This document shows positions 1-64,000 of a DNA stretch of 64,000 nt, piece by piece. The DNA is taken from positions 27,590,001 through 27,654,000 of the forward strand of contig OX637293.1 in NCBI GenBank assembly GCA_951799445.1. Reading direction: 5' to 3'. The notes under the pieces were generated by a model. It made no database searches. It was not told the origin of the DNA and was given only the letters and a program-made list of their open reading frames with translations. The translations under genes were made by a program, and so were the position numbers. The stretch's first letter is position 1. Each line of letters opens with the position of its first letter. The stretch comes from Pseudisothecium myosuroides. Lineage: Eukaryota; Streptophyta; Bryopsida; Hypnales; Lembophyllaceae.

Positions 1-2163
1 AAAGTCAAATACGGATGCATCAATTAGAGGATCCACTCTTCTCATCCCACCAAATCTGTCGTTTGGTGGGTCATCGCCATTATTGGAACCATCATTTGAA
101 TCATCATCATCGGGGTCAAAGAGAACCGAACCACGGTCTAAACCATCAGACTCATCTGTCATGGAATCTTCTGACATCATATTCTCGGTGTACCACCTTG
201 TCGGATTTGCTGCAGCCCTTTCTCTAAGAGTCTTGGAATTGGTATAAATGTAAACCAATTCCTCAGCACGCTTTGATGTCAATCTGTTGCGGTATTTGTT
301 GTGCACAAACGAATACATGCTCCAATTGCGTTCACACGACGATGCAGAACACACTTGTGCGAGGATCTTTTTGGCAATCGGTGAAAGTATACGAGCACCG
401 GCTCCGAGAAGGTCCCACCATTCGTGAGGCTCCAAATTTAAGGTGTGTACATCAGGAAGTCCACCAAAGATGCCTCGACGATCTCGAAATGCTTGGTACT
501 CAGACAAAGCAGAAGCAAATGCTTGATCTCCAATTGTCAATTGGCGCAATACTCTCAACATGGCTTCTCTTGCCTCATCGTCATCCATTAGCATGACTTC
601 ATCAAGTAAAAAGGGATTCAATAAAGCCCCTACGTAATGCAAATCTGTCCTAAGCATGTTCCACCGATCGTAGAAGGCATCGATGGCGGGAACTTCATAC
701 CGTGGTTCCAATGAAAATGGTGGATCTTTCAAAGATAAAACATGCTTTTCCACGTTCTTCATCACAAGCCATGCCTTGGCCATGCACGGGTGCTTGCCAT
801 CAAACTCTCGAAGAGCAACCAAGACGGGCTCCACCATGTGCACAAAGTTCAAACATTTCCTCCAAAATTCATCTGTTCGCACATATCGTCGCACATTGTT
901 AGCCTTTTCTTGCTTTTGACGTGATGTCAATTTCCTTGTGTACTCATTCCACTGTGCATCATGGACTGTCGATTCCACCGCTTGCCTCACCTCCACCAAA
1001 CGCTCAATCATGAGGAATGTGGTCGCAAAACGTGTCTCAACGGGATTTTTCAAAATTTGATTTGGAGAATGTCGTCGAAAAATTGCAAGTGGCATGTGAT
1101 GCATGCGAATGTATTTTACAATTGTCTTTGCCTTCTTGACCATACTTGTTATCCAGTCTTGCTTTCCCCAATCTTCAAGTAGAAGATCAAGTGCATGTGC
1201 TGAACAACCTTGAAAATATATGTGTGGAAATCGACCAAGTAACAAAGTGCCAGCGGCCAACATGTTTGCTGCATTGTCTGTACAAACTTGTACCACATTT
1301 TGTGCCCCTACCTCGTCAATGTAATCACCCACACAATTAGCCACGTAAGTAGCATCTTTGCATTCGCCTGTTGTGTCTATTGATCCAAGAAATACCTCTC
1401 CACTTGTACATGCCAACATGACATTCATCAATGGTCGATGTGTGACATTGTCCCATCCATCAGAGCATATTGTCACGCCGTATTTGTGGATTGATGCCCT
1501 TGTCTTCTCTGCTACCGTTGCAGCCACTTCGTCTTTTGTGGATTTCATGAGCTTTGTACGAAGTGTATGGTAAGCTGGAGGTTTGTAGGCAACTCTCGAT
1601 TCAGATGTTGATTTCACTGCATCCAAAAAAGCAGGGTTCCTCGCTACATTGAATGGTATATTGGCTTCATAGAAAAATCTAGCCCACTTCTTGTCAAGTA
1701 CTTGCTTGTTTGATGTGTTCATTCCTTCTTGTACAGACAATTGCCTCATCGATCGATTGTGGGTTGAACTAGGGTTGGGCGCCTCCGATGATCGTACTTG
1801 AGAGCTTTGGCCTCCAGTGTTTTCCCCTCCCTCATTTGCTGAAACTGAGGCATCACGTTGTTGCTCACCACGTACTGCACTTGGTTGTATCGTTGATGGT
1901 GATGTCACTTCCACGTCGCCTACAGTTCCATCCGGAGCGACTGCAGGTATATTTCCTCCACAATTAAAAAACACCACTTTCACAGCTGCACTGGCTTTGT
2001 TGCACGCTCTCACTCCAGGGAGGTTGTCATTTCGTCTGTATCCCAAATGGAAAAGCAATCGATCCTTTCGATAACTTAACAAAGTTTGGCAAAATTTGCA
2101 TGAAACTTTTCCATCCGATCTTAGGGTGTACCAAGGTTCCCAATGTGACCTTCCTCCTCCCAT
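1..2163 (-). CDS. hAT-family DNA transposase, 3' end beyond the window
   Basis: Read on the minus strand from the ATG at 2161-2163, the frame is open for 721 codons to the left edge with no stop; the stop lies outside. I recognise a plant hAT transposase. Near the N-terminus is a BED-type zinc finger (WEPWYTLRSDGKVSCKFC, then His and Cys about 15-30 residues on). Around residue 233 is CSDGWDN and around 295 VCTDNAANM, the two Asp positions of the hAT RNase-H fold (DUF659-type region), followed by the GCSAHALDLLLED motif. Near residues 590-640 is the hAT C-terminal dimerisation region (WWDLLGAG, then CSASSCERNWS). An acidic tail follows. Known role: cut-and-paste transposition in the nucleus. 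The frame stays open upstream of the ATG to a good 3' splice site at 2193, so a further 5' exon is possible. No frameshift or stop is seen, so this copy may be recent. Confidence 0.9.
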   Translation of the reverse strand, partial: MGGGRSHWEPWYTLRSDGKVSCKFCQTLLSYRKDRLLFHLGYRRNDNLPGVRACNKASAAVKVVFFNCGGNIPAVAPDGTVGDVEVTSPSTIQPSAVRGEQQRDASVSANEGGENTGGQSSQVRSSEAPNPSSTHNRSMRQLSVQEGMNTSNKQVLDKKWARFFYEANIPFNVARNPAFLDAVKSTSESRVAYKPPAYHTLRTKLMKSTKDEVAATVAEKTRASIHKYGVTICSDGWDNVTHRPLMNVMLACTSGEVFLGSIDTTGECKDATYVANCVGDYIDEVGAQNVVQVCTDNAANMLAAGTLLLGRFPHIYFQGCSAHALDLLLEDWGKQDWITSMVKKAKTIVKYIRMHHMPLAIFRRHSPNQILKNPVETRFATTFLMIERLVEVRQAVESTVHDAQWNEYTRKLTSRQKQEKANNVRRYVRTDEFWRKCLNFVHMVEPVLVALREFDGKHPCMAKAWLVMKNVEKHVLSLKDPPFSLEPRYEVPAIDAFYDRWNMLRTDLHYVGALLNPFLLDEVMLMDDDEAREAMLRVLRQLTIGDQAFASALSEYQAFRDRRGIFGGLPDVHTLNLEPHEWWDLLGAGARILSPIAKKILAQVCSASSCERNWSMYSFVHNKYRNRLTSKRAEELVYIYTNSKTLRERAAANPTRWYTENMMSEDSMTDESDGLDRGSVLFDPDDDDSNDGSNNGDDPPNDRFGGMRRVDPLIDASVFDF

Positions 2164-2192
2164 CGCTCTTATATGTTCTCCTCCACCTCCAC

Positions 2193-2220
2193 CTGCATAA
2201 AAAACAATAAGATTAGTATT
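2193..2220 (-). other. 3' splice site upstream of the hAT frame
   Basis: On the minus strand a TACTAAT branch-site match (about 2212-2219) is followed by a T-rich tract and TGCAG ending at 2193. The downstream exon is open in the transposase frame (GGGGEHIRA before the Met). This suggests that an upstream exon joins here. I could not identify its donor. Confidence 0.55.
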
Positions 2221-2471
2221 CTGTTTGAAATGTGATGTAGAAACAACACTTGTTGCTCTCACAACAAGTGCCACCACATCACACTCTTCTTGGACTTCGC
2301 TCTAGAGCAATGGTTGTACTCCAACCAAGTCACGAGAGGCAAAATCAGCAAGGAAAAGTAATCTTGAATAGGCGTAAGTCCTAAATATACACCATGAAGC
2401 CGCTCCTAAAACCCTAAATCCGAAACCCTAAAATAACCCAGGTAGACGAACATTCTGACGCGACAGACATC

Positions 2472-2752
2472 CGTCCAACGTCGGCCTGTCCGTCCTGGCG
2501 ACGGTCTCCCGTCCAGCGTCGGCCTGTCCGTCCAAGAGACGGTCTCCCGTCCAGCGTCGGCCTGTCCGTCCAGGAGACGATCTCCCGTCCAGCGTCGGCC
2601 TGTCCGTCCAGGAGACGGTCTCCCGTCCAGCATCGGCCTGTCCGTCCAGGAGACGGTCTCCCGTCCAGCGTCGGCCTGTCCGTCCAGGAGACGGTCTCCC
2701 GTCCAGCGTCGGCGTGTCCGTCCAGGAGACGGTTGCCCGTCCAACGACGGCC
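2472..2752. repeat. 38-bp GC-rich minisatellite, about 7.4 copies
   Basis: The unit carries the elements GTCCAGCGTCGGCC, TGTCCGTCCAGG and the near-palindrome GGAGACGGTCTCC. Because 38 is not a multiple of 3, long spurious reading frames with a 38-residue period run through it. It adjoins the end of the XY repeat; the inverted XY copy at 23 kb also has GC-rich minisatellites on that side, so such arrays may belong to the element. Confidence 0.9.
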
Positions 2753-2805
2753 TGGACAGACTTCATCCGCGCCGTCGACGGTCCCGTCAGCATTGGCGAC
2801 GGGTC

Positions 2806-2827
2806 CTGACGCGTCAAGACGCGTCAG
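2806..2827. repeat. perfect 10-bp-arm palindrome
   Basis: CTGACGCGTC, two A's, then GACGCGTCAG: a perfect inverted repeat with a 2-nt loop between the minisatellite and the XY repeat. Further CCGGACGTG/CACGTCCGG arms follow at about 2846-2878, so the whole stretch 2760-2880 could fold into hairpins. Confidence 0.7.
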
Positions 2828-2879
2828 GACGGACGTGTCATGACATCCGGACGTGAAAAGCCCACGTCACGTCCGGATA

Positions 2880-4363
2880 GACAACCCTGCTCAAGGCTGG
2901 CTGACTGGCTGGCTTACTGGATCTCTGATTCTCATTCGGTTGTTAATTTTAATCAAGCTTGTTGTTTGAATTCAGCCCTGGTTTGACTGATTTGAACTAC
3001 TGGTTTGTAATCTCGGTTTTGATTAAACTTTAGTTGGTAAACTCCCTCTCTGGACTGACTGGGTTAAACTAAAATGAATTCATATTTTTGAACTTGCAAA
3101 CAGGTTGTATGTACTGGCCTTAAACCTTGACTTATTAGAGAATTAACTCACACTATTAATTAGTTTAAACTTCTCACTAACTAGTCTCTCGGCATTTAAT
3201 GTGGATTTTTCTCTAACAAGTGTCCTTTCCTTCCCTGTGTACTTCCAAAACTCTCACTTGTTTGTTTATTTCAATTTTTATTTAAGCTAAGTGTACTTAA
3301 ACTTGAAATAAATCAAAATTTTTTGGGACCCAAGTTGCCTTGGGTATCGTCCCTTTTTGGTTTGAATCCAGATGATGGATGTGAGAAATTGTGTCCCGAT
3401 CAAGAGACCTACCAGCTTGTGGCTCAAAGGCCAGTCGGTTGGTTACTGACTGGCTTTCACTGGATTGCTTACTGCTGTTTACGGCCTCCCTGCCGACTGG
3501 CTGCTATGCAACCGAGCTGGCTGGTCACAAATTCTGGTTTTCTGGAGAAAATACTTAAGGTCAGGCAGTTGGCGCCACACCAAACTTGGGGTTCCTTAGG
3601 GGACCCCTTAACACAAAATTAACTTGGAATTTTGTTAGCAAGGACGAAGCTTTGCCGTCCAGGGGCTTTGGCCCCTTTTTAAAACTAACAATTAACAAAT
3701 AAAGCAAAATGAAAATTTAATCCAAGAGCAAAGCTTTGCCGTATGGAGATTTTAAGCCCCAAAAATGCGAATTTCCACCAAAGATTAGGAAGGAAATAGA
3801 ACCACAAATCCCACAACAAGACACACAACAAATTTTTAGTCAACAAGGATTTTAAACCAATGGTTAGCAAGTATTCTAAGGGACCCCAACGTCCTTAGAA
3901 AACACTCAAAAAACACGCGATTACAAGGAAACAAAAGGGCTTAGAGACTCACCAAGCTTCCTTAATAAAATAGCCTATATGGCTTAAACCACTAAAGGGT
4001 TCAAAAGTTTTGTGTTGGTGGGTCTCAAGTCACCAGGAGAACTCAGTTTTTAAAGACTGAGGACACAAAACAAAGGAACCAAAAGGCGGGCTTGGTCTCG
4101 TGCGACCAAGAGAATAACAAGAAGAAAAGGGGTGCAAAGGGAGTCGGTGGCTGCCCTTTTATACATTTTTTGGGCTCCCACTTATCTCCTTTTACGGGAA
4201 AACTATCTAAGTAAACTAAAATTTAACTAAATTATAATTACTAAGCCTAATTCTACCCTACTGCTAAATGGCCTATATCTTTTGAAGGAAAACTCCAAAT
4301 GCAAAACGGACTTCGCCGTTTGCTTCAGAAGACCCTTTTTAGCCTAGGGACCCCTTAATCCCT
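2880..4363 (-). mobile_element. XY dispersed repeat, copy A, part Y
   Basis: This stretch is the reverse complement of 22057-23011, with about 500 extra bases at 2940-3420. Shared landmarks include the CCTAGGGACCCC junction, the GGCTTAAACC/CCTATATGG stretch near 3975, the AAGCTTTGCCGTCCAGGGG block near 3650 and the CTGGCTGG-rich end at 2890. No coding frame is convincing. In the uninterrupted copy this part runs straight into part X, whereas here element (a) separates them. Large size, a TG.../...CA-like outer end on part X, and lack of genes suggest a long LTR, but this is inference. Confidence 0.7.
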
Positions 4364-7300
4364 TGTGGAGGTCCGGATGTTCCAATGTAAATAATTAGGT
4401 TCGAATTAGGGAAAGAAAGGTAGAAATTTTTGAAATTTTTGTTCAATTTATGGTTGATAACCGGAAAGACAATCCGGAATTGCATAAGCGGTACCCGGAT
4501 AAGTCTTGGACGGATATAACGGTAATATTCCGTAAATGGATATCACCGGAATCCATAAAGGTATCCGGATTCCGGAGCCTAGAGGTCTCGTCGGTAGGTT
4601 GCGGCGCATTAAATCAAGGATCCATTGGAGGAACGGTTCCCAATGCGTTCCCTTCCAGAGCCTCGGCGGCAGCCCTCAGACTATTTAAGGGCCACTGCTC
4701 CTCATTGTTGTCTCTCTCTTGCTTGCAAATTTTGCAGCGCTCGTGTAGAGGAGTGAATGAGTGGTGAGCTAAGGTTTTGTGTTAGGGAGAGATTTGTGAG
4801 TTCGGTGCCGTTTTGCACTTTAGTCGTTCCGAGCAGTCAGTGAATGATGGTTCCGAACCAGAAACTGACGGTGACTGCCCGGATGCTGAATCCGCATATT
4901 CCTTTGGACTCGGAGCACCGGAAGCAGCTAGAGGAGGATTTAGCCGAAATAGGGTGTGCCGGATTGTTGGAGAGGCCGTGGAGGATAAAGAGCGATGAGC
5001 TGGTTCAGGAACTGGTCAATGAAGTTCCGAACCAGTATGACCACACCTTGACTCGGACGTCTGGATAAATGGACGGAGAACGTATGGGCAGAAGTCTACG
5101 GATTTCCCGAGGGAGGTACCGAGTTGGCATCCCGGACGGATACTTTTGTAGAAGGGCGGTTCAATGGCGGACCGGATTCTAGAGAGGGATACTCGCCTCG
5201 CGATTGTTTAGATGAGCAACACGCGAGGATGTTAGAATTTCTTGTCCCCATTCTCTACCCGGATAAACCCTCGAGGGTGACCGTTACGATAGGGAATACG
5301 ATTTTCGGGGCCATGGCAGGGCGACCGATAAACTGGGGCAGAGTTTTGTCCCTCAAAGTTTCTGAACTTGTGGACAAAGCGAAGAAGCAGAAGACCAGCC
5401 CTCTCAGCGCGTACCTGTTCCACCTTTACCATTCTCAGGAGTTGCTGAACAGAGAGGAGATGGGGCAGTACGAATACGGAGCCAAGATGCTGCATTACGG
5501 ACTGGAGGACGAGTCCATGGCAGAGCAAGTGGAACAGGAGGACGACGTTCCGGAAGAAGGATCGGATCCCGTCCCGGAATCCGAGGAGCTAACTCCAAAA
5601 CGGAAAATGACGGAAAGGGAGAGTAGAGGAAAGCAACCAAATCCGGATCAAGGATAGACCAGCCAGCCAGCAACAGGCAAGACAGAGTTCGAGTTCGTTG
5701 AAGTGGGCTTCAACTGGGTGGCGGAGGCTAAGAAGCTACACTCCAAGATGGCCACCGTAATAGAAGACGCAGCGAGGGAACTCAAGGTGGCGCCGCACCA
5801 AATCGTGGAGAAGATCATCCGGATGCAACAGAACTCGGATGCGCAACAGCAAATGGCGGACCGGATTCAATAGCTTGAGGAGAGGATCCCGAACTGGGAA
5901 GGCAACGTCCGGAACTTGGAAGCTGAGCGGGACAACCTTCAGACCCGGAACGCCTGGATGGACGGAGAGTTGGAGGCAGCCAAGCAGAAGGAGAAACAGG
6001 CGCTGAGGGCCGTTACGGGACTCAAATCCCTGATCGCTCAACCTCCCCACACAGTGGTCCGCTCGACCCTATTCGACGCCCGGTTGATCAAGGAAAACAT
6101 CGGGACCGGATCGAAGGTGTTGACGATCCTGGTGGATTACAAGGCGCGCATGGGAGTCATGCTGAACGAGATGCGGGACCTGGTTAGAAGAAACAATCAG
6201 AACCAACCCTTGGACTTCACCAACTTTCTGGATATCCCCATTATCGGATTGACGAACTCTCCGGCCAAGTCGACACCCGGAACGGCATCCGGCAGCGATG
6301 CATCACCAAACCCAAGGGGCGAATTGCAGTCCCTGCTCAAGAGCGTTACGAGCCTCCCCTCCAAGAAACTCAGCCCGAGTGGTGAGCCGTTGAGAGTGAC
6401 TTTCCGGCAGCCACTTGAGGTCGGACCGACTCCGGGCAGCACCCCACGTAGCAGTCCGTCCACGGTGTTGAACCTTGGCGGGACGATATTGACGCCCCGG
6501 ATTCCCGTAAGCACCAACCTCCTTGATCGGCTAGGAGGGGTGGTCAACTTGGCAAAGGAGCATCCGGAGGGATTTGCTCATATGCAGCAACCGTTGCCAG
6601 TCTGGGAACTAGAGCATATCGATTTGATTCAGCCAGCGCCGAAAAACCCATTGGTGCACGTCAGCGATTCGGAACACAAGGATACGGACTCAGACAAGGA
6701 GATGGAAGACGATGAAGTAACGGCCAGCACCCGGCGTAGGATTCAAACTCGTGCGCAGGCGAGGCAGCCGACTCCATCACCACAAAGGTCAGGGAAGCAG
6801 CCGGGTAGTAGTAGCAAGACTCGTAAGCTTAGGAAGACCGGATAGTTTAGACCAGGTAGTTCCGGTGCAGTTCAGTTTCCGGATCCGGGTTCTCCAAGCG
6901 TGGGACCTGTTCTGTAGTTTTAGGCAACTTGCAGGGCACTTTCCGGATTTGTGGAGAAGCCACTGACTGGTGGGCTTGGATTTTGCTAGTTAAGTTTAGG
7001 CTTAGTAGGGGGTTGGCTTTTGTTCCCGGCTTAGTATTTAGGGGCGGGCAAGTTAGTTGCTGTTTCATTCCATCCTAGCGTTTTATATGTTACTTCATTT
7101 CCTTCCTTTATGCAAAGAATGTTGAGGTATCCACTCGCATTGATTTCATGGCTATGTGCAGGTTGTCTTTGTTTGTGTGTGTTTTTGTGTGCTGAAGTGT
7201 GAGGGAGACGGGTGAGGAGGAATCCGGATTGCAGGTATTTGAGTCCGACCGAGTAGGTGTGTTTGTGATAGATTCTGGGCTTGTTGCTAAGGTATTGCGC

Positions 7301-7908
7301 ACTGTGCCTTTAATTGATCGGAAGGGTTATCCGTGGCGAGTTGAGTTGCGTGTGTTCCCACTCCTCCCCGGAAGGACGCCTACCCGAGTGACAATCCGGA
7401 AACTAGAGAACTAGCCTCCGATTAGATTTGAATGCCTTGGATCTGTCGTTGTAGTGGGAAGTATTGGGCGTAATTCTGTGTGACCTGTGATCCGGATTGG
7501 CACGGCCATCCGGATTGCTGTGAGGGTGCGTCTGTATGCGTTCCGCTGCAACTCAACATCCTAAAGAGGTTACGGTTGTTTGAGTGTGTATGTGTTACGG
7601 CAACAAGTGGTGAGTCCCCACCCCTCCTTCGATCAAGGGCGGACCCTCTGAGGGTAAAACAGAGGCATAGAAAACCATTCTTATTGAGAGACGGATCCAA
7701 AAGTTGTGTTAAAATCGGATCCGGATCGGAATCCGGAAAGTCTTGATGGTCCGGAAATGAGAGTAGATCGAGAGATTGAAAGATTGAGAAACAATCCGGA
7801 AGCCTAGAATTTACGACAACATACTAGAATCTCCTGGGACGATAATTCGAGTCGTTTTACTACGTTTGTGTTGGTAAAAATACTTACGCCTGTATTACGC
7901 GTACGACA
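4364..7908 (+). mobile_element. coiled-coil-gene retroelement-like unit, copy (a)
   Basis: The unit starts TGTGGAGG and ends ACGACA. Its borders are set by the uninterrupted XY sequence at 22053-22062, which joins what here lies left of 4363 and right of 7909. The flanks are TCCCT and CCCCC, a poor match to a 5-bp duplication (ancestral site probably TCCCC). It contains a TATA-like CTATTTAAGG at 4681, one broken gene (4844-6845) and a 1-kb 3' region ending in the CTCCTGGGACGATAA block shared with copy (b). No LTR pair is visible. Confidence 0.7.
4844..6845 (+). pseudogene. broken coiled-coil protein of the (a)/(b)/(c) element family
   Basis: Homologous to the genes at 11243-13140 and 18170-20921. 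Conserved marks are LEEDLAEIGCAGLLERPW, ASRTDTF, LxFLxPILYP, TIGNTIFGA, SPLSAYLFHLYHS, and then a coiled-coil stretch (about 5860-6010, ADRIQ/LEERI and LEAERDN). The C-terminal third is Pro/Ser-rich and ends in a basic tail. Damage: a one-base frameshift near 5045-5065, and in-frame TAG stops at 5655-5657 and 5871-5873. The second aligns with Gln in copy (b), so CAG to TAG is likely. I do not know the function. A Gag-like structural role is only a guess, since I see no zinc knuckle, protease or RT. Confidence 0.8.
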
Positions 7909-9045
7909 CCCCCTATTTTTAGGTCATAAAACTCACAAAAGACCACGTTTTACGACCTAGTGAAAAAGGTGGAAAATCTAACTTTTGGAGTTTGGGTTTT
8001 TTGCTAATTCTAACTAGCTAGGGTTGTCCGGAAGGTCTAAAAATGTTAGGAAAGAGTCCAAGTTGACTCAATTCGCCAAAAATATGCTTGTAATTCGCTG
8101 GTCAATGACGGAAGGAATTTGGAATTCTGTTAAATTCCGTTAGCGCCGCCGGTTCAGGTAGTTGCCGATGTCGGAATGTCGTGAAACTTGATTAGGCTCT
8201 TATTTAGACTAAAACATCCTATCCTAATTTTTAGTAGGATTTTACCGCACTCTGGGTAATTTCTGTGAATTTACCAAAGGATTCAATTGCGGTTGACTTC
8301 CCATGGAGTCATCATGGAAGCTTGTAAAATCCCGAAACTTTGGGGGGATCCTAATGGAAGTTCCAAAAATCTTAGGGCAAAATCAAACCTCTAATCGCAC
8401 TATTCATTGGGAGGCTACAAATAGTAAGCTTCCCCTAATTTCCTCCCGGGGGGGAAATTATCTTGGTACCAAGGAATCTTGGTGGAATCTGGGCAATCTG
8501 GCTTCGCTGTTATGCTCCTGGCATGTTTTTACCTAGAAAACACCTTTCTTCTCGTTGCGATTGCTTGCCGATGTCGTTTGTGAATTTCACCCATGACTTT
8601 GATTTTTTTACTGTAAATTACTAACTTTCGCCCAAAGTGTGCGATTCGCATCTAGTCTTTTGCTGTAGAGTTCTAATATGCTTGGAAAGCTAGAATGACT
8701 TAAGTTTTCTATTTTTAGTCAATGTCCATTGTTATATCGTCTGTGGATGAAATTCCATATGGAATCTAGCCTTGGTGTGTTTACTTCGTCCTCTACAAGG
8801 TTTGGGGTTAACCTCCAATCACCTTTTGTACCTGTTTAGTATCCCAATTAGACTTTTAATTTGTCTAAAGGAAGGGATTTGGGCACTTCCAACAATTTGA
8901 AGTCTTATTCCCATAAAACTAAAGATTCTTCCAATTTCGCTCCAAATACACTTTTTCTCTTGTTTTTACCAATATTTCCCATAAAAATGAGCAATAAGCG
9001 GAAAAAAAAAATTCTGAGATCCCGGTGACATTCCCGGGGCTCACA
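7909..9045 (-). mobile_element. XY dispersed repeat, copy A, part X
   Basis: Reverse complement of 20922-22056. Landmarks are the CCCTATTTTTAGGTCATAAA end, TTTCCTCCCGGGGGG near 8440 and the outer end GGGGCTCACA at 9036-9045. The same outer end (TGTGAGCCCC) begins copy B at 20922, which defines the element border. Just outside, at 9047, the sequence TATGGCGGCCATCTGCGG weakly resembles leader sequences after plant gypsy LTRs, so a long-LTR origin is possible. No coding frame is supported. Confidence 0.75.
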
Positions 9046-10104
9046 TATGGCGGCCATCTGCGGTACGATTGAAGATCATGAGAACCTAGCCGCTTCTTTG
9101 CCTTATTCTGGGTACATGGTGAATCAATTTGATAAGAGCAAATAATCCTTGCTGAAGTTGCTACTAATATGTGATAAATTACAGTAAGATTGAAGAATGT
9201 GCGCTCCAGCCGCATCTTTGTCTTTTTGTGGGCACACGGTCAATCTCTTTAATCCCATTGGATGAAGGACCCTTATAAGGTTTCAAAATTGAGGGAAATA
9301 TACCGCTATACCCAAGTTGTCAAAGGTGTACCAATTTTTATGTGGTGGGTCAAAGTTTCAAAAAATCAAACATGTATTTCCACCCGTGGGGGAAATTATT
9401 TGAAATGTCAAAAGTTAGATTTCCTCCCGGGGGGAAATCATTTTAGGAACGGGTCCTATTGGACTTATCAGACTTAATGACTCTAGGAAGGTTCATTAAT
9501 TTATCTTAATAATTTTCTTGTGAATCCCATCCTCATCAATTGGAGTTGAATCAGATCTATAGATAAAAAATGTTAAAAAAACCATCCTTCCGCCTCAGTC
9601 GGAGCTGACTTGGACTAATAAGGGAGATAGAAAAGAAAGGAAAATAAGAAAACCCCATCCAAAATTCCGTTTACAGATAGAACTAGATCTATAGATAATA
9701 AAATTTTCAAAACCGCCTTCCTCCCTCAACGGAGTGAGTTTGGACTCAAGAAAAAAGAAGAAAAAGAAGGAAAACAAAACAAAAACAAAAAACAAAAAGA
9801 AAAGAGGCAGGTGGTCTACGACCTCAATGGTTGGAGCTTGCATGGCAATATGTCTCTAGCCGTATCAGTCTCTGTTTTACTTCCTGCATTGTCACTAGCT
9901 CAGGGTCGGGTGGCGCCGTAGCGACAGTCCACAAATCGAACCCTCGTCGCCAGTTTAATAATCAAAGGACCGAAGCCAGCTATAACTATTGGACCTAACG
10001 GCTGGGAGACGTTCGTTGAATTGCCGTGGAAGTATAAATACCACTGTCATTGTGATATTTTTTTTTTTTTTTTTTTTTTTAAACTAACGGCTCCAATGAC
10101 TTTT
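9046..10104. other. about 1 kb without a gene
   Basis: It holds a second CCTCCCGGGGGGAAA block near 9422 like that in part X, two copies of an AGATCTATAGATAA-started segment (about 9553 and 9686), a purine-rich tract at 9750-9800, a GTATAAATA TATA-like site near 10030 and a T24 tract at 10057-10080. No convincing coding frame is seen on either strand. Confidence 0.6.
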
Positions 10105-10109
10105 ACTGC

Positions 10110-13100
10110 TGTCGTGCGCGTAATCTAGGCGTAAGTATCTTTAACAACAAAAACGTGCTAAGATGACACAAGTTATCGTCCCAGGAGATTCCAGACGTTG
10201 CTTCAAAATTAGTTTCTCGAGACCTCTAAGTTTCCGGACTTTGACCACCTCGAAAGGGGTCCTTTCAACACACAAACTCTTTTCCGAAACTACTTCCTTT
10301 CCGGATTCTCTTCCGGATCCGGCTCTATCCAATCTTCCGATTCCGTCTTTCTAACAAGTTGGTTTTCGATACCTCTGTTTTACCCTCAGAGGGTTCCTCA
10401 CTTGCTCTTTCCGAGGGGTAGGGAACTGCACCACTCCGTATCTGACATAAACTCTAGTAACATAAAACAAAACACAACCCAAGAATAGATCTAGTTGAGT
10501 AAACAGGGTGGCATCCTCACAACATCCCGGATGGCCTATCCGGAAAGCTGGTCACACAGGGTAGCGTTAGGTCCTCCTTACTACAACGACGGATACCGGA
10601 CTTCCAGAACTAAGGGAATGACTTCCTAGCTCTCGACCGCTCATGAGGTTGACTAGCCTTCCGGATGGGTGGAAATATTCCTCTGGCGGTTGCCTATCTC
10701 CGCACGGAACCGCCCCTGCGAATTCCGGACTAGCTTCCGGACCACTCCTTGGTCTCCACCGGATTACCGTACCAGCGATTTAATGGCGCCACTTTCTCAC
10801 TGCGCAAGTCTAAAAACTCATCCGTAAAACACACTCAGCCTAATCCGGCAGTCCACGAATCCGGACTCCTCCCCCTTGCACACTCTCACTTACACATCCA
10901 CACAAGTGACTATAGACGCGATACGCAAGAGAATAATCCAACGAGTGCTTTCCTGAATGCTTCAGATTAAAATGAACAAGGAAAAGGAATGACAGGCCAA
11001 CAAGTCGGCCTGCCCTTAAAAACCCATAAAAAGGCAGCCAAAACGGCCACCAGAAAAACCGGCCAACGGCCAAACAAAAAGCAAAAAGGCAACGGCCCTG
11101 AAGACCGTTCCATGAAAACTGCGAAACCATTTAACTCCTAAAAGTCCGGAACCACTGGACCTACATCCGGAAAATCCGGTTCCGGAACTATCATCCTGGT
11201 AAAAATCCTAACTACAATTATTGCTACTGCTACCCTAGATAGTCATTTATTCCTCTTAGCCTTCTTTACAGACGTGCCACCCTGAGCTGGCGATCCAACT
11301 GTCTTCTGGGGTGGGGTGTTCTTCGTCTTCGACCTGGTCCGGGGAGGCTGCAACTCTTCCTCCTCCGATTGAGTCGTCTCCTCCTCTTCCGATTCCGGGT
11401 CCGTCTCGCTCAGTAGCCGTCGTCCCCTCGGTTTCGGAACAGTAAGATCAATGAGCTGGGACGGTGGCGGTGTCTGGAGAAAGGGCTGGAGCATGTGAGT
11501 GAAACTCACCGGATCCGTCCGAGCTGGATTCAACACCGTTCCGGGTAAAGGTGGTTCCCGGAAAGTAGAACCCACCGGTCTGTCGGGGAACAGATTTGCT
11601 ACGGACGCAGTTCTTCCGGCTGGAACGCCTAAGACAACGTCCTTTACCGGAGTCAAGGCCGCAAACTGCTTCACCAGCGACCTCCTCTTCTGGGCCGATG
11701 CTGTTCCGGCTTGCGACGTTCCGGCGATGGTCTTGCTCTTTGCCGGAGAAGGCTGGTTTTGTGCCCCTCCTTCTTGGAGATCCTGACCCAGGTCAAAAAG
11801 GCCTTGGTCTAACCCCTCAAGCGGATCCAAATTTCCCAACAGCTGCCGGATTTCCCTGAGCATTCCCTCAATCCGGACTTCAAAATCCACGAGGATGTTC
11901 ACCACCTTCGATCCGACCACATGACCATCCTTCACCATGTGGTTATTCCAGAGCGTAGCCCTGGCAAGAATATCTGCCGGAGTGTCAAACAAACTTCTGA
12001 CATTCCGGACTAGATCAAGGGCTTCTCCTTCCTTTGCCTCAGCGGTCATCCTCTCTTTCTCCGCCCACGCAGCTTGTTCTTGGAACCGGTCCTGTTCTTG
12101 CTCCAAGGTCAGAATCCGGTCCTCCAGCTGCTTCACCGCTTCCGGATCTGGCCTTTCCGTCAGCGCCATGAGGATTTGGGTTTCTTCCTTCACACCCAAT
12201 TTCTCGCACATTTGCCGGATCAGCGCCGACATCCTCTCATTCTGTGCCCGGGTAGTTAACAGCCATTTGATGGTGGCCTCTAGCTGATCCGTTTCCGGAA
12301 GTGGTTCTCGGGGCTTTTCTACCTCCTCGGCTTCTTGCTTCCCCTGCGCACCCCGATCAGTCGATTTCCGGCGCGTTCCTCCAACGTTTGGTGATGCCTG
12401 CTCCGGTTCCGGTTCCTCTTCTTCCGGCTCGAGCTCATCCGGTTCATCCTCCGCAGGAAGTCCATACTTCAACAAATTCTCGCCCTTCCGGTATATGGTC
12501 ATTTCCGGTCCGGTCAGTGCAACCTCGGAGTGATACAGATGGAAAAGATAGGGGCTAATCGGACTTGACTTCTTGTTTGCGATATTGACCGCTAACTTTT
12601 CCACTACGGAGTGGATGATCACTCCCCAACTGACCGGCCTGGGAGCCGGATTCTCTCTATCTCCTAGCGCTCCGAAAATGGTATTTGCCACCGTCATTGT
12701 AATCCGGGTGGGCTTTTCGGATACAAGATAGGGATGAGGAATGCTAACAACTGTCCATCCCGGGGACTCTTACAATCACTCGTGGTGTTCCCTTCCTTGG
12801 AATCCGCATGACTACGGAATACCTCCGTGGCATAGGTGTCCGTCCGGGACGCCATTCTGGAACCCCTGCTCGGCGTAAAGTATGCCTTCGCCCACAATTC
12901 CGGAGTCCAGGCCCTAGATCGACCCCTAATCGTCAAATCGAACTGATTACCCACTCCGGAAACCAGTTCGTTAATCATCTCTTCACTCCGGACGTTCCAT
13001 GGACGTTTTACCAATCCTAAGCACCCCATGATTTCTAGGTCTTCTTCTAACTCCTTCAGGCGCTCCGGCTCCGATGGGACAACCGGACGGACGCCCCGGG

Positions 13101-13590
13101 CTGTCACTACCGACCTCCGGGATCGACTCGCTTCCGCCATCTCACCGACTGCTAGGACAATCCGGTGCAATCGGCACCTTTCTCCCTTTCTCTCCCTAAC
13201 ACGCCCTAACTCACCACTCTTTCTCTCTTCTAACGCACCGTGGAAGAGCACGGGAAAAAGAGACTGAATGAGGCTGGCGGTGGGGTTTAAGTACCTGTCG
13301 GAACCCTAAGTTCCTGCTGTCAAAAACGTTCCCGTAAGTTCCCTAGCCGGAACCTAGGCGGTAAGTCCCTACGATCCGGAACTTTCCGGATCTTTCCGGC
13401 TTTCCGGCTACGGTTTCCGGCAGACTGCATAACCTAATTAGAGTTTTATCTTTTCTACCTAGAAACTAATTTCTATTTCTAATATCTAAGTCCTAACTTT
13501 GTATTTAAATGCAAAAATTGAAAAAGTTCTACTACTTTTACCTCCACTAAATTGTTAATTGGGACTTTCCGGATGATACGTACTCTCACA
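10110..13590 (-). mobile_element. coiled-coil-gene retroelement-like unit, copy (b), with 5-bp TSD
   Basis: The unit reads on the minus strand from TGTGAGAGTACG (13590) to GCGCACGACA (10110). It is flanked by a perfect 5-bp direct repeat, ACTGC (10105-10109 and 13591-13595). TG...CA ends with a 5-bp duplication are the signature of LTR-retroelement integrase. Yet neither terminal sequence recurs inside the unit, so no LTR pair is visible. The 3' region ends with the CTCCTGGGACGATAA block, which resembles the end region of plant gypsy LTRs. Either the unit is a very long solo LTR with a gene inside, or an unusual non-autonomous element. Confidence 0.8.
11243..13140 (-). pseudogene. coiled-coil protein of the (a)/(b)/(c) family, one frameshift
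   Basis: The start is the ATG at 13138-13140 (MAEASRSRRSVV), just below a TTAAACCCC TATA-like site near 13290. The frame runs through LKELEEDLEIMGCLGLVKRPW, MASRTDTYAT and FLIPILYP. Near 12700-12715 a run of four A's (CCGAAAAGCCC) puts the rest one base out; it then continues as TVANTIFGAL, SPISPYLFHLYHSE, a coiled coil (VKQLEDRILTLEQEQDRF...), a Pro/Ser-rich region and a Lys-rich end (KKAKRNK). Without that single base it would be about 632 residues, making this the least damaged of the three copies. The acidic segment DELEPEEEEPEPEQ lies mid-protein. Function unknown. Confidence 0.8.
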
Positions 13591-13696
13591 ACTGCGTACC
13601 GCCAGACAATGAGTCCAATTGGCCTAATGTGATATTGCTATCACTACCCGTTATAACAGTAAGTGTCAAATGGTAAAATAGACGTGTCAATGGTTT

Positions 13697-14810
13697 TGTC
13701 ACGCCCCTATCTCCTTGGGGTGCCCAAAGTGCCTTAGTGAGCAAGGGGGACCTTGGGGGTGACTCCCCAAGCCTTGCAAGAATCTAGGTAGGGAGTTTGG
13801 GAGGACTCCCGAGCAAACAGGGCGCAATAGCGCCTTGGGTTTGAAGTGTATGGTGATGTGTCATACATTCTTGGAAAGCTCTTGAGCATAGGCTTCTAAT
13901 GGTCTAAAGAACGCATCGTTTGGACTAGTGAACAAAAAGTTATGAGCGCTCAAAGTTGACTATGTCTCGGACGCGCCGGTGACGCCCGGGAGTCCCGAAC
14001 CTTTGGAGTGCCATAACTTTGTGAGAACTTGTCCAAATTGGACGAGTGAAGAGTCTATTGGCATCCAAACTTTGAGTAGATATCTAAAATGGGCTCGCAT
14101 GTGGGAATCAAAGCCCTGGTCACAAAGTTGCGCCGTTTGGAAGCTCGGAGGGGCCAAACGGTGACGAAACGGGGTGACGGCGGTTGGAAGTGGGTGGTCT
14201 TCCAAAACCCAAGGGTGTTTGGGTACCCCCTTTGTCATAGAAGGGGGGGTCTGCCGAATCCCACAGAGAGTACTATAGGAGGGGTTGGTCTCCCTCCTCA
14301 CTCCCTCTTGGAGCCTTGGTGAGTCACAGTGACTCCCGGTTGGTGATGCAACTTCACCACCGCACCAGGGCACCATGGGACACTTGTTGTGTGTGTCCCA
14401 TGGCACTGGTTGGGTGGAGTCCCACTCCTTGCTAGGCCACTCTCGATGTGTCCCGAGTTGTGAGTCCTGATTAGCTTTGGTGGATGAGTAGCGAATACTA
14501 AATGGGCTAGTGTGGAATGGGGTGACACTCAAGGGCGGTTAGGACCGTGGTGAGTAGTGCCACCACGAGTCCTTGCACATTAAGGTGGAAGGTCCGCCCC
14601 ATGTTACTTAGTGGCATGCCCGGTGTTACGAAGGGAGTGGTGTGTGTTAAGAGTCCCGTGGATTGGGACTTCACCGTGTGAGTTGGAAATGAGGGCTAAT
14701 GCTGCGGGTGCGTGGCATGTGCAGTGTTAGCAATGTTGGTGACTCAAGTGAAGCTGTAAGGAACTAGCAAGAGCTGTTTGGTACTACTGGGTGGCATTTG
14801 GATTGCGACA
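13697..14810 (+). repeat. 5' LTR of the gypsy element
   Basis: It starts TGTCACGCCCCTATC and ends TTGCGACA, directly before the PBS. It is homologous to the solo LTR at 18441-19738, which is about 180 bp longer because of extra sequence in its middle. Confidence 0.9.
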
Positions 14811-14812
14811 CT

Positions 14813-14824
14813 TGGTATCAGAGC
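14813..14824 (+). other. primer-binding site, initiator tRNA-Met
   Basis: TGGTATCAGAGC, two bases after the LTR end. This is the classic match to the 3' end of plant initiator tRNA-Met that primes minus-strand DNA synthesis. Confidence 0.93.
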
Positions 14825-14858
14825 AGGGCTACGTTGGGGTGCAGTGGGCTTTGAAGTC

Positions 14859-17615
14859 ATGGTGAAGATCAAGGCAGTTGACGCCGGGACTTCGAGGCCA
14901 GGACGCCAAACACGTAGTCAAGGTCTAGAGCCTGCTGGGTCTCTTACTCAAGATAGTGAAAGGGGAGACTCACTGCAACTGGGACAAATGGGTCAAGAAG
15001 ACACCCCGGTTGTTGAAGAAAACTTGGAAACTAGTAGCAAGGAAGGTGACACCGCTACCAGTCCTGGGAGGCCGCGGCGTGAACGAAAACGCAAGGAGCG
15101 TGACCTCATGTTTGAGGAACTTGTCAAAACTCTTCAAGTGATGCAAGGGGAAATCAAAGAGCTTAAAGAGAAGGGTCCTAGCCCTGCTACACACAAGTTG
15201 TGCAAAACCAACATGCCATCTTCTTTCACCGGCGTTGGCAAGGCCCACAAGGTGAAGGATTTCTTGGTGGAGTTGGAGTTGTACTTCGAAGCTCAAAGGG
15301 CACTTGAAGCAGACAAGATCACCATTACTGTGACCTTTCTAAAGGATCATGCTTTGCTTTGGTGGACTCACTTTCGGAGTGAAAGTTCAAAGGTGGTGGA
15401 GACCCTCACTTGGCCCGGTTTCAAGGAACTCATTAGTGACCGTTTCACCCCTGAGTACTAAGACATCCGTGATGGAGTAGCGCTTGTGAGACTCAAACAA
15501 ACAGGGAGTCTTAGGGGGTACGTGCGTGAGTTCAATGCACACTTGAATGTACTTCCAAGGCTGGATGAACTAGCCAAGAAGATCATTTTCTTCAATGGCT
15601 TGCAAAGTTGGGCTGAGAGGGCATTGTTTAGGATGCCTCAGTTGCCTGATACTTGCGCTGAGTTGTTGAAGCTAGCGGAGAGGATTGGTAACAACGAGGG
15701 CCAACATAAGAAGGCTAAAGAGGGGCTTTCAACAGGTGAGTCCAGCAAGCACTCAAAGCGCAAGTTGAGGCGTCATGTGTGGGTCAAGAGCAAGCATGGA
15801 GGTGATGGTGCCAAGTCAAGTGGGCCAAAGGAGGAACAAGCTAAGGGCACGGAGAAGGGAGGTGAAAACACCAAGCGGGATGCAAGTCAAGTGACTTGCT
15901 ACAATTGTGGTGAGAAAGGCCACATGTCCCAAGGTTGCACCAAGCCTAAGGTTAGTGCTCGTGGCATGCGTGCTCATATTGAAGAACATGTCCTTCAAGG
16001 TGGTTTCTTGGCCAAGGCAACCAAACCCAAGTTGAGTCCACGCTTGTTGTTCTTAAGGGGATCCATTCATGATCATGATGTTTCATTCCTCCTTGATACA
16101 GGTGCAACACACTCGTTTGTGAGCCCAAGACTTGCAATGGAGTTGGGCTTGCAACTCAAGGAGTCTAGCAAGCCCATCAAGGTGCAGTTTGCTAAGGGCA
16201 AGCCACACAAGACAAGCAAGGTGGCTACGAGTGTCGAAGTGAAGTGTGGGAAGTTCACCTTTGTGGAGGACTTTACGGTGTGTGATATGGATGGGATAGA
16301 TCTCATCTTAGGAAATACTTTCCTAGATACTTATGCTATAGATATAAGGCGGCGACCATCTTTGAAGGTGGTCACCCAAGTAGATGGTAATGAGGTGGAG
16401 TTAGAAATAACTAAGTCACCCAAGGTGTTGGGGACTAGGATCCACCTTGTGGCTTTAGAGAGCCTTAGTGATACTAGGTTTTTGGTAGTAATGCGTGCTG
16501 GTTTAGATGGAGGGGTGAGTAAAGTGGCTAGTAGAGCCAACTCCCCTCCAAAGTGTGTAACTAGTGTAGTCCATAAGTATATGGATGTATTAACCACGGA
16601 GTTGCCTGATGCTTTACCACCTGAAAGGAAAGTGGATCACAAGATTGAGGTGGTGCCTGGATCACAACCACCATCCAAGGCACCTTATAGATTGAATCAA
16701 AGGGAGTTGACAGAGTTGAAGAAACAGCTTGATGAACTTTTGGCAAAAGGGTACATTCAAAGGAGTAAGTCACCCTATGGAGCGCCAGTGTTGTTTGTAG
16801 ACAAAAAGGATGGGAAACTCCGCATGTGTGTGGATTACAGGGTGCTTAACAAGATCACCATCAAGAACAACTATCCTTTGCCTCGAATTGATGATCTCTT
16901 TGACAGGTTGGCAAGTGCAGTGTACTTTAGCCGGATAGATCTTAAGTCTGGCTACTACCAAATTCGAATTGCACGTGATGACATTGAAAAGACGGCGTGT
17001 AGGACCCGATATGGGTCCTATGAGTTTTTGGTGATGCCTTTTGGTCTATGCAATGCCCCTTCAACATTTACCACCCTCATGAACACCGTGTTCCACCAAA
17101 AGATGGATGAGTTTGTCATTGTGTACATTGATGACATACTAGTGTACTCCAAAACGGCAGAGGAGCACGCCAAGCACCTTGAGATTGTGTTGGAAAGGCT
17201 TAGGGAACATAAGTTGTTTGCTAATGGGGAGAAGAGTGAGTTTGGCTTGTTGGAGATAGACTTCTTGGGCCACATCTTGTCTGGACTAGGAATCAAGCCA
17301 AATGCTAAGAAGGTGGAGGCAATCAAGGAGTGGAAACAACCCACCACCCAAAAGGGTGTGAGGTCCTTTCTAACACTTGCTAACTACTACAGAAGGTTCA
17401 TTAAGGACTTCTCCAAGATTGCCAAACCTTTGTCTGACTTGTTGAAGAAGAACCAAGCCATAGTGTGGACCAAGCCTTGTGAGCAAGCCTTTGAGCAACT
17501 CAAAGACAAGCTCTCATCCCCTCCGGTGTTGAAGTTTCTTGAGTTTGATCAACCTTTTGAGGTGCACACGGATGCAAGTGATTTTGCCATTGGGGGAGTG
17601 TTGATGCAAGGTGGA
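14859..17615 (+). pseudogene. Ty3/gypsy gag-pol polyprotein, one stop, truncated
   Basis: The start is the ATG at 14859 (MVKIKAVDAG). One frame holds a gag domain (WTHFRSES...WPGFKELISDRFTPEY), an in-frame TAA at 15459-15461 where the family normally has Gln (PEYQ), then the rest of gag ([16 protein letters not shown]). Next come the zinc knuckle [14 protein letters not shown] (about 15897), the aspartic protease [11 protein letters not shown] (about 16092), and reverse transcriptase with [15 protein letters not shown] (about 16928) and the catalytic YIDD (about 17124). The start of RNase H ([15 protein letters not shown]) precedes the break by element (c). Known role: capsid and replication enzymes of the element. 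This copy cannot be autonomous. Confidence 0.93.
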
Positions 17616-17848
17616 TGTCGCAACTCCAATTTTTGTTTTTTTTAGTTTACCTTAGAATTTGGAACGGAACCCATCGCTGGAGATCCGGATCCTTGTAAGG
17701 AATGCGGAATAAGCAAAAATAAGTCAGGATACGGCATTAGTAGTCAAACCGGATTGGATGTGATAGAAAAGTCAACCAAACCGGAATGGATCCAGGACCG
17801 GGTTGGATGCCTGGACCGGATTAGGGTTTGACCGGATCCCCTGACAGG

Positions 17849-17858
17849 CTATAAATAG
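17849..17858 (+). promoter_or_regulatory. TATA box of copy (c)
   Basis: CTATAAATAG lies about 320 bp upstream of the ATG at 18170. Copies (a) (CTATTTAAGG, 4681) and (b) (TTAAACCCC, about 13290 on the minus strand) have weaker sites in the same relative place. Confidence 0.6.
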
Positions 17859-18440
17859 AGAGGGCTTGGTCATTTATTTCCTCTTTTGCTTACCAAGGTC
17901 GTTACTCTGCGCGAGCGCCTCGTTGATCAGTTGAGAGATTGTGTGTGTTTTCGGTGTTTTGCTTGTGTTCTTTTCCAAGAGTATTGGGGGCGCACAGGGT
18001 TGTTCTATCCTTTCCGTAGGGAGCGGAAGAGGCGAGATTGTGCGCGCATGTGCTGCAGGTGTTTGCTTCCGGTACTGCAGTAGGGTTGAGAGAGAAAGTG
18101 AGGAACGGGAAGTGCGGCTAGGAGAAGGTGAGGTAGCATCGGTGAGATCCGGCTAGAGAGTAGTGTGACATGCCTAGGCTTAGGAGATCCCGACCACCTA
18201 GTCCCGCAGTAGGAGAACTCAAGCTCAAGAAGGTCGTTCCGGTTATCCCCACCACGGAGCCGGAAAAGACCCAATTGATGGAGGACCTCACGAAGATAGG
18301 TTGTGAGGGTTTAGCGGTGAAACCTTGGGGTTTCAAGGAGGAACGGGTAGTGAGGGAACTGTTGGGAAAACTTTCCAATCAGTTTGACGGGACTATCCGT
18401 GGCCGTCCGGATCTGTGGAAGGAGGAGCATTGGAGGGCGG

Positions 18441-19738
18441 TGTCACGCCCCTATCTCCCCTTGGGGTGCCCGAAGTGCCTTAGTGAGCAAGGGGGGACCT
18501 TGGGGATGACATCCCAAGCCTTGCAAGAGCCTAAGTAGGGAGAATGAGAGACTCCCGTGCAAACAGGGCGCAATAGCGCCCTGTATTGGAAGAGAATGGT
18601 CGCGTATTGCATATGCTTGGAAAGCTTGCAAGAAGACGCTTCTAATGGTCCTTAGAACGTGAGATTCCGAGTTGGGAGTCAAAAGTTATGACCCCGCAAA
18701 GTTGGCAGTGTCCCGACGCGCAGTGGCGCGCGCCAACGCGCGGCCAGCGCGTCTGGCGCGTTTCGGGACTGCAGAGCTTGGGATGGAGGTTTTTAAGTGA
18801 TTTCTTTGGCCAAATGGGTCATGTAGCATATAATTGGAAAGCTATGAACACAAGGATGCTAGAATGGTAAGCATTACGAGGTTCTAAGTTATGAGTCAAA
18901 AGTTATGGCCAAGAGAAGGGCCGTGGTGAAGGCGTGACGCCTCTCCCGGTGAACCCGAATCTTTGGAGGGCCATAACTTTGCAAGAACTTCGTCAAATGG
19001 GATGAGTGAGGAGTCTATCGGCAACTTCTCATTTCGTAGATGTCGAAAATGGGCTCGCACGTCTCATTTGGAGCTCTGAGAGTAGAGTTACGCCGGTTAG
19101 AAGATCGGGAGTCCAAACGGTGACGGAACTTGGCGATTCGGGTTGGAAGTGGGTGGTCTTCCAAAACCCAAGTGTATTTGGGTTCCTCCTTTGACATAGG
19201 ATGGGGGGGTCTGCCGAATCCCACAGCGTATACTATAGGAGGGGTTGGTCTCCCTCCTCACTCCCACTTGGAGCCTTGGTGAGTCCCGGTGACTCAAGTG
19301 CGGTGGTGTAGTTTCACCACCGGTTCCAAGGCACCATGGGACACTTGTAGGTGTCCCGTGGCACCGGTTGGGTGGAGTCCCGCTCCTTGCTAGGCCACTT
19401 TGGGTGTGTGTGTGTCCCAATGTGAGTCCCAATTAGCCATGGTATATGAGTAGCAAATACTTGTTGGGCTAGCATGGAGTGGGGTAACACTCAAGGGCGG
19501 TTAGGACCGTGGTGAGTAGTGCCACCATGAGTCCTTATACATTGAGATGGAAGTTCCGCCCCATGTTACCAAGTGACATGCCAGGTGCCACGAGTGGAGT
19601 GCGTGTTAGTAGTCCCGGTGACTGGGACTTAACAAAATGAGTTGGAAATGAAGACTAACTTTGTATGTGCTCGGCATGTGCAGTGTTAGGCAGTTTGTGA
19701 CCCAAGTGAAGTTGTGAAGTGTCATTTGGGTCGCGACA
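18441..19738 (+). mobile_element. gypsy solo LTR with 5-bp TSD
   Basis: TGTCACGCCCC...GTCGCGACA, same family as the LTR at 13697. It is flanked by GGCGG on both sides (18436-18440 and 19739-19743). Its presence between two codons of the copy (c) gene gives an independent proof of insertion. A solo LTR arises by LTR-LTR recombination after a full element inserts. Confidence 0.93.
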
Positions 19739-20340
19739 GGCGGTGTACTCTTTCGCACCGGGTGGGCTGACCACCTTCAGCCGGAAAGATGAATTCTGTC
19801 ACGGCCGATTCCGGAAAGCCGTGCATGACAAGGACGGATACGCGGTGGGCGATTGTATCGATGACCGGCATCGACGCCTACTAGAGTTTTTAATTCCGAT
19901 CCTGCACCCGGACAAGCCCAAGACGCTGACTATCACGATCGGCAACCAGGTGTTTGGTGCCATCGTGGGCAACCGGAAGATGAACTAGAGCCGGATCATC
20001 GGAGATCTGGTTTCCAGTCTGGTTCCCCGGATTGGGAAGAGTAGGGCCACACCCGTGTGCCCCTATCTCTTCCATCTCTACAAGGAGAACGGTATCCTTG
20101 CCGGACCGGAGGAGAAGACCTGGAAGACTCAGGAAACTCTCCTGAAGTACGGGGAATCCGGATCTGATGACAAGAGCGAGGAGGCTTCCGGTTCGGAGAC
20201 GGAAAGTGGGGAAGACAAGGAGACAAAGCCGCCAGCCAAGCGGCAGAAGACAACATCACCGCTCGGCAGGGGAAATCCTCCGACTCCGACAAAGAAGCGT
20301 ACTCCGGAACCAGCCGGTAAGGAGGCGGAGGCGGGACCAT

Positions 20341-20456
20341 CCGGAGAAAAGGATCCGCAGGATCCGTTTGTGCAGTTAATCAACCTCCTCTCCGTCATCC
20401 GGAGAAAAGGATCCGCAGGATCCGTTTGTGCAGTTAATCAACCTCCTCTCCGTCAT
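20341..20456 (+). repeat. 58-bp exact tandem duplication
   Basis: The block starting CCGGAGAAAAGGATCCGCAG occurs twice, at 20341 and 20399. 58 bp is not a multiple of 3, so the duplication shifts the coiled-coil gene frame and produces two overlapping open frames here. Confidence 0.9.
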
Positions 20457-20921
20457 CCGAGCGGATTGGGTGGTGAAGAAGGCGATCCTAGAGGAAATCG
20501 GAGGGCTGGTGGGCAGCGAATCGGATCGCAGTTTGACAAAGAAGGTCGCTGACTGCATCACCAATCCGGAAGAGAACCGGAAGTTGGAAGCAGAAGTACG
20601 ACGGCTTCAGGAGGAAGTCGACAAATTGAAGTTGGAGGCATTTGGCCTCAAGGAAGACATCACCGCCACGAAGGAGATGGCGGATGAAGTGAAGAAAGTG
20701 GTCGATGACGTAAAGGCCACCTTCGGCGAAACCGGGTCCATGGCTATGCAAGCCCGGTTGTACGATGAAGGGGTGCTGAAGGACAATAAACTGTCCAGCG
20801 CGAAGCTTGTCCGGATCCTGGGCGACTTCGCTGATCAGGTGGAAGCGTCGATGGTTGGAGCGCGGGAGGCTGCAAACCGGATGGAGGTGAGCAGCTCAAA
20901 GTTGACGGGAATACTACATAC

Positions 20922-23011
20922 TGTGAGCCCCGGGAATGTCACCGGGATCTCAAAATTTTCTTTTTTTCGCTTATTGCTCATTTTTATGGGAAATATTGAT
21001 AAAAACGAGTGAAAAAGTGTAATTGAAGCAGAATTGGAAGAATCCTTAGTTTTATGGAAATAAGACTTCAAATTGTTGGAAGTGCCCAAATCCCTTCCTT
21101 TAGACGAATAAAAAGTCTAATTAGGATGCTAAACAGGTACAAAAGTTGATTGAGGATCAATCCTATACCCTGTAGAAGACAAGATAAAAACACCAAGGTT
21201 GGATTTCATATAGAATTTCATCCATAGAAGATGTAAAAGTGGACATTGACTAAAAATAGAAAACTTAAGTCATTCTAGCTTTCCAGGCATATTAGAAGTC
21301 TACAACAAAAGGCTAGGTGCAAATCACACACTTTGGGCAGAAGTTAGTAATTTACAGTAAAAAGGTTAAAGTCATGGGTGAAATTCACAAACGACATCGG
21401 CAGGCAATCGCAACAAGAAGGAAGGTGTTTTCTATGTAAAAACATGCCAAGAGCATAACGGTGAAGCCAGATTGCCAAAATTGTGCCAAGATTCCTTGGC
21501 ACGAAGATACTTTCCCCCTCGGAGGAAATTAGGGGAAGCTTACTAATTGTAGCCTTTTGACAAAGGGTGCAATTGGAGGTTTGGTTTTGCCCTTAGCTTT
21601 TTGGAACTTCCAATGGGAATCTCCAAAAGTTTCGGGATTTTACAAACTTCCGTGATGACTCCATGGGAAGTCAACCGCATTTGAATCCTTTGGTAAATTC
21701 ATAGAAATTACCCAGAGTGCGGTAAAATCCCACTAAAAATTAGGATAGCATGTTTTAGTCTAAATAAGAGCCTAATCAAGGTTCGCGACATTCCGACATC
21801 GGCAACTACCTGAACCGGCGGAGCTAACGGAATTTAACGGAATTCCAAATTCCTTCCGTTGTTGACCAGCGAATCACGAGCATACTTTAGCCAAATTGAG
21901 TCAACTTGGACTCTTTTCTAACATTTTTGGACCTTCTAGACAACCCTAGCTAGTTAGAATTAGCAAAAAACCCAAACTCCAAAAGTTAGATTTTCCACCT
22001 TTTTCACTAGGTTGGAAAACGTTGTCTTTTGTGAGTTTTATGACCTAAAAATAGGGGATTAGAGGGTCCCTAGGCTAAAAAGGGTCTTCTGAAGCCAACG
22101 GCGAAGTCCGTTTTGCATTTGGAGTTTTCCTTCAAAAGATATAGGACATTCAGCAGTAGGGTAGAATTAGGCTTAGTAATTATAATTTAGTTGAATTTTA
22201 GTTTACTTAGGTAGTTTTCCCCGTAAAAGGAGGTAAGTGGGAGCCCAAAAAATGTATAAAAGGGCGCCCACCGACTCCCTTTGCACCCCTTTTCTTCTTG
22301 TTATTCTCTTGGTCGCACGAGACCAAGCCCGCCTTTTGGTTATTTGGTTTTGTGTCCTCGGTCTTCAAAAACCGAGTTCTCCTGGTGACTTGAGACCCAC
22401 CAACACAAAACCTTTGAACCCCTTGGTGGTTTAAGCCATATAGGCTATTTGTTAAGGAAGCTTGGTGAGTCTCCAAGCCCTTTTGTTTCCTTGTAATCAC
22501 GTGTTGTTGTTTTTTTAAGTGTTTCTAAGGACGTTGGGGTCCTTTAGAACACTTGCTAACCTTGCTTTCAAATCCTTGTTGATTAAAAGTTTGTTGTGTG
22601 TTTTGTTGTGGGATTTGTGGTTCTATTTTCCCCCTAATCTTTGGTGGAAATTCGCATTTTTGGGGCTTAAAACTCCCATACGGCAAAGCTTCGCTCCTGG
22701 GTTGAACTTTTATTTCGCTTTAATTATCAACTTTTAGTTTAAAAAGGGGCCAAAGCCCCTGGACGGCAAAGCTTCGTCTTTGCCAACAACAAATTCCAAT
22801 TTATTTTTATGTTAAAGGATCCCCTTAGGAACCCCTGAATGGTGTGGCTTCAACTGCCTGACCTTGTTATTTGTTTTCCAAAAACCAGAGTTCAACTAGC
22901 AGCCAGCCAGTTCAACTAGCAACCAGCCAGTTCGACTAGCAACCAGCTAGTCGACTAGCGGCCAGTCAGTAGGTAAGGGCCAGCAGGCAGCAGGCAGTAA
23001 GCAGGGTTGTT
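20922..23011 (+). mobile_element. XY dispersed repeat, copy B (uninterrupted)
   Basis: It begins TGTGAGCCCCGGG inside the coding sequence of copy (c) and ends in a CCAGCCAG/GCAGGCAG-rich stretch near 23011. The X part (to 22056) and Y part (from 22057) are contiguous here, while in copy A they are 3.5 kb apart. No long coding frame. Copy B lies in opposite orientation to copy A. Confidence 0.8.
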
Positions 23012-23034
23012 CTGTTAGACATATTTTTGGGTTT

Positions 23035-23385
23035 CGGCGTCGCGTGGGACGTCTGACGTCGCGTGGGACGTCTGACGTCGCGTGTCGTACTAGACAACAT
23101 GTCGCTACCCCCGTCCCATCCCGTCGCGCAAGGGTAAAAAAATTTACCTCAAAGTAAAAAACTTTGGCCTACGTGGCAGGCTGTCCACACTGACGTGGAA
23201 AGCCAAGGTGGGCGACTACAGATGGGGCGACCGCGTCTCTAGGCAAGGCGACCGCGGGTGTGTGAAAGGGCGACCGCGGGTGTTGAAGGGGCGAGTGCTT
23301 GTATAAGGGGCGACCGCGTGTGCGTGAAATGGCGACCGCAGGTGGTGAAGGGGCAACCGCATGTCAAGAGGCAATTGCATGTGAA
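23035..23385. repeat. two GC-rich minisatellites
   Basis: At 23035-23095 a roughly 20-bp unit (GACGTCGCGTGGGACGTCT) repeats about 2.5 times. At 23195-23385 a unit of about 23-27 bp (GGGGCGACCGCGGGTGTG) repeats about eight times with variation. The surrounding DNA is AT-rich. Confidence 0.8.
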
Positions 23386-23642
23386 AGAGAAAACTACTAG
23401 AACAAGGATAATTTAATTTCTAATCCAATCTTTAATTAAATCTTCATCTTTGATTTTTAAAAGGAATGTGGAAAATAAATCATATTAGTAAAGATTCTTA
23501 GAAAGCTACAAAAATTACAAGTTAAAGTTTATTCAATTTTCCATCCTATATATTTTGAATTTTAAATCAATATTACAAACAATACTTAAGTAGAAAGAGT
23601 CATTCAAAATTACAAAAAATCAATAGTAAAGATTTATATTAA

Positions 23643-24497
23643 CCCTTAAACGTCTTGATCCATTATAAAATGGTCAAACTTCATGTCTGAGCACAACATT
23701 GTCATCTAAATAGCATTCAAAGAACAATCTTATATTTTTATCACTTGCAACTGCAAATTGTATATCACTACAAGAAATTTCAATTTATTTCGTGAAAAAT
23801 TGTAATTGTTATCATTTTTGTTGCAAAAAACAAACATAAATAGGTAAAAATAGAAAAAATAGTCCAAATTGTTTGAAATTTTTACAAGAGGTATAAGTAG
23901 CTATGGAAATTAGTGTGAAAAAATTTCAATTGGTTACTTTATTTTTTACAACCAAAACAAGCACAACAGAGACTTTGAAGTCAAATTCAACCATCAAACC
24001 AAATTTATCCTCTTTTTTGATGGACTTATAAAATTTTGATATTTTTTGCTAGTGGAAAAATGCATTTTCTATTTATTCTGATTTTTTCAATTATTTTGAT
24101 TTAAAAATCAAATTGTAGTGATTTTTTAAAGCTAAAGGTGGAAATAAAATGATATCAATTAGAATATATATTAGAATATTTTATATTTTCTGCCATAAAT
24201 GAGGGATAGAATGGAAATCATAATTTTATAGTTCAAATTTAAAATCCATTTAAAAAAACGAAAATATAAATGAAAAACATGCAGTATTGAGTTATTTGGA
24301 TTTTAACACATTGAGCTTTCAATTGCAATAACTTTTCTAATTTTTGACATTTTTCAAAATTTTAAAATGGAATAGAAAGAAAACTTGGCAAGCTTAATTT
24401 TCTTAGTTGAAACCACATTCAGAAATAGTTATTTTAAAAGTTGTAATTGAGGTTGACCAAGGCGCATCCACTTTTTGGATGCCTGCGCGTTTAAGGG
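23643..24497. mobile_element. 855-bp non-coding element with piggyBac-like ends
   Basis: The element starts CCCTTAAACG and ends CGTTTAAGGG, a perfect 10-bp terminal inverted repeat, and is flanked on both sides by TTAA (23639-23642 and 24498-24501). TTAA duplication with CCC...GGG ends is the hallmark of piggyBac transposons. The interior is AT-rich and has no coding frame, so this would be a MITE-like derivative depending on a transposase elsewhere. In AT-rich DNA a chance match is not excluded. Confidence 0.55.
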
Positions 24498-25543
24498 TTA
24501 AATCTCTATCTACTAGTTTTGTAAAACAAAATTGACAAATATTTCATGTTTAGAAAAGAATCTAGTATTAGATTTGTGCAAGAATAATATTAAATTTTTT
24601 AAATTTAAATATACACCCTTTATCTTTTATTTTTAAACAATGTAACAAATAATGTGACAAGTAGTTAAAAAATTAAAAAATTAATTTTTTTTACCTAAAT
24701 CATCATCATTTACTTTTAGTTGTTATCATAAATAAAAGTGACAAGTAACTCATCAATAGAAGTAATCTAAAATAACTTCAAGAAATAAATACATACCCGG
24801 AGAGGACACATTAGCAAAGTTATGGACCCGTTGGATGCCCTTTAATTTTTGACAAGGCAAGCTATTATTCAGTAGCTAGCTTAGCTCTGAAAAGTACCAC
24901 TTTCCTGACACAGAAGTGTCACTACCTTGGATGACAATTTGAGGGTACAAGAACTGAATCCTGAGATGAGCTGTACCAGAAGCAGAGTTTTTTAGTTTAA
25001 ATGCTGAATTTTTTAATATTTTCTTTTAAGAAGGGCTCATCATGACTTGTTCTACAAATGCTTACAACAATATGCTTTGATGTGATTACAACGCAAAATA
25101 CATCACCTAAATTTGTGCTTTCAACATTTTCAGTGATAGAGTCATCCAAACATGGATATGAACCACATGGATATAGACTCATGCAAAGAATGCAATACAA
25201 CACAATACTGACTACATAAAACAAACATACAAGCTACTAATTCAAAAGCATGCAAACATGGATATGAACCAACATTGACTGATTTGTTGCATCAAGAATT
25301 CAAAAGCCAAATTTGATTAAATAAAGATAATAAAGGCATAAAGTTCAAATTTGATCATGTTCAATTGTTCAACTGTGGGTCTCCAAAATTCAGTTGACAA
25401 GTGATTAGTACTTCCATGATCAATTTTCAAAAATTGAAGGCCGGGGTGCTTTTGGAGGTAGCACAAACCTGCGCATCCATATCAGGAATCTAATAATTTG
25501 GTATGCTTCAAGTATCTTCCTTTCAATAGGAAGCGCAGTTTGT
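24498..25543. other. about 1 kb AT-rich, no gene recognised
   Basis: I see no convincing coding frame, terminal repeat or tandem array. It contains two near-identical GGATATGAACCA stretches at 25154 and 25260. It is downstream of the split minus-strand gene and could hold its 3' UTR. Confidence 0.5.
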
Positions 25544-26436
25544 CTAACCGCAATTGACAATCTTCAATGTTTTTGGGGGAAGAACATCTTCCACTGTGTA
25601 CTTATTCTCACGTCGTTGGTTGATCTTACGGTCAAGTTGCTGAGGCTCTCCAACAAGGAAACGGAACTCGGTAGGTGCATCTACCCCCATTGCTATTTGT
25701 ACCTCATGCCTAAGATGAGATATCGGCCAGTCAGTTCCTACGTTAAACTGCAATGTCTGAGGAGGAACTATTCCAAGCACTTCACACTTGAGAACTATGA
25801 GACGACTACGAACTTGGTGATCCATCTGGATCCAATTGCCAAAAACCCACTTCTCTCGTACAAAGAAAAAATTTGCATACAAGGTTTGTCTGGCAATGTG
25901 GAATCGGAACGTCACAGAGGGGCGGTCGATGGTGCATCGAACAATATCTTCGCTTTCTGATGTCTTCTGGTGCCACCCTGCATCCATTATATCTCCAAAA
26001 ACTTGATCACTAACATCACGGATTGTGTATAGGGTTGGTGTCCGTGCTCTTGATGGAGTTGAAGCGAAGAGGTCCACAAAGACATGGAAGGGCATAAAGA
26101 CCTGAAGATGCGATTGGCGCGAGCCAGTGGATGGCTTAAGAGTCGTTCGAAAACAGAGCCTCAACTTTGCACGAAATGCTTCTGAGGTCATCATGTCGGG
26201 AAGAGCCCAAGACGGGGACGAGAAGCCTAGGAGTGGGATCTCTTCTAAATCACCATATAGTCGGTGGCCTGAAGGAGGAACGTAGATCCAGCAATAGAAG
26301 AAGACACTTGCATCATGTAGCTCACGAGCTGTTCTATCATTGTGAATCAGAGCACCCACCGCAGCATGCATTCCTACAACCAGACCAACAATAGATGCTG
26401 GATCGATCCAATCTTCGAAGTATGAAGGAAAGAGAT
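25544..26436 (-). CDS. last exon of a minus-strand gene split by the 23.6-kb insertion
   Basis: This is the 3' exon (297 codons including stop) of the gene whose first two exons are at 50335-51919. The proposed acceptor is GATGTAG ending at 26437; it matches the phase of the donor at 50334. The reading frame is open further up to a TGA at about 26467, so the exact splice site is not certain and the acceptor lacks a strong pyrimidine tract. Seen: YFEDWIDPASIVG, a His/Cys-poor globular region, and a C-terminal stretch (DWPISHLRHEV...FRFLVGE...TVEDVLPPKTLKIVN) whose spacing recalls a ubiquitin-like fold; that is a weak inference. Function not recognised. Confidence 0.6.
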
Positions 26437-26494
26437 CTACATCGCCATTGAGCCACACCAAAAATCAGTTTAACTAAGCAGGCACGTGGTGGAT

Positions 26495-26503
26495 ACTGCC
26501 AAA
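26495..26503. repeat. left target-site duplication of the giant element
   Basis: ACTGCCAAA directly before the left terminal inverted repeat. It is identical to 50094-50102 beyond the right end. The last A could belong to either duplication or element, so the length is 8 or 9 bp. Confidence 0.7.
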
Positions 26504-26530
26504 ACATCATATTCATTAAAATGGGAGTTT
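26503..26530 (+). repeat. left terminal inverted repeat (28 bp)
   Basis: Starts AACATCATATTCATT and ends GGGAGTTT. It is the exact reverse complement of 50063-50090, 23.5 kb away. Confidence 0.85.
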
Positions 26531-26764
26531 AGGACCCTCCCAAAATAATATTGTCCATTTGTAGGCCGAGTAATTGAAATTGAGTCGAAGTAATTTATAG
26601 TTGAGTTGAAGGAATTTTAAGCTGAGGGTAGTTGGGTGTAGGAATATAAGGTGCAATTTCCATTAAAATGGGAGAAAGGGGCAGTCACAACACCTTGTAC
26701 AAACTACGGTTCACTATTGTTTAAGTGGTTTGGGTATATAAATTTATACTGTGTTACTTGTTGG

Positions 26765-26890
26765 ACACCAAGTCATGAGCTAAACAGTTGGTTGTAAGAA
26801 GCTATTCATCTCATTTAGGCGGTCCGGGTTCGATTCCCATTGACTTCGTATGAGCGGCTATGAGATGTACATGACTTGGTGCTGCTTAGT
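26765..26890 (+). repeat. tRNA-like, possible SINE fragment
   Basis: A box-A-like TGAGCTAAACAGTTGG (about 26777) and a strong box B GGTTCGATTCC (about 26827) are spaced as in tRNA-derived SINEs. A 12-bp inverted repeat, CACCAAGTCATG/CATGACTTGGTG, encloses them. I could not fold a proper cloverleaf, so this is not called as a tRNA gene. Confidence 0.4.
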
Positions 26891-27458
26891 GAGCTTTGCA
26901 GGCAGGAAAGTGGTAACAACCAACTAGCCCCATCCCCAGAACTGTGACAAGTGCTTAATGACTTAACAAAATAAAAAGTGGTCTAATCCACTACCACTTT
27001 TTCCTACTCGTATTCTATTTTCAAAGGAAATTTATAAAGTACACACATTCTGAAAATGATGCAAATATAGATACAAACAAATGTAATTGTAAATATATTT
27101 CATACTTTGTATGAATGCAGTTGCTTCGCAAGGAACTTCATACAATATAAAATAAAAGTTCCAATACAAATCAGTGAAATCAAATCATTCATAATATTCC
27201 AAACTACACTATATACTCTATAAAATCATATAAAATTATATATGTAGTTACGTAAAACCACGAAATAGAACATCAAATACAAACTATCAAACGTACGTTA
27301 TAACACTAAAAAGTATTTCCATAATACTCCGTAAATGCTCAATGAGAGGGTCTTGAAGCCAAACTATCTTTGATAATATCAACTTGAACCAATGGGATTT
27401 TATAGATAGGATCCACTTTGTCCTTCTTCACCCGAGACTTCCATGCCGTGAGTAGACC

Positions 27459-30167
27459 TCATGTGTCTTCCCAAACCGGATCCTCATCCTCATTCACTCT
27501 CCAACGCAATCCTCTGGCGGAGTCCCATCCAGAATAGGATGCCTGGATATCTCGCTCTCGTGCCGTGGGCTTCAAGTACTGAATGTGTACACAATTGGGA
27601 TGATTTGGGTTTGTAAAAGGATCGGACAAGGCTATAGCAATCCATACAGGTTTTGTATCCTCTGCTCGAAGGGCAACAAGATATCCCTTGTAAACATCAC
27701 GTGCCACTCGAAAAGATGGCAATGGGCGATTGCGGAGTTGCCCCACGAAGGCATCATCCTCAGCAAACTCCTCACGAACTTCAGCATCCTCATCCAACTC
27801 ATTCCCCTCTGTTGTTTCAATTCGAGAAGAAGGCCAAAAGCCATCCTTCAAAGCTACAGCCGGTTCGATCGGCTCCTTTAAAGCTGCATTCACAGCCCGC
27901 CAATAGAACACCAAGTGCTCAAAACATCTCCTGTACTCTCCACTTCCGTCTTCATCGCATAATGCCTCCCAATATTTGATGAACCCAGATAACCCTTTAT
28001 AAATGTCGTCCATGGCACGCATTGGAAGGTGTTCAACAGGCAGCGGCTCCCCACGAGGCCATAGACTATGTCCTTCGGAATCCTCTTGCCACAATTTGAT
28101 CCCTCCACCTTCTTATGGGAGCCAATCACTATCCGTGCAATACAACTTGTACTTCATGACAGGGACACCTGCAGAATTCAAATAAAACTTGAATTGTTGT
28201 GCCTTTGTATGACCAACAAGTGCATCCTCCCCTCCTAGAAGCGAGCTTTCTATGAAGGCTTTGAAATTAGGTACCTCTTCAATAAGGTGAGGAATTGTAG
28301 GAACGGAATCTACATCCATGAAGGACTTTATGAGGGATGGGATGGTTGGGAAGTTATCTTTTTTCAATTGCATACTCCATCTCCCAAATAAGGCGTCAAT
28401 GTCGTCATGCGTGTGACCGACTAACATGAAACTCACATGAACCTCACGAAAGACCTTCTTAGCAACGAGAAGGGACCAGAACGCAAACACAAATCTATTC
28501 TTGTTGTCCCCCGTGGCATTGTCCATTTGCACGTTCAAAACCGGAGGAAGAGGAGTTCCTAAAATTTCCACTTCCGGAGCAGGTCGAAGCGATGACTTGC
28601 ACATATCAGCTCCTTGCAATACTGCGTGAAATAAAGGAGCCGAGCCCGACCCAACAAACAATTCCCTTGAGGAATACTTTGGGGCCAGCTCAAGGTCCCG
28701 CAAGAGCTTTGCAAACGACCCCACCGTGTAGTTCGAGTCATGAAGGAAGATATCAAGTCCATAATGTGCATAACGCACATCCCCATGCCCATGGGCAATC
28801 ATGCCCGTCACGGACACCGGCAGTTTCATGAGTCCGTCCAGTTGCTTGCTTTTGTGCGAGAAGACAGGAGAAGCCGTTTTAGCATGATCCATTTTGTCAT
28901 GCATGATGGTCAAGCACTCAGCAAGGTACGCACTAGACCTATAGCGATTGGCATAATATTGGTCTCGGTGCGCCCGAGCTTTAGCCAAATGTTTCTCTAA
29001 GAGAAGGGTCCACTTCTGTTGTAAGCCAGCAACAGCAGTCCTCTTCAAAGTGTGTAACCTATCACATTTGGAACAGCGCGCAAAATTGTCTCCAGGCTTC
29101 TTGGCACTGAATTCAGAAAAGTTCAACTTCCTAATCTTGCTGATATTAGAAGCAGACACTTCTTTTAACCCAAACACAGCATTTGCTGCGTTGACCTCGG
29201 GTATAGTCTCCTTCCATTTAAAAGTAGCCGGTAACACCATAGACACCACCTTCTCCCCAGATGGAAGTGTATGCGTGCGATGTGGCATATGGTCTGCCGA
29301 CTTCCCAAGCACGCTTTTCAATGTCGCGGTGGCCTGCAGCGTATGCTTTCTGGTCTTCACCATGCCCAAATTATCGTGAGGCTGAGCTTGTTCACCTTTG
29401 GCAGCAAACCCTTGAAAACGGTGAAAGGTGCTCTCCGAGACACCTGCAATATGCCTCCATGCCGCCAAACAAACATCAGTCCCTTCGACAGTAACCACTC
29501 TCTTTCCTTGACCATTCCTATGGACTTGTCGATGTACGTCCAACTTCATGTGGTACCGGAATTCGAATGTTGATTTCTCGTACATATGCTCTCGAAATGC
29601 CCAAATTTTTTCCCTTGAAAAAGGTTGAACACAGTTACTAGAGCAACAAGACTTGCTCAAAACAGAATTGATTGACTCTTGGGAGAGCAACGTCTTAGAC
29701 TTCACACAGGTCTCACGTGGGGGATTTCTGATCAAGCTCGTATAAGGTCTTCCATGGGAAGTCGAAGGTTGCAACAGATGGGCTTGCCGACGGTTGTACT
29801 CGTCACGTAACTCATGATCGCGTAAGCTTGCCCCATTCAAGTACACCCTCTCAATGGGCCATGCTCGAAGAGAGTACCTCCACTCGTCCGGAACTTCTAA
29901 AACATTGAGCGATTTGGAGATTTGGACCGCAACAAGAGCATCTCCGAGGGGACCGCTAGAACCAAGAACAAGGTCGGAGTTAACACTGTGACAAATCCCC
30001 TCAGCCACGGGCGCAGAAGCCGCATTGTGCAGCTCCACAAGCTTCGTCATCCACAGCCGCCGAGGGATCCCTTCGCAGTCAGGAATGTTGACTATCTCTT
30101 CGGGAACATTTTCAATCTCCCCTTCATCCGATGAGTAATCTTGGAAGGGCTACTGATCGGGTTCCAT
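27459..30167 (-). pseudogene. DUF7869-type transposase-like protein, two in-frame stops
   Basis: One 903-codon frame runs from ATG 30167 (directly after a TTTGTGCAG splice acceptor) to TGA 27459. It is broken by TAG at 30150-30152 (codon 6) and TAA at 28113-28115. The best-known family pattern is LNVQMDNATGDNKNRF (about residue 545) followed by VGHTHDDIDALFGRWS (about 583), typical of the DUF7869 domain found in unclassified eukaryotic mobile-element proteins with an RNase-H-like pattern of acidic residues. Upstream are a Cys cluster (SKSCCSSNC), AWRHIAGVSESTFHRF (a helix-turn-helix-like stretch) and CSKCDRLH. The C-terminus, after an acidic linker, has a VYKGYLVALRAED...VWIAIAL pattern reminiscent of an SH3-like chromatin-reader barrel (inference). 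It is the best candidate mobiliser of the 23.6-kb element, at least ancestrally. Confidence 0.7.
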
Positions 30168-31370
30168 AATGTCTGCACAAATACCAGAGACAGTTAGAAG
30201 AAACCAATGCAAAACCAGCAGAAGTGACTTCCACCGTAAATCAAACACAGGTACTTCATAATCAACTCGACACGAGTTAAACTACATGCGCAGAAGAAAC
30301 AATGTTGACCTACTAACTCTCTTGACTATCATTAGAATACGTAGCATAACAGATTATATAACCGGCACAGGGTATGAGAAGAAAAAATTGACGTCCTCAC
30401 AGAAAAACATGTGCAGCTGAAGTCCACAGTGAACAAAACATTCCTATAATCCATCCCGAATTTCATCTCGCATCGAGTTAAGAATACTAATGGACAAAAT
30501 CATATTCAGTTAATAAATAAAATATCGAACGGTCGTCCAAAGAAGAAAATCTTTACAGAAGACTACATCTCCGACAAGTACAGATTTCACAACTACAGTC
30601 CTAAGGATTAACATGTCGCACACGAACAAGTCTCACAAGCAAAATCACATTTTCTCCTTAACAAAGAGATTACAGTTCCAACGAGATTTAACTTGATACG
30701 AGTTAAAGTATTTTGATCGACTTCTGGAAACTTTCTACTAGAACATATACGTTACAGATCCCCCAATATTTGATCAATACGAGGAATAGTAATTTTTTCA
30801 TCTACTAAGAGATAGTATTAGCCAAAGTGTACGGCGTAAATGATAGATCATAAGCAAACAACATTTAAAATGTAAGACACGTTTTTAATTGTATAATTTT
30901 AGAGTCAGAACGTCATCGGTTCACGTGGACGTTCGTAATCACTATCACATTCTACTCGATTCGAGAAGAACTACATTGCTGCAGCACGATAATATCCCAG
31001 ATTTATGTTTATTATTCTGCATTCCTCTAGTACACTTTTAACTCGCTTCGAGTTAAATAAATGACATTATGAACTCATAAAGTAAGCCTCACTGTCAACT
31101 GTTTATCTCGACTCGAGTTGACTTCAAATGCTGGAGCCCCAGACTTGTATCTTGTACTGTTTAGTTCGCAGAAAGTACATTTCAGAGATCTGAAATTGGA
31201 AAAATCATCGACTTATTCAGAGTCACGGTCATATTCCGAGAAAACCGGCGCAATTGTCGGGATCATTAATCTTTTGAAGCTCCGCACACGAGAAACTCCA
31301 GAATCGTAACGACAAGCAATGGAATCGCAGTAGATAACAGTGTTGCATAAGACACCCCAATCGAAAGGCT
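30168..31370. promoter_or_regulatory. 5' region of the DUF7869 gene with palindromic motifs
   Basis: About 1.2 kb upstream of the minus-strand gene. It holds at least six copies of the palindrome A(A/T)CTCG-NNN-CGAG(A/T)T or close variants, at about 30264, 30473, 30693, 30957, 31039 and 31107, for example AACTCGACACGAGTT at 30264-30278. A 5' intron probably ends at 30173. No other coding frame is supported. Confidence 0.65.
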
Positions 31371-31919
31371 TCAATTGAAGTACATCTTCTCTTTAGAATG
31401 CACTGGTTTCATCTGCATGGTGGCTAACATTAAAATATACGACACAGAATCGAAGTAGTTGTACTTCAGTACAACTTGCTTTATGAAGTCACTGGTTTTC
31501 AACTTCCAATACCCTAGAAACGACGGTACAGCAAACATGTAGACGCCATCAAAATCATTTACTGGTACCGTACATTTCTGAAGAACATAACCAAGAAATA
31601 CAATATGGAATCCACCAGACGATTCTAACGTGCAAAGAACATCTGCAGGCATCAAACCACTGACCGCAAGGGATCCACGAGTACACTTCACAAACGCACT
31701 CCACGCAAGCGCACGGACCACTTCAACAAGAGCGACCAGGTAACAGGAGAACAATGGACACAAAATGCTATGCCCAACAGGGATCACCATTGCAATTAGG
31801 CGGGAGGAATCTGGCGGGAAGAATTGGAGGGGAATTTCGAACGGCTCGGTGGGATATTTTTGTAAGGGAATCTCTTTTTCTTTAAAAGTTGCCTCTGAAG
31901 TCATTACTGTCAAAGGCAT
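31371..31919 (-). CDS. hypothetical 182-residue frame, doubtful
   Basis: Open from ATG 31919 (MPLTVMTSEATF) to 31371 in otherwise non-coding DNA. It contains a hydrophobic stretch (IAMVIPVGHSILCPLFSCYLVALV) that could be a membrane segment. I recognise no domain, and no splice sites or homologous copy in the window support it. It may be a chance frame in the regulatory region between the two divergent genes. Confidence 0.2.
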   Translation of the reverse strand: MPLTVMTSEATFKEKEIPLQKYPTEPFEIPLQFFPPDSSRLIAMVIPVGHSILCPLFSCYLVALVEVVRALAWSAFVKCTRGSLAVSGLMPADVLCTLESSGGFHIVFLGYVLQKCTVPVNDFDGVYMFAVPSFLGYWKLKTSDFIKQVVLKYNYFDSVSYILMLATMQMKPVHSKEKMYFN

Positions 31920-33060
31920 AATTGACGCTCAAAAGCTGCCACATCCCTCCTTCAAGCAAATAGAATTTCTGGCGCTTTAGTATGCCACAGTCCGTTTTTA
32001 GGAGCCCCAGTCTCTGACATGTGGCTACTAATCATTCCAGTTGGAACTATTAAAAGTGTTCGCATTTGACCAAGTTGTAAAGAAGATTCACATTGGAAAT
32101 GAGTACATCCCAGGTTAGGAAACTTCTTGTTTCTCATTAAAGAGAACTCTGTAAATGAAAAATTCTCACCATGTACGTTTCATTTAAGGCTCGCACACGA
32201 TTCTTTAAAGCTCGGAATGGTCCAGTTTCACGTACCGATTGTTAAAAATACCTTAGTGCAGGTCCCTTCTGAGACCTTTCCTGCAAATGTCGGCCTACAA
32301 ATCTGGGCTTCAGGGTATGAAATACAAAAGGCCCAAGCAGGGTTTAGGGTCTAGGGTTTCGACGTTACTACGACTCACAGTTTCATGTCTTTCACTTTCA
32401 CGAAAATGATGTAAACCAAAGTGATTTAGGGTACTCGAAATAATTTAGTTAGGACTGCTGAAGACGTTAAACTTCATAATTTTAGTACACTACTTAAAAT
32501 TAATATGAAAAAATTCACCCCTTGATGACCAACGCACAAAATTTTGGTCTACACAACACTTGGAAGTTCAAGTCAACTTTAGGAAGTTGCTATTTGAAGT
32601 ACTTTAGGTTCACAAAAAAATCAATTTGAAGTGTAGTTTTATTAAAATAATGAATGTCAATTTCAGAAATCACTAAATAGGATTTCCCTATTGGGATCCG
32701 GTAAGCATGTCCATTCACCTCCCGTACTATTTAGGGCTCTTGAAAGCTACTCTTAAACATTGTGCATGTTAGAAACAATTCACATTGGAAATTCACATTT
32801 TTATTTGTCATCAACAAAGAAGTTTGGAAGACCTAAACTTACTTTCATAATTTGACCCCCTCATAAATAAACTTTTCATCATTACAATCCATACCTAGAC
32901 AAATACATTTTCTAATTGAATGTCAATTTGAACATGTTATATTCGTAAGGTTACAACTTTTAAAAAATGGATACAACTTACGAAATCTTTTTGAGAAAAA
33001 TATAGTTATTTCTTGGACTCATGATTCTACAAGAATATTCTATTTATTCACATTTCAAAT
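31920..33060. other. non-coding stretch before the satellite
   Basis: AT-rich and without a convincing gene. A short telomere-like stretch (GGTTTAGGGTCTAGGGTTT, about 32340) is probably fortuitous. Toward 33 kb the sequence grades into degenerate satellite monomers. Confidence 0.5.
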
Positions 33061-36000
33061 CCAATCACCTTCAAATAAAATAAAAATAATCAGGTAAGAA
33101 ATGGACCTTGCTTGAAAATGGCTTGAAGTTGTAAAGCGTCATGGATTTTCATATGTAATGTTTAAATATCTATTAGGCCAGTTGTAATTACACTCAAGAT
33201 TAAGATTCCACAACTTTAAAATGTTTAATTTTTTCCATTTGAAATCCATCTTCTAGTAAATTAAAAGAAAACGGAAATGAAATGGGCCCTGGCCCCTTCA
33301 TGACCCAAATCTGCAAATGTCATGCATTTTCACAAGTAAATGTTTCAATATTGTTTATAGAAAGAGAAATTACATTGAGAGTTTACATTCCACAAGTAAT
33401 TTTAATTTATTCCCATTCGAATTCCATTTCCTTATGAATTAAAAAAAATTGCGAATGACATGGCCGTTGAATTTGAATGCCCAAATTTGAAAGTGTCATG
33501 CATTTTCACACGTCAATGTTTAATATTTTTCATAGAAGTTGGAATTCCACCTAGAGTTCACATTCCAGAAGAATTTTTAATATAATGTCATTTGAAATCC
33601 ATTTTCTTTTGAATTAAAAAAATTTGGGAGTGAAATGGCCTTTGCACTTCAATGGCCCAAATTTGAGAGAATAATACATTCTCACTCGTGAATGTTTCAA
33701 TATTTTTTATAGAAGTTGGAATTCCACATACAATTTACATTCCACAAGAATTTCTAATTTATTCCCATTTGAAATCCATTTTCTTATGAATCAAGAAAAA
33801 TTGGGAATAAAATGGCTTCGGGCCCCTTCACAGCCCACATTTGAAAATCTCATGCATTTCCACACGTGAATGTTTCAATATTTTTGATAGAAGTTGGAAT
33901 TACACCTAAGTTTACATTCCACAAAAAAATTTAATATAATTTCATTCGAAATCCATTTCCTTTGGAATTAAAAAAAATCGGGAGTGAAATGGCTGCTGTA
34001 CTTTAATGGCCCACATTTTAAGATGTCATGAATTTTGTACGTGAGTGTTTCAATTTTTTTCATAGAAGTTGGAATTACACCTACTTAGGAGTGACATTCC
34101 ACAAGAATGTTTAATTTATTCCCAATTGAAGTCCACCTTCTTTGAAATTAAAAAAAATTGGGAATGAAATGGCCCTTGGCCCCTTCATGGCCCAAATTTG
34201 AAAATGTCATGCATTTCCACACGTGAATGTTTCAATATTTTTGATAGAAGTTGGAATTACACCTAAGTTTACATTCTACAAAAAAATTTAATATAATTTC
34301 ATTCGAAATCCATTTCCTTTGGAATTAAAAAAAAACGGGAGTGAAATGGCTGCTGTACTTTAATGGCCCACATTTTAAGATGTCATGAATTTTGTACGTG
34401 AGTCTTTCAATTTTTTTCATAGCAGTTGGAATTACACCTACTTAGGAGTGACATTCCACAAGAATGTTTAATTTATTCCCAATTGAAGTCCACCTTCATT
34501 GGAATTAAAAAAAGTTGGGAATGAAATGGCTCCGGGCCCCTTCATGGCCCAAATTTGAAATTGTCATGCATTTTCACACGTCAATATTTCAATATTTTTT
34601 CATAGAAGTTGCAAATCCACCTAGGGTGAACATTCCACAAGAATTTCTAATTTATTCCTATTTGAAGTTCACCTTCTTTGGAATTAAAAAAAATTGGGAA
34701 TGAAATGGCCCTTGGCTTCTTCATGGCCCAAATTTGAAAATCTCATGCATTTCCACACGTGAATGTTTCAATATTTTTGATAGAAGTTGGAATTACACCT
34801 AAGTTTACATTCCACAAAAAAATTTAATATAATTTCATTCAAAATCCATTTCCTTTGGAATTAAAAAAAATCGGGAGTGAAATGGCTACTGTACTTAAAT
34901 GGCCCACATTTTAAGATGTCATGAATTTTGTACGTGAGTGTTTCAATTTTTTTCATAGAAGTTGGAATTACACCTACTTAGGAGTGACATTCCACAAGAA
35001 TGTTTAATTTATTCCCAATTGAAGTTCACCTTCTTTGAAATTAAAAAAAATTGGGAATGAAATGGCCCCTGGCCCCTTCGTGGCCCGAATTTGAAATTGT
35101 CATGCATTTTCACACGTCAATGTTTCAATATTTTTTTATAGAAGTTGCAAATCCACCTAGAGTGAACATTCCACAAGAATTTCTAATTTATTCCTATTTG
35201 AAGTTCACCTTCTTTGGAATTAAAAAAAATTGGGAATGAAATGGCCCTTGGCCCCTTCATGGACCAAATTTGAAAATGTCATGCATTTCCACACGTGAAT
35301 GTTTCAATATTTTTGATAGAAGTTGGAATTACACCTAAGTTTACATTCCACAAAAAAAATTAATATAATTTCATTCGAAATCCATTTCCTTTGGAATTAA
35401 AAAAAATCGGGAGTGAAATGGCTGCTGTACTTTAATGGCCCACATTTTAAGATGTCATGAATTTTGTACGTGAGTGTTTCAATTTTTTTCATAGAAGTTG
35501 GAATTACACCTACTTAGGAGTGATATTCCACAAGAATGTTTAATTTATTCCCAATTGAAGTCCAACTTCTTTGAAATTAAAAAAAATTGGGAATGAAATG
35601 GCCCCTGGCCCCTTCGTGGCCCGAATTTGAAATTGTCATGCATTTTCACACGTCAATGTTTCAATATTTTTTTATAGAAGTTGCAAATCCATCTAGAGTG
35701 AACATTCCACAAGAAATTCTAATTTATTCCTATTTGAAGTTCAGCTTCTTTGGAATTAAAAAAAATTGGGAATGAAATGGCCCTTGGCCCCTTCATGGCC
35801 CAAATTTGAAAATGTCATGCATTTCCACACGTGAATGTTTCAATATTTTTGATAGAAGTTGGAATTACACCTAAGTTTACATTCCACAAAAAAAATTAAT
35901 ATAATTTCATTCAAAATCCATTTCCTTTGGAATTAAAAAAAAACGGGAGTGAAATGGCTGCTGTACTTTAATGGCCCACATTTTAAGATGTCATGAATTT

Positions 36001-38290
36001 TGTACGTGAGTCTTTCAGTTTTTTTCATAGCAGTTGGAATTACACCTATTTAGGAGTGACAATCCACAAGAATGTTTAATTTATTCCCAATTGAAGTCCA
36101 CCTTCATTGGAATTAAAAAAAGTTGGGAATGAAATGGCTCCGGGCCCCTTCATGGCCCAAATTTGAAATTGTCATGCATTTTCACACGTCAATGTTTCAA
36201 TATTTTTTCATAGAAGTTGCAAATCCACCTAGGGTGAACATTCCACAAGAATTTCTAATTTATTCCTATTTGAAGTTCAGCTTCTTTGGAATTAAAAAAA
36301 ATTGGGAATGAAATGGCCCTTGGCCCCTTCATGGCCCAAATTTGAAAATGTCATGCATTTCCACACGTGAATGTTTCAAAATTTTTGATAGAAGTTGGAA
36401 TTACACCTCAGTTTACATTCTACAAAAATATTTAATATAATTTCATTCGAAATCCATTTCCTTTGGAATTAAAAAAAATCGGGAGTGAAATGGCTGCTGT
36501 ACTTTAATGGCCCACATTTTAAGATGTCATGAATTTTGTACGTGAGTGTTTCAATTTTTTTCATAGAAGTTGGAATTACACCTACTTAGGAGTGACATTC
36601 CACAAGAATGTTTAATTTATTCCCAATTGAAGTCCAACTTCTTTGGAATTAAAAAAGATTGGGAATGAAATGGCCCCTGGCCCCTTCGTGGCCCGAATTT
36701 GAAATTGTCATGCATTTTCACACGTCAATGTTTCAATATTTTTTTATAGAAGTTGCAAATCCACCTAGAGTGAACATTCCACAAGAATTTCTAATTTATT
36801 CCTATTTGGAGTTCAGTTTCTTTTGAATTAAAAAAAATTGGGAATGAAATGGCCCTTGGCTTCTTCATGGACCAAATTTGAAAATGTCATGCATTTCCAC
36901 ACGAGAATGTTTCAATATTTTTGATAGAAGTTGGAATTACACCTAAGTTTACATTCCACAAAAAAATGTAATATAATTTCATTCGAAATCCATTTCCTTT
37001 GGAATTAAAGAAAATCAGGAATGAAATGGCTGCTGTACTTTAATGGCCCACATTTTAAAATGTCATGAATTTTGTACGTGAGTGTTTCAATTTTTTTCAT
37101 AGAAGTTGGAATTACACCTACTTAGGAGTGACATTCCACAAGAATGTTTAATTTATTCCCAATTGAAGTCCAACTTCTTTGGAATTAAAAAAGATTGGGA
37201 ATGAAATGGCCCCTGGCCCCTTCGTGGCCCGAATTTGAAATTGTCATGCATTTTCACACATCAATGTTTCAATATTTTTTTATAGAAGTTGCAAATCCAT
37301 CTAGAGTGAACATTCCACAAGAATTTCTAATTTATTCCTATTTGGAGTTCAGCTTCTTTTGAATTAAAAAAAATTGGGAATGAAATGGCCCTTGGCCCCT
37401 TCATGGACCAAATTTGAAAATGTCATGCATTTCCACATGAGAATGTTTCAATATTTTTGATAGAAGTTGGAATTACACCTAAGTTTACAATCCACAAAAA
37501 AATTTAATATAGTTTCATTCAAAATCCATTTCCTTTGGAATTAAAAGAAAATGGGAATGAAATGAACCTTGGGTCCTGGATGGCCCAAATATGAAAATGT
37601 CATGCAATTTCACATGCGAATGTTTCAATTTTTTTTTGGAAGTTGGAATTACACCTAGAATTGAGAATGTACAAGAATTTTTAATATAGTTTCATTCGAA
37701 ATCCATTTTCTGTTGAACTAAAAAAGATCGGGAGTGAAATGGCTGCTGCACTTTAATGGCCCACATTTGAAAATGTCATGGAATTTTTATATGTGCATGC
37801 ATAAAAATTTATTTAGGAAGTTCTAATTGTTGTAGGCTTCATGTTCCACCACTATTTTCAAGTCTTGCCTATTGGAAAAGTCATCTTCACGTGAATTTAA
37901 AAAAATTGGGATTGAAATGGTCCTTGCCATTGAATGTCCCTATTCTGTAAATGTCATGAAATTTTATACATGCATGCAATTTTATTTAGGAAGTCGTAAT
38001 TACTCTAAGGCTTCAGATTAATCCACTATTTTAAAGTCTTATTGATTGAGAAATTCATGTTTACGTGAAATAAAATGAATCGTGAATGAAATGCGCTTTG
38101 TACTTTAATGGCCCAATCTTATAAATGTCATAGAATTTCATACGTCCATGCATAAAATTTTATTTAGGAAGTTCTAATTGTTCTAGGCTTCAAATTCCAC
38201 CACTATTTTCAATTTCTGATTATTGTAAACTACATCTCACGTGGAATAAAGAAAAAAAGGAATTAAATGGGCTCTGTTGTTTATGGCCAC
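33060..38290 (+). repeat. ~179-bp satellite in 536-bp trimeric higher-order units
   Basis: About 29-30 monomers, each with GGGAATGAAATGG, CATGCATTTCCACACGTGAATG, ATAGAAGTTGGAATTACACC, CATTCCACAAGAAT and TTGGAATTAAAAAAA. Monomer starts are about 176-180 bp apart. In the centre (34.1-37.5 kb) the sequence repeats far better every 536 bp, that is every third monomer: equivalent points recur at 34515, 35051, 35587 and 36123. Edge monomers (33.1-34 kb and 37.6-38.3 kb) are divergent. Nucleosome-length monomers with higher-order units are typical of plant centromeric satellites, but here the array is only 5 kb. Confidence 0.92.
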
Positions 38291-38559
38291 AAAAATCAAA
38301 TGTCATAAATTCATGAACTAGAATATAAGTTGTCCTATTTTGTATTTTCTGTCTACTGTTTTCAATGAATCCTTTTATGCAGCTATTGTAGGTGAAAATA
38401 ACATTTACAGGGATAAGATTTAATTAAAGAAGCAAATGTCAGTTATCCTTGTAATGGTATGATTTTTTATATTTAAATTTAACAACACCCTCTTTTTCTC
38501 ATTGTTTTTGAGATAATAAGAATATGTAAAACATTTATAATGTCTTTGAAAGTTTTAAG

Positions 38560-39470
38560 GATTCATTGTTGTGGGATCCTTCACTTAAATTGGATTATAG
38601 AATTTTGAACTTCTTACAATAGTTTGATACACTTGAATGCTTGTCCATTATTTCAAATTGCTGTGGGACCCTGAACTTCAATTGGATTATAGAGTTATGA
38701 ACTTTTTACAGTAGTTTTAAACTAGTGAATACTTGTGCATTATTTTAAGCCACTGGTTCTTACGGTATTTAATAGGATGATTTCCATGATTAGTAGACCG
38801 TCCATGATAGGTTAATTTGTGTTGGACATTTTCAATTTTTTCAATTTTTTTTGAAGTTGACGTAACCCTAAATCCACCACTTCTATTTGAATTCCCTATG
38901 GATATAAGCCCCCACAGCTATAGGATTCCAGACTATACTCATATCCACCTATTGTAAGTGAAAACATTGTTCGGAGGGATAAGATTGAATTAAAAAAATA
39001 AATGTTATTCTTATAGTTGTTTGATTTATTTATATTTAAATTAAATAACAGCCTATATTTCACATTGTTTTAAAAAAAAGTAAGAATATGTAAATCATTT
39101 TTAATGTTTTCAAAAGTTTTAAGGATTCATTGTTGTGGGACCCTTCACTTGAATTGGATTATAGAATTTTGAACTTTTTATAGTAATTTGATAGTGAGTG
39201 CTTGTCCATTATTTTAAATTGTTGTAGGACCTTTAACTTGAATTGGATTATAGTATTATGAACTTCTTACAGTAGTTTGATACTAGTGAGTGCTTGTCCA
39301 TTATTTTAAGCGACTGATTTTTACGATATTCACTAGGATGATTTCCGTGGTTAGTAGACGATCCATTGCAGGTTAGTATATTTTGGACATTTTCAAATTT
39401 TTCAAATATTTTTAAACCTCATGTAACCCGAAATCCACCACTTCTATTTAAATTCCCTATGGATATATGC
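38560..39470 (+). repeat. two-copy direct repeat, ~560-bp period
   Basis: AAGGATTCATTGTTGTGGGA at 38560 recurs at 39121, followed by parallel sequence through the TTATTTTAAGC and AATCCACCACTTCTATTT blocks. Each copy has an internal duplication of about 100 bp (TGTGGGACCCT...GGATTATAGA). No coding content. Confidence 0.75.
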
Positions 39471-39565
39471 CCCCCACGGCTATAGGGTCCCCGATAATAG
39501 GGTCCACAGCTATAGGATCCTCGGCTATAGGGTCGACAGCTGCAGGGTCGACAGCTGTAGGGTCC
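39470..39565 (+). repeat. short 15-bp tandem repeat
   Basis: About six imperfect units of the type GCTATAGGGTCCNCG or GCTGTAGGGTCGACA. Confidence 0.7.
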
Positions 39566-39654
39566 CCGGTTTTTAGGGTTTCAGGGTGAACACGGAAGCT
39601 TTGTCTTGCACCTTCTCTTGTTTGTGGGTTCCTGGATTTTTTGTCCTCATTTTT

Positions 39655-39830
39655 GGCATGCTTGATTCTTGCTTGATCCCCGCTTGATTCCCGCTTGATT
39701 CCCGAATTCTGGCTTCGTGGTGGTGCTTCGAGCTTGCAGCGTTGATTCCAGCTTGATCCCCGCTTGATTCCTGCTTGATTCCCGAATTCTGGCTTCGTGG
39801 TGGTGCTTCGAGCTTGCAGCGCGCCTTCGT
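39655..39830 (+). repeat. 80-bp tandem duplication
   Basis: Blocks with GCTTGATTCCCGCTTGATTC, CCGAATTCTGGCTTCGTGG and TGGTGCTTCGAGCTTGCAGC occur twice, 80 bp apart (GAATTCT at 39704 and 39784). Short CTTGATTCC(C) units are also tandem inside each copy. Confidence 0.8.
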
Positions 39831-40189
39831 TCTTTTTTAAGTCTTCTGATTTGAAAAATCTCCCGCGCTCCGACGTCTCCGGTTTTCCGAGGTTTCCGGC
39901 GTGCGACGTTGTTGTAGCTTGCATCGGGTTGGGAGGCGTGGCTACGGCGTGAGCCAACGGGGGTGCGACGCGCGGCGACGGGCTGGGAGGTTCAGGGTCG
40001 AGCTTCCGCCATCGTTTCGTGGTGCGGTTGAGGCTTCCAACTCTTCAGGTGAGGCTTTCAATTCAAGTGTCGATGCGCATCGTTTTGGGGTTTGTTTTGG
40101 GGTTTGTTTTGGCAGTCGATAACGAGGGAAACAAATGCGCCATAGAAATGTGAGTTGGTCAGATTTTTGCAATTGTGCTTTAGGGTTTA

Positions 40190-40645
40190 AGCCGTGGAAC
40201 GATTCCGTGTTTGTGCTTCCAGTGGACAGTGTGACAGTGTGAGGGTCACGGTTGAACAATTCCGTGTTTGAGCTTCCAGTGGACAGTCAGAGGGTTTTAC
40301 GGTTTAACGATTCCGTGTTTGGGCTTCAGTGGACAGTGTGAGGGTTACGGTATCACGATTCCGTGTTTGTGCTTCAGTGGACACTGTGAGGGTTACGGTG
40401 GAAGGATTCCGTGTTTGTGCTTCCAGTGGACAGTGTAAGGGTTACGCTTGAACACTTCCGTGCTTGTGCTTCCATTGGAGAGGGTGAGGGTTACGGCTGA
40501 ACGATTCCGTGTTTGTGCTTCCATTGGAGAGGGTGAGGGTTTTACGGTTGAACGATTCTGTGTTGTGCTTCCATTGGAGAGGGTGAGGGTTTTGTTTGAA
40601 CGATTTAGTATTTGAGCTTCCAGTGGACAGTGTGAGGGTTTAGGT
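40190..40645 (+). repeat. ~50-bp tandem repeat, about nine copies
   Basis: Units with GAACGATTCCGTGTTTG, TGCTTCCAGTGGACAGTG and TGAGGGTTACGG, varying in length and sequence. They lie in the non-coding region upstream of the ParB/HAD-like gene. Confidence 0.8.
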
Positions 40646-41533
40646 TTGTGGCGTTCAGGTAATATTCATGTGGAGTCCAGGAATTGGTGAAAAGAGAAGT
40701 CATTGATCTCAGCGTTTAGGGTATTTTCATGCGGGAGCCTAGAAATCAATTTGTAAGAGAAGGCATTCATGTCTTTTTCGTTTTGATTCCCAGTCTAGTA
40801 GTATGCCGATTTTCAATGTTGACAGTCCAGCTGCTGCGTGATGAGTGAAAATGATCAATTAGGATTCGTTTGTTTCGTGGCAATTTCTACGTGGTCTGGA
40901 ATTGGGAATCTAAATTGAGAAACAATTTGTGTAACGTAAGAGTGGACAATTCTATGAATCAGTCGCTCGGGTTTGGGCTGCAAAGACTAAGTCCTGTCTT
41001 TCGGATTGCTTTACTGTAGGGTGTGGTTGCAGAGGAATTAACGATTTCTCATTGTCAATGCTCGCAGATTCCATGAGTTTTTTGGCAACTGCTGCTGCGC
41101 TGTTGTTTGGGTTGGAAGATCTGTTCAACTGTTAGCAGGTTTCATGATTTAATTGAGAAGAGGACGTGAAGGACCCAGCTCTCCCTGCACAGCTTAGAGA
41201 TCCAGAGACCTGCCGTCAAATCTTGTGTTCTCGGTCGGGTTGGAAGCTGCTTGAAGCTGGTGGGCACGCTTGCTCGGGCATTCTCCGGTAATGATTCACT
41301 GTTCCATTCTGTTGTTTGTCCTGTAAATGAAGACATTGATCTCTTTCCGTGCAGTTGTATTGAAATCCCGTGAACTGAGGCACTGGAACCCTGTAATGTC
41401 TCAAACCCCTCTCGATCAATGGCAGTTTACCTCGATCCGTCCCAATTCATCTCGACCGAAGTGTCTTCTTTCCCAAAACGAGGGAAACAAAAGATGTAAT
41501 ATGAGTAGAACTAGAACCCAGCCAATACAATTG
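40646..41533. other. non-coding stretch, possible promoter and leader region
   Basis: No repeated structure or convincing frame seen. It lies just before the dense palindrome cluster and upstream of the ParB/HAD-like gene, so transcription may start here, but I see no clear TATA box. Confidence 0.4.
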
Positions 41534-42720
41534 AACTATCTTCGAGTTAAATATTAGAGTCCTTGCCCAGTTATTTTAACTCGAGTCGAGCTAAACTGTC
41601 CAAAAACTTTTCAAACATTAAAAAAAAGAACAAAGAAGCTGCCCTACACGAAACCAGCGTCCAAAAATCCAACAATTTAACTCGAATCGAGATAAACATA
41701 GTAGAACGCACATAAAATCAGATAACTAACAACTAGATCCGACAAACAGAACATAATTTAACTCGACCCGAGATAAAATAAACCTAAGAAAAATGAGTCA
41801 AAGCCGTCATCTACTAACTCGACCCAAGATAAAACTGGTAGGACCAAAGACCACAGATACAGAAAGAGCTAAGCCTAATTTAACTCGGCCCGAGATGAAA
41901 TGTCCAAAAAACAACCGAGAACCTCCTGCTAATAAGTTCATAAGAGTAGAAACTAATAGAACGTAAGAAGAAAATAATACCTTCAACTTGGTCAGTCAAA
42001 GGCAGCCCTCACACAACTCGACAAAAGATAAAATGATGCATAGAAAGACTGTCCTCCGAAATCGAACCTTTAACTCGACGCGAGATAAACAACTGAAAAC
42101 GACCAACAAGAATCGATAAAACAAAGCCTATCCTAACTCGACCCGAGATAAAATGACATGAACAATCAAACAAGGACACCCTATTTTCTACTCGACCCGA
42201 GATAAAACCTCAGTGACTGGCTACAGAGAGAACGGATATTTCACGACCACCCAAACTAAAAGTAAGGCAAGCATAAATCAAACTGCATAACTCGAAACGA
42301 GTGAAATAAACTGTGAGCAAACGAGATGAGAAGCTAACATGCAATAATATACACAAAGAAAAAAATCAGATAAATACAACTCGGTCAGAAATATAGAGGA
42401 GAAAATCAAAATATGTAAGCCAGTAAATGAGTAACAGGAGTCAACAAGTCTGTTAAAGCTCTAAGAAGCCGCCAAAGAAAAACCATAAATAGAAGAACAG
42501 ATGGCCAAAATGAGAAGTCATCTCGAATCGAGTTAAAACATAGTGAAAACCATAGCGAAACCCAAAGTCAACTGGAAGCACCTAACTAAAGTAATAGGGA
42601 GGTAATATAGTAAAGACCATAGCATCTAGTTAACTCGAATCGAGATAAATAACCCAAAGAGCATCCGGAAAACCCAAACAGCTAAGCAAATGGTAGTCAA
42701 CTCGACTCGAGATAAACTGA
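41534..42720. promoter_or_regulatory. dense cluster of palindromic AACTCG-NNN-CGAGTT motifs
   Basis: About 14 copies, 45-110 bp apart, upstream of and up to 27 bp before the first coding exon: near 41577, 41669, 41756, 41818, 41881, 42015, 42070, 42133, 42192, 42290, 42521, 42632 and 42699. Consensus TTTA-AACTCG-NNN-CGAGAT-AAA; some copies have one degenerate arm (CCAAGAT, CAAAAGAT). Such a density cannot be chance. The form (6-bp arms, 3-bp spacer) suits a dimeric DNA-binding protein. Confidence 0.85.
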
Positions 42721-42746
42721 CAGATTGTATTTTCATTGCTGAACAG

Positions 42747-45700
42747 ATGGAATCTCACAAAGAGAAACTCGAAACACACTTCAAGGTCTTCAAAATACCC
42801 GAAGACAATGCAGAAGAATACGGGGACCTGGACGTATTGGGAGAATGCTGGGAGTGGAAAGAGCCCGATCAAGTGGAGTTCTGGACGACCATGCTTGTTC
42901 CAATGTCCACAGAGCTTAGCTTCATGACCAAGTACAAGAGGTCCGAAGCGAACCTGCCGGTGTCACTGCATGAGTCTATCAGAGAAGTCACGACAGGACC
43001 AGATGGGATTGTTTTTGTATGTTGCAAAACAACTGACCCCGACCAGCAAGAAGAATATCTCTTCTCGTACGTTGTACACACGCGGAAGACTATATACTCC
43101 GTCTCAACGTACTACACCAGCCTAACTAATTCAAGCTTCCAGGATCTGCAGAAAGACCTGGAAAAGAATATAGCTGATAAGAAGTGGGTCGCTAAAGACG
43201 GGGGGCCGCTTATATGGAAATCTCTGGCGTCCAAGCTCAACGCACTGATCAAGTCGTTCGACTACATGAAAGTCAGCGTGGACGAAAGACTGAAGAGGCT
43301 GGCTTCAATGTCCCTGACACGAGATTACAGCAGCCAAGGCGGGAGCCAGACGTCTCTGGTTTTGACAACGCCGGAGACCGATCGGAGCCACACAAAGAAG
43401 AAAACGACCGAGCGTTTCTCTAGAGGTAACCCAGCCGAGATCCCTCCACCAGTTGCAAAAGGCCGCAAGAAGAAAGGAGCTGCAGAGAGTGAGAAATCCA
43501 ATCTAGGCGAAACCAGCATGGCCTCCGAAATTCTCAACATACCAGAGGACATCGGAGGCCATGTAAAGGAAATAAAATATGTGGAGTCCTGCAAGTCCTA
43601 TGATGATTACTGGAAGGAGTGCATGGACTCATATGTCGAGGGGATTGGGCTCCACTTAAGAATCCCCTTGGACCAGCTAGAGACGCCTCCTCAAACATTG
43701 AACATCCGCGAGCTGGAGGAGGGTGGCGTGAAGAAGTCACTCAATTTCCTTCTGAACATGCCAGACCCAGACAAGAAGATGACCTTGTGCGTCATGCCTC
43801 AGGACCAGACGAAGAAACCAGGGAAGTTCGAAGACATCAAAGACTGCAAGTTCTGGATGGTCAACGGCCAGCATTGCGTGGAGGCGTCCAAACGGATGCA
43901 GAAAATGGACCAAATCAAGAAAGAGAAGGCAGATAAGTTCAAGGTGTGGGAGTGCTTTGTGGTTTGGAACAAAGACCATAGGATAATCCGGAAAATTTCT
44001 GCATATTATAACCGGGTGAACCATTTCCAGAACTTCATGCCAACATGGGCGACAAATATTATTGGGGCACGATACGTATGGACACAAATGGGTAGCCCAA
44101 CTCCACCAAGGGAGGCAACCGAGTTGGGAAAACCGGTTAGGCCCATAAAACAAACATCCAAGGATGTGAACAACGCTATCCAATTTGCGGTAATGTTTTA
44201 ACTCGGCTCGAGTTGAATAGTGCTTCCGAATTTCTATGCATGTCGGCTCGTGATGAACCTTCGTATTTCCTGTTTATGCTTCAAGTTCATGCAGGACTTA
44301 TCTCGATGCGAGTTAAAACACCTTACACCCCTTTACTAACCTGATCTCAGTACCTGTCACCAGGACTTCAAAAAAGCTGTCAAGCTCCGGTTCTCCATGA
44401 TCGACGCGAAGAGAAATCAAAAGGATGTGAACCAAAAGAAAGATATGGACATTCACAACGAAATAAAGATTATTACGGCGGCCCCGGATGTCTATGACTT
44501 GTGGAGTCAGGTCATCTCCAGTCATGCCCAAGGCGAGCTCATTAGTCCCGACTCCATGACGAATTTCAAGCACACCAAGGGCTGGGACGCAGAGAAGGAC
44601 GGAGTGATAACCCGAGAGTTTTTCAAGTGGATGGGGAACTGCTCGGAGTCCGACCTGAAGCGCCTGGCACTTCATTTGTTGAACAGGACCAAGGATTGGT
44701 CCTTGCCGTACCCAAAGGTCACCATGAAGTCCACCAAGAAGGTGATCCCCGAAACTTGTAACGCGAAGGAGTGGCTTGAGAGGTGCAAGCGGAAGACGGC
44801 TGTGAAGAGGCAACTCCATACCCTGAAGCCGGCTCTCAAACTCTATGATAAGGAAGGCAACTACAAGAAGAAAGAGTGGAAGAAGTTTAAGAAAGATTAC
44901 AACGTCACAAGGGCCACGAAGAACACGCTTGTCACTGCACCTGGGGAGCAGTTCTTCTCGCTGTCCAAGTTGCCTTCCAACAAGTTCAAGACTTTGGGAG
45001 AGCTGTCTGGGATAGCAAAAGAGTTCTTCAATGTCTTTCTGGAGAGCAAGGGCCGGTTTGTGAAGCCGGAGGTGAGGGCGTTCTTCAGGCCCTACAAAAT
45101 GAAGGATGATGTCCTTGGAGAGTGGGACACCAATGTGTGGAGCGAATCGAAGAAATCGACTTTGAAGTTGGCTGTCATGGACTTCAGAAACATCCCGGGG
45201 ATCGATGACAAGGATTTGAAGTCCGAAGCCGACGCATATTATGAGTCGTTCCTCTCACTTCTGGAGACATATGTGGACCCTGCTGTTACCGACCCTCAGG
45301 TTTGGCTCTGGATCTGTGGGGAGAAGGAGGTGGAGGTCGACCTACGAAACTACATTCGGGTCTCCTCGTTTGGGACGTCGTATTCGGTGCAGTATGCGGA
45401 ATACATTCTTGGGCCGTTTGAGCGGGTTGCAGACGTCCCAGAGAGAAGCAAAGGGGCCAGGGATCCTATTCAATTGATCTTCTTGGTGAAGAATGGGATG
45501 ACGCCAAAGACAACAAGGATTCCAAGGCGTTTTACTGTTGCCCAGAAGTCCAGGCACAACATTCGCAAGCAGGGTTATGAGATTGACTACAGGTTGTACA
45601 ACACGGAGCTTCGCATGGAGTTCTACATGAAGGTGTTTGACCTGTTTGTATCACCCCGAGAGGAAGTTCTGTCGATTTTCGCTGGAGGGAAGATTACCTA

Positions 45701-48700
45701 TGCCGCCTGGGTATGTTCTAGTCTGTCTCTCTTGTTTTTAACTCGACCCGAGATGAACTTCAATTAAGTGTATTTCTAGATTTTAACTCGCTTCGAGTTG
45801 ATCTTCAATAACGTTTCCTGCTCTGGTTTTGCAGATGAAATCCATCGATCACTACGTGATCGACGACAGTTACAACAAGGACGACTTCCTTAACCTCTGC
45901 GTCAGGTCCGAGAACATGGACAAAGACGACTTCCTTGACTCGCACTACTTCCTGGACGAAGATGATTTCGAGCCTAAACAGGGCAGAGCGTCATCGTCCT
46001 CCAGGAAAGGGAAGGAGCCCGCTGACGTTGAGGAGGAAGATGTCGAGGAGGCCTCTCTCGTAGACACCACTGTGAATGTGTCCTCACAGGCACAGGAGGA
46101 AGGGAAAGAGGGGGTGGATGCAGTGGATGCAGTTGTGGAGCTAACACCAACAACTGGTCAGGGCTCGGCAGCCATTCTGGAGACTAGCGACATGCGTGGT
46201 TCATCCGGGTCCTCGGCACAGCGTGGGCAAACACCGGTATCCAACCGTCGTGCCTCACAGAAGAGAAAGGCGCCAGCCGCAAGGAGGGATTCACCTGAGA
46301 AGCCTAAGCAATGGAAGATTGACCTCGTGCAGCAGCAAATGGACGAGAATGCCAAGTTGAGGGAGGAGCAAAGGGAGGAGAACAAGAGGGCTCGGCTGGA
46401 CACGAAGGAAATGATAAATGAGTTCCTGAGGTCACTTCCCGCCGTGGTGGCCACCACAATGCTCACGGTGAAACCTGTGCTGGCGATTGAGCCTCCATCG
46501 GATTCTGCCCCCTTACAGATAGCCGATCACGCTCACGGGTCAGCTGGCAGCAAGAGGCAGGAAGAAACTGGATCTGGGACAGTTTCTGGTAGGCAGACGG
46601 TGTCGGATCGGGTTGTGGTTCAGCAGTCTCCAGATTCTGCTTCGAACAAGGCAGAATCGGTCCTTGTCCAAGAAAAAGGCTTAGGCGAGCACATGCAGGT
46701 GGATCCGCTTGTAACAGTGGTGGTGGACGCGGCGCCAGCACAACCTCTTCGTCTTGACACGCAGCAGGAGATCGATGTCGCTCGTGACTCGGAAGGAGTA
46801 GAGGCCGAGCAGTCACAGGACCCTGTGACTGGTAATCCTCCAGGTTGATCCTTGTGACTCTCTGCCTCTATTTCAACTCGATTCGAGTTGAAATCTCCTT
46901 CCGTTCACTTGATGTAGTTTGTCATGTACTTAGACAGGGATAGTTCGAGTAGGACTCAAGTTATGTATATTTGTATATACTCCTCAGTTGGAGGGTTTTT
47001 CTAATATACTACTGTTTTACAGTTTTTTTTCCCACCTTGAATTTGCAGATCTTGTAACAGGGACAGAGTGCGTTCCAATTTTGTCAAACTCTGGTGTGAA
47101 TGATGCTCCCCCGTTATGTCCTGAGCATGTCTGCACCGATCCATTGTATCCACATGGTGAATCCCTTTTAGGCACGCTTCAAACAAATCCATCAATGTTC
47201 CCCGAAGAAGGTGCAGATGGTATTCCAGACGAAGCACTTCTAGAGTTGCACATCCCTGCTTCCGAATCATTGGTCAATGCAATCAGTCCTTCCCCTAAGA
47301 CTGAGGAGGTGAATCCCATAAGTTTTGTTTCTTGGTTTCTCTCCTAGGTTTGTGTAATGGTGTCTTCTGCCTTGACATGTTTTCTTCCTTTTGGGATTAT
47401 CGGTGCACTTTCATTTTATTTTCGTACGCAGAATGTGCTAGACAGTGCATCGGTTTAACTGTCTGCACATTTTGTTGTAATTCGTGGACAGGCTAGCAGT
47501 GAGGCCATCGTTCCAAGTGGTGAGGTGGAGGACCAAGTCCTCCCTCCATTCACGTCCGGGGAGGCAAGAAAATGGCTCAATGTCGTCCTAGATCTGAATG
47601 GGGTACTCTGCGTATGTGAAGATAAGAAGTATAATATCAGGGAGAGCAGATACACCAAACCCGAGGAAATTTATCCGGGTTTAGACACATTCATTGTTGG
47701 GGTCAAGAAGGTCATAATTTGACCTCACTGTCTAGCTGTTCTACGAGAGTTATCCAAGATCGTTAACCTCTCCGTCTGGAGCTCCATGAAGAGGTCAACA
47801 GTTAGGGATGTATGCGGGTACTTGTTTAAAGGTTTAGACCCCCCCTTGCATGTCTTTGGACAAGAGCAATGCGACATCTTGAAGTGCAAGCTAAAAAATG
47901 GAAGGCCAAGTACCTACAAGGTGAAGGGAACAAGCAAGGACTTGTTCCTAAAACCGTTGGAGAGGTTGTTCCGGATGAGTGATTCCGGGTTCACGACTGA
48001 AAATACACTTATAGTGGACGACAGTCCTGCGAAGCACGTGACGAATCACCCAAAGAATGTGATTCTCTTCGAGTCGTGGTCTTACAGGGGGTACGGAGCG
48101 CTGGATGGAATTCTCGTTGACCATCTGCTTCCTTATATTCAACGCTTGCATGCAGCTAGGCCTATTGAATTGTATCCCTTCCGGAGAGACAATATATTTG
48201 GGCGTTTGCATCTTTTTTATGAAGAGGATCAAACCGAGTTCAAAGAACTCACAGAGGCAGTGGAGTACTCCAATAGTTTTTTCCTTCAGTGTAGTGTCGG
48301 GAATCCTAATTACTCGTCGGCGTTTGAGGAATCCAGGAGACCCCAGCATAGAGAGGTCAAAGTCGATGATTTTTGTCTCTTGTACTATCACGTATTGGAA
48401 TCACTATGACTTGAACTCCTTGGAATCTCCATGTAATAGTCCATATCCAGTAACGTATTGGTTGTTCTGGGATTTGTTATTGTATTGTGTTCATATGAAT
48501 ATTGTTTTTCTTTTGCCCTTATGATTTTTTCTGTGTGGGTATGTCTGTATTTTGTACTACTTCTAATGTCTTCATTTCTTGCCGTGGACAGTTGATCGTA
48601 TCCTATCATGGATTGAAGCATGTCTTGTATTCAGAGCTAACTGCGCAATCAACAATGGATTTCTCAATGATGCCTATCGATGATGGAGTTGTCGATAGTC

Positions 48701-49306
48701 CACCTAAGCGAAGAAAGCGAGCTCACCCTATGAGCTCGCCTTCTTTGCTCAAATGTTGTCCACTATCAAACTCTCCACGGGATTATTCAAGTCGGAATGT
48801 AGTGAAACAAAGGAAGCTCTATGACGACGAAATGGCTATAAGGCCTGCCATTCAGGTAACGGGATGGAATCCTTGTAGTTGATAATCCACCCAATATTTG
48901 TTACTGTGTATTTTATGTTTTAAGATGTTTGTGTAAGGTTTGATTTCATTTGTTTTTTCAGGGTGACCACGTAGGCCATGAGTCTATTGGCTATCGCGTC
49001 ACGGATTCTCGAGATTCAACGTCTCCTAGATTCAATGGTCGAGAGCAAACTGTATTACGTAATGTTCTTCAATGTGATTTGCCTAAATGCAATTCAATAG
49101 GCGTATGATGGTGTGAACAAAAGCCTCGTGAAGTTAATCCTGTATTGGAGCATCCAAGCCGTCGTCCATGGGACGCTTAGGAGTTGAGGTCCTTGAAGAA
49201 ACAAAGACGAGAGGCATTGAGTCAAAGATCGACCAAATTTACTGGATACAATCGAGGACCTGAGATATTTGAAGCTATGAAAAAGATGGAAATGTCCGAG
49301 TCATAG
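42747..49306 (+). pseudogene. seven-exon gene: ParB-like, degenerate methyltransferase-like and HAD (FCP1/NIF) domains
   Basis: Exons: 42747-44189, 44364-45710, 45835-46843, 47049-47308, 47492-48391, 48592-48855 and 48962-49306. All phases agree and sum to 1856 codons. The ATG follows directly on a TGAACAG acceptor. Around residues 300-470 a ParB-like pattern is seen (IPLDQLETPP, NIRELEEGGV, FWMVNGQHCVEAS, YNRVNHFQNFMPTW). In exon 2, LAVMDFRNIPGID and LFVSPREEVLSIFAGGK sit where DNA methyltransferases have DPPY and DPFAGSG, so the enzyme would be degenerate. Exon 3 is low-complexity. Exon 5 has HAD motifs LDLNGVLCV, VWSSM and LIVDDSP as in plant FCP1/NIF-like proteins. In-frame stops: TGA 47720-47722, TGA 49106-49108, TAG 49178-49180. 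The first sits where the family has Arg (RPH). Domain assignments are by eye. Confidence 0.7.
44190..47048 (+). promoter_or_regulatory. palindromic motifs inside introns 1-3
   Basis: Intron 1 (44190-44363) has two copies (about 44204 AACTCGGCTCGAGTT and 44303). Intron 2 (45711-45834) has two (about 45741 and 45785). Intron 3 (46844-47048) has one (about 46874 AACTCGATTCGAGTT). I found none in the exons. The range given spans the three introns, with exons between them. Confidence 0.75.
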
Positions 49307-49425
49307 GAATTGTACATAAGATAGGATAGCTCTCTTACAAAGAATGTAAATGTGGATAGGGTTGAAGACTATTATAGAGTAGAGAAGGTGCCACGGTGTG
49401 ATAAGTGAGAATTTGTAAGGAAAGT

Positions 49426-49723
49426 ACCACAGTGTTTGAAGGATGAAATGAACTGCAAAGTGTAGGTAGCAACTATTTCCACAGAGGATATGAACTCAAG
49501 ACTGGAACTTAGAAAATTCTAGAATCAAACTATGTCATTCTTCTTCACAAATACTCTTATAGACTGCAGTTTACACACTCCGGTGTGTAAGAGTACTTGT
49601 CAAGGAGAGTGATATAGCTTGTTTCTATACTTTTCTAAGTTTCGATCTTGACTTCATATCCGCTGTGGTTATAGTTGCTACATATAGCTTGCAATGAATT
49701 TCATCCTTCAAATACTGAGGTAT
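49426..49723. repeat. ~300-bp imperfect foldback (hairpin)
   Basis: The left arm (from GTTTGAAGGATGAAATGAACTG, near 49434) and right arm (to CATTTCATCCTTCAAATAC-like sequence near 49715) are imperfect inverted copies about 145 nt long, meeting at ACACACTCCGGTGTGT near 49581. Matching pairs along the arms include GTAGCAACTAT/ATAGTTGCTAC, GGATATGAA/TTCATATCC and ACTCTTA/TAAGAGT. It lies just downstream of the ParB/HAD-like gene. A foldback MITE or a hairpin RNA source are both possible. Confidence 0.75.
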
Positions 49724-50062
49724 CTTTTTTATAAACATTTATTGTCAACAATGTATCATTTTCTTTGGAAGGGTGCGCACGTGTTTAGCGTAAACAGTTA
49801 ACTACTAGTAATGCATCAGTATAGGAGCTTAGTTGCTTTAACAAAGTCACATGTCAGTGTGATTGTACATTCAGTGATATATACATTCAATGATTACTTT
49901 CATGAAATTGCAGTGTATTTTGTAAGTAATCTTTGGTATGTACAAATTTTGTTCCTATATGCATGCTTCCTCTGTCACTGCATTGCAAGTTCTGTATATA
50001 TAGAAATCTAATTCTCTTGAATTTATGATTTGTAGGGTTCCCTATACTCCCATTTCCCTGGA

Positions 50063-50090
50063 AAACTCCCATTTTAATGAATATGATGTT
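50063..50090 (-). repeat. right terminal inverted repeat (28 bp)
   Basis: Exact reverse complement of 26503-26530. CCA follows and then the duplication ACTGCCAAA at 50094-50102. Confidence 0.85.
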
Positions 50091-50334
50091 CCAACTGCCA
50101 AATTACTCTATGTACTAAGAATTCAGCCTCATTGCTGCAATATGTATCACACTCCAAAATGAAAGTTTATCGAAATGATCAAACTTCAAAAGTCTAGATG
50201 AAAAGAAGAGTATGGCTCAGTAGCTAAAGTCCACCGCACAAACTATGGCCACAATACTATGTAAGACAAAACGAAGTAGGCATACAATAGAAATGAAAAT
50301 AGAAAAATGAAAGAAGAACATGAAACGCACTCAC

Positions 50335-51919
50335 AGTTACATGGAATTCGAGGACCCGGTAAATCGGGATCAAGACATAGTTGGCGAGGCTCATATGCAT
50401 GTCTAACCTTCACTCGTGAAATCAAAACTCCATCACGGCCCAACTCAAAGCCCTTCACTTGGGCCTTCCAAAGATAGTGTTGACTGTCTTGGTGATATCT
50501 GCTAGAGTCACGCCCCCAGTCAGAGTGAGGGTCCGGATTTAGAGTGACCCAAGAATCTAACTCAAACTTCATCGGTATCCAACGTCCACTTGGCCAGTGT
50601 TGAGTATTGTGTAAGCACACAGCCTCAACTCGGTTTGCAGGAGGCATTGCTGCACTTGAAAAAAGAAAGTGTGATGCTAGAAGAAGTTCTTGAAATACAT
50701 ATAGTTTCATTTGTAAGTGTTGTTGGATAATAAAAGGGTCTGGTCCAAAAGACTATGAAGTACAGTGAGCCGCCAACAGCTTATGCCATCCATGTTATGA
50801 TTATATATTGTGTACTCAAAATAAATGTCAATGTGTTTTAAACATAATATTAACAGTCACAACAAGGACTGTACATTGACAATTTTAAAAATTGAACGTT
50901 GAAGGATCTCATGTACGTAGTGAGTTTCGGCTGTTGATTCTTTGGCCTTAGTTTAGACTCATTAGATGTAACTAATTAAAAGCCTTTGCTTGCACCTTTC
51001 AAAATATTATATTGTCAAGGTTGGTGATGTCAGAATGTATTGTCAACACAATGTGGGGTGCACAGAGTCTATTGCTCGGACAAATATCATAATTACAAAC
51101 TAAGTGCAACAAAGAACAACATTCTTGAAAAATAAATAACCGTGACTCTATCATGCAATAAAAACATCAAAATAAGATTTACATCACCTAATCACAAGAG
51201 CAATGTGCAAAAAGCAAGCCAGTAGATTAGACCATTGCATATGCAAATAAACATAATGGAAGCTCCAGTGCTTTATAATCTATAATCAATACACAAATAC
51301 ACAATACTTTGTTTGATTTTAGTCAATTGTTGTTGGTGCCTTCTAGGTGGGAAAATGCAATATTAGCCGATCTTATGCTATTCCAAGTTCACACATATCA
51401 CTAGCTTTGTTTGTAATCCGCATACTACTACAGTGCTCACTCCGAGCCACAAAAGTTCGATGCTGCATTGACAGTGTTTTCCACCTCCTCTATAGTTGCC
51501 ATCTCCCAGTCCTCAACAATTGTCAACTCTTCTACTTGCATCTCTGATGATGGTCTCTCAACAATCAATAGGGAACCTTTGCAAAATGCTGTTGGATCAG
51601 TATTTACTAACGCGGCATAGCCCATTTGAACCAGGGCCGGTACTCCACAAGGATCAGAATTTAATTTAGATACGTCGTTCTTCACTACAAAATTCACCGT
51701 TGAGGAGGTTCCTTCAAGAACTGCCAAATTAATGAGTCGAGGTTCATTATTTGCACTCATGTGCTCTGGCATCGCCGCAGTCTCAGGCTGAAATAGGCGG
51801 TTGCACTTTGTAGGTAGTGCCCCTGTCGGAATTTCGTCGTTGAAGAATATCGACTCTTTGGGATCAACATAAGCAATGCCACACAAAAGTAAGTAGATCC
51901 AACTACAAAATTCAAACAT
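50335..51919 (-). CDS. first two exons of the minus-strand gene split by the giant element
   Basis: Exon 1 is 51441-51919 (ATG at 51917-51919; donor GTGAGC). Exon 2 is 50335-50654 (acceptor TTTTTTCAAG; donor GTGAGT). Exon 3 is at 25544-26436. Phases are 2 then 1, and the three exons total exactly 564 codons. A TATAAATA box at 51989-51996, 70 bp upstream, supports the start. The product (563 aa) begins with a hydrophobic stretch (CSWIYLLLCGIAYV) that could be a signal anchor, then an acidic Glu-rich segment and a Trp/His-rich globular part (NTQHWPSGRWIPMKF, HYLWKAQVKGFELG). I recognise no family. No stop or frameshift is seen. With the 23.6-kb insertion, the intron between exons 2 and 3 would be about 23.9 kb; without it, about 300 bp. 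Confidence 0.65.
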
Positions 51920-51988
51920 ATGGATTCAAAGAGCAAGCAAATTTCAAGCGTTCAACATAATTGGATGCCCAAGAAATACAAACCTATG

Positions 51989-51996
51989 TATTTATA
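51989..51996 (-). promoter_or_regulatory. TATA box of the split gene
   Basis: TATAAATA on the minus strand, 70 bp before the ATG at 51919 and downstream of the stop of the RING-like gene (52122). It suggests separate transcription of the two minus-strand genes. Confidence 0.6.
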
Positions 51997-52121
51997 AAAG
52001 GAGGCTCAAATTCAAAATTGACAAAATTCAGATGCTGGGGAAGCTTAAAAATTAAATCCTTAAATCTTTGAACCTAAAGTAGAATTAAAATGCAAACTAT
52101 AGATTGTAAAGTTGCAGGATC

Positions 52122-53612
52122 CTACTTGATGGAGTGAGCAATATAGTGAAGAGGAGGGGCAATACCTAAATCAGGATTTTTGAGTTGGTCCACCATAGAT
52201 TGCAGCTGTGTTTTGTTGTCATTTGTCAAAGGAATGTTGAATTGCGCCAAGTAAGCTCCACCAATGCTAGTGTTGCATTTAGGACACTTGTGTTGATTTG
52301 CATGAAGGAGGGTGGCAAGGCATGGAGGGTGGAAATGACACCCGCAAGGACCAATTACAGCACAACGATCTACAAATCCTCGATTCGGACAGCAAGGGCA
52401 ATAGTAGTCATAGCTCGAGCAAAGCATTGTTGGAACAGAGCGACCAAGTGGATAGTCATCAAATACCTGCTTTGGGCGCAAGACTAGGTTGTGAAGTCGC
52501 ACCTTGTTGAGCTCGTACTTAACTTGCTCAAGATCAGAAGCAAAATTGGAGTGGCGTGATTTTGCTGCTGGGAATGTAACCACTTCCAACTGAATAATGC
52601 TAGATTCCAACTTAGCTAGAGTTGCTTGAAGCTTTGCAATCTCAATAATGACTGCCCGTGTTTCTTTCATCTTGGATGCAAAATCGGCGCCTTTGCCTTG
52701 TTCCTTCAACTTCTCAGCTTCATCTGAAATGACACGCAATTGACTATGGGAACCTTGAATTTGAGTCGTGAGCTCAAGCAGACTCTCCCGCTCTGACAAA
52801 AGTTGAGCTTCCATGTCCATGCATTGCTCTCCAGCGCGCCAGTGCTCATCAGTCAATTTGCGCACATGCTCCCTCAACTTCATCTCTTCTGCACCCTTCT
52901 TGTCTGACCACCGTGGGCCAGTTGCAACTTCTCCTATTAGGCGCATTAGGGCACTCATTTGCTCACGATACCCCATAGGCACAATGAGTTTCTTCATTGC
53001 AGCAGTGCCTGTTCCTCTCACCCGATGAGCTCTTCTAGACGCTGCCTCCTCTGCCCAATTAACTGGAATCTTGTGTATAAGTGAGGCAAAGCAACCAGAC
53101 AAAAATTTCATCGAGAAACTAGCATTGTCCGGCATTCCCCCATACACCTTTGTATAATGTTCCTTGAAGAGCTTGACTTGCAGGGAATTGTTGCAAAGTC
53201 TCCAGGGGTAACGATTGCGCACTGTCCCCTCGCTCCAGCTCGTGAGTACCATTTTTATGGTCACCCGCGTTTCCTTGAATACATTTTCCAATAGTGTTCC
53301 GCTATCGCACAAGCCCACTACTTCCTTGAAAAACTTTGGTGGGTAATTGGCGTGGCGACCTCGGAGGAAGGGGCAAATCTCTATCATCAATTCTGCAAGT
53401 TCTACGGGTATCCTGTCAAGTGGAATGGGCTCTGTGTATAGTGCGAGGTCATCCAGCTCGTCTGAGCCCTCTTCCGCAATTTGTCTAATTGCAGGTGCCA
53501 TAGGACCAACCGCAGACTTCTCTTTAGAAGGATAGCCCTTTGCGTCCACTAAACATGCCTTCTTGCTCACATGGCAAAGAAGCCTTTTCCTCTGAGAGTT
53601 GTTAGAAGCCAT
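52122..53612 (-). CDS. coiled-coil protein with C-terminal RING-like zinc finger
   Basis: A single open frame of 496 residues from ATG 53612 (MASNNSQRKR) to TAG 52122. GCTGAAAG directly before the ATG could be a splice acceptor. Residues about 90-230 are globular with a basic patch (SRRAHRVRGTG). Residues about 245-375 form a long coiled coil (EHVRKLTDEHWR... to ...LEQVKYELNKV). Near 404-447 is a RING-like set: CPCC, then DRC, PCGCHFHPPC and HKCPKC. Such fingers often belong to E3 ubiquitin ligases or chromatin proteins, but the spacing is not a textbook C3HC4, so the activity is open. It is divergent from the transposase-like gene at 59255 and shares its 22-bp repeat family in the promoter. 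No lesions seen. Confidence 0.65.
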   Translation of the reverse strand: MASNNSQRKRLLCHVSKKACLVDAKGYPSKEKSAVGPMAPAIRQIAEEGSDELDDLALYTEPIPLDRIPVELAELMIEICPFLRGRHANYPPKFFKEVVGLCDSGTLLENVFKETRVTIKMVLTSWSEGTVRNRYPWRLCNNSLQVKLFKEHYTKVYGGMPDNASFSMKFLSGCFASLIHKIPVNWAEEAASRRAHRVRGTGTAAMKKLIVPMGYREQMSALMRLIGEVATGPRWSDKKGAEEMKLREHVRKLTDEHWRAGEQCMDMEAQLLSERESLLELTTQIQGSHSQLRVISDEAEKLKEQGKGADFASKMKETRAVIIEIAKLQATLAKLESSIIQLEVVTFPAAKSRHSNFASDLEQVKYELNKVRLHNLVLRPKQVFDDYPLGRSVPTMLCSSYDYYCPCCPNRGFVDRCAVIGPCGCHFHPPCLATLLHANQHKCPKCNTSIGGAYLAQFNIPLTNDNKTQLQSMVDQLKNPDLGIAPPLHYIAHSIK

Positions 53613-53774
53613 CTTTCAGCAAAATTTGTTGCTGGAGATGGAAAACACAGAAGGTAGGTGAGGCCAAACAAGAAAAAGAAACAAGTGTGCATTCTTTTGT
53701 GGAGGAACAAGATATTCAAGTAAATGCACCACAAATGACACTCGGCAGTGGGTATACCTTAGGATTGGAGGTAC

Positions 53775-53925
53775 AATAATCACCCCATACTTAAGTTTGG
53801 GTCCTCAAGGCCTCAAGTTTGGGTCCCTAAGGCCTGAAGTTTGGGTCCCCAGGGCCTCAAGTTTGGATTCCAAAGGCCTCAAGTTTGGATCCCAAAGGCT
53901 TCAAGTTTGGATCAAAGTTTTTTAT
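53775..53925 (+). repeat. 22-bp tandem array upstream of the RING-like gene
   Basis: About six units of the type CTCAAGTTTGGGTCCCNAAGGC, 160 bp upstream of the minus-strand ATG. Same unit and same orientation as the larger array at 58010-58365. Confidence 0.88.
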
Positions 53926-56900
53926 TTTAAATGAACTTGTTTTTTCTTCATATTAAATGGATACAATCATTAATATTTCAAAACATCATATTAAATAAAT
54001 CATATTAAATGTATACATTAATTTTTCAAAATATCATATTAAATCATATTAAATGTATACATAAATTTTTCAAAATATTCCACTTAAAAACAAGATTGTC
54101 CATAACTTTCCCATTATTAGTCCAAATAGAATGAATCAAAGCTTCACATGTAGACAAAAATGTAAAATTTTAGGGGAAAATTTCAAAATTTGAATTTTGA
54201 ATTTTTGTGAATTTTTTTATGCTACATGTCAAGTTTAGTTCTAGGCTCTAATTTTGTGATATAACTTTTGTCCCTAGGCACCTTTTGAAATAAAAACTAT
54301 ATTTTCACAAATCTAATTAATTTTTCTATCAAATGAGAAAGTTTCTATTTTATGATAAAGAATACACCTTAAAAAAGTAATTTTTCTATCTTAAATTAAA
54401 TTTGTTTATTTTTGTCTTCACATTAAGTTGCTTTTATTTTAAGACAATTTCTTTTTTTAAAACAAGATTGTCCATAACTTTCTCATTACTAGTCCAAATA
54501 GAATGAATCAAAGCTTCACATGTCTAGAAGCTTTTTTTTAAGTTGAATTTTGAGTTTTACTTTAAGATAATTTGCTTGCACATATAAATTTAGATGTGTA
54601 AATATATATTTAATTCTAAACCTAATTGTGCATTGATATTTATTTTTATATTTCATTACCATTTCATAGTACTTCTTTAAATGATTTTAAATTAGGTGTT
54701 GCACTAGTAAATAAGACATGGTTACATACAAGATTGCAAAATCAAATAAAAGAAGGAACTTCTTTAACATTTAAAAATAATGAGTGGTATTTAGAAGACT
54801 TTGACAATGATGAAAATTCAAAGTGAACTTGAATTAGATCATGTTGTTAGTGCAAAGTGAAGTTAAGTTAAATCATGTCATATATTTTGTACTTTCTTGC
54901 TAGCAACTAAAATGGAATTCAAAGCTTCAAGCTACATATGTTTTTGTTCTCTAATTTTTTTTCTAATAGTACTATGATTGAATACACCTATGTGTGCTTT
55001 TCAAAGTGAATGACATTGACCTACATGTCCACTATTATAGAGTAGATGTCAAACTTTGCATTCTTTTGTATTCATTCTAAGAATCCATATGCATACATGT
55101 AAATATATGTATTTGCAATTGAATATTATATATATATGACTTTTATTATTTATTATTTATTATTTATTATTTATTATTTTTAAATTTTTGATTCTATTTT
55201 GTGTAGAAATACCTTATTTAAATACTAGTAGTTTGATTTATGAACAATTTTTTAACTCTATCAACCTCAAATGAATGAGTTAAGAAAATATATCTCCAAG
55301 TGGATTGTTCTTTGACTTTCATCTAAATATGTCATTAATTAGTGCATATTTTTCTCATAACCACACTTTTAGATTTAACATGTAAAAAAAAGATTGAAAG
55401 ACTTCAAATCACTTTCAAATTTTTTACCCCCTTGTAATCAAGCATTATGATGTTTAAATCCATATGTGCTATTGTTGAGTTTTATTTTCCAATGTGGTTT
55501 GTAGCATGTCTAGTTTAGGATTTTGTGGTTACAATTCAAAATTAATTTTTTTTAAGTTTACAGCACACAATTGGAAGCTCAAAAAAGATGAACATAAACT
55601 CCAAATTTAGTTCCAAGCAAGAAATAACAAGGTAGTTTGCTCTAAAAGCGTCCGTCTCTAAAAATGACCCAAAACTTTAAAAATTCATAAGTAATTCAAA
55701 AATGATTGAAAAAATACAAAACTAGTTGGGTTACTTTGTGCATCTACTTTTCTTTCTCTGAAAAATGAGCTAAAGATATAATTTTTGTTCATGGAAATTA
55801 ATGAAAAGGTCCTTTAGTTTTGTGTACTTGTTCCTTTTTATCAGATTGGTCCATGTGTTTCAAGAAAAAAAAAAAAAAAAAAAGATAGACCAGCCCTTTC
55901 AGAGCTGACTAGAGACTACCTTATTGTTCTTTTCAGTCAGTGACTTGTATATAAGAAATGTATTTCATAACACCTCCACCATTATGATGAGTGACCAGGA
56001 CAGATTCCAACAGTAATCTGTCCTATAAAATGCATTGCAAATTCAATAAAATTAGTCATGAAGGATCAGATCAAATAGCGAGGTGGTTCTTCCACTGCAG
56101 TCTAAGTTATGATCAAATGCCGTCCCATGAATCTCACTCAATAGTGACTGGGTACCATTTACATGGACCAACTTTGAATTGTTTTTTATTTTCATTTTTT
56201 TTAAACACATGGACTAACTTACAATTATGATTAAATGCATTCAATGAATGGATAGCCGTCCCGCCAAGTACATGTCAACTCCCGCGTTGGTTTTGCCGCC
56301 AAATGCCACAATGCTCCATTTGCATTATCAATAGGTCAAAGGAGAAGATGGCGGCCCAAATTCTCAATGACAGCTGTCATCCATGTTGACAACAAATGTT
56401 GAAGAATTATCAAGAGAGTCTACTACTTGGATTGAAGCTACCCCTCTAGTGCCTAACTGACCATATTTTTGTCACTAGGATGTTGAAAATGCAAATAATA
56501 GCTTACCACATTTTAGTCACTAAAGTATTGAAAATGCATGTAACAACTACAGAAGGTGACCTGGCCAAAAGTAGAAAACCATGTGAGATATATTATACAG
56601 CGAAAACAACCAAAATTATCATTATTAGCAATTCAGCATAGTTAGAGGCACCTTTTCCTAAATATAATATTTTTGTATTATTAGCAAGTAAAAATCATGA
56701 ATATTAAAAAAAAAATTAAATTTTTTGGATGTGGTATATAATTTCTATGATTTTTCAAAGTGCTGGCTCAGTAGACCACTGAAATTGTCATATAGGTGCC
56801 TTGAACCAAAATTTGTAGAAATGAGTAGTCAACCAATCAAAGTTAAGTATGTGTCCTTCAAATGTGTCAGCACATCAAACTTAAGCATTTGTAGGACACA

Positions 56901-58009
56901 TTAACAAAAGTCTAGGGACACATTTAGTAGTATTCTAGGGTACAAGAATGAAAATAGGGACGCTTTCAGGTGTTTTTACCTTAGAATCATTTTTATTCAT
57001 GGAAAAAAAATTTATTCTACCTCATTTTAAAAATTATATGTAATATAGGGTGGTTTAAATTCAAGTAAGGAATAATTGAAGAATATACTTGGAATTTGCC
57101 TATATATTTAAAAATATATCTCAAATATTCCAATTATGTAACAGCCCTCATTTAAGTTCTAAAAGACCAACTGAAGTAGCTTTTTTTTTTGGCAATTATA
57201 GCGTTTCTGATCATTCATTTACAAAAGGAATTATCATTTTTTTTCCTTTTAAATCTTCATACAACATGTGGTTAAGGAGTAGCTTGAGTCCTTAAAGAAC
57301 GTTGTAAGCCACATGAGCATTTTGAAAGTCAAAACTTGAATTTCCACATAGTTCTTGATTTTAAATAATTTTGAACTTAACTAAGTAGCTCTAATAATCT
57401 ATTTTTTATTTTATTTTAATTATTAAAAAAAAATTATATTTTTTGTGACACTTAGAAGAGAGCATCTTGAAGGCTCAAAATCGGCTCTAACTGATACACA
57501 ACTTTTTTAACTTTTTCTATCAAATTTCTCTTAATGTAAACTCAAGGAGTACATTAAAAATATCATGATGTTTGTCACTACTATTTCCATTTATATTGAA
57601 AATTTCATACTATTTAAAATATTTTTGTAATTACTTTGATTATTACAAAGAAATTTCTTTAAAAAATCATAAAAATTTAATTTGATGTTTTCAATTATGA
57701 AAAAATGAAATTTGATTTTAGACATATATTTTCTACATGTGAAAAATATCAAATTATGGAAATGTATATTTTAAAAGTATAAAATGTGTATTTTGGAAAT
57801 GTGCGTTTTAAATATAAAATGTAGTTTTTTTTTCAACAAGCACTTCAGACAATTCCCAAAAAATCACATTTTCAAAAAATAAAAATTTGATATTGTTTTT
57901 TAAGATTTATTTATACATAGAGAGTTTTTGAATCATTCTATTTTTATTTATGAATTATGAAATAAAGATTATGAGGAATTTTAGTTTGTAGGCAAATTTG
58001 AGACTAAAG
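53926..58009. other. 4-kb AT-rich intergenic region, no gene
   Basis: It contains 45-50-bp AAATGTATACATTAA-type repeats (about 53950-54080), a ~63-bp direct repeat 372 bp apart (CAAGATTGTCCATAACTTTC, 54091 and 54463), a 7-bp microsatellite (TTATTTA, 55144-55178) and an A-tract at 55867-55882. No convincing reading frame on either strand. It separates the two divergent genes. Confidence 0.6.
55144..55178 (+). repeat. (TTATTTA)n microsatellite
   Basis: About five copies of a 7-bp unit. Confidence 0.85.
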
Positions 58010-58365
58010 GGCCTTACTGAGTTTGGGTTTCAAAGGTCTCACGTTTAGGCGCCATGGGCCTCTTGTTTGGGTCTCGAGGTCTAGTTTGGATCCCAAAGGT
58101 CTTTAGCTTGGATCCAAAAGCCTCACTGAGTTTGGGTTCCAAAGCCTCTAGTTTGGGTGCCGAGGGCTTCCAGTTTGGGTCCTGAAGGCCTCAAGTTTGG
58201 GTCCCGAAGGCCTCAAGTTTGGGTCCTGAAGGCCTCAAGTTTGGGTCCAGAAGGCCTCAAGTTTGGGTCCCGAAGGCATCAAGTTTGGGTCCGGAAGGCC
58301 TCAAGTTTGGATCCCGAAGGCATCAAGTTTGGGTTCCAAGGTCCTAAAGTTTGGATCCTAAAGTT
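58010..58365 (+). repeat. 22-bp tandem array upstream of the transposase-like gene
   Basis: About 14-15 units of CCTCAAGTTTGGGTCCCGAAGG-like sequence; the last nine (58160-58345) are the most regular. 22 is not a multiple of 3, so a spurious open frame with 22-residue period runs through it. Confidence 0.9.
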
Positions 58366-59254
58366 CTATTATTTTATATAAACTTAAAATAAATTTTTAA
58401 ATTTTATTTTCAAATTAAGTGACCTAGTTTTCTCCCCAAAATAAAAACATTGAAAAGATCGTTGGTTTTAATATATATTTTTATATGTTATTGCTAAATT
58501 TCAATACATTATTTTTTGCACTATCTTTGATTATTAAATATTAGGCAAAAAGATTCCTAGAATGCTAGAAAGCTATAATCATATTAATATATACTTTAAT
58601 TTCTATAAATATTCCATTTTAATTTTAATTTGTCCAATTTATTTATTTATTATTAGCTAAGCCTTGAATTTACTATTTATAGGAATTGAATGTAGATTTG
58701 TTTATCCTTGAAGTAACACACTCTTGAATTTGTATAGATTTGCAACCCAACATGTAGTGATTAGTGAAGATACAACTTATAATAACCGCATCCATTGGTT
58801 AGATGCAAGTTATTTTGGGTTAATATTAGAATGACTTCACAACCATGTTGTACAGAAAAGTCATTTGAATAAAAAAACAAAGCTATTAGGCAATTTTTGA
58901 GAGCATAACTTGGGCACTCGAGGATTAATCATAATATTATATTGAACTAACTGTCAATTGTTTCATTGTTGTTAAATTTTGCTTTTGCTTCCGAGTTCCT
59001 TTCTCTTATTGTCTTGGAGCGGCCTTCGTGAATTTGTGAGCTGTGCCTTTGAAATTGTGATCTTGTATCTAATTTGAGAGTTCAGTTCTTGTAGACAGAG
59101 TTCAATTTATCCTATTTGTATCACTGGTTCAAAGAAGGTTTTAGCCTCCTCTTGCATTTTCAAGGTTTGTTGCAAGAAATTTACTAGGTTTGTCTTAATT
59201 TTTGGATTACTGCCCCGTCGCATCAGATTGTGTTGTTTCGAAATGCAGACAACC
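58366..59254 (+). promoter_or_regulatory. promoter and leader region of the transposase-like gene
   Basis: AT-rich up to about 58960, then higher GC with TTCCTTTCTCTTATT-type pyrimidine tracts (about 59000), as in a transcribed leader. A splice acceptor (GAAATGCAG) ends at 59248, six bases before the ATG, so a leader intron is likely. I could not fix the transcription start. Confidence 0.45.
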
Positions 59255-62200
59255 ATGGTGCCAAATGATATAACTAACATGCATCGCCTTCCTGAGTCCT
59301 ACACAACAAGCACTATTTTGCCTGGAAAATATCGCCCTTTGATTGAAAGAGGTAAGAGTCTTGCTAATCAAACTCCCCGTTCCATGTTTCCAGCAAAACG
59401 CAAAGCAGGCGATACTAACCTCGATCTTTGGCTTGACGGAAGTATCTACCCTCCTCACCCGGCGACTGGAGTTGCGCCTTCATTTAGGGACCTCAAATCG
59501 TTTCTGTGCTATGTGGGTGATGGTGATGATGGTCTCTTTGGATATCTGAATGCACTAAATAATATAGATGAAAGTAGGTTGCGCTATGTCCAATTGCTAG
59601 AATTGCTACACCAGATTGAGCACTCAAGACAAGTGAGTGAACTAGAGCGAATCAATGAACGCAACACTTTGCTAGCTCATTGCCATTTGGAGCAGAAGCG
59701 GTATGAAGTTCACGTTGCAGAACTTGAAGCAAGAGCACACGACATTGATTTACAACACCAGGCGCTAATACGACATTTTCGTGTCGACATTGTTGGGCAT
59801 ATCCAAGATAAGGAACGACATAAAGTAGAGGCTTCGGCAGAATCGGATTCAGTGATCACACGCGGGACAGAGAAGGTGGAACGTCTCCATTTGAATTACA
59901 AGTCTCACATTGCCGACTTAAACTTGGAGCTATTAACAACAAAGAATGACTTAGCACGGAGTAAATTGAAATGCCAAAGGTTGCAACAATCTCCATTTTG
60001 CAGAGCAACATCTTGCAAGAAAAAAGATTTGTCTGACTTGTCTCAAACAAGTGGCCATGCTCGTCGCTTGAAGACACACATCCGGTAAGTACTACTAAAC
60101 TTTGTATGATTCAACTTCCTTCAGTCAAGAACTTTATTTGGATGTGAATTTCGAGAGTGCCCAATTGAATTCTTGTGCTAATTTTGATAGATTATGGATT
60201 GTGAAATTCATAGCGAGGTTGCTCAGGCGGCAACAGTTCGCGTTGTTCGGGATATCAATAGCAAGACAGGGGCACGAAAGAGACTCTGTGGGTCTTTGAG
60301 CATACAACCAAAAACAGGGGCGGCACTCGGATCAATTTTGTCACAACAGGAGGTTGCCGCAATAATGGAGGCCCCCAAATTTCAAAAGGTTGCTTGCAAC
60401 ATTACAAATTGTCATCTTAAGAAAATGGGTGAGGTGGTGGTACCTCAGCGCATTCTTGGAACTCTAGATCGGGTGGGCTTGCCACATAAAGGATGGGCTG
60501 AACTATTCAACATTATGAAGGATGGCCTTCACTCTGTTGACAAGAAACTAAAATTGAAAGCAGTGCCAAATCCATTTAAGGTAAAAGCTCACTTAAGTCA
60601 TTCTATGAAAGTTGTGCATTTCAATTACAATACTCTAGAAAAAATGCCAAAATTTGTTCTTTCTTCTATTGGCACTCTATGATTTGTATGTGAATTCATG
60701 AATTTAGCCTTGTCGTGTGCTTCAATTTGCAGATATCTCTTTTGCGAACAGAGATGAATGGGAACCTCAAGAAGTATATCGGGGACTACTACCACATTAA
60801 TAATTCGTGGGAGGTTCCAAAGAAGCCAAACGAAGAGATCAAGAAACGAACATGTCCGACACACCTCCACCTCAATGAATCAAATAATCTCTTTGTGGAT
60901 GTTGAGACAGTATTGCAGTCTATGGTGAAGTTCTATGCAATAACTCCTGAAGGTACAATCCATTTTTCACTTTACTTTCATGCCTCAGTTGCTTGTAAAG
61001 CCTCAAACCTCTCTTAATTCTTTAAAATTGAGTCCCTTCCATTTGAACTCATTTGTTTTCAACATTGATTGTTTCCAACATTGCATTTTATGTGCAGAGT
61101 TAGACAACAAACCTTTGATATTTGTGCTAAAGATGGATGAGGCAGAAATTGTCAAAGGTGATAAGCAAGAACGAATCTCCATCACCATCATGAATCGTGC
61201 TTTGAAAGAACCAACCTTGACAAAAAAAGATCCGAGATTCTTTGCTGTACAAAGTGAGATGAATATATGGCCAATTGGGACCTTCAAAGTTATCAAGGAA
61301 TCCCATGAATGCTTAGACTGGGTGCTCAAACAGACTGATATTCCGTCAATTATTGCAGCACAACATGCTGGTAGGAAGCTCAATGTTGAAAATATAGGAG
61401 AGTTTGCAATTGAGTGGCATTTAGCATGTGACATGAAAACCATAAAATGCCTCTACGGGTTTTCACATGGCCCTTCTGCCCAACACTCCTGTATTTATTG
61501 TTGGTGTGAGAGAACAAAGCCAAGGAACCTCACTATTGAAGAGGCGAAGGATCCTAGTAAAACAAAGAAACTTTGGAATGGAGGAATCTTTGCCTCATCA
61601 ATTACTGCAAAACCTGTTCGGGGTCCAGGAGGTGGACCTAATGGGAATGGGAAATGGGATCCCATTCTCGACATTCCCATGATTAGAGTACATTTTTGCA
61701 CTCTTCATGCCCAATGCAGGATAATTGAGAAGATAGTTCACCTGCAAATTATATATGTGTGGAGCATCAAAGATAAAGTCGAACAGAAGCTTGCAGTGGA
61801 GGCTATGGAACATTGCCTATCCAAGGCTGGATTAGGTGGTAAGGCTGTAGTGTTGACAAGAGATGCTAAATTGTCAGGCCAGAATGCAGACCTTCCATCG
61901 AAGCTTTCATTTAATGGAGCAAAGTGTAGGAAGATGTTTAAGAAGAGTTCATGGTCACGACTAGATAGGGTGTGGAAAGATGTGTGTGCAGCTGAACGGA
62001 ATAATACAAACCAAGGCCAATCTAAAGAGGACCGGGAAAAAATGTGGGCCGCATTTGAGGCCCTACAAGTCTTCTTCACAGGCTTGAGTTTGACTACCAA
62101 ACAACGTCATGAATATAAAAGCAAAATTGAAGCTTGGGGGAAGGCTTATGTCAAGGCATTTGGAGAGAGCGCAGTCACGCATTACATTGTAAGCCCTTCT

Positions 62201-62790
62201 TTGATAATGACCATGCTATATATTTGAAATTAGCCTTAGCTTTGTGATATTTAGGGTAGGGCAGTATGACCTTATACTTACCCTAGTCTCATTGGTTTTT
62301 GTATACACTTGTGTAGCATGTGCTTATTAAACATTCTACTTGGTTCATCAACGAATATGGTAGCTTAGCATTATGGTCGACGCAAGGCATGGAGAAATCG
62401 CACTACCAATGCAAGATGGGGTTCTTTAAGCATACACAGAGCGGAGGAGGGGTCAAACGACACTCGCCCATAATTCAAGGATTTGAGTGGTGGTACAGGG
62501 TGATTCAACATAGAGAGGCTGAAATCGAGAATCAAAAAGTAAAAGAGGGGCTCAATGATGCAGCAGCTGCCTTAAAAGAAGTTCGACGACAAGCCTACCT
62601 TTCTTCAAATGCTAGAGAAAAGCATGCTGCGTGGAGGGCTTCACGTCGACGTGAGAACAGTAGGTGGGTTCTGCAAACACCAGAGGAGGAATTATCAGGT
62701 TGTGAACCAGAGAATCCAGTGCCTAATGAATTAGGCATATTCGAGAGCCAAGACAATGAGGAGACCGGGACCTACAACAACACATTGTAG
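59255..62790 (+). CDS. five-exon transposase-like protein (RNase-H-fold type), apparently intact
   Basis: Exons: 59255-60084, 60214-60580, 60733-60952, 61098-62188 and 62317-62790. All have GT/AG borders, and phases agree for 994 codons (993 aa) with no stop or shift. Residues about 100-270 are coiled coil. The core in exon 4 has LIFVLKMDEAEIVKGDKQER (about 480-500), EWHLACDMKTIKCLYG (about 580), a CIYC knuckle (about 603), GGGPNGNGKWDP, and VHFCTLHAQCRIIEKIV (about 670). The order Asp, then (C/G)D-(M/Y)K with a following CxxC, then a DELH/TLHA-like helix, matches unclassified transposon proteins of animals and plants (GDYKFLL...CxWC type), with an RNase-H-like fold presumed. Histidine stands where an acidic residue would be expected in the third motif. 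The C-terminus (GMEKSHYQ, then a charged helix) is variable. It likely mobilises the element that surrounds it. Confidence 0.65.
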
Positions 62791-64000
62791 CTTTATTCAA
62801 AATTCTCAAGTAAACAAGGTCATTTTTAAGTATGTGCCAATAGTGGAATTTTCAAACTTCAGCATTCAATTTTGTAGAGACTTAGTCTAATAACTAGTTG
62901 TTTTACATTACGACATGTCCACATCCACCTGGGTTGTTTCATAGCCCCAGTGTGAATTGTTCACAAATTGACTCAATCTGAAGCCTATATATAGGTTTCA
63001 ATAAAATATGAATAAAATGGTTTGACTTGGTGATTTGCATCTTGATGCTTAAAACACGTCCAGTATCAAGAACTGAAAACAGAGAAATACGGCCCAACCT
63101 CCCATTTAAAATTTTATTAGAATGAGAAGGTCACGGTCATTTGGTACAGGCTATGGATTAAATTTAACATATCGGCCTGAAGGGCAGTAGTACATCCATT
63201 TCAGAAAGCCAATGAAACGGGCACACGCATTGTGGATGTCAGACCTTACAATGAGGTGAAACAGGCTAAGCGTATTTTTGAAAGCCTTCAAGTACAAATG
63301 AAAACCACAACCAGGGTCCTTTTAGGAATGCTTGGAGGGGGCTCTTAGAGAGTCCATTTTTTTGCTAATGCTTCCCATTTTTTAATAACCTACGTGCAGC
63401 GGAAGATAGGGTACATTTAAATAATCTTGGATAAAATTTATAAGAAACTTATATATAAAATAGGGGACATTAAAAAGGCAAAGTGCTTTAAAAATAAAAT
63501 AGGGATGATAATATGGCTGATTTTTCCACTTTATGTAAAAATAGGGGCTCTTTTAATGTTGCCAAATAATGATTATAAGTAATTGATAGCGCCCCTAAAA
63601 ATACCCCACCGCCGCACGTGGGTCCCCCAAATACACAAAAAGTGTCCTCCCCGAGAATACATAGTTTCAATATTTACCTTATAGGCTTATACTTCTAATT
63701 TTTTAGTCAACATGAAAAATAACACATGAAAAAGGTGGTTTTTGTAAACTGCAAAATTTAATTAGACATGTTTTTATTTCCATTTCTATCTTATATAGTT
63801 TTTTTCTAAAACTAAAGTAATAAATAACACATAAATAAGTAGAGTTTTTATTTTAAAATTATAAAAAATCAATAGAAAAGTTTTTATTTAAATCTCCATT
63901 CTTTATTTATTTTTAATAAATCAACGTGAAGATTTATTTATAATTATGCAAAGGTTCTTTGATCTAATCCAATGGCTTAATCACCACATTAGATAAAGTA
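62791..64000. other. right edge, no gene recognised
   Basis: AT-rich sequence with a short GC-richer block near 63590-63655 (GCGCCCCTAAAAATACCCC). A TATATATAGG stretch at about 62985 followed by AATAAA-like signals could be the 3' end region of the transposase-like gene. No coding frame, TIR or tandem repeat is supported. Confidence 0.45.

Follow-up and report, generated by a model that had tools for sequence, protein, structure and literature searches.

A giant, probably Sola-like DNA transposon of a moss, with a probable DUF7869 transposase and family-specific palindromic dyads

Introduction

How do large transposons remain active in silenced plant genomes? The question is raised by a 64,000-bp stretch of the genome of the moss Pseudisothecium myosuroides (contig OX637293.1, positions 27,590,001 to 27,654,000; hereafter the window), which a sequence-only reading had described as holding a transposon with terminal inverted repeats (TIRs), two genes and a private palindrome. 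As to the type of the element that description stood; the length that it gave for the target site duplication (TSD) did not. Here we analyse the borders, copies, genes and dyads of this element (Table 1), and compare it with known systems.

Borders, copies and target site duplication

The 28-bp repeats that had been taken for perfect TIRs are indeed 100% complementary, and the termini read AACATC; the right border, previously put at 50093, lay 3 bp too far, since the element ends at 50090. The sequence-only reading had staked its case on the existence of further loci with both termini inverted: genome-wide, 25 such loci were paired besides the window copy (n = 26 paired copies), with unlike flanks. 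The longest match between the two flanks is exactly 4 bp in 26/26 paired copies (mispaired-end control: 8/650). The earlier TSD of 8-9 bp is rejected, since the repeated ACTGCCAA is a product of tandem ACTGCCA at the window site only. The element has transposed in one piece, from one 28-bp TIR to the other, making 4-bp target duplications; exact-border TIRs in independent insertions and a TSD of fixed length are as expected of a cut-and-paste TIR transposon.

Several superfamilies were considered and set aside. Mutator/MULE elements have TSDs of about 9 bp, and hAT and KDZ/Zisupton elements TSDs of 8 bp, neither of which agrees with 4 bp in 26/26 copies; EnSpm/CACTA elements have 3-bp TSDs and CACTA-type ends, which differ from the TSD and termini found here; piggyBac and Kolobok target TTAA, a sequence seen in 0/26 TSDs.

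The satellites reported inside the element were recovered (33220-37780 and others). An Rfam search of the sequence gave 0 matches.

Table 1. Features of the element, in window coordinates
Feature	Position	Strand	Basis or remark
Left TSD copy, CCAA	26499..26502		bases matching across element
Whole element	26503..50090 (23,588 bp)		TIR match, copy comparison
Left TIR, 28 bp	26503..26530	+	100% complementary to right TIR
DUF7869 gene, probable transposase	27351..30167	-	PF25273; three in-frame stops in window copy
Five dyads 5' of DUF7869 gene	30266..31117		cores 30266, 30467, 30955, 31042, 31107; one decayed (30690) besides
Internal satellite, period about 179/357 bp	33220..38209		also in other copies; without dyad core
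Internal tandem repeat, period 49 bp	40227..40640		repeat search
Eleven dyads 5' of second gene	41580..42711		last one coding if translation starts at ATG 42690
Second gene exon 1, ParB-like region	42747..44189	+	inferred from motif MVNGQHCVEAS
Five dyads, second-gene introns 1, 2, 3	44202..46887		cores 44202, 44302, 45742, 45787, 46877
Second gene exon 2, DNA adenine/cytosine-N methyltransferase fold	44364..45710	+	structure comparison
Second gene exon 3, low complexity	45835..46831	+	gene model
Second gene exon 4	47049..47308	+	splice sites inferred
Second gene exon 5, FCP1/NIF-type phosphatase domain	47492..48408	+	one in-frame stop in window copy
Right TIR, 28 bp	50063..50090	-	100% complementary to left TIR
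Right TSD copy, CCAA	50091..50094		bases matching across element

Palindromic dyads

Within the window the palindromic motif is as private as had been claimed: 21 CTCG-N3-CGAG cores lie inside the element and 0 in the remaining 40.4 kb. A further 42 kb of flanking DNA contains one core. The same half-sites at spacers of 0-2 and 4-6 bp were searched for, and none was found. Each dyad is 21 bp long with a 3-bp spacer, and the dyads are dispersed in the element's non-coding DNA.

A second subfamily (counted as one family) keeps the dyad though its non-coding DNA no longer aligns. More distant families have a dyad with other letters, most clearly family D and L001, the latter on a contig too short for the second gene to be seen; in families E and F the half-sites are unlike. 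The dyad is the new part here, kept in a diverged subfamily and relettered in distant families. In the five copies of family D the common sequence extends outside the TIR-like stretch; this family also displays tandem-unit dynamics.

The dyads could be bound by the transposase itself or by a host factor, with the divergent gene unrelated to them, an explanation that we consider possible but less likely. Other plant transposases are known to have many sites inside an element, and the window family, the second subfamily, L001 and families D, E and F all have dyads 5' of the DUF7869 gene. However, 16 of the 21 dyads surround the second gene and the termini have none nearby (the closest dyads lie 3.8 kb inside the left end and 3.2 kb inside the right); a host factor alone would also leave the differing dyad letters between families unexplained.

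The divergent second gene

Earlier called a ParB/methyltransferase/HAD-like gene, the second gene was resolved into a divergent multi-exon model (splice sites chosen by hand), in which the methyltransferase fold and an FCP1-like phosphatase were recovered and the ParB part is putative. An alternative in-frame ATG is at 42690, and a further exon may lie downstream, at about 48594-48855. In profile searches the ParB-like part matched DUF6551 at E 0.06 only, and no named ParB PHROG; the structural model is of low confidence there, so that the lack of a ParB chain among the structure matches listed for the second protein is uninformative.

The second protein has the fold of beta-class DNA N6-adenine/N4-cytosine methyltransferases, whose canonical catalytic motif IV is [DNS]PP[YFW]. 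Among the 40 relatives covering the presumed site, the presumed motif IV strand reads D[FL]R in 38, and EFR and NFR in the other two; a scan of three long relatives over their whole length found no [DNS]PP[YFWH]. Because these 40 relatives lack the canonical form, methylation by the second protein is doubtful, and the missing motif suggests that the methyltransferase part may serve to read marks, not to write them.

A viral or phage origin of either gene was rejected: no DUF7869 relative was confirmed in viral contigs (1 stretch matched patterns from the single protein, and 20 from the alignment), and P0122 had no tblastn match in phages. Compared by sequence with solved structures, each of the two proteins gave two weak unrelated matches.

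The DUF7869 gene

The gene described as DUF7869-type and transposase-like matches PF25273 at E 6.4e-44. The longest open piece of its frame in the window (28113-30149) encodes 678 aa. Conserved aspartates of the protein fit a DDD triad, and an RNase-H-like core is predicted; compared with DDE enzymes, the predicted structure gives a match of middling strength, tied with unrelated entries, and Foldseek with the DUF7869 model returned nothing at E<=0.001. A literature search on DUF7869 found no paper. The DUF7869 protein is probably the transposase, and PF25273, a domain of unknown function, gains a probable transposase role with a 4-bp target duplication.

Alternatively, the DUF7869 gene may have been captured or have an accessory role, with an unrelated transposase, encoded elsewhere in the genome, moving the element in trans. 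The tied structural match and the broken frame of the window copy would suit this alternative, but it is unlikely in view of the aspartates that fit a triad, the uninterrupted frames in 13 of the 48 scored copies in the genome (of several families), the related terminus of the gene-bearing families E and F, and the gene's stronger conservation relative to exon 2 of the second gene (best identities of 74% vs 57% among full-length-like top matches).

Proposed mechanism and significance

A composite origin, in which the 23.6-kb unit would be an ordinary DNA transposon that by chance includes other elements and a two-gene module, is close to refuted: the satellites look like acquired repeats and copies C5:32.776 and C4:6.84 have extra inserted stretches inside, but both genes, the dyads and the satellite are shared by copies inserted at unrelated sites, and in Ceratodon the two genes have relatives with neighbouring locus tags.

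We favour, with a probability of about 0.8, a young giant moss cut-and-paste transposon with DUF7869 as the likely transposase and a presumed accessory protein that recognises the dyads. The DUF7869 protein would bind the TIRs, excise the element via its DDD RNase-H-like active site and insert it with a 4-bp stagger; broken copies, such as that in the window, would likely be mobilised in trans. Less surely, the family's dyads would be recognised by a dimer of a protein that the element itself encodes, most likely the ParB-like/methyltransferase-fold/FCP1-like one, and such recognition in the element's own 5' regions and introns may keep it expressed or marked; the accessory system would be self-addressing, comparable to VANC anti-silencing.

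We also put forward, tentatively and as less likely than not, a ParB/parS-like self-addressing code: a ParB-like head on a methyltransferase-fold body without the canonical motif would load as a dimer at family-specific dyads and spread or loop along the element's own non-coding DNA, and the FCP1-like phosphatase would license transcription against silencing. Under such a code L001 and family D, with changed half-sites, would not answer to each other's protein, and the unlike half-sites of families E and F would make these intermediate.

The 21-bp dyad, kept beyond alignable DNA, is a candidate target site for ParB/methyltransferase accessory proteins, so the idea that these bind their own element becomes testable by simple binding assays. 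Since the dyad is private relative to the surrounding DNA and relettered in distant families, it gives a means of studying self-recognition by a transposon.

Comparison with known systems

Sola elements, as Bao et al. are said to have described in 2009, have 4-bp TSDs and DDD transposases; the TSD length agrees with all 26 copies here. On the sex chromosomes of Ceratodon, Carey et al. reportedly found, in 2021, a superfamily of cut-and-paste DNA transposons that had not been described before; our element comes from the same moss lineage, and its termini are enriched on the small contig C11.

Sola1-1_Ec32 is a 21.5-kb Sola1 DNA transposon of the brown alga Ectocarpus (PMC12477816). In the parts of that paper drawn on here, it resembles the moss element in size and in having a transposase gene with an opposite-strand ParB-like/DNA-methyltransferase gene (1104 aa in Ectocarpus; PMC12477816); in the moss, the opposite-strand gene and the methyltransferase fold match this layout, and the ParB part is putative. 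Such an opposite-strand gene marks the Ectocarpus family and not Sola elements in general. The moss element differs in its land-plant host, the added FCP1-like phosphatase domain of the accessory protein, a presumed methyltransferase motif IV that is not canonical, and its dyads, none being mentioned in those parts for the Ectocarpus element (PMC12477816). The Ectocarpus authors suggested that accessory proteins of the ParB/methyltransferase kind bind to, and modify, the element that encodes them, naming no target site in the same parts (PMC12477816). Since the layout is common to both, the moss element is a form of a known kind and, as judged from layout and TSD, probably Sola-like. The sequence-only reading had known of no described plant superfamily with this gene content; the layout is published for the brown-algal Sola1, and our literature search, largely at abstract level and with few subscription papers, found no land-plant report of such an element.

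VANDALs are Mutator-like elements, and their VANC motifs, 8-9 bp long, stand in arrays of a single orientation, whereas the moss element has 21-bp dyads with a 3-bp spacer, makes a 4-bp TSD and has an unrelated protein as candidate binder. In the account of VANDAL/VANC anti-silencing in Arabidopsis, as far as it was consulted, a private short motif is enriched in the element's non-coding DNA, related families have differing motifs, and tandem-unit dynamics occur, as in moss family D (PMC5735166). The moss motif is likewise family-specific and concentrated in the non-coding parts of its own element, and by this analogy the family-specific dyads resemble the co-evolving VANC targets of Arabidopsis.

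Termini, copies and target site duplications

The element moved as a unit with 4-bp duplications, repeatedly and recently. Its terminal inverted repeats (TIRs), already described as identical in the sequence-only reading, match over 28/28 bp and are the sole 100% pair among the 15 inverted repeats listed. In the assembly containing the window (388 Mb, 222 contigs), we scored 40 places out of 104 candidates for the left 100 bp of the element, and 40 out of 196 for its right end. The left flanks of the first eight left ends (the window copy among them) are unlike, and homology starts at the terminus, which begins with AACATC (once AGCATC). The termini also recur as inverted pairs elsewhere in the genome, a check which that reading had suggested: by pairing a left and a right end on one contig, in the correct order and orientation, we obtained 26 copies (including the window copy) spanning about 17 to 75 kb; the ends without a partner (14/40 left, 14/40 right) were excluded from this set. 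Families E and F, two more distant relatives, have a terminus related to that of the window family (7/28 mismatches).

All flanks of the paired copies were read. In 26/26 pairs, the bases that end the left flank and those that open the right flank agree exactly over a maximum of 4 bp (CCAA in the window copy), not the 8-9 bp claimed earlier for the target site duplication (TSD). Mispaired flanks gave a 4-bp match in 8/650 combinations, all due to four TSDs that occur twice. The direct repeat ACTGCCAA, considered as TSD of the window copy, is a peculiarity of this target site, a tandem ACTGCCA.

For seven copies, divergence from the window copy in the aligned non-satellite parts is 1.3-3.8%; about 5% of CpG positions differ, twice the rate of the remaining positions, an excess that would be expected of methylated DNA. 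In the window copy, the frame of the DUF7869 gene (the probable transposase gene) has three stops and the model of the second gene has one; 13 of the 48 DUF7869 copies scored (from 1,319 candidates in several families) are stop-free. One contig, C11, which makes up 4.4% of the assembly (16.9 of 388 Mb), holds 10/40 left ends, 13/40 right ends and 13/48 DUF7869 genes among the top-scoring places; a binomial was computed for its share of the ends. C11 may be a sex chromosome.

Features of the window and their positions
Feature	Position	Observation
Element	26503-50090	23,588 bp
Left TIR	26503-26530
Right TIR	50063-50090
Inverted self-match near right end	49421-49727	imperfect, about 307 bp, 79%; in other copies too; could be a long hairpin or a nested small element
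Inverted repeats in pieces	3632-9045 and 20922-22789	82-96% complementary; enclose the next frame
Long frame	15462-17645	presumably Ty3/gypsy-like by its motifs
Two long plus-strand frames	60944-62790	resemble pieces of a further mobile-element protein; in Pfam, no family scored over its cut-off
22-bp repeat arrays	53793-53910 and 58057-58358	outside element; units nearly identical

A palindromic site within the element

The palindromic motif proposed as private to the element is borne out by 21 cores (CTCG-N3-CGAG) inside it and none in the remaining 40.4 kb of the window; no cores with spacers of 0, 1, 2, 4, 5 or 6 were found when the whole window was scanned. A relaxed search with AACTCGNNNCGAGTT (≤2 mismatches) gave 25 matches (1.64 expected), two of them outside the element. 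The dyad arms extend to TTTAACTCG-ann-CGAGwTRAAA, and beyond them, where 0.26 is expected, identity is 0.26-0.28 (0.32 immediately next to the right arm). By our own exon model, 21/21 dyads lie outside coding exons and satellite: five precede the DUF7869 gene, 11 precede the second gene and five sit in the latter's introns.

Arm positions outside CpG changed between copies in 13/1652 cells (0.0079), compared with 200/7138 (0.0280) in nearby flanks; selecting cores that are intact in the window copy lowers the change expected at core positions, leaving the outer arms unaffected. Five further copies read (nearly) whole have 17-19 cores each, a copy with a large deletion has seven, and 9.5 kb of one further copy contains six; the flanks of all eight copies (about 42 kb) contain one.

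The dyad in related families

The stretch upstream of the DUF7869 start was read in ten additional copies, and then in seven copies of more distant families. Seven of the ten form a second subfamily that aligns to the window copy over the coding start alone (72-73% identity); since they are 97-99% alike, we count them as one family. Each has 8-9 dyads (≤4/18 mismatches), and shuffle controls (100 each), which are not independent tests because the dyad strings were picked after viewing the sites, gave means of 0.00-0.04 and a maximum of 1. The dyads in the unalignable DNA of this subfamily are a stronger argument than the shuffles. An eighth copy (82%, with partial alignment further out) has six dyads; the last two, unalignable to the window copy, have none upstream of DUF7869.

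Each of five family D copies contains 11-13 dyads of the form TTCACCTC-N5-GAGGTGAA, mostly 60-61 bp apart in tandem units whose likeness outside the dyad is 76% (one copy measured); the same script found many 8-bp dyads at other spacers there, in part these same palindromes. The regular spacing was seen in L081, L083, L085, L087 and L089, not in the window family. Families E and F (one copy each) have four and five sites, respectively, of TTYANNTCG-N3-CGANNTRAA, many with differing halves (TTCAACTCG on the left, TTCAAGTCG read from the right); the window dyad has five and six matches there (≤4 mismatches). L001 (CADCWO010000071.1), a 4.3-kb contig encoding a protein 57% identical to the window DUF7869, has six sites of TTTAGCTCG-N3-CGAGCTAAA (≤3 mismatches; 0 in 200 shuffles, again with strings picked after viewing the sites), three of which match the window dyad with 2-3 mismatches. 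Judging by the sites themselves, both half-sites are altered jointly in L001 and family D. L001 is filed in a cyanobacterial metagenome genome, though its protein is of the moss-transposon type; this is probably contamination.

Classification and comparison with known systems

By the definitions of these classes, the 4-bp duplication excludes Mutator, hAT, KDZ and CACTA; the TSD sequences of the 26 copies, of which 0/26 are TTAA, exclude the TTAA-using classes. Sola elements have a 4-bp TSD, and the gene layout of Sola1-1_Ec32, a 21.5-kb Ectocarpus transposon, agrees with that of our element. Sola is the best-fitting class by TSD length and this gene layout; we describe a giant transposon that is Sola-like by TSD and layout and may be a member of Sola. 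The DUF7869 protein is likely a DDD transposase.

A dimeric protein encoded by the element would recognise the dyads. Of two candidate proteins we favour the second gene's product, since 16/21 dyads surround its gene and the Ectocarpus authors propose that proteins of this kind act on the element encoding them, binding and modifying it (PMC12477816). Because its presumed motif IV is non-canonical, this product seems as likely to read or shield DNA as to methylate it. The closest worked-out analogue is the anti-silencing protein VANC21, whose nine-base binding motif lies in non-coding DNA of VANDAL21; the targets of VANC6 bear other motifs (PMC5735166).
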